This document shows positions 1 to 21,872 of a DNA stretch of 21,872 bases, in pieces. The translations under genes were made by a program, and so were the position numbers. The stretch is from the IMG/VR virus record IMGVR_UViG_3300040801_001538, positions 1 to 21,872 of that record; one strand, given 5' to 3'. The notes beneath the pieces were generated by a model. It ran no database searches. It had not been told where the DNA came from and was given only the letters and a program-made list of their open reading frames with translations. Each line of letters begins with the position of its first letter. Position 1 is the stretch's first letter. The stretch comes from a virus.

Positions 1-1054
1 CTGCATCAAGGTCGAAAGATACCTCACCGATAGCATCTTCAAATTCTAATGTTTTATAGATTCTGTATGATGCATCAAATGTATCAGCTGAAGCAACTGT
101 AGTACCTGTGTAACCATCTAAAGAAGTTGAACCGATAGCTGCTGGTGTTGATAAGTCTAACTCTAAGTAGATTTCACCTGCTGCGTTACAGATATCTTCA
201 TATTTACCACCTGGATAATTAGTCTCTGTTTCAGTACCATACTGAACGATACCTTTACCATACTTCTGAGTTACGACTCTGAAGTTATAATAAACGTCAG
301 GAGTTGCGTCTTTGTAAGTTTCCAATGATGCTAAGAATTCTTCAGTATCCATTTCTTGACCATCAGGACCAATTAATTTACCAGCACCACCTGATTGGAA
401 ACCTGATAATTTGAATAACAACGCTTTAACATTACCTGTTGCAATTGGAGTATCGTCACCGTTAACTGCCATACCCAATGCAACGTTCAATGCCACTTCC
501 ACTAATGAACCACCTGACCATACTACAGGTGTTAAATCTTTAGTCATTGCCGAGTAAGCACCTTTCGAGTAATCGAAAAGACCTGCTGGGTCAGAATTTG
601 GAGTTTCTCCTTCGTAGAAACGGTCGTACAAGTTCTTACCACTATCGTAGTTAGAATCTGTTGTTGATGGACCTCCTGGTGCACCGAATGGTGCTACGTG
701 TGTACCGTCAGAGTTTCTGTTCTGGATTTTAGGTACGAAGTAGAACAATTTACCGATTGGTAAGTTCATTGCTTGTACAGATACGATATCGTTAGCTAAT
801 AACTTAGAGAATACTCTTCTAACGATAGGAAAGACTACAGTTTCGAATGAACCTGAGTCAGAAGCGTTTGCAGCTTCGTTGATTAAGTGAGACGCTTGGT
901 TTTCGTATAACTGTGCTACGTTTTCTTTCAAGTGACCTTTCAAGCCATCTAAGAAACCTAATTTGTCCCATTTGTTGATTGTGTCTTCTTTGATAACTTT
1001 CAAGTGCTTAAGACCGATGTTACCTACTAGACCTGATTCTAATAATGCTCCCAT
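1..1054 (-). CDS. gp23: Major capsid protein, T4 gp23 type (C-terminus outside window)
   Basis: The reading frame is open from the ATG at 1054 to the left edge, giving 351 codons without a stop, so the C-terminal part lies outside the window. It forms the hexameric shell of the head. The N-terminal 60 residues are helical and charged. They end in HLINE|AANAS (E60|A61), which matches in position and style the T4 gp23 maturation site after residue 65. Next comes the typical N-arm segment with PIVRRVF (76-82) and then LANDIVSVQAMNLPIGKLFY, which is characteristic of gp23 homologues. The gene follows the scaffold gene after a 29-nt gap, the T4 order 21-22-23. Its leader is A/T-rich without a Shine-Dalgarno sequence and has no TATTTATA element, so it is probably co-transcribed with the scaffold. 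Family assignment is confident; the cleavage site is inferred. Confidence 0.93.
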   Translation of the reverse strand, partial: MGALLESGLVGNIGLKHLKVIKEDTINKWDKLGFLDGLKGHLKENVAQLYENQASHLINEAANASDSGSFETVVFPIVRRVFSKLLANDIVSVQAMNLPIGKLFYFVPKIQNRNSDGTHVAPFGAPGGPSTTDSNYDSGKNLYDRFYEGETPNSDPAGLFDYSKGAYSAMTKDLTPVVWSGGSLVEVALNVALGMAVNGDDTPIATGNVKALLFKLSGFQSGGAGKLIGPDGQEMDTEEFLASLETYKDATPDVYYNFRVVTQKYGKGIVQYGTETETNYPGGKYEDICNAAGEIYLELDLSTPAAIGSTSLDGYTGTTVASADTFDASYRIYKTLEFEDAIGEVSFDLDA

Positions 1055-1083
1055 TTTACTAATTTTTTAATTTAAGGATTTAT

Positions 1084-2571
1084 TTATTTAATAATTTTCG
1101 TCATCAAATCCTTCATTCTCATGAACTGAGGATTTTCGTACGTTTTAGACTCGATAAGATTCGAAGATGAACCTTTAACAGGAGACTTAGATACTTTCTC
1201 AGAAACTGATTCTGAAATTGTATTAGCTTCCTTGCCGTCAAACTCTTCTTTCAAAGTCTTATATAAGCCTTTAGATTCTTTCAATGTTTCTACTGAATCG
1301 AATCTTCTGAGGATGTTGATTTTCTCTTGCTTAGTAGTCGTGTTCTCAGTGAACAAACGAGTAGCGTAAGCTAAGTTAGAATTGAAAACAGCCACTTCAT
1401 TCAATTTCTCTTTGAAGATGTTAAGTGCCTTACGGTACTCTTCATTCTTTTCTCTAAGTTGTTGAATCTCTTTTTCAGCACTTTCACCCAAACGAGCTTT
1501 GTTAGGTACTGAGTGTGGTCTTGGTAAACCTTTAGATTTGTCTGATGATGCATTCTGTCCAGCTGCGTGACTTCTCACCATACCTTCAGTTGCCTCACCT
1601 TCCATTCTTCTTTTACGTAATTTAAATGGTTGACCGTATTTTTCTTTATACATATCAAACATTTTCCTACCACTACTACTCATTCCTAAGTCTTTTTCGT
1701 CACCCATATCAGGTGCGAACCAGTTTTGTTTGTCACCATACTTTGACATTAAATCATCAAATGAGTCAATTTCTTCTTCATCGTATTCAAAATCAAAGTC
1801 CCCGTCATATCTTCTATCTTTTCTGTTATGCCAAGGTTGGTCACCAATACTTAAGAACATATCATCGTAATCTTCTACCATTTCTTCTTCTTGATATCCT
1901 TCTTTATACTCTTCGTCCATATCGTCTTCTTCAGATACTTCGATTTCGTAAACAACTTCGTCCATATCTTCTTCAGATACTTCTTCAGCCATTTCTTCTT
2001 CTTTCTCTTCTGATTCCATTTGGATTTTGTACTCGACATCAGCTTCGTCATCCTTAAGTGTAACTTCGTCACCCTCTTGAGAGATGATGATTCCGTCTTC
2101 TTCACCCATTGCCTTGAAAACCTTCATGATTTCCTCGTCAGACGCACCTGTTAAATCAAGTGGTAAAAGAACTTCTTCCTCATCGTCAACTTCCAACTCA
2201 TCACCAGGTAAGTCCATTCCCAACATATCTTCTACGTCTTCCATGTCCATTTCCTCGTCTTCGTCTTCCATTTCCGAATCTTCATCAGAATCCATGTCCA
2301 TATCCATGTCCATTTCATCCTCTAAGTCTTCAATGTCAAGTTCCATTTCTTGTTCAGCTATTTCTAACCCTTTTTCCATTTTTGAACCTTCATCCATTTC
2401 GACTGCGTCAACCTCCTCTTCCTCAGAGAGCGATTCTTTTACTAATTCACTGATTTCTTCCTTCATAGTAGAAGCAAGTATTCCTTTTGCGTTTTCTGTT
2501 ACGGCTTCTTCCAGATTCTTCATCTGAAGTAGTGCCTCTTCAACTAATGATTTTTTAGTTTCGTTTGCCAT
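1084..2571 (-). CDS. gp22: Prohead scaffold / core protein, T4 gp22 type
   Basis: A 495-aa, extremely acidic protein placed between the prohead protease and the capsid gene, as in T4. The N-terminal third is almost all Glu/Asp/Met, including an alternating Met-Asp run. The C-terminal third carries a predicted coiled coil (LREKNEEYRKALNIFKEKLN) followed by FNSNLAYATRLFTE and KINILRRFDSVETLKESK, a signature I recognise from core proteins of marine T4-like phages. The expected role is an internal scaffold around which gp23 assembles, later degraded by the gp21 protease; sites of the form (L/V)EE|A near residues 12 and 22 fit such processing. It is longer than T4 gp22 (about 270 aa), mainly through the acidic insertion. 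The start is the first ATG after an A-rich leader. The upstream TATTTATA element and 10-bp palindrome TTTGCGCAAA (2581-2590) lie in its 5' region. Confidence 0.88.
   Translation of the reverse strand: MANETKKSLVEEALLQMKNLEEAVTENAKGILASTMKEEISELVKESLSEEEEVDAVEMDEGSKMEKGLEIAEQEMELDIEDLEDEMDMDMDMDSDEDSEMEDEDEEMDMEDVEDMLGMDLPGDELEVDDEEEVLLPLDLTGASDEEIMKVFKAMGEEDGIIISQEGDEVTLKDDEADVEYKIQMESEEKEEEMAEEVSEEDMDEVVYEIEVSEEDDMDEEYKEGYQEEEMVEDYDDMFLSIGDQPWHNRKDRRYDGDFDFEYDEEEIDSFDDLMSKYGDKQNWFAPDMGDEKDLGMSSSGRKMFDMYKEKYGQPFKLRKRRMEGEATEGMVRSHAAGQNASSDKSKGLPRPHSVPNKARLGESAEKEIQQLREKNEEYRKALNIFKEKLNEVAVFNSNLAYATRLFTENTTTKQEKINILRRFDSVETLKESKGLYKTLKEEFDGKEANTISESVSEKVSKSPVKGSSSNLIESKTYENPQFMRMKDLMTKIIK
2285..2330 (-). 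repeat. Low-complexity Met-Asp coding repeat in scaffold gene
   Basis: Tandem hexamer-like units (TCCATG/TCCATA on the plus strand) encode alternating Met-Asp residues. They form the core of a wider Asp/Glu/Met-rich stretch and are prone to length variation by slippage. Confidence 0.7.
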
Positions 2572-2609
2572 TTTTTACTATTTGCGCAAATGTTTATTTA
2601 TTCTTATCA

Positions 2610-2617
2610 TATAAATA
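2610..2617 (-). promoter_or_regulatory. Putative late promoter element TATTTATA before scaffold
   Basis: Exact TATTTATA on the coding strand, 38 nt before the scaffold ATG and downstream of the terminator at 2661-2687. It would therefore restart transcription for the scaffold-capsid pair. It is one of eight exact copies found upstream of minus-strand genes. Function is inferred from recurrence and position. Confidence 0.5.
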
Positions 2618-2660
2618 GTATGAAATATGGAAAAATATCACATACGAAACATAAGAGCAT

Positions 2661-2687
2661 AAAAAAATCGGAAGTTACCCTCCGATT
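2661..2687 (-). terminator. Intrinsic terminator after the 69-aa gene
   Basis: On the minus strand a 7-bp stem, AATCGGA pairing with TCCGATT, is followed at once by a run of seven T. It lies about 25 nt downstream of the 69-aa gene stop and before the scaffold promoter element, so it ends the protease-containing unit. Confidence 0.75.
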
Positions 2688-2712
2688 CTTTAATTTTTTG
2701 GTTTAATTTTTG

Positions 2713-2922
2713 TTATTCGTAAACCTCGTCGATTTTACTTTCAGAACAAGCGGTGATTCTCCAATCGTGTGGGAAACCTTCGAAACTCTTAGTAACTTTA
2801 GCCTCAACTTCAGTTACATTGTAACCTCTTACTAATTTCTCTTCTCTGATTTTTTTAATCTTTCCTGAGTTTTCATCAGGTAGGTCATAACTAATTTTTG
2901 CTACAAAATATTTTTCATCCAT
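2713..2922 (-). CDS. Small protein, DUF4494-like
   Basis: A 69-aa protein with the pattern YFVAKISYDLPDE, then EEKLVRGYNVTEVEAKVTK, then a C-terminal segment with ITACSESKIDEVYE. The order (short beta strands, a 'Y(N/S)xTEAEA' helix and a closing 'I..s...IDEVY' strand) resembles the DUF4494 family of Bacteroidota and their phages; this is from memory of the family and could not be checked. It sits 13 nt downstream of the protease gene and just before a terminator, so it is the last gene of that unit. The function is unknown. Location in the head cluster suggests late expression but does not prove a virion role. Confidence 0.75.
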   Translation of the reverse strand: MDEKYFVAKISYDLPDENSGKIKKIREEKLVRGYNVTEVEAKVTKSFEGFPHDWRITACSESKIDEVYE

Positions 2923-2935
2923 GGTATAAAAGTTT

Positions 2936-3655
2936 TTAATTACCTAAATAATCGGATAATCTTTTCATTAAGTCAATAGACGCACCCATTCCACCATCAA
3001 TTCTTGGTTCTTCTTGAGGTCTTTTCTCCTCTTCTAAGTTTTCCTCATACTTACCCTTATCATCCTTATTAAGGAATAAGTACGCACCTGGAGTAGATGG
3101 TGATGATACCAAATCAAAACAGATAAGTTCAAAATCTTCTTGTACCTCGTTTCTTTCACCCTTCTTAGCCAATGAACCGACACCACGAGAAGATACCCCC
3201 ATAGTTACACCTTGTCTCATAAGGTTAGCCGCTTGGTCACCAGGACAAGACACTACACCACCGTTATGGAACCCTGGTGATGTTAATAATTTAATCTTAC
3301 CCATCAGTGTATTACCTTCCCACCACATATCTGTAATAAGGTGTGATACACGGTCCAAATCAATTAGTGATGATTCAGGGTGATTAAGTTCTGAGATAGA
3401 TAAACCTTTACTGATTGCTCCTTGATATCTTTCGGCTTCTCTACGTAAAATCTTTTCAGGGTATACACGACCATTTCTATTTGGTGTGTCATATTTTTGT
3501 AATACCGCATAAAACTCAAATGGTTTCGAATGGTCTAAGTCACCATACGATTCTTTGATGACTTCTGCGTTACGGCTATCGTGTGGATTAACATATCCTG
3601 CATCCCACTCTATCAATATCCCTTTACCTGTATCTTGTGGTCCTAAAACTTTCAT
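2936..3655 (-). CDS. gp21: Prohead core protease, T4 gp21 type (peptidase S77-like)
   Basis: A 239-aa serine protease that would cleave the scaffold, capsid protein and internal proteins during head maturation. Features seen: NRNGRVYP near residue 60, SELNHPES with likely catalytic His92, MGVSSRGVGSL with likely nucleophile Ser155 or Ser156, and FDLVSSPSTPGA (Asp181), all in the order expected for T4-like prohead proteases. The length is close to T4 gp21 (212 aa). The Glu-rich C-terminal tail (201-220) could be an autoprocessed segment. The start is the ATG at 3655, 16 nt after a TATTTATA element; the leader is A/T-rich without Shine-Dalgarno. It is followed by the 69-aa gene in the same unit. 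Family assignment is strong; the exact catalytic residues are inferred by position. Confidence 0.92.
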   Translation of the reverse strand: MKVLGPQDTGKGILIEWDAGYVNPHDSRNAEVIKESYGDLDHSKPFEFYAVLQKYDTPNRNGRVYPEKILRREAERYQGAISKGLSISELNHPESSLIDLDRVSHLITDMWWEGNTLMGKIKLLTSPGFHNGGVVSCPGDQAANLMRQGVTMGVSSRGVGSLAKKGERNEVQEDFELICFDLVSSPSTPGAYLFLNKDDKGKYEENLEEEKRPQEEPRIDGGMGASIDLMKRLSDYLGN

Positions 3656-3671
3656 ATTAATAAATCTTTAT

Positions 3672-3679
3672 TATAAATA
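3672..3679 (-). promoter_or_regulatory. Putative late promoter element TATTTATA before protease
   Basis: Exact coding-strand TATTTATA in the context GTATTTATAATAAA, 16 nt before the protease ATG. The same extended context recurs before the OmpA-like gene at 21591. Confidence 0.55.
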
Positions 3680-3693
3680 CTTGAGAATAGAGA

Positions 3694-4092
3694 TTATTCT
3701 ATGATGACATCATATTCACTTATCTCCACTCCAATGTATTTGGAATATTTCGCATTCATTATTTCGGACACTCTATTATTGATGACATGTCCCAATGATA
3801 AATCTTCACCTGAATAAACATCTTTGATTGCCCAAGCCATTGCGAAACTAGTCACATCTTGTTCACCGTAATAGGTATATAGGATTTTATCGATACCAAC
3901 TCTAACAGATACATCACTATCCTCTATGTCTCCTTCTAATATTACGTGACGAAATGTCACAACAGTAAAATCCTCCTCCACTGTAAAATCAGAAGGGTCA
4001 ATAAGATTATTGAGGTCATCAAGGGCCGTGTTGGCTTCATTGATGACCTTCTTTAATCTTCTTAATTGATTCTCTGTAATTTTGATTTTCAC
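3694..4092 (-). CDS. Unknown 132-aa protein with possible cleavable capsid-targeting leader
   Basis: No known domain is recognised. The first 20 residues, MKIKITENQLRRLKKVINEA, form a basic amphipathic helix ending in INE|A (E19|A20), the same tetrapeptide as the predicted maturation site of the capsid protein in this window. The rest is an acidic, mixed alpha/beta domain (VTFRHVILEGDIEDSDVSVR, then a Tyr-rich segment). The T4 internal proteins IPI-III and Alt carry a comparable short leader that directs them into the prohead and is removed by gp21. The gene lies directly upstream of the protease gene. A near-match to the late element (GATAAATA on the plus strand, 4108-4115) lies 15 nt before its start. 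I infer, without proof, an internal head protein. Confidence 0.75.
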   Translation of the reverse strand: MKIKITENQLRRLKKVINEANTALDDLNNLIDPSDFTVEEDFTVVTFRHVILEGDIEDSDVSVRVGIDKILYTYYGEQDVTSFAMAWAIKDVYSGEDLSLGHVINNRVSEIMNAKYSKYIGVEISEYDVIIE

Positions 4093-4102
4093 GAAAAAGG
4101 TT

Positions 4103-4552
4103 TTAAGATAAATATTCCGTCTTTTTCGTTTTAGTCTTAGATAGTGTAAAATACTTTGATGACATTAACTCATCTTGATATATTGATTTACAAATAGTTT
4201 TAACTCTGTCTCTTAAAATTGGTGATTTAAAGTCCATATGTTCTTTTACAAATAAAGTAACTTCTAAGTTCATAAATGACTTCTTACCGACTTGAATACC
4301 ACTGGTTCTCAAATCTAAATCTACTATATTGTGTGTTTCAAATATTAAGGGGTCGACACACTCCAATAGGTTATGTTTAATATTTCTGTTTAGGTTTCCG
4401 TTTATTCTATTCCAATTGTCTGATTCTATGGTTGGTTCAACCCACGACTGTATCGTAATATAGATTGATTTTAATTTATGCGCATCAACCGTACCATAAC
4501 TACATTTAGCATTTTCGAAGATATTCAACTTCGAACTTTTTCCTTTTTTCAT
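4103..4552 (-). CDS. Conserved-looking unknown protein, 149 aa
   Basis: I do not recognise this protein. It begins with a basic segment (MKKGKSSKLNIFENAK) and has an alpha/beta composition with several aromatic and Asn-rich stretches (WVEPTIESDNWNRINGN, then HNIVDLDLRTSGIQ and FMNLEVTLFVKEH), ending in a Lys/Thr-rich tail. There is no signal peptide or membrane segment. It is the first gene downstream of the divergent rpsU promoter region. No clear TATTTATA element precedes it; its leader contains only TATAT-rich sequence. It is separated by 10 nt from the following 132-aa gene, so the two are probably co-transcribed. Coding status is supported by length and fit between neighbours. Confidence 0.75.
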   Translation of the reverse strand: MKKGKSSKLNIFENAKCSYGTVDAHKLKSIYITIQSWVEPTIESDNWNRINGNLNRNIKHNLLECVDPLIFETHNIVDLDLRTSGIQVGKKSFMNLEVTLFVKEHMDFKSPILRDRVKTICKSIYQDELMSSKYFTLSKTKTKKTEYLS

Positions 4553-4636
4553 ATATTTTCATATATCTTATATCGTTTATTGTTGATAAAAGTATAATAA
4601 ACTTTTCACCGTTAGTCAAAAAATGGTATAGTCTTT

Positions 4637-4644
4637 TATATTTA
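4637..4644 (+). promoter_or_regulatory. Putative -7 promoter element for rpsU
   Basis: TATATTTA is one base from the Bacteroidota -7 consensus TAnnTTTG and lies 15 nt before the bS21 start. No convincing TTTG -33 element was found at the usual spacing, so this is weaker than the other plus-strand promoters. Confidence 0.4.
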
Positions 4645-4659
4645 TTATTATAATCAAGT

Positions 4660-4851
4660 ATGTTAATAGTAAAAGTAGACAAAAAAGGTGGTATTGAGAG
4701 AGCTCTCAAAAATTATAAGTACAAGGTCATTAAGACCAAACAACTTAATAATTTGAGGGACGGAAGATACTATGAAAAGCCAACCACTAAAAAAAGAAGA
4801 CAATTAGAAAAAGCCAAATATAATGAAAAAAGAAAGGGTTCAGAATACTGA
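4660..4851 (+). CDS. rpsU: Phage-encoded ribosomal protein bS21
   Basis: A 63-aa, strongly basic protein with the bS21 plan: a short N-terminal beta strand (MLIVKVDKKGGIERALKNYK), a helix, then KPTTKKRRQLEKAKYNEKRK. Length and sequence style match Bacteroidota bS21. It would join the small ribosomal subunit near the 16S rRNA 3' end and affect initiation. Tyr54 is present; from memory, Tyr54 of Flavobacterium johnsoniae bS21 helps occlude the anti-Shine-Dalgarno sequence. There is no Shine-Dalgarno motif before its ATG. It is a lone plus-strand gene among late minus-strand genes, with its own promoter-like element and a strong terminator at its 3' end. Phage bS21 genes are known from other phages, including the pelagiphage HTVC008M. 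The alternative, a generic basic phage protein, is unlikely. Confidence 0.92.
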   Translation: MLIVKVDKKGGIERALKNYKYKVIKTKQLNNLRDGRYYEKPTTKKRRQLEKAKYNEKRKGSEY

Positions 4852-4861
4852 ACCCTTTTTT
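4833..4861 (+). terminator. Strong bidirectional intrinsic terminator
   Basis: Perfect 11-bp stem AAAGGGTTCAG / CTGAACCCTTT with an AATA loop, followed by T residues on the plus strand and by TTTCTTTTTT on the minus strand. The rpsU stop codon lies in the stem. It ends both rpsU and the convergent 244-aa gene (stop at 4864). Confidence 0.9.
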
Positions 4862-4863
4862 AG

Positions 4864-5598
4864 TTATAAACCTTCGTGTAGTTGTCGTAATTTATATAAC
4901 GATACTAAATCGTTTTTACTTTCACTAATCTTTTGAATGGTAATACCAATTTTTTCTTGAAGTTCTTTGTCTTCATTTTCATTGATAGTCCCTTGTAGTT
5001 TAGATACCACAGATTCTTTAAGTGTAGACATTTCTTCTGTGATTTGTTCTTTAGTCATAGAAAGTAATGATTTTAATTCTTCTTTTTCTGACTCAGCAAT
5101 ATTTTCAAACTCTTTGTTAAATGTGTTTGAAGCGATTTTCAACATTGTAGATAATGGGAGATTCACAGACTCTTTAATGATTTCTTCGACTTTTGTCTCA
5201 GTAAGTGTTTTCTCTATCTTTAATTTAGATTCTACTACTTGTTCTAATTTTGTTAAAGATTTCTCATATATAATATTATCAATATCTCTGTAAGTATTCT
5301 CAACAGATTCCTCTAAAAGTGAATCTACCCATTTAGATAATTCTTCAATTTTTTCTTTGTTATTTGTAATGATATCATTCAACTTTTCAAATGATTCATT
5401 TACATACATTGTTGCAACTTCTTTTGTTAGCCCTTTTTGTGAACTTAATTCATCATATAGGAAGTAGGCCTCTGCCAAGTTTTTATCTCCTAATATTCTT
5501 GATTTAAATCCCGACATATTAGTCTTGAAAGTACTCTTTCCATATGAAGAAACTAATGCTCTTTCAATTTTAGATTTTATATCACCAAACTTATTCAT
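4864..5598 (-). CDS. Helical head-cluster protein, 244 aa
   Basis: A mostly alpha-helical, Glu/Lys/Ser-rich protein with no recognised catalytic motif. The N-terminus (MNKFGDIKSKIERALVSSYG) is followed by FKSRILGDKNLAEAYFLYDE and long coiled-coil-like heptads up to the C-terminus (LVSLYKLRQLHEGL). I recall proteins with this N-terminal layout next to the portal gene in other marine T4-like phages, but know of no assigned function. It lies 24 nt downstream of the portal gene, has its own TATTTATA element 13 nt before the ATG, and ends at the bidirectional terminator. A structural, portal- or core-associated role is plausible from position only. Confidence 0.8.
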   Translation of the reverse strand: MNKFGDIKSKIERALVSSYGKSTFKTNMSGFKSRILGDKNLAEAYFLYDELSSQKGLTKEVATMYVNESFEKLNDIITNNKEKIEELSKWVDSLLEESVENTYRDIDNIIYEKSLTKLEQVVESKLKIEKTLTETKVEEIIKESVNLPLSTMLKIASNTFNKEFENIAESEKEELKSLLSMTKEQITEEMSTLKESVVSKLQGTINENEDKELQEKIGITIQKISESKNDLVSLYKLRQLHEGL

Positions 5599-5611
5599 AA
5601 TTGTTTTTATT

Positions 5612-5619
5612 TATAAATA
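5612..5619 (-). promoter_or_regulatory. Putative late promoter element TATTTATA before 244-aa gene
   Basis: Exact coding-strand TATTTATA, 13 nt before the ATG at 5598, in the 24-nt gap after the portal gene. Confidence 0.5.
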
Positions 5620-5622
5620 TCT

Positions 5623-7497
5623 TTATTTGAGTAAGTCGTTTAACTTTTCTTCCATTTCACCCAGTGATGTCCTTCCCTTAGATAAGTCTATGGTTTCATC
5701 TCTACCAAATAAAGTCGTATCTTCTAATATCAAATCCAAATCTTTATTTCTAACGAATGTCTCAGGAGTTATGTCTTCACCACCTGTTTCAACTTCACCT
5801 CCGATGTCTCCACCTAAGTCTCCACCTAAGTCACCACCTAAGTCACCACCGCCGAAGTCACTTCCTCCTCCGCCGAAGTCTCCTCCACCGAAATCATCAC
5901 CACCTTCGTCAGAAGTTTCACCTTCAGGTTGACCACCTTTCTGACCGTATAGTTTATCTAAGTTATCGAATATACCCGTATTAATAATAACCTCTTGAGT
6001 TTTCTCCAATTCACCAGCAACCGCTCTTTCAATACGTTGTTGTTGAAGGTCTAACTTAATTTCCTCATCAGAGAAACCAAGAATGTGTTTCTTAGCCCAC
6101 GATGAAGATACTGGTAAAATACCATTACCTGGGTCAGTTGTTGCATCACGATACAATTGAATCTTCTGTTGCCATTGCTCCACTTTCAACAAGTCTGCTT
6201 GTGATGATGGGTTTGTCAATGCCAATTGGAAGTTTTGTAATTCATCCTCAAATCCTAAAATGTATAAGTGAATGATTGCAATCTTATTCAACTCCTGAAT
6301 CATAGACTTTTGGATTCTATTGATTGTACGAGCAAAACGAATATCTTGTAACGCCAAGTTCTTACCATCACCTGTAACTTCTTCAAAACCTAAGAACGCC
6401 TTTGGTACACGTAACGCAGTTAAAAGTTTCTTTTGGATATATTCAATATCCGCAATCTCTGATAAGTTTTGTGCACCTGGTAAGGTATCAATAGGGTTCG
6501 GAGCATTAGGGTCACGAACAGGAATAAAGTAATCTTGGTCAACAGCCATTTGGTTCATACGTAAGTCTACATTACCCGTTGAAGGGTCTGCAACTTGGTC
6601 ACGTTTGAACTTATTGGCGACTCGTTGTACATACGGTTCGACATCTTTGTCATCCATATTACCTACGAAGACTTTAAATACCCTTCTTTCAGGTGCTCTT
6701 GATGTTCTATAGATTAACATCGCATCTTCAGAAAGAATAAGTTGTTTCCATATTCTTCTGGCTTTCTCCAACATTGAAGTACCATAAGGTAACTTTCTAT
6801 CATCACCCAATAATCTAAAATGTGCAATTTCCCACGTGTTGAACTCCATGTCCTTAACTTTCCATGTGAACTTAAGAACCTCTTCATTACTTTCACCACT
6901 TGGTTGTTGTACACCATATTGACTTGGTGCTGACTTCATACCTCTTTCCAATCTTTCGATTTCAATGTTCGGTAATTGTTGACCACCCATGATACCCTTT
7001 TCAGGGTCCAACTTAAGGTAAACAAAGTTATCACCGTACTTAGCGGTATTTCTTGTCCACATCGGTAAGTTAGTGTCAATGTCTAATCTATTGTTGAATA
7101 AATCTGTCAATACAGATTTGATTCTTTTACTCTCGGAATATACCTGTAAAATGAAACCATCTTCATTTGCAGTTGTAGATTCCTCAGCATAGATATCAAG
7201 AGCCGCAGATATTTCAGGAGTATACTCCATACTCTCGTAATCGTAAAATGCGGCCAATCTTGTTGGTTCGTAATATACGGCTTGAGTATATAGGTTATTT
7301 TCAACCTTTTGCCACTGTTGACCTAAATATAAAGTCTGTTGGGCTTGTAGTTTTTCTCTTTCGTACTCCTGTTTGTCTCTAGTCCTTAATAAATCTTCCT
7401 TATCAAAATTATAAACAGGAGGCTGCTGGTCCAATGTTGAATCGGGACCAAATACTTTGGTTAATCTCTGCCAAACAGTATAGTTATTTTTAGCCAT
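5623..7497 (-). CDS. gp20: Portal vertex protein, T4 gp20 type
   Basis: A 624-aa portal that forms the dodecameric DNA channel at one head vertex and docks the terminase. Recognised segments: RLAAFYDYESMEYTPEISAA and ALDIYAEEST (approximately residues 80-110), WTRNTAKYGDNFVYLKLD, the AHFRLLGDDRKLPYGTSMLE block, YRTSRAPERRVFKV, and the LRVPKAFLGFEE region, all usual for T4-like portals. It is about 100 residues longer than T4 gp20; the extra length is mostly a C-terminal Gly/Asp tail of FGGGD and LGGDLGGD repeats, followed by a short conserved-looking end. It lies 49 nt downstream of terL and has its own late element. Assignment is strong; the role of the Gly/Asp tail is unknown. Confidence 0.93.
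   Translation of the reverse strand: MAKNNYTVWQRLTKVFGPDSTLDQQPPVYNFDKEDLLRTRDKQEYEREKLQAQQTLYLGQQWQKVENNLYTQAVYYEPTRLAAFYDYESMEYTPEISAALDIYAEESTTANEDGFILQVYSESKRIKSVLTDLFNNRLDIDTNLPMWTRNTAKYGDNFVYLKLDPEKGIMGGQQLPNIEIERLERGMKSAPSQYGVQQPSGESNEEVLKFTWKVKDMEFNTWEIAHFRLLGDDRKLPYGTSMLEKARRIWKQLILSEDAMLIYRTSRAPERRVFKVFVGNMDDKDVEPYVQRVANKFKRDQVADPSTGNVDLRMNQMAVDQDYFIPVRDPNAPNPIDTLPGAQNLSEIADIEYIQKKLLTALRVPKAFLGFEEVTGDGKNLALQDIRFARTINRIQKSMIQELNKIAIIHLYILGFEDELQNFQLALTNPSSQADLLKVEQWQQKIQLYRDATTDPGNGILPVSSSWAKKHILGFSDEEIKLDLQQQRIERAVAGELEKTQEVIINTGIFDNLDKLYGQKGGQPEGETSDEGGDDFGGGDFGGGGSDFGGGDLGGDLGGDLGGDIGGEVETGGEDITPETFVRNKDLDLILEDTTLFGRDETIDLSKGRTSLGEMEEKLNDLLK
5803..5905 (-). repeat. Gly/Asp-coding tandem repeat in portal C-terminus
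   Basis: Roughly 12-nt units (CACCTAAGTCTC and variants on the plus strand) encode GGDLGGDLGGD and related FGGGD units. The flexible, acidic, glycine-rich tail is atypical for T4 gp20. Confidence 0.7.
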
Positions 7498-7509
7498 TTC
7501 TTCTTTTTA

Positions 7510-7517
7510 TATAAATA
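7510..7517 (-). promoter_or_regulatory. Putative late promoter element TATTTATA before portal
   Basis: Exact coding-strand TATTTATA in the context ACTATTTATATAAAAAG, 12 nt before the portal ATG. Confidence 0.5.
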
Positions 7518-7546
7518 GTAGTTATATTCTACAATAATTCAATATT

Positions 7547-9322
7547 TTATCTTCTACCCCCGAATAACCATAAATAGTTTTCATAATCACTTTTTGTTGC
7601 ACCACCTCTTCTATGGTTTGCATAAGGGTCATTCGGCATTGCACTTAACGATGGATTGTAGTCATTAACAGGGTTTCTAACTGGTGTTTCATGTACCATC
7701 CAACTATCAACCATCGCTTTGGTTTGTTCGGTTACCTTCTCCAAAGATGAGAATGAGTTCTCACCAACATATATTGCCATAGCCATTGCCATGATAAGGT
7801 CATCGTGTTGTCCTTTTTGGTGGTCAGGTCGACCATTGATATATACAAATGTATTCAACTCATTTAAAAGTCTTGTAGAACGAACCTGATAGTCGTGTCT
7901 TAACGCTTCTTCAAATGCTGCAACAATCTGTACCCTTTTACTGTTAAAGTTAAGACCAGGTATTTTCTCCATCGCCTTAGGGTTGTACTTCCATTTATCA
8001 GCGGCATTTACACCTTCAATATATAAGTTTTGATAACCCAATTCCTGTAATTTTCTCGATGTTGATACACCCATACCACCAGTAATGTCAATCACCACAA
8101 ATGCAGAATACATAGTTGCCCATTTAAATGCGACCTCAGCGGCAACATCAGGTGGTATCTTACCCAAATACTCTAATACCTGTTCTCTTTCATCAAAGTC
8201 AATGATACAGAAGGTAGTGAAATCCTCACTATCACCACGAGAGACATCAATACCCATAATGTACTTATGTCCCTGAATTGGTTCCTTCCATTGCCACAAC
8301 GCACCACCCATAAACTTGTTTTCAGGTTCACGAATGTATCTATCTTTCATCTTCTCAATAGTGTCGTTAGGGATAACATTATCCCCCGAACCTAAGAAGT
8401 TACACTCCAATTCCTGAGCAATCTTACGTCTATCAAACTTAAGTTTCTTAGCCATTGCCTCGAACCAATCAGAATAAGGTTTATACCCATCGTTAAACCT
8501 ATCGTTAATCTCATCAAAATCTCTCAATCTCGGGTCAACCTGAGTATAGTCAATTATTATCTCATCATCGTTATAATCCTCACGATTTAACATATAATGA
8601 ACAATGTCCGTACACTTAATAAGTTTTAGGTTTTTGGCGTAACGAGGGTCTCTATACCAATACATGTCGGTAATCTTGAAATCATTCATCCCTCTTAATG
8701 CTTGGTCGTAGATTGCATAGTAGATAGGGTCAAAACCGTTAGGTGTTGAAATAACAATTACCTTACCACCTGTAGACAACGATGCCATACACGCAGACCA
8801 GAAATCATCATCGGCATCGATAAACGCCGCCTCATCAAATATTAATATAGTAGGGGTATAACCACGTAAGGCATCCTTAGATGTTGCAACAGCCTTGACC
8901 TCACACCCATTGGTTAACTTAAAGTGTCTTTGTGAGTTCTTATCTGCAGAAAACTTAATACCTAACCAAGCCGGCCATTGGTCAACAAAAGCACGTATCT
9001 TATTTGCAAACTCCATAGATGTATCGAGTTTGTTAGCAATGATTAGTATCTTCTCAGGTTTACTCTTTTTTGCAGTAACTAACTTCTTTGATGCCCAAGC
9101 GGCAGTTACCGTTGATACACCCGCCTGTCTATATTTAATTGCAATATTTTCCTCGAAGTTATCGTAATCAGAAATTAACCTGTCTTGGTCGGGAAAAAGT
9201 TCTAGTGGGACGTAACGAGATTGTGTGTTGTCGTATGTTTGTAGGTATGTCTTTAGTGCATATGAAGTATCTTTCACAATCTTTGCGTACTCGACCAATA
9301 CCTGTTCTCTCGTTAAAGCCAT
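7547..9322 (-). CDS. terL: Terminase large subunit, T4 gp17 type
   Basis: A 591-aa DNA-packaging motor with an N-terminal ATPase and a C-terminal RNase H-like nuclease. ATPase: KYRQAGVST (63-71) at the Walker A position, Walker B TILIFDEAAF with Asp163 and Glu164, and coupling motif VISTPNG (190-196). Nuclease: GIDVSRGDSEDF (Asp359), FVVIDITGG (Asp412) and HDDLIMAMAM (Asp507/508), the expected three acidic sites. Length is close to T4 gp17 (610 aa). The Walker A lacks the usual GK(S/T) lysine; Lys63 at the start of the motif matches the deviant lambda gpA pattern instead. The ATG at 9322 lies 21 nt after the preceding gene's stop. No small terminase is evident in the window. Confidence 0.94.
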   Translation of the reverse strand: MALTREQVLVEYAKIVKDTSYALKTYLQTYDNTQSRYVPLELFPDQDRLISDYDNFEENIAIKYRQAGVSTVTAAWASKKLVTAKKSKPEKILIIANKLDTSMEFANKIRAFVDQWPAWLGIKFSADKNSQRHFKLTNGCEVKAVATSKDALRGYTPTILIFDEAAFIDADDDFWSACMASLSTGGKVIVISTPNGFDPIYYAIYDQALRGMNDFKITDMYWYRDPRYAKNLKLIKCTDIVHYMLNREDYNDDEIIIDYTQVDPRLRDFDEINDRFNDGYKPYSDWFEAMAKKLKFDRRKIAQELECNFLGSGDNVIPNDTIEKMKDRYIREPENKFMGGALWQWKEPIQGHKYIMGIDVSRGDSEDFTTFCIIDFDEREQVLEYLGKIPPDVAAEVAFKWATMYSAFVVIDITGGMGVSTSRKLQELGYQNLYIEGVNAADKWKYNPKAMEKIPGLNFNSKRVQIVAAFEEALRHDYQVRSTRLLNELNTFVYINGRPDHQKGQHDDLIMAMAMAIYVGENSFSSLEKVTEQTKAMVDSWMVHETPVRNPVNDYNPSLSAMPNDPYANHRRGGATKSDYENYLWLFGGRR

Positions 9323-9343
9323 AATCCATAACTTAGATTTTTA

Positions 9344-10630
9344 TTATGATAAATCAATTCCCAAATCACCTAAGAAATCTCTGAACTCATCGTTATCCTC
9401 ATCATCTTCCTCAGAACCACCTAACGCATCTTCTAAGTCATATTGACGTAATTCCTCAACAATCTCATCAACCATTCTCTTAACGATTGCCTGACCTTTC
9501 TCAGTTTCACCCAAGATTTCTCTTGCAACCTCAAAGAACTCTTCAGTTGATAATGCTGAGAAACGTGAGAATAAATAGTTCTGAATCTCTCTCATATCAT
9601 CCTCAAATAAATCTTCAGGATATGATGCCATAAACTTTTCCCAAATGACAGGTCCTAAACGTAAGTCCCAAATCTCATATGGTAAGGTATCTTGTGAACC
9701 CATAACCATCTCAGCCGCCTTAGGGTCATCAGGTAAACCTTGTGTACCTAACACCTCATAAACACCTTTAATTAACTCGTGAATCAATACAGGAAAGAAT
9801 ATACCTTTAGCCTTAATTGTAGGTGGGTCAGTAGTGTCGTCAACTTCTTCAGAACCCTGAACACCTTCACCTTCACCTGCCATCATTTGAGTCATCTCAT
9901 CAGGTACAATCCAGTACATTAAATCTGCAATAGACATCAATACACCATAAAGATTTAATAGTTGTGGGTTTAAACGGTCTAACTCGTCAGCAACTAAGTT
10001 AAACATGTAATGACCTTTCTTAGATGCACCTTGAATAAGTGAATTAATGAAACGACGTTTTGCCTTTTCCATATCAAACTTATCCATCGCATCCATAAAT
10101 GCTTCGATGTCATCTTCCATATCTTCAGCGTTTTCATCACCGAAGGCTTTCATGATTTCTTCCTCATCAGGTTCCTCATCAGAAGAACCTCTCATTTTAG
10201 AAGTATCAATTTGTCCCATACCTGATAACAATTCAACATCAAATTGGAATGCTTCGTCAGGTAATGACATTTCTTTCTTTACTAAGTCTACCGATAAGTT
10301 TTCAAGATACTCAGTATTCTCGTTCTCAATCGCTTTAACCTGTTGTACTGCACGTTGTAACATCATCTGTAACTCCATGAAGGCATTAGGTCCTGAGATG
10401 TCAGTAAGACCTGTATATTGTTTTACCTTATCTACAACATCACCAAATCTTTTAGATGCTAACAATTCTTCAAATGAAGATACTACCCCATCGCCATCAA
10501 AATCAATATCCAATGCTGGATTATCTGATAGTGGAGTCTCACGGTCCTGAATCTTTGATTGGATATCAGGTGCCATTCTTTCAGGTCTGTCACCGTAATT
10601 AATCGGTGCTTCGTTAATTTTTTTGCTCAT
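9344..10630 (-). CDS. Acidic 428-aa protein with an EF-hand-like loop
   Basis: Function is not recognised. The protein starts MSKKINE|APINYGD, with the INE|A tetrapeptide also found at the predicted capsid cleavage site. Residues 43-54 (DFDGDGVVSSFE) have the exact 12-residue EF-hand loop pattern: Asp at 1, 3 and 5, Gly at 6, Glu at 12. This suggests one calcium site. The centre is helical and acidic (EEPDEEEIMKAFGD, AEDMEDDIEAFMDAMDKFDM), followed by a hydrophobic helix-rich core (LNLYGVLMSIADLMYWIVPDE, FFPVLIHELIKGVYEVLG) and a very acidic C-terminus. Its start overlaps the upstream gene by 17 nt, implying translational coupling. It immediately precedes terL. A virion or prohead component is likely from context only. 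Confidence 0.8.
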   Translation of the reverse strand: MSKKINEAPINYGDRPERMAPDIQSKIQDRETPLSDNPALDIDFDGDGVVSSFEELLASKRFGDVVDKVKQYTGLTDISGPNAFMELQMMLQRAVQQVKAIENENTEYLENLSVDLVKKEMSLPDEAFQFDVELLSGMGQIDTSKMRGSSDEEPDEEEIMKAFGDENAEDMEDDIEAFMDAMDKFDMEKAKRRFINSLIQGASKKGHYMFNLVADELDRLNPQLLNLYGVLMSIADLMYWIVPDEMTQMMAGEGEGVQGSEEVDDTTDPPTIKAKGIFFPVLIHELIKGVYEVLGTQGLPDDPKAAEMVMGSQDTLPYEIWDLRLGPVIWEKFMASYPEDLFEDDMREIQNYLFSRFSALSTEEFFEVAREILGETEKGQAIVKRMVDEIVEELRQYDLEDALGGSEEDDEDNDEFRDFLGDLGIDLS

Positions 10631-11462
10631 CTCTAAATTGTATATTTAAGGTGTTAAACTTCAAAAACTCAGGTAATCCTTTCTTACCTGCTTTCGGTGC
10701 TGGTTTGTGTTTTGGTTGGTATGGAGTTTTTCTTCCTGGTTTTTCTTTCGTACCAGGTTTAACTCTTGAAGGTGCAGTTGTCGTATCACCCGCCTTTGGA
10801 GCCGGTTTATGTTTCGGCTTATAAGGTGTCTTTCTTTCGGGTTTAGTCCTCGTAGGTGTCTTAACAGGTGCTTCCTTCGTACCAGGTATCTGTTCTAATA
10901 AATCTTTCTTACTCATTGTCATTGGTACGTATTTCTTCACCAAAGATACAATAGATTCTTCGATTTGTCTAATTTCGTTCTGTTTTTTGACATCTCTTAC
11001 ACATCTTTCAAACTTAGCCGATTCAGATTTACTGTAAGAATCTCTTTCACGACCTTCTAAACCTAAAGACGATGTACAGATAGCCCAAGGATTAACCTCT
11101 TCTACTTCACCCATCATTTGACGGTTATTATCAGAATCATCATCCATACCATCAGGTGCCATGTCTTTTTCATCATGTGGACCTTCTTGACCAGTGTAAT
11201 CTTGACGAGCTAAATCTTCTAACCCATCTTCATTCTCTTCCTCACCAATCTTTTGAATGGTTTGGTCAATCGCCTGATTTAATTGTGATAATTCCGCTTT
11301 CATTTGTTGAACATCATCAACTTTATCAGTTAAACTCTCTTGTTCACCAATTACGGCAGTATATAAGGTATCTATCTGAGTTTCGTTTAACATCTTTAAT
11401 GTTTCGAACTTTATACCTTTATTCAGTAAACTTGCAACTTTCTTATTATCCATGACTTGCAA
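10614..11462 (-). CDS. Unknown 282-aa protein with duplicated Lys/Pro-rich tail motif
   Basis: The N-terminal part (1-120) is helical and acidic (QQMKAELSQLNQAIDQTIQK). A central segment, NPWAICTSSLGL then KSESAKFERCVRDVKKQN, has two cysteines and resembles a short motif I have seen in other marine T4-like phage proteins without a named function. The C-terminal 80 residues are basic and carry two copies of an 18-residue unit (RKTPYKPKHKPAPKAG and RKTPYQPKHKPAPKAG), separated by a Thr/Lys/Pro linker. The gene overlaps its upstream neighbour by 17 nt and its downstream neighbour by 17 nt. An in-frame ATG at 11453 is an alternative start. The basic tail could bind DNA or an acidic partner, which is inference. 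Confidence 0.78.
   Translation of the reverse strand: MQVMDNKKVASLLNKGIKFETLKMLNETQIDTLYTAVIGEQESLTDKVDDVQQMKAELSQLNQAIDQTIQKIGEEENEDGLEDLARQDYTGQEGPHDEKDMAPDGMDDDSDNNRQMMGEVEEVNPWAICTSSLGLEGRERDSYSKSESAKFERCVRDVKKQNEIRQIEESIVSLVKKYVPMTMSKKDLLEQIPGTKEAPVKTPTRTKPERKTPYKPKHKPAPKAGDTTTAPSRVKPGTKEKPGRKTPYQPKHKPAPKAGKKGLPEFLKFNTLNIQFRDEQKN
10690..10850 (-). repeat. Two diverged coding copies of a KTPYxPKHKPAPKAG unit
   Basis: The two copies, near 10690-10740 and 10791-10845, are nearly identical as protein but clearly diverged at synonymous positions. This indicates an old duplication kept by selection rather than recent slippage. Confidence 0.7.
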
Positions 11463-11853
11463 TATTTTTTTCGTATGTTAATATGATATCTCTCTCATAT
11501 ATTTTATCTTCCACTTCTTTAACAGAATCCCCATATCTAAATACTAAACGGGTAAACTTATTTTCAGTTACGGCTTCACTTTCACTGTCTTCCCATGCTA
11601 AGGCAATTACACCTTCAACCGCATCATAGACAGAAAAGAAGTCAGAGTTTTGTATGAGATTTAATTCAATCCCTGAGTTCTTTAACACTCCAACCTTGTG
11701 TATAAAATGTATAAGGGGTGGAGTTGGGTTACCACCTGCTGGTTCTTTGTCCCAATCTTCACCCCATACATCGTCAACGTCGCTAAAAATAAACTCGTAA
11801 ATATTATCCCCTTTATAGTTGGGACCGAGTTCGTTAACGTATACTAATTTCAC
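11446..11853 (-). CDS. Conserved 135-aa phage protein, GTG start
   Basis: The sequence MKLVYVNELGPNYKGDNIYE, then FIFSDVDDVWGEDWD, PAGG and a second half with GVIALAWED, looks like a compact conserved protein that I recall in other T4-like phages of Bacteroidota. No function is known to me. The start codon is GTG (11851-11853), and it overlaps the TGA stop of the upstream 402-aa gene (GTGA), a classic coupling arrangement. The 3' end overlaps the next gene by 17 nt. There is no signal peptide, membrane segment or catalytic motif. It belongs to the four-gene coupled block upstream of terL. Confidence 0.82.
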   Translation of the reverse strand: MKLVYVNELGPNYKGDNIYEFIFSDVDDVWGEDWDKEPAGGNPTPPLIHFIHKVGVLKNSGIELNLIQNSDFFSVYDAVEGVIALAWEDSESEAVTENKFTRLVFRYGDSVKEVEDKIYERDIILTYEKNIASHG

Positions 11854-13058
11854 AGTAATTCACCGTTTTGAGAAACTTTTATTTGTTGTCCCTCGTTTTC
11901 AAACACTAAATTACCTTTATTTGTTTTTCCTAAAAACTTGATAGAATCATTTTCTTTCAATAAGAAGTCTGCAGTCAATTCTTGTTCAACAGTCTCACAC
12001 ATTGATTTCATCTCTTTTCTAATTGTAACCTTTTGGATTTTTTCAACTAAGAACTTCTTGATGTTTTTTGATTCATTGATTGTTTTTTCTTCATCACTAA
12101 CAACGAAGTATTTTGACAATACTTTATCGATTTTAGACTCACCAAAGATTTCGTCCATTACTTTTTGTCCGTAACCTTCTTCAACATCTGAAGATTCTTC
12201 CATTGGTTCTTCCATGTCCATATCTAAATCAAGGTCCATGTCCAAATCCATTTCATCACCAGCGTCAACATCTAAATCTGCCTCGTCATCAACACCGTAG
12301 TCGATTTCGTCGTCTTCAAAGTTTTCTAAGATATCTTCTTTATCTTCTTCAGTTAATTTTTCCAAATCAACTGCTGAGATAATTGAGTTTAACACATATT
12401 TGATATCTTCAGAACTTAAACCATCTTGTTGGTCGATAGTTCTTAATTTTTGATCTAACTTACCTGTTAGTTTTTGGATTTCTTTGATTGAGATTTCTTC
12501 TTCTTCGGGAGCTTCAGAATCTAAATCCATATCTAAATCAAGTTCTTCTTCACCACCTTCAGCATCTAAGTCTAAGTCTAAATCTAAGTCTAACTCTTCG
12601 TCACCACCCATATCTGAACCCATGTCTAAATCTAAATCCATTTCAGGTTCCATTGCTGGTTCTTCAACTTCAGGTTTTGGTGTTTTCAAAACAAACTTCT
12701 TATCTTGTTCACCGAATAAGTCTAAACCTTCTTCGTTTTCGTGAAGTGAGTTTAATTCTTTAGCCAAAAGATTTAACTTTTTAAAGGCTTTAGAATAAGA
12801 AGTATGATACTTTCTATTTTCAATTCGTTCTGCATAGTCCATTTCAGACTCGTTTAGACCATTCTTAATAATATATCCATTTCTATCATGAACAATACTA
12901 TAATACTTTCCATCTGCTAACTGTCTTGTATAATCAACAGTTTCGTTAACATTTGAAGTTGTACGGTCAACTTCATTGTAGCGAGCAATTTCCATGATAC
13001 GTCTTAACTTTTCAGTACCCTGTAATTTTTCACTTCCGATAGGTTTTAAATCTCCCAT
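11850..13058 (-). CDS. Acidic low-complexity 402-aa protein, possible second core/scaffold component
   Basis: The N-terminal 110 residues look folded (KPIGSEKLQGTEKLRRIMEI, then DGKYYSIVHDRNGYIIKNGL and SYSKAFKKLNLLAKELNSLH). The middle is strongly acidic with Leu/Met-Asp alternation (DLDLDLDLDAEGGEEEL and DMDLDLDMDMEEPMEE), much like the scaffold protein of this phage. The C-terminus returns to a folded, basic-helical region (KKFLVEKIQKVTIRKEM) and a short beta domain (SIKFLGKTNKGNLVFENEG). I recall the N-terminal motif in other marine T4-like phages without a function. It heads the coupled block 402-135-282-428 before terL. Similar composition to the scaffold suggests an internal head role, but this is inference. 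Confidence 0.8.
   Translation of the reverse strand: MGDLKPIGSEKLQGTEKLRRIMEIARYNEVDRTTSNVNETVDYTRQLADGKYYSIVHDRNGYIIKNGLNESEMDYAERIENRKYHTSYSKAFKKLNLLAKELNSLHENEEGLDLFGEQDKKFVLKTPKPEVEEPAMEPEMDLDLDMGSDMGGDEELDLDLDLDLDAEGGEEELDLDMDLDSEAPEEEEISIKEIQKLTGKLDQKLRTIDQQDGLSSEDIKYVLNSIISAVDLEKLTEEDKEDILENFEDDEIDYGVDDEADLDVDAGDEMDLDMDLDLDMDMEEPMEESSDVEEGYGQKVMDEIFGESKIDKVLSKYFVVSDEEKTINESKNIKKFLVEKIQKVTIRKEMKSMCETVEQELTADFLLKENDSIKFLGKTNKGNLVFENEGQQIKVSQNGELL
12565..12594 (-). repeat. Hexamer repeat coding alternating Leu-Asp
   Basis: About five tandem TCTAAG/TCTAAA units encode (Leu-Asp)n within the acidic centre of the 402-aa protein. They are comparable with the Met-Asp repeat in the scaffold gene. 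Confidence 0.7.
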
Positions 13059-13084
13059 TTTATTACTATTTGTTTTTTCTTTAT

Positions 13085-13231
13085 TTAGTTAAATACTCCG
13101 TTTCCACCGAGTTTTACAGTACCACATTGTACCACTTCATTTCCTTCTCCATCTGTATAAACAGCGTGTACTGTTTCCACTGAACCTGAGAAGGCTTTAT
13201 ATTCCGTTGCCGGGTCACATCCTTGTCCCAT
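13085..13231 (-). CDS. Small 48-aa protein, unknown
   Basis: A short frame filling the otherwise empty gap between the 402-aa gene and the nucleotidyltransferase gene. The translation starts MGQGCDPATEYKAFSGSVET and ends KLGGNGVFN, with two cysteines (residues 5 and 36), Gly-rich and beta-strand-like (TVHAVYTDGEGNEVVQCG). Support: ATG 14 nt downstream of an exact TATTTATA element (13246-13253), complete occupation of the gap, and a stop 26 nt before the next gene. No family is recognised. It resembles small beta-rich decoration or assembly proteins in size only. Confidence 0.65.
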   Translation of the reverse strand: MGQGCDPATEYKAFSGSVETVHAVYTDGEGNEVVQCGTVKLGGNGVFN

Positions 13232-13245
13232 AATACATTTTTATA

Positions 13246-13253
13246 TATAAATA
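13246..13253 (-). promoter_or_regulatory. Putative late promoter element TATTTATA before 48-aa gene
   Basis: Exact coding-strand TATTTATA, 14 nt before the ATG at 13231. It could drive the whole block down to terL. Confidence 0.5.
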
Positions 13254-13298
13254 TGCAAGAATAAAGGATTTGTCAGTTTTTCCCTTATTTTGATATAA

Positions 13299-14048
13299 TT
13301 ATAAACTTATTTCTTGTTCCAAAGATAACCTCTTATCGACCAACTCATTTGTAAAATCGAAAAGTTTCTGTATGTAACCGTTACGTCTTAAAAACTTAAA
13401 GACTAAGTTCTCATAGGAGTACTCACCTTCTTTTTCTAATCCACAACTTCTATATTTTTTTAATCTGTCTTTAACTTTGTCAATCAACTCTACCGCATCT
13501 TCGAGTTTCTCATCTGATGCATTTTCAATAACAACATCGATAATATCCATCCATTGATTCGCCTTTTCCTGTAACATATTTTCATCGATGGTAACCTCTT
13601 CTTTTGACGGTTCGTTAATCCACTCATCAAACATTACGGAATATACACCTGTAGAGTGATGAGGTTCTGAGGAGTCTTGTACATATAATTCCGCCTCGTA
13701 ACCTTTAACCTTAATGTCGTGTGTTGAATTAAAAAGTGTTTTCTTTAATTTGAATAATTCTTTGTATAACTCTTTTGATTGACCAGCCTCGGTAAAGTCA
13801 TACATAATGTGTAAGTCAATGTCTGAGAACTCAGACCAGTTGTAATTGGCTAATGACCCTGTCATTGTGATATCTGAAATAAAAATATCAACACCTAAAA
13901 AATCGATAAACTCATTTGAAATTGCAAGTAGAGATTCACGAATCACGTTCTTCATACGATACGAACCATTATCGGTTTCGTCCCATATCTGTGGGTTTAA
14001 CTCGTCCTGAATATTAAAACTAGAAATAATTCTATCTACTTGGTCCAT
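13299..14048 (-). CDS. Pol-beta-fold nucleotidyltransferase
   Basis: A 249-aa protein with the nucleotidyltransferase signature MTGSLANYNWSEFSDIDLHI: Gly64-Ser65, then Asp76-x-Asp78 for metal binding. A third acidic residue is probably Glu118, Glu120 or Asp125 in KGYEAELYVQD. The C-terminal half is helical (NQWMDIIDVVIENASDEKLE, then DRLKKYRSCGLEKEGEYSYE). Members of this superfamily transfer NMP to RNA, protein, antibiotics or nucleotides; the sequence does not tell which. Related genes occur in T4-like phages as unassigned nucleotidyltransferases. The TATTTATA element ends only 4 nt before this ATG, so a transcript from it would be leaderless or start at a later codon. Enzyme class is confident, substrate unknown. 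Confidence 0.85.
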   Translation of the reverse strand: MDQVDRIISSFNIQDELNPQIWDETDNGSYRMKNVIRESLLAISNEFIDFLGVDIFISDITMTGSLANYNWSEFSDIDLHIMYDFTEAGQSKELYKELFKLKKTLFNSTHDIKVKGYEAELYVQDSSEPHHSTGVYSVMFDEWINEPSKEEVTIDENMLQEKANQWMDIIDVVIENASDEKLEDAVELIDKVKDRLKKYRSCGLEKEGEYSYENLVFKFLRRNGYIQKLFDFTNELVDKRLSLEQEISL

Positions 14049-14052
14049 AAAC

Positions 14053-14060
14053 TATAAATA
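14053..14060 (-). promoter_or_regulatory. Putative late promoter element TATTTATA before nucleotidyltransferase
   Basis: Exact coding-strand TATTTATA, but only 4 nt from the ATG at 14048, closer than at any other copy. Confidence 0.4.
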
Positions 14061-14070
14061 GAGTAAACTT

Positions 14071-14319
14071 TTAGTTTGTAAGTTTTTTGTATTTAAACTT
14101 CTTAGATATCTCAGTGTTAAAGAACTTTCCTTGAGATTCAGCTAGTCTGAACTTGGTATATACTTTGTGTGGGACCTCTTCATACTCGTACTGTGCTCCG
14201 TTCTTAAACGTAGCTGTTAGTGTCTTTTTATCAAGGTTATAGACCGTCTTCATGATATTTGAAGATTCTATCTCATTGATAATTTGTTTTCCCACTATTT
14301 TTTCACTTTTGATTGCCAT
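14071..14319 (-). CDS. KTSC-domain protein, 82 aa
   Basis: The C-terminal 60 residues match the KTSC domain (first named from the C-terminus of some lysyl-tRNA synthetases): YNLDKKTLTATFKNGAQYEY, then VPHKVYTKFRLAESQGKFFN and the closing ISKKFKYKKL. The usual order of strands, the VP..VY..F turn and the S.G.FFN motif are all present. Stand-alone KTSC proteins are common in phages; nucleic-acid binding has been suggested but the function is not established. The N-terminal 22 residues (MAIKSEKIVGKQIINEIESS) are an added helix. It starts one base before the upstream gene's stop region, so it is coupled to the 100-aa gene. Confidence 0.9.
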   Translation of the reverse strand: MAIKSEKIVGKQIINEIESSNIMKTVYNLDKKTLTATFKNGAQYEYEEVPHKVYTKFRLAESQGKFFNTEISKKFKYKKLTN

Positions 14320-14320
14320 A

Positions 14321-14623
14321 TTATAAAGGGTATTTTTCTTCTAACTTAGACAACTTACGTGCAATGTAACTATCAAAATACTTTTTGACATCATCATTCC
14401 ACATACCGTATTTATTTAGTTCTTGATTTAAGTTTTGAATCTTATTAAGAACTTCATCTCTTAACATAAACACCTCCACAGGTGCGGATGAAATACTATT
14501 TAAGTTTTCCTCAGTAAACCCAGCATCTCTAAGTGCCATTCTAAGTTTTATGAACGACTCTTCTATAGAGCTCACATCACCAAACTTTGTAATATATTCT
14601 AACCACGGTTGTTTCATAACCAT
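14321..14623 (-). CDS. Unknown 100-aa helical protein
   Basis: No family is recognised. The sequence is largely helical (ESFIKLRMALRDAGFTEENL, then EVLNKIQNLNQELNKYGMWN), with a C-terminal basic helix (YIARKLSKLEEKYPL). There are two in-frame starts six bases apart, ATG at 14623 and ATG at 14617. The second gives MKQPWLEYITK and leaves a one-mismatch late element (CATAAATA on the plus strand, 14621-14628) immediately upstream. It follows a terminator and precedes the KTSC gene with no gap, so this is the first gene of a new unit. Confidence 0.72.
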   Translation of the reverse strand: MVMKQPWLEYITKFGDVSSIEESFIKLRMALRDAGFTEENLNSISSAPVEVFMLRDEVLNKIQNLNQELNKYGMWNDDVKKYFDSYIARKLSKLEEKYPL

Positions 14624-14628
14624 AAATA

Positions 14629-14654
14629 TAAAAAAACCCCGATTTCTCGAGGTT
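14629..14654 (-). terminator. Intrinsic terminator after the UVR-motif gene
   Basis: On the minus strand, stem AACCTCGA / TCGGGGTT (8 bp, one G-U) with a GAAA tetraloop is followed by a T run. It starts 7 nt after the UVR gene stop and makes that gene a single-gene transcript. Confidence 0.85.
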
Positions 14655-14660
14655 TTCTAA

Positions 14661-15014
14661 TTAAGATTGTAATTTTTTTATTTCATCCCTTAGTTCAATG
14701 GCCCTTTCGAAGTCTTGTTTGTCGATAGCCTTTTGAAGTTTGGTTTGAAGATTACTTATCTTTTCACCGTTTTCCTCGATAGATTTAATCTTATCTCTTA
14801 ACTCAACAGCCTTTTCAAAGTCCTGTGATTCAACAGCATCTTGAAGCTCAGATTTTAATTTGATGGTCTCATCAACGGACTCACCCATAGAGTTATTAGA
14901 GTAGGTGAAAACATACCCATTAGGCCCAACCTTATAATACACAGGTTGAACATCATCGAATAAAGATTCTAAATCCTTAAACATTTGGTCAAAAATACTT
15001 TTTCTGTAAAACAT
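14661..15014 (-). CDS. UVR-motif protein (two UvrB/UvrC-type motifs), possible Clp partner
   Basis: A 117-aa protein whose C-terminal half holds two UVR helical-hairpin motifs: DFEKAVELRDKIK (65-77) and DFERAIELRDEIK (101-113), each preceded by a Lys/Leu/Gln helix. The N-terminal 45 residues (MFYRKSIFDQMFKDLESLFD, then YYKVGPNGYVFTYSN) match nothing I know and contain no zinc-binding cysteines, unlike McsA. UVR motifs mediate protein contacts in UvrB, UvrC, McsA and the middle domain of ClpC. The gene is divergent from the phage clpC gene, whose middle domain carries the same motif ([13 protein letters not shown]), so a partner or regulator of that ATPase is an attractive inference. It has its own terminator. 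A role in DNA repair is the main alternative. Confidence 0.85.
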   Translation of the reverse strand: MFYRKSIFDQMFKDLESLFDDVQPVYYKVGPNGYVFTYSNNSMGESVDETIKLKSELQDAVESQDFEKAVELRDKIKSIEENGEKISNLQTKLQKAIDKQDFERAIELRDEIKKLQS

Positions 15015-15037
15015 AATATTAGTTTAATTTATTTTAT

Positions 15038-15045
15038 TATCTTTG
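15038..15045 (+). promoter_or_regulatory. Possible distal -7 element upstream of clpC
   Basis: TATCTTTG fits TAnnTTTG, 155 nt before the clpC ATG. No TTTG -33 element is seen at the normal distance, so this is weak. Confidence 0.25.
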
Positions 15046-15090
15046 TGTCTTTAAGAGAAAAATGTGCCAAAACTAAAAATCTAACATAAA

Positions 15091-15127
15091 ACTGTCATTC
15101 TGTCAGTTTTACAAAAAAATACTGACA
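15091..15127. promoter_or_regulatory. Operator-like repeats upstream of clpC
   Basis: An inverted repeat TGTCAGT (15101-15107) / ACTGACA (15121-15127) with a 13-nt A/T spacer is preceded by another ACTGTCA (15091-15097), so TGTCA half-sites recur three times. They lie 38-74 nt before the clpC -7 element, in the divergent region shared with the UVR gene. This could be a binding site for a host or phage regulator or an RNA hairpin. Inference only. Confidence 0.35.
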
Positions 15128-15145
15128 ATTTCAGTTAAGATGTAG

Positions 15146-15172
15146 TTTGTATCAGATTTTGTCTTATATTTG
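15146..15172 (+). promoter_or_regulatory. Bacteroidota-type promoter for clpC
   Basis: TATATTTG (15165-15172) is a perfect TAnnTTTG -7 element, 27 nt before the start codon. TTTG at 15146-15149 could be the -33 element, but the spacing of 15 nt is short. Confidence 0.6.
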
Positions 15173-15199
15173 TAGAGTCTAAAAGAAAAATAGAAAATT

Positions 15200-17218
15200 A
15201 TGATTGAATCAGTAGACCCGAACGATAGTTCAAAAGGGAAAAAAGAAAGAGGACCAAAATCGGGAACACCTGTATTGGATAACTTCTCACGTGACTTGAT
15301 TGGATTGGCTGAACAGGGTAAGTTAGACCCCGTTGTCGGTCGTGACCGTGAGATTGACCGAATCGCTCAGATTCTTTCCCGTAGAAAGAAGAATAACCCC
15401 ATCATCATTGGTGAACCTGGTTGTGGTAAAACTGCAATCATTGAAGGATTGGCAATGAAGATTTACGAAGGTGACTGTCCTCGTAACCTATGTGACAAAC
15501 GTATCGTATCATTAGATATGACATCAATCGTTGCAGGTACAAAGTATCGTGGTCAGTTTGAGGAACGTCTAAAGGTAATCTTAGACGAGTTACACGACAA
15601 CCCTGATATCATTGTGTTTATCGATGAGATTCACACAATCATTGGGGCTGGTAACTCATCAGGTTCATTAGACGCATCCAACATCTTTAAACCCGCACTT
15701 GCACGTGGTGAACTCCAATGTGTAGGGGCAACAACTCTCGATGAATATCGTGAGAATATTGAAAAAGACGGAGCATTGGAACGTCGTTTTCAAAAGGTAA
15801 TGGTTGATGGTGCATCACCTGAGGAGACAATGGTGATTTTACAGAACCTAAAGTCTCGTTATGAGAAACACCACAAAGTAACGTACACTGACGAATCATT
15901 GGAAGGGTGTGTCTACTTGGCTGACCGTTACATTACCGACCGTGCATTCCCTGATAAAGCCATCGACATTATGGATGAGGTGGGTGCTCGTAGTCAGATT
16001 TCTGTCAAACTACCTGAGGAGATTGAAAAACTCAAAGAGGAAGCTAACAAAATCAAACAGGAGAAAATCAACGTGGTCAAGGCTCAGGATTATGAGAAGG
16101 CTGCACATCTTCGTGACAAAGAGAAGAAAGTTCTTAAGAAATTGGAAAATGTTAAGGCCGACTTCGAAGCGAAACAAGATGAGGAACGCAGACCTATTAC
16201 TGAAGATATGGTATATGAGGTAGTAGCAAATATGACTAAGATTCCTGTTTCTAAACTCAATCAAAATGAGATGGAAGGTTTGTTAGACCTCGAAGGTAAC
16301 CTCAACGAGGCAGTAATCGGACAAGAAAATGCGGTGAAGAAGATTTCCAAAGCAATCCGTAGAAACCGTGTGGGTATCAAGGACCCTAACCGTCCAATCG
16401 GTTCGTTTATCTTCCTTGGTTCCACAGGTGTCGGTAAAACCCACTTGGCCAAACAATTGGCAAAACAAATCTTCGGAGATGAAGAAGCTCTCATCCGTGT
16501 GGATATGAGTGAGTACCAAGAGAAGTACACCATGTCGCGTCTCATCGGTTCTCCTCCAGGATATGTGGGTCACCAAGAAGGTGGTCAACTCACTGAGAAA
16601 GTAAAAAACAAACCTTACTCTGTAGTATTGTTTGATGAGATTGAAAAGGCTAACAAAGACATCTTCTCTCTCCTTTTACAAGTATTGGATGACGGTCACC
16701 TTACAGATAGTTTCGGTCGTAAAATCAACTTCAAAAACTGTTTGATTATTATGACTTCTAACTTGGGAGTTAAGAAACTACAAGACTTCGGAGCGGGTGT
16801 TGGTTTCGACACAACATCAAGAATTAGTGGTGATGAAGATTTGAAGAAAGCACTTCTTCAGAAAGAACTAAAGAACCACTTTACTCCTGAGTTCTTGAAC
16901 CGTTTGGATGAGGTTATTGTATTCAACCCTCTAAAACAAACTGAGGTTCGTCAGATTGTTGAGATTGAACTGAGTAAACTAACGAAACGTTTGGAAAGAC
17001 TCGGTTACCATATCAACTTTACCGATGAAGTGAAGACTATGTTAGCGGATGTTGGGTTCGACGAACAATACGGAGCAAGACCTATCAAACGAGCAATCCA
17101 AGAGAAAATCGAGGATTACATATCTGAAGAAGTACTACGTCAGAACATCAAAATCGGACGTAATTACGAACTCAAATATGACAACGAAGAAGTTCTAATT
17201 GAGGAAGGGGTGAAATAA
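15200..17218 (+). CDS. clpC: ClpC-type AAA+ unfoldase lacking the N-domain
   Basis: A 672-aa double-ring Clp/Hsp100 ATPase that would unfold proteins for ClpP or act alone. D1: Walker A GEPGCGKT (71-78), pore loop KYRGQ (115-119), Walker [10 protein letters not shown] (137-145). Middle domain with a UVR motif (297-309), typical of ClpC rather than ClpA or ClpB. D2: Walker A GSTGVGKT (407-414), pore loop GYVG (454-457), Walker [10 protein letters not shown] (475-483), and a VGF tripeptide (534-536) at the position of the ClpP-docking loop. Cellular ClpC has some 140-150 more N-terminal residues forming the substrate/adaptor Clp-N domain. Here the protein begins MIESVDPND and stops upstream rule out a longer start. 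The host-like promoter suggests early or middle expression. No clpP is in the window. The divergent neighbour encodes UVR motifs. Confidence 0.93.
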
Positions 17219-17227
17219 TCCCCTTCC
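17203..17227 (+). other. Hairpin spanning the clpC stop codon
   Basis: A perfect 8-bp stem, GGAAGGGG (17203-17210) / CCCCTTCC (17220-17227), carries the TAA stop in its 9-nt loop. There is no T run, so it is not a canonical intrinsic terminator. It may protect the mRNA 3' end or slow read-through into the peptidase promoter. Confidence 0.5.
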
Positions 17228-17230
17228 CTA

Positions 17231-17261
17231 TTGGAAGTTAACTAAATAGTTATTATATTTG
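17231..17261 (+). promoter_or_regulatory. Bacteroidota-type promoter for the metallopeptidase
   Basis: TTG at 17231-17233, 20-nt spacer, then TATATTTG at 17254-17261, 16 nt before the ATG. This matches the Bacteroidota -33/-7 consensus well. Confidence 0.75.
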
Positions 17262-17277
17262 TATCAAATTAAAAGAA

Positions 17278-18351
17278 ATGGACAATAAAAGTATTGCAAG
17301 ATTTAAGGAACTACTCTCAGTACCTTCAAAGACATATCAAGAAGACCAAATGGTGGAATACATCTCATGGGTCTTAGATAGTATTGATGGAGTCGAGTAC
17401 TACACTGACGAGATGAATAACATCTACGCGACCAAACGTCAAGATGGATTCTACGGGAAGTTCCCAATGTTTGTTGCACATACTGACACAGTCCATTCAA
17501 TTGTCCCCGAAATCGTTGTTAAGGAACAAACACTTCCCAAACCATCGACATTTGGACGTACATTCGATGAAACTCAGTTTGACGTCCTTAAAGCTTACAC
17601 TCCTGACGGTACCCCAACAGGTATTGGTGGTGATGATAAGTGTGGTATCTTCATTTGTTTGGAACTTCTCCGTACACTGTCCAATGTTAAAGTTGGGTTA
17701 TTTGTATCTGAGGAAACTGGATGTATTGGTTCCAGCAAATGTGATGTTAAGTTCCTTAACGATGTCGGGTACATCATTCAATACGACGCACCTGGTAACC
17801 ATCTAATTACCGAGGTTTGCTCGGGAGTTCGCCTGTTTGAAGAAAACGGGGGATTCATCAAAAGAGCACTTCCTGTAATTGAGAGAACCATGGAAACGGA
17901 CATGGATTTACAATCACACCCTTATACTGATGTTTCTCAGTTAAAGAAGAAAAGTGATGTTTCCTGTATTAACATTTCCTGTGGGTATTACGAGATGCAC
18001 TCACCAAATGAGTTCATCGTGTTAGATGATGTTGAAAAGGCCATCAGAACAGGTATCAACTTAGTTAATGAGTTTGGTTACGAAAAACAGGAATACGCCT
18101 ACGAACCACCCAATCTAATCTATAGTGGGTTTATTGACATCCAAAATGTTGATGATGATTGGGACGATACCTTGTTGGATGGTTTAGAAAATGAAACCTT
18201 TGAATTGTCGGACAACACCGTCGAACTTGAGTTTGGTGGTGTAACCATCCAAAGTCACCACACCGGTGATACCGTCTACATGGATGAAGACGACGTGATT
18301 AAACTTTACGAAATTATTCGTGAGAACTTCTTATTCAAAGGGGTCGAATAA
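17278..18351 (+). CDS. Zinc metallopeptidase of the M20/M28 (clan MH) type
   Basis: A 357-aa protein with all five ligand positions of di-zinc MH-clan peptidases: MFVAHTDTVH (His69, Asp71), TGIGGDDKCG (Asp119 or Asp120), FVSEETGCIG (catalytic Glu145, Glu146), IIQYDAPGN (Asp170) and YEMHSPNEF (His241). The spacing and SPNEF motif resemble peptidase T-like enzymes. Only about 70 residues separate Asp170 from His241, so the dimerisation/lid domain of M20 enzymes is reduced or missing. The C-terminal 85 residues (from about 272) form an extra acidic segment I do not recognise. Likely activity is aminopeptidase or tripeptidase action on short peptides in the cytoplasm; no signal peptide is present. 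It lies downstream of clpC with its own promoter and a terminator, and its last 21 nt overlap the convergent gene. Confidence 0.88.
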   Translation: MDNKSIARFKELLSVPSKTYQEDQMVEYISWVLDSIDGVEYYTDEMNNIYATKRQDGFYGKFPMFVAHTDTVHSIVPEIVVKEQTLPKPSTFGRTFDETQFDVLKAYTPDGTPTGIGGDDKCGIFICLELLRTLSNVKVGLFVSEETGCIGSSKCDVKFLNDVGYIIQYDAPGNHLITEVCSGVRLFEENGGFIKRALPVIERTMETDMDLQSHPYTDVSQLKKKSDVSCINISCGYYEMHSPNEFIVLDDVEKAIRTGINLVNEFGYEKQEYAYEPPNLIYSGFIDIQNVDDDWDDTLLDGLENETFELSDNTVELEFGGVTIQSHHTGDTVYMDEDDVIKLYEIIRENFLFKGVE

Positions 18352-20175
18352 CTGATAGTTATTCATCAAAGAACGAAGGGTTGAGAGCTTTGCTCTCACC
18401 TTTTTCGTTTCGAACTTATCAGTTTCACCATTAAATCTTTTTAATGTAAAATCCACCTTATTCGTTTCAGGGTGAACACCTGATATGTTTACAAATGTAC
18501 CCTCTTGAGAAGGTACTGGTATGTTTTGATTTAATTTAAACTCTTTCTCTAACTCTTTATTAATTTTTAAGTATTCATCAACATCTAAGAAGAAGTCACT
18601 GTCTTTTAACTTATCGTAATAACTACTTAATACGGATTCCGTTGGGTCGTTAAAGTTTTCATTAAATGTTTCATCGTCCTCACTATCATATGCAAGTTCA
18701 TAAACATACATGTAAGGGAAACTTACATTATTTGACACATAATCTTCCAACATTGATTTTAGGTCGAGGTCTTTGAAATACTCATTACTCTCGTATATAT
18801 TAACCAGTTCACTCAGGTCGATACTATATTTGTAGAAACATTCACCTTCTTTCTCGATACCTATTTCACTCAGAATGTTACAAAGTTCGTTTTGAAATCT
18901 TTTTCTTAAACCAACCTCAATGGATTCATTTTTGGCAATTGAAAACTCATAACCTAAGTCCTCGATGAAACTACTTTCCAAATTATCGGTAATAAACTTA
19001 CCTATGGTTGAGTAATCATCTCGGTCTATATCAAAACCGTCCTCACCTTTTTTAATTAATGATGCAACTTCAGGGTTATACACCTGAATAATATCTTTTA
19101 ATATCTCTAAGTGTTCGTCATTCAAATTATAAAGATAATACCCTTCACTTAAATCTTCATCAAAGTTATATGTGTCATAATAATTAGCGTCATATCCGTA
19201 TGGTGGGTCAATTGCGTTGGCAATGAAACTAATATCACTCTCTTCAATCTCTTCGTTAAATAATGAAAGAAACTTTTCAGGACCGTCAAAATTGAGGACC
19301 ACTTCGTAACCATCGTCACTTTTTCTGACCTTATCAAAGATTTCACTCTGTACCTTAACACGACTAGGTTCAATCTCACCGTTGTTTAACTTACTAAGTA
19401 GTTCATAGTGATTTTGACCTTGTATTAAACCTTTAATCTTATCTTTTATAGGGTCAAAACGGTCTAACAATACGTCTACGGACCTTAAACTATCCTGTTG
19501 GTCATATACCTCAGTCCTACCATTTGGTCTAACCAGTAGTGCCATTTTACCGAATATGTTATTACTACTCTTCTTATCGATGATGTAATATAAAGAACCC
19601 TCTTTAGTGTACGTATCAAAGTATCTGGTATCATCTTTAGAAGTTGTACACCATTTTGTATTTTGACCATAGTAACACGAGGCTCCGTGAGATAACGGTT
19701 CCACAATTAAGAATCGGTCGTCTTCATAAATCTTTACAGATTCATTTTTGACTTCTTTTTCTTTTTCCTTTTGTTCCTTTCTTTTACTAATTGCCGAAAG
19801 TACGGCTTGTAACGCCCAAATAGAATCATACTTGTTAATGTCCTTAGGTGCAGTTCTAAGTTTGTCGGCCTTTACCAATGATGACATTGACGCAGCGTCA
19901 TCAATATCTTCAGGTGTAATTGATGATGCACTCTTGTGAAACTTCTCAATGAGTTCAATAAATAAGTTGACGTTATCCGCCAGTGAATACGTTATAGGGT
20001 CACCCAAACCTATCATCTGTTTCACCATCCACTCAGAATACTTCTTTGTAGATGAAGGGTCACCTTCGATAAGTTTCTCTAATAACTCAGGAGAATCCGC
20101 AAAGGTAGGGGTGTCTTTATATTTATCTATAAGACGTTCCTTTTTTCCCTCAAGTAGTATTGTCATGAACTTCAT
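18331..20175 (-). CDS. Unknown 614-aa phage protein with YYGQNTKWCTTS motif
   Basis: The N-terminus MKFMTILLEGKKERLIDKYK begins many unassigned proteins of T4-like marine phages as I recall them, and ILLE|G fits gp21-type cleavage at residue 9. Residues 60-130 are helical. A distinct domain follows (about 148-245): VKIYEDDRFLIVEPLSHGAS, then YYGQNTKWCTTSKDD (Cys167 and Cys176 within a GxxTKWC motif), YTKEGSLYYIIDKK and KMALLVRPNGRTEVYDQQD. The rest is acidic, with repeated short Asp/Glu/Tyr stretches, ending in a small beta domain (LFDPFE). I know no function for this family. The conserved Cys/Trp core suggests a ligand-binding or catalytic pocket. A late element lies 14 nt upstream, so it is probably a late gene. 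Confidence 0.85.
   Translation of the reverse strand: MKFMTILLEGKKERLIDKYKDTPTFADSPELLEKLIEGDPSSTKKYSEWMVKQMIGLGDPITYSLADNVNLFIELIEKFHKSASSITPEDIDDAASMSSLVKADKLRTAPKDINKYDSIWALQAVLSAISKRKEQKEKEKEVKNESVKIYEDDRFLIVEPLSHGASCYYGQNTKWCTTSKDDTRYFDTYTKEGSLYYIIDKKSSNNIFGKMALLVRPNGRTEVYDQQDSLRSVDVLLDRFDPIKDKIKGLIQGQNHYELLSKLNNGEIEPSRVKVQSEIFDKVRKSDDGYEVVLNFDGPEKFLSLFNEEIEESDISFIANAIDPPYGYDANYYDTYNFDEDLSEGYYLYNLNDEHLEILKDIIQVYNPEVASLIKKGEDGFDIDRDDYSTIGKFITDNLESSFIEDLGYEFSIAKNESIEVGLRKRFQNELCNILSEIGIEKEGECFYKYSIDLSELVNIYESNEYFKDLDLKSMLEDYVSNNVSFPYMYVYELAYDSEDDETFNENFNDPTESVLSSYYDKLKDSDFFLDVDEYLKINKELEKEFKLNQNIPVPSQEGTFVNISGVHPETNKVDFTLKRFNGETDKFETKKVRAKLSTLRSLMNNYQLFDPFE
18379..18405 (+). terminator. 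Intrinsic terminator for the peptidase, inside the convergent gene
   Basis: Stem TGAGAGC / GCTCTCA (7 bp, extendable by GG/CC) with a TTT loop, then a run of five T (18401-18405), 30 nt past the peptidase stop. It lies antisense within the 3' coding end of the 614-aa gene. Confidence 0.7.
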
Positions 20176-20189
20176 TTAAAAACTTTTAC

Positions 20190-20197
20190 TATAAATA
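20190..20197 (-). promoter_or_regulatory. Putative late promoter element TATTTATA before 614-aa gene
   Basis: Exact coding-strand TATTTATA in the context GTATTTATAGTAAAAG, 14 nt before the ATG at 20175. Confidence 0.55.
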
Positions 20198-20205
20198 CTT
20201 GATAG

Positions 20206-20237
20206 TTTGGATAATTGATTAATAACCCTTATATTTG
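20206..20237 (+). promoter_or_regulatory. Bacteroidota-type promoter for the CAP-domain gene
   Basis: TTTG (20206-20209), 20-nt spacer, TATATTTG (20230-20237), 19 nt before the ATG. This is the closest match in the window to the Bacteroidota consensus, so it is probably read by the unmodified host RNA polymerase. Confidence 0.8.
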
Positions 20238-20256
20238 AAGTATAAATAAACAATAT

Positions 20257-20706
20257 ATGAAAAAACTACTTTTATTACTACTGTTACTATCAACTACTGC
20301 ATTCTCTCAGACAATGACCGATGAGGAGATACTTAGGGGGCAAGAAAATCAGTTCATAGAATTATTGAATGTTGAAAGAACCAAAAAAGGACTCAGAACC
20401 TTAGTATTCAATCAAGGTCTATATGATACAGTTTCAACTCGACAAGCCAATAACATGGCAATCAATGATAGTTTATACCACAAACCTGATGATGTGAATA
20501 ACCATTGTGGTGAGGTGGCAGCAGGTCCATTTATGACAATCAACACACGACTGGCCACAAGGTCAATAAACTTATTCAAAGACTCATCAACCTCACATTG
20601 GGGTTGTCTTATGAGTAGTTCTTCAACCATTGTTTCGGTTAGGATGGAATCATTTACCGACGAAAATGGTTGGTCAGGGATGTACATATGTGTGAACTAT
20701 ATGTAA
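20257..20706 (+). CDS. Secreted CAP/SCP-domain protein
   Basis: A 149-aa protein with an N-terminal Sec signal peptide (MKKLLLLLLLLSTTAFSQ), cleavage probably after AFS as is usual in Flavobacteriia. The remainder fits a short CAP (SCP/PR-1) domain: FIELLNVERTKKGLRTLVFN, then ANNMAINDSLYHK (His75), HCGEVAAG (Glu86), and DSSTSHWGCLMS (His114), followed by the closing strands TIVSVRMESF and MYICVNYM. His75, Glu86 and His114 correspond to the conserved His/Glu/His cavity residues of the superfamily. It would be exported to the host periplasm. The molecular role is unknown; bacterial CAP proteins have been linked to cell-wall and surface processes. It has a strong host-type promoter. The family call is good though the domain is compact. 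Confidence 0.85.
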   Translation: MKKLLLLLLLLSTTAFSQTMTDEEILRGQENQFIELLNVERTKKGLRTLVFNQGLYDTVSTRQANNMAINDSLYHKPDDVNNHCGEVAAGPFMTINTRLATRSINLFKDSSTSHWGCLMSSSSTIVSVRMESFTDENGWSGMYICVNYM

Positions 20707-20732
20707 AAACCTATTTAATTATTTCTCAAAGT

Positions 20733-21572
20733 TTAAGCCAACTCCTGACCCTGATTATTTTCGGGAAATCTTAACCTTTCTTTTTTAACCTTATCTACCA
20801 GTTGATTAAATACGTCTTCACTATCTACGGTTACGTAATTTTTTTTATCGTATTTTACAGTGTCACACATAGAGTTATTCTTATTACAAACCTGTGATAG
20901 TTTCAGTCTACTTTTTCTAAAGTTGTCAAACTCAGGTATTCTACTAAACTGAGATAGTAATCCTCTTTGAGTCTCATTATTTTTATCGAATACGAAGACA
21001 CTACCATCCACAAATCCAACAAATGTTTTATCACCTGAGGCATTTTGACCATACATAGGTTTCGGAACTATTAAAACACTCGGTATTTTACCTGGATTTT
21101 TCATCTGAACCGATAAATCGACAAACTGTTCTTTTTTATAATCAGCATGGTTCTTCCCTTTAGATGGTTCCCATTTAACCTTTGGAGGTACAATTGTTGT
21201 TTCTCCAAACATTACATTGGGAAACTTTCTATTGATGTATTTTTGTACTTCTTCGGCTCTTGCTTTTGCCAATGAACCTTTTTCCTCAAATCCTTTTGGG
21301 TTAGGAACATTAGACTCACCGGCAGTTATCTTTAATAATACACTACCCTCACCGTACTTAGATATGAAATCACCAATACTTTTTACCGTATTATTCAAAT
21401 CATTAGTGTTTTGTAATTTGTATTCACCACTATCAAATAAATTACCTAAATTGAATCTTGATTCACTAGGTTTAGTGACCTTACCTCTTTGTTCATATCT
21501 TTGTTCAGACAGTACCTTATATACCATCTTCTTAATATCGGCCTCCGTTAAACGAATTACTTTATTTCCCAT
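20733..21572 (-). CDS. OmpA-like-domain protein with a phage-type N-terminal leader
   Basis: The frame is open further upstream, but ATG 21572 is preferred: it lies 18 nt after an exact late element and gives MGNKVIRLTEADIKKMVYKV, a leader type common in marine T4-like phage proteins. This yields 279 aa. Residues 43-158 resemble an OmpA C-terminal peptidoglycan-binding domain: LFDSGEYKL, LNNTVKSIGDFISKYGEGS, LLKITAGESN (place of GxTD), SLAKARAEEVQKYI (Arg105) and a late VDLSVQM strand. The similarity is by pattern only and is moderate. The C-terminal 110 residues are unassigned, with two cysteines (SQVCNKNNSMCD). The leader offers LTE|A (residue 10) and LSE|Q (residue 23) as possible protease sites. 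No Sec signal peptide is seen. Confidence 0.75.
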   Translation of the reverse strand: MGNKVIRLTEADIKKMVYKVLSEQRYEQRGKVTKPSESRFNLGNLFDSGEYKLQNTNDLNNTVKSIGDFISKYGEGSVLLKITAGESNVPNPKGFEEKGSLAKARAEEVQKYINRKFPNVMFGETTIVPPKVKWEPSKGKNHADYKKEQFVDLSVQMKNPGKIPSVLIVPKPMYGQNASGDKTFVGFVDGSVFVFDKNNETQRGLLSQFSRIPEFDNFRKSRLKLSQVCNKNNSMCDTVKYDKKNYVTVDSEDVFNQLVDKVKKERLRFPENNQGQELA

Positions 21573-21590
21573 CTTTATTAATGTTTTTAT

Positions 21591-21598
21591 TATAAATA
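21591..21598 (-). promoter_or_regulatory. Putative late promoter element TATTTATA before OmpA-like gene
   Basis: Exact coding-strand TATTTATA in the context GTATTTATAATAAAAAC, 18 nt before the chosen ATG. The context matches the protease element almost base for base. Confidence 0.55.
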
Positions 21599-21600
21599 CC

Positions 21601-21630
21601 TTGTCGGAACAAAAAAAGTATTTATATTTG
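21601..21630 (+). promoter_or_regulatory. Bacteroidota-type promoter for the tmRNA
   Basis: TTG at 21601-21603, 19-nt spacer, TATATTTG at 21623-21630. Initiation a few bases later would leave a short 5' leader before the mature GGGGG end at 21660, as expected for an RNase P-processed tmRNA. Confidence 0.7.
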
Positions 21631-21659
21631 TACTCAGAATAAAGAGTTCTTTGAAATAT

Positions 21660-21872
21660 GGGGGTGAGTTGGAATTGATTGGCGTAGACAGTCATACAGG
21701 GCACGTAGTGAGATGTTATCTATCACTTTAATCTATGATGGCAATTTTTTTAACAGGCGAAACAATCGCAAAACTTCAGGCTGTCGGTCTTATCCGCACT
21801 GAAGAAGTAACTGTAGCGTAAGACGCAACAGTGAAACGGGTCGGTCAGGACATATACCTTTGAACAGAAGTC
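21660..21872 (+). ncRNA. ssrA: tmRNA (ssrA), 5' part; 3' part outside window
   Basis: The 5' end GGGGGTGAGTTGGAATTGAT follows the tmRNA tRNA-like start (GGGGnTGAnn then GGnnTTGA). GGGCACGTAGTGAGATG aligns with the pseudoknot 1 region of Escherichia coli tmRNA (GGTGCATGCCGAGG), and GTGAGAT / ATC..TCAC forms a stem. A U-rich linker (TTTTTTTAACA) precedes the likely resume codon GGC at 21756. The tag frame runs to TAA at 21819-21821: 21 residues, beginning GETIAKLQ and ending RTEEVTVA. The stop sits in the loop of a helix-5-like hairpin, ACTGT-A-GCGT-AAG-ACGC-A-ACAGT (21810-21832), exactly where tmRNAs place it. The tag is about twice the usual length and does not end in the common AA. Pseudoknots 2-4 and the 3' acceptor half would lie past the right edge. 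Confidence 0.85.

Follow-up and report, generated by a model that had tools for sequence, protein, structure and literature searches.

Detailed knowledge of how T4-type phages choose the proteins that are loaded into their heads comes mainly from the small internal proteins of T4. In T4, a leader with affinity for the prohead core is removed by gp21, which cuts at L/I-x-E (PMC9026906). In phiKZ and SPN3US, the N-terminal propeptides of many head proteins are removed after Glu by a gp21-related protease (PMC10052503, PMC5694885, PMC9026906). SaPI1 offers a precedent for a copied scaffold tail working as a shared-site binder: its CpmB protein has the same RIIK tail as the 80alpha scaffold protein, and the two bind one capsid site (PMC5644958).

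The locus described here was found in a stretch of viral DNA of 21,872 bp, the entire IMG/VR record IMGVR_UViG_3300040801_001538 (referred to as the window). The window and its relatives resemble T4, with its IPI, IPII, and IPIII proteins (PMC9026906), in having short N-terminal leaders that end in L/I-x-E, an S77 protease, a T4-type head gene order, and diverse cargo. The leaders appear to differ from those of T4 in falling into several classes, set apart by their own residues, and one class seems to copy the scaffold tail. Unlike the T4 system, there are also many more carriers per genome, and P1' is often Q, S, or N. Predicted N-terminal propeptides, a predicted Glu cut site, and an encoded gp21-related protease are features shared with phiKZ and SPN3US. 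However, the capsid, portal, and protease belong to the T4/gp23 type, and the leaders are short repeated modules common to unrelated proteins. As with CpmB, a second protein appears to copy a C-terminal binding element of the scaffold, but the CpmB element is itself C-terminal and resizes capsids, whereas here the element is N-terminal on the cargo and a predicted protease site comes after it.

Head module and INE↓A sites of the window

A T4-type head module is encoded on the minus strand of the window. The genes discussed below are as follows.

2 to 1054, minus strand: gp23-type major capsid protein, gene truncated by the record end (Pfam Gp23, 5.3e-9)
1084 to 2571, minus strand: 495-aa acidic prohead core/scaffold protein, in the gp22 position between gp21 and gp23 (T4-like gene order)
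2936 to 3655, minus strand: S77 prohead protease, gp21 type (PF03420, 1.7e-23; phrog_207, 3e-43)
3694 to 4092, minus strand: 132-aa protein of the head module
5623 to 7497, minus strand: gp20-type portal protein (phrog_213, 1.4e-68)
7547 to 9322, minus strand: terminase large subunit, gp17 type (phrog_2, 1.3e-38)
9344 to 10630, minus strand: 428-aa protein

The S77/gp21 protease thus lies within the head cluster, as in T4-type capsid targeting. Proteins of 244, 149, and 132 aa sit between the portal and the protease, and the gene list of the module also includes a 69-aa protein (minus strand). The scaffold-position protein had no match in Pfam or PHROG. The T4 gene order is 20-67-68-21-22-23 and that of the window is 20-x-21-22-23, which puts the 132-aa protein in the general region that encodes the core proteins gp67 and gp68 in T4.

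A 63-aa homologue of ribosomal protein bS21 (4660 to 4851, plus strand; PF01165, 6.5e-10) is encoded on the opposite strand within the head cluster. The Mel-JY01 head cluster likewise has an annotated S21 protein, and a relative of the window, G001, has a similar small ORF. Elsewhere, the window encodes a ClpB/ClpC-like double AAA ATPase with a UVR-type stretch (15200 to 17218, plus strand; phrog_4871, 2.2e-242), adjoined by a 117-aa protein with two UVR motifs (14661 to 15014, minus strand; 5.4e-22). There is also an M42/M20-type peptidase homologue (17278 to 18351, plus strand; PF05343, 5.5e-7) and a protein with a probable signal peptide, MKKLLLLLLLLSTTAFSQ, and a CAP-domain match that is weak and below threshold (20257 to 20706, plus strand; 1.3e-3).

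A preliminary description of this DNA reported the tetrapeptide INEA in three proteins. All three occurrences were found, on the minus strand; the sites had been placed correctly, with residue numbering off by about one. The arrow marks the predicted cut.

872 to 883, minus strand: INE↓A of the capsid protein (I58-N59-E60↓A61), predicted propeptide end
4033 to 4044, minus strand: INE↓A of the 132-aa protein (I17-N18-E19↓A20), closing the leader ITENQLRRLKKVINE
10607 to 10618, minus strand: INE↓A of the 428-aa protein (I5-N6-E7↓A8)

The window proteins total 6,977 residues, for which composition predicts 0.11 INEA, and 2,000 within-protein shuffles never reached three. INEA does not serve as a signature of the clade: it occurs twice in about 285 proteins of G001 and twice in about 203 proteins of a second relative, G002. 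INE↓A as the tag itself was rejected for want of enrichment across relatives. Nor did the evidence support the proposal that INE↓A defines the targeting sequence. The constant part is only I or L (sometimes V) at P3 and E at P1, and the residue after the predicted cut may be A, G, S, Q, N, E, V, or I. The targeting information more likely resides in the upstream helix of 10 to 25 residues, which occurs in several classes. The preliminary description had therefore recognized a true signal and the right class of mechanism but had drawn it too narrowly.

There is good reason to think that the INE↓A sites mark cuts by the window's own S77 protease and that the leaders are capsid-targeting sequences clipped after (I/L)xE. 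In the capsid protein, the cut after INE would remove a propeptide. What the 132-aa and 428-aa proteins would lose is a short leader at the N-terminus that acts as a capsid-targeting sequence. The leader would dock the protein onto the prohead core during assembly, the protease would then clip after (I/L)xE, and the mature protein would stay in the head with the DNA. In relatives, a dozen or more unrelated proteins per genome carry this arrangement, in several leader classes.

Conservation of the junctions in homologues

Homologues had been suggested as a test of the sites, and those of all three proteins retain the (I/L)xE junction, with a variable P1'. The gp23 of T4 is cut at residue 65. 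LINE60↓AANA of the window capsid protein matches T4 FLTE65↓AEIGG in position relative to the mature domain, so that an (I/L)xE↓A lies ahead of that domain where T4 has one. The corresponding sites are QIVSE↓ANVT in Flavobacterium phage immuto (I-V-S-E, with P3 V or I by register) and QLISE↓ANRT in Mel-JY01. All 30 distinct homologues have (H/Y/F)LINEA, but the capsid N-termini of the clade are 95% conserved overall, and the invariant site alone is therefore weak evidence.

The 132-aa family is the stronger conservation case. (I/L)xE is present in 18/18 members despite a 4-residue indel directly before the junction, several members being without four leader residues there. Mean column identity is 54%, the P1 Glu is among 12 invariant columns, P3 is always I or L, and P1' is A, G, S, Q, E, or V. 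A structure predicted with AF2 from 17 sequences (pLDDT 85) has a loose helix at residues 7 to 18 followed by a confident domain. The sole segment with pLDDT below 50 is residues 18 to 20, at the junction, and the modeled layout is as expected for a removable leader. The body fold had no match in BFVD or PDB.

In the 428-aa family, 12/13 members have (I/L/V/M)xE↓(A/Q), a count that accepts I, L, V, or M at P3. P3 is I, L, V, or A, and E7 is invariant. The leader, very short in the window, ranges from a few to about 14 residues, with the Glu kept throughout. An AF2 model of the 428-aa protein was poor (pLDDT 42.8) and was set aside.

Six further plausible (I/L)xE junctions, absent from the preliminary description, were found in the window.

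2936 to 3655 (gene), minus strand: protease, possible self-cleavage at VIKE35↓S; VIKE↓S in 50/50 homologues
11340 to 11351, minus strand: IGE↓Q after residue 40 of a 282-aa protein (gene 10614 to 11462); P1' Q/E/A/L/V in homologues
12987 to 12998, minus strand: IME↓I after residue 23 of a 402-aa acidic protein (gene 11850 to 13058); 16/17, a weak candidate because the surrounding sequence is itself conserved
14269 to 14280, minus strand: INE↓I at residues 14 to 17 of a KTSC-domain protein (gene 14071 to 14319); the domain begins at residue 18
20146 to 20157, minus strand: LLE↓G at residues 7 to 10 of a 614-aa protein (gene 18331 to 20175)
21501 to 21512, minus strand: LSE↓Q at residues 21 to 24 of a 279-aa protein (gene 20733 to 21572; likely start ATG at 21572), with the leader MGNKVIRLTEADIKKMVYKVLSE↓Q

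Five window proteins (the 132-aa, 428-aa, 282-aa, KTSC-domain, and 614-aa proteins) have a near-N-terminal leader ending in (L/I)xE, and the junction is kept in 18/18, 12/13, 8/10, 9/10, and 4/4 homologues, respectively, despite leader change. KWCT-motif proteins related to the 614-aa protein bear other leaders.

One possibility is that only the capsid site is real and that INE↓A in the 132-aa and 428-aa proteins matches a short motif by chance. (I/L)xE is indeed short and common, with about 0.3 to 0.5 occurrences per 25-residue stretch anywhere in the proteins, and this explanation also gains from the scarcity of INEA in relatives noted above. However, chance would not readily preserve the P1 Glu and P3 I/L through the indel of the 132-aa family, or the Glu through the large leader changes of the 428-aa family. 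The genome-wide excess described below also argues against chance, and we regard this explanation as rather improbable. A T4-type head protease probably does cut at all three sites: the capsid site is almost certainly cut, cutting of the 132-aa protein is very likely, and there is a good chance that the 428-aa protein is cut as well.

Leader classes in related phages

Because the window is a complete record, the whole-genome scan that had been proposed was moved to relatives, which were gathered with the protease as the query. Two long relatives, G001 (270 kb) and G002 (159 kb), were read over their full records. The pattern originally proposed, (I/L)xE[AG], gave no clear N-terminal excess. 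With (I/L)xE[AGSQN], residues 1 to 40 contained 66 matches in G001 versus 30.5 in shuffled N-termini (z 6.8) and 52 versus 22.8 in G002 (z 6.5); residues 41 to 80 contained 35 and 30, respectively. The strongest N-terminal excess was that of (I/L)xEQ (17 versus 3 in G001).

Near-complete relatives carry classes of leaders on unrelated proteins, ending in (I/L)xE and then Q, S, N, A, or G. Three were described as profiles: LTE (KLTESDLxxIIxxVLxE), EINR (INEVxRMxxIMGIxE), and EKS (SEEEKxxIxxMYxLxE). Shorter helices form further types. Matches lay at N-termini in 36/41 cases for LTE, 11/11 for EINR, and 9/11 for EKS, on differing bodies, a descriptive result because the profiles were seeded from N-termini and contain the start methionine. 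In the window, the leader of the 132-aa protein belongs to the LTE class, and the 279-aa protein matches its profile (i-E 6.4e-9).

The shared N-termini might simply be inherited, the whole proteins having diverged from a common ancestor, rather than represent a swappable leader. Some carriers are indeed paralogues, such as the poly-lysine proteins with a YPSAYANG stretch. However, leader-bearing bodies include a PPK2 kinase (2.4e-71), proteins with PG_binding_1 and SLT transglycosylase domains, and small poly-lysine proteins with the predicted mature start KKKK; the kinase, the transglycosylase, and others share leaders but not bodies. Moreover, one protein body bears different leaders in different phages. 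For example, the RYMFFSNLxQxxRQC...YPSAYANG family has an LTE leader in L099 and L125 and a shorter leader, e.g., MKNLDRLIKQVLRE or MNIQSIIRKVLRE, in L055, L064, L073, and L076. The FDWDDN (HAD-like) family has four different N-termini. Common ancestry is therefore a very improbable explanation.

The PPK2 protein (PF03976; G002:C1:149111-150187, plus strand) has the EINR-class leader MRNLVTEVSKMKKIMGLDE↓ASKP, and a metabolic enzyme may thus be carried in the head. In small proteins of L016 (8120 to 8377, minus strand) and relatives, the predicted mature N-terminus is a run of up to 13 lysines and then the YPSAYANG stretch; these could possibly be DNA-binding internal proteins.

A KLTESDL DNA pattern had 37 matches in 2.9 million viral contigs, 14 of them in leader-type contexts (13 N-terminal and one protein with the motif at both ends). 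An S77 protease was on the contig in 8/14 leader-type cases versus 1/23 other matches (hand-calculated Fisher P about 6e-4; some contigs are related). In cultured phages, tblastn with the LTE leader consensus found no match, and the other leader consensus matched immuto and, weakly, the Mel-JY01 scaffold. None of the leader strings was found in the literature.

In immuto-type phages (L106 to L109, immuto being NC_055915.1, and L267 to L344), further N-termini, such as FNLKKFLVE↓NKLTxNSKLLxE, FDIHKWQAKFLKE↓S, and MKRSEIVKAVQEVLSE↓M, recur in and around the gp20-gp23 cluster. A core protein there often ends in ESVSLKDLL or KKSLSELLK, and a relation to the recurring N-termini is possible.

The RMQKLAG leaders and the scaffold tail

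The scaffold-position protein of the window ends in a tail that corresponds to the RMQKLAGI tails of other clades.

1087 to 1161, minus strand: C-terminal tail of the scaffold-position protein, NLIE↓SKTYENPQFMRMKDLMTKIIK (36 distinct, highly conserved tails)

An RMQKLAG DNA pattern taken from immuto leaders gave at least 81 matches in the loci kept. Among the matches listed, 58/81 were at the very end of a protein, and 56 of these C-terminal matches lay upstream of gp23, in the scaffold position; in most such cases the gp23 match starts 48 to 82 bp past the motif. About 20 of the matches listed were N-terminal, all with (I/L)xE within a few residues. Exact matches in 14 long contigs were scaffold tails or N-terminal leaders without exception, and the reversed pattern, run as a control, gave zero. 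Leader genes of this class sit within the gp20-gp23 cluster in L150 and L203. L203 pairs the leader RMQKLAGILSE with the tail SRWQKIAGIK on the same contig, and G064 pairs RMQKLAGIITE leaders with the tail RMKKLAGL. In immuto, the best N-terminal match is to the C-terminus of its own scaffold-position protein (shuffled-core P 0.007). The mature starts expected in immuto are SQFNEEL after MKKQILSEQFRRMQKLAGIITE, SEMWDRD after MKKQILSEQFKRMQFLAGIITE, KKADRC after ILSE, and, for the capsid protein, ANVTG.

In the window's clade, the resemblance of the EINR-class leader to the RMKDLM tail was not significant (P 0.08 in G001 and 0.37 in G002). Mel-JY01, which is complete and has the tail RMKKLAGIVK, has no RMQKLAG-type leader, contrary to prediction. 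A ranking of scaffold C-terminal 12-mers had placed G002 first of 197, but this did not hold once the core was fixed and shuffled controls were added, and the ranking was set aside. Neither a 16-column profile of immuto-type scaffold tails nor its 9-column core detected a leader in the loci chosen by gp21, which cover the head region only; immuto's own RMQKLAG-leader genes lie outside that region.

It is also conceivable that the leaders are real modules with another role, binding a chaperone, a membrane, or a tail or baseplate partner, and that (I/L)xE belongs to an amphipathic helix instead of marking a cut. The leaders are short predicted helices, and several cargoes resemble cell-wall enzymes or peptidoglycan binders (SLT, PG_binding_1) that could act in tails. 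However, the scaffold-position protein encoded beside gp23 has a tail that the RMQKLAG class matches, leader-bearing genes lie within the gp20-gp23 cluster, leaders are associated with the S77 gene, and the conserved P3/P1 pattern fits the T4 protease (PMC9026906). Another role is thus unlikely, and we consider it quite likely that the leaders act as packaging tags.

The presence of RMQKLAG both at scaffold C-termini and at the N-termini of leaders makes this class look like a mimic of the scaffold tail, and we lean slightly toward such mimicry as the way in which it works. Given the match between this leader class and the scaffold C-terminus, the docking mode that seems likeliest puts cargo in the binding site of the scaffold tail. 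RMQKLAG-class cargo would probably dock where the scaffold tail docks. The tail has an (I/V)xE site ahead of it, and a similar cut there would release it. A more general possibility, which we put forward only tentatively, is that leaders mimic the C-terminal docking tails of prohead core proteins, so that cargo is a decoy scaffold and each class copies a different core protein. The protease that frees the scaffold tail (VISE↓VSDAVRRMQKLAGIIK) might then, equally tentatively, free the cargo as well. The LTE class was considered as a copy of a core protein tail, for which there were hints only: a 112-aa protein with LTE-type motifs at both termini (LKESELIDLIEKLVKE and KLTESDLIRVIKNVVKEQNK; L111, 397 to 735, plus strand) and a core protein in L150 that ends in ESKLRSIISKLIREELN.

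In these giant phages, short, removable N-terminal tags probably steer many unrelated proteins into the head. If the leaders are packaging tags, sequence could suffice to list the head-enclosed, probably injected proteins of many uncultured giant phages, with enzymes such as PPK2 and cell-wall hydrolases among them. A copied scaffold tail would explain, in concrete and testable terms, how a capsid-targeting sequence docks. If cargo does act as a decoy scaffold, the leaders would constitute a general, swappable address system that loads dozens of proteins into giant-phage heads.

Follow-up and report, generated by a model that had tools for sequence, protein, structure and literature searches.

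In phage T4, the internal proteins IPI-III and Alt carry a short N-terminal capsid-targeting propeptide (CTS) with a site for the S77-type protease gp21 (PMC9026906, PMC3012670), and the internal proteins turned out to inhibit Type IV restriction specifically (PMC12373910). Head propeptides, often longer ones, are also removed by an S77-type protease in giant phages of the phiKZ/SPN3US type (PMC9026906, PMC10052503). The N-terminal leaders described here share with the T4 CTS that a short N-terminal propeptide is placed on otherwise unrelated proteins and ends in a predicted prohead protease site. They differ in number and diversity: whereas the T4 CTS measures ~10-19 residues and occurs on few proteins, we found several unrelated leader classes, with ~5-15 carriers of one class (class A) per genome by a strict profile and as many as ~25 when a loose pattern is used. 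P1' is mostly Q here, and the cargo includes proteins that bind peptidoglycan. To our knowledge, Q at P1' is no part of the T4 cleavage rule. The leaders and the T4 CTS are too short for a meaningful sequence comparison, and we describe a likeness with no claim of homology. In phiKZ and SPN3US, many head proteins, among them inner-body and ejection proteins, likewise have N-terminal propeptides cut after Glu by a distant gp21 homologue (gp175 and gp245, respectively). However, the phiKZ site is S/A-x-E, and many SPN3US propeptides are long (up to 254 aa), whereas the leaders reported here are short and recurrent. Our literature search returned the T4 and giant-phage precedents and no report of these leaders; queries with the motif letters gave nothing, and for phiKZ and SPN3US we found no description of leaders that are shared and interchangeable. 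The 'conserved N-terminal motif' of RaK2 (PMC3622015) was considered as the same leader and rejected, as it is a tail-spike baseplate-binding region.

The window, that is the whole stretch of DNA analyzed here, comprises 21.9 kb from a T4-like phage and encodes on its minus strand a gp23-like capsid protein, an S77 prohead protease, a portal and TerL. A first-pass annotation had singled out three proteins of 132, 614 and 279 aa as bearers of a common basic leader with an (L/I)xE|(A/G)-like site, and had compared this leader with those of the T4 internal proteins and Alt. All three were located as claimed, on the minus strand. The relevant features are listed below, with a bar marking the predicted cleavage position.

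2-1054, minus strand: major capsid protein, gp23-like, N-terminal part, running off the window
875-1054, minus strand: capsid propeptide, residues 1-60, ending LINE|A (predicted maturation site)
2936-3655, minus strand: S77 prohead protease (T4 gp21 type; PF03420, E=1.7e-23; phrog_207 head maturation protease, E=3e-43)
3667-3679, minus strand: late-promoter-like element before the protease gene, 13/13 match to TATTTATAATAAA
3694-4092, minus strand: 132-aa protein with GTG start and leader MKIKITENQLRRLKKVINE|A, between portal and protease
4036-4092, minus strand: leader of the 132-aa protein, 19 aa, site VINE|A
4102-4114, minus strand: late-promoter-like element before the 132-aa gene, 11/13
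9344-10630, minus strand: TerL-adjacent head-module protein, 428 aa, start MSKKINE|A (leader 10610-10630)
10614-11453, minus strand: head-module protein, 279 codons, N-terminal segment ending VIGE|Q at residue 37
18331-20175, minus strand: 614-aa protein with a conserved YGxxTxWCT domain (~145-230; PHROG 17056 / 28193)
20149-20175, minus strand: short leader-like start of the 614-aa protein, MKFMTILLE|G, 9 residues
20185-20197, minus strand: late-promoter-like element before the 614-aa gene, 12/13
20733-21572, minus strand: 279-aa protein, leader and probable OmpA-like domain (~residues 45-130)
21504-21572, minus strand: leader of the 279-aa protein, 23 aa, MGNKVIRLTEADIKKMVYKVLSE|Q
21586-21598, minus strand: late-promoter-like element before the 279-aa gene, 13/13

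Elsewhere in the window, and judged from the sequence only, a 117-aa protein with two UVR-like motifs (14661-15014, minus strand) adjoins a divergent ClpC/A-like ATPase and a peptidase-like protein (15200-17218 and 17278-18351, both plus strand). A nucleotidyltransferase-like GSLANYNWSEFSDIDLH motif was recognized by eye in a 249-aa protein (13299-14048, minus strand).

The 132-aa and 279-aa proteins start with the same motif, I/L-T-E-x-D/Q-L/I...V-I/L-x-E|Q/A, and an alignment of their leaders with 11 other N-termini showed E10 and E23 to be invariant (numbering of the first row; 13 residues apart). Two orthologues of the 132-aa protein keep both the GTG start and the leader, there with VISE|G. 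We take T4 genes 67 and 68, encoding the prohead core proteins gp67/gp68, to occupy the interval between portal and protease, as the 132-aa gene does here. A prohead-core protein is more likely than cargo in this case, the likeness to gp67/gp68 being one of gene position. The 279-aa protein had five matching relatives, four of which matched solely over the first 25-27 residues (67-73% identity), and a related-locus search queried with the whole protein retrieved no relative. The 279-aa protein is probably OmpA-like: its match to PF00691 (E=0.066) is below the curated cut-off, and its model, which is of low confidence (pLDDT 42), gave Foldseek E values of 0.003-0.1, mostly to OmpA/MotB/Pal-type domains. 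It is the best cargo candidate in the window.

A leader common to all three proteins was found only in part, because the start of the 614-aa protein, MKFMTILLE|G, is shorter and different, and its assignment to class A was rejected. An [ILV]xE end is common to all three proteins, including the 614-aa protein; in class A the next residue is mostly Q. In 10 homologues of the 614-aa protein K2, F3, L7, E9 and G10 are invariant, and conservation continues beyond the putative cut. The structure model (pLDDT 85.6) places residues 1-10 (pLDDT 66) inside a predicted helix formed by residues 2-19; since this helix spans the putative cut, the predicted structure argues neither for nor against cleavage there. 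Comparison of the model with PDB structures (Foldseek, VIA-align) gave weak matches from which no fold could be named, and searching PDB sequences with a profile returned nothing. As to an ADP-ribosyltransferase domain like that of T4 Alt, there was no Pfam match and no strong PDB fold match. In another phage, the Y-G-x-x-T-x-W-C-T domain was found behind an unrelated leader of class D (see below), and the 614-aa protein is probably cargo. Several proteins of these phages that bear different tags contain this domain (phrog_17056 / phrog_28193).

Beyond the window, the class A leader is real and modular. An unanchored DNA pattern, in which the final E was fixed, yielded at least 90 matches in IMG/VR, and 88 of the 90 listed were located within 8 codons of an ATG and before unrelated sequences. 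The fuller consensus is I-R/K-L-T-E-S-D-L-x(6)-V-I-x-E|Q. As the final E was set by the pattern, the site is tested only by the residue that follows and by the other leader classes; this residue was Q in 52 of the 89 matches listed, compared to a background of 4.7%. A leader HMM found no carrier among 872 proteins in control loci and none among 209 proteins in immuto. The first-pass annotation had proposed to count the leader across relatives, and in three genomes (297-326 kb) the strict HMM identified 5, 10 and 15 proteins with the leader at the N-terminus; a loose pattern found up to ~25 per genome. When all proteins of a 297-kb relative were compared against each other, the highest-ranking pairs of similar N-termini followed by unrelated sequence were those with the class A leader. 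Furthermore, a looser helix-plus-site pattern was enriched 2.9- to 4.6-fold at N-termini in the three genomes, compared to 1.9-fold in controls. These counts bear out the recurrence of a leader on otherwise unrelated proteins. A few class A copies occur at internal or C-terminal positions in longer reading frames (L218, L197, and the G001 gene at 62021-63040). A scan of genome contigs gave only 10 matches, about six of them leader-like, which indicates that the leader is chiefly viral. No match to the consensus 23-mer was obtained by tblastn against named phages; no isolate of the leader-bearing clade was found, and the nearest named capsid relatives are 29-45% identical.

Class A is not the only leader of this kind. 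Class D, with the unrelated consensus I-T-E-E-E-K-x-R-I-L-x-M-H...L-x-E|Q, was N-terminal in all 39 unique proteins that contained it, and phi-x-E-Q followed it in 24 of these 39, compared to 4 of 291 control windows (Fisher 2e-22). Shorter forms also occur, e.g. MKKIIKKILRE|E and MKFxxLLLE|G. The leaders end in [ILV]xE|Q/A/S, which resembles the capsid propeptide end LINE|A. In one case, two different leaders precede a mature protein that is 98% identical, and the breakpoint lies at RVIKE|Q; in another a peptidoglycan-binding protein (73% identical) was found behind either leader A or leader D. At least two unrelated long leaders and shorter forms appear to do the same job and are swapped between cargo genes.

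The same site recurs in the head module. LINE|A aligns with FLTE|A of T4 gp23, and L[IL]NE|A/S ends the capsid propeptide in 20 of 20 leader-bearing phages read, which together represent one related clade. In the TerL-adjacent protein, [ILVM]xE precedes a conserved (P)[IV]xY...PERM in 25 of 25 distinct N-termini behind a leader of ~3-30 aa; nine of these were missed by a narrow regular expression, owing to an intervening proline, and were scored by eye. Most relatives of the 279-codon head-module protein have [ILV]xE|Q/A at the equivalent position. Among 32 large leader-bearing contigs, 22 encode an S77 protease, and the same 22 contain gp23 and a TerL recognized by PF03237; gp23 was found on one further contig, where it is partial. 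Conditional on a recognized terminase, 22 of 22 leader contigs therefore encode the protease. The 10 contigs that lack S77 also lack a TerL recognizable by the PF03237 profile or by the TerL of the window, and the head module is probably missing from these fragments. The raw frequency of S77 (22 of 32 leader contigs versus 9 of 22 chance-pattern control contigs; Fisher p=0.054) is only weakly different. An element resembling TATTTATAATAAA lies 22-26 nt upstream of the three window genes, in agreement with the earlier claim of a late element or near-match before each of them, and the protease gene has one as well. Overall, the TATTTAT core was more common before leader genes (16/30 versus 173/1090), although this did not hold for every genome taken by itself (G017, p=0.18).

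Taken together, the leaders are best explained as capsid-targeting propeptides that are removed by the S77 prohead protease, similar to the T4 CTS and more numerous and diverse. On the grounds of sequence and analogy, we consider this reading to be about 70% probable. The T4 analogy drawn in the first-pass annotation is supported by the presence of an S77 protease gene in the window, by leader ends that match the predicted capsid maturation site, by the leader swaps and by the late-like element. The short, interchangeable tags on unrelated proteins would serve as a label for loading into the virus head. The S77 protease, with that of the window as the proposed leader peptidase, would cut them after the conserved Glu in [ILV]xE|Q/A/S, the cargo would be encapsidated, and some of it may be ejected into the host. 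More tentatively, interchangeable head-loading tags could pack ~15-25 proteins, including cell-wall-binding ones, with cargo exchanged by recombination at the protease site and the delivered set evolving as a module.

The leaders might alternatively remain uncleaved and act as a docking helix, which binds a common virion or host partner such as the scaffold, the tail or RNA polymerase, with the Glu in the binding face. Such a helix would suit the basic character (mean net charge +2.5) and amphipathic look of the leaders, and in class A a T-E close to the start is no less invariant than the final Glu. However, this explanation is unlikely given that unrelated leaders reach the same end, that this end matches the capsid maturation site, and that the TerL-adjacent protein keeps the site even where its leader is reduced to 3-7 residues. 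It is still less probable that the carriers are cell-wall or lysis proteins of the ordinary kind, as the PHROG 'endolysin' labels would suggest, and that the leader functions in export or localization instead of head packaging. Peptidoglycan-binding domains (PG_binding_1, LysM) do predominate among the recognized cargo domains, and an OmpA-like domain is probable in the 279-aa protein. However, the leaders are charged throughout with no hydrophobic core as in a Sec signal, the site is also present in head-module proteins, and Pfam shows no wall domain in more than 80% of the class A carriers. Most carriers have no recognized domain. Finally, the shared 5' ends could reflect DNA-level recombination or a translation-start cassette that has no function in the protein, in line with the sharp breakpoints of the leader swaps. 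We regard this as very improbable, because synonymous codons vary freely at the invariant residues, which indicates selection on the peptide.

The further proposal that these proteins are host-takeover effectors did not find support, as the recognized cargo is mostly peptidoglycan-binding, the 132-aa gene is at the gp67/gp68 position, and neither an ADP-ribosyltransferase nor a defence-system family turned up in the carriers. PADLOC detected nothing in 84 class A carriers. A role in host takeover is one possibility for some of the cargo, and we draw no such conclusion for the three named proteins. Small lysine-rich proteins, in which the leader is followed by a K-rich stretch (e.g. MKIIKLTEGDLVEMIQQVISEKKKK...TLCSRGK), resemble basic internal proteins; they were located in the L117-L131 relatives (G002, G003, G006) and in G001 at 206549-206800.

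T4-type CTS are already known, and the best reading of our data is that uncultured T4-like giant phages have more numerous and diverse leader classes of this type. That the tags end at the expected head-protease site suggests a head-loading label and, with it, a way to predict the proteins carried into the host. If this is true, the leaders would be a sequence-only predictor of the proteins carried in the head by uncultured giant phages, and would help to approach what many orphan proteins do, such as anti-defence, wall passage or takeover. Considering that T4 internal proteins inhibit Type IV restriction (PMC12373910), genomes encoding 10-25 tagged proteins would have much to offer in the search for injected functions.
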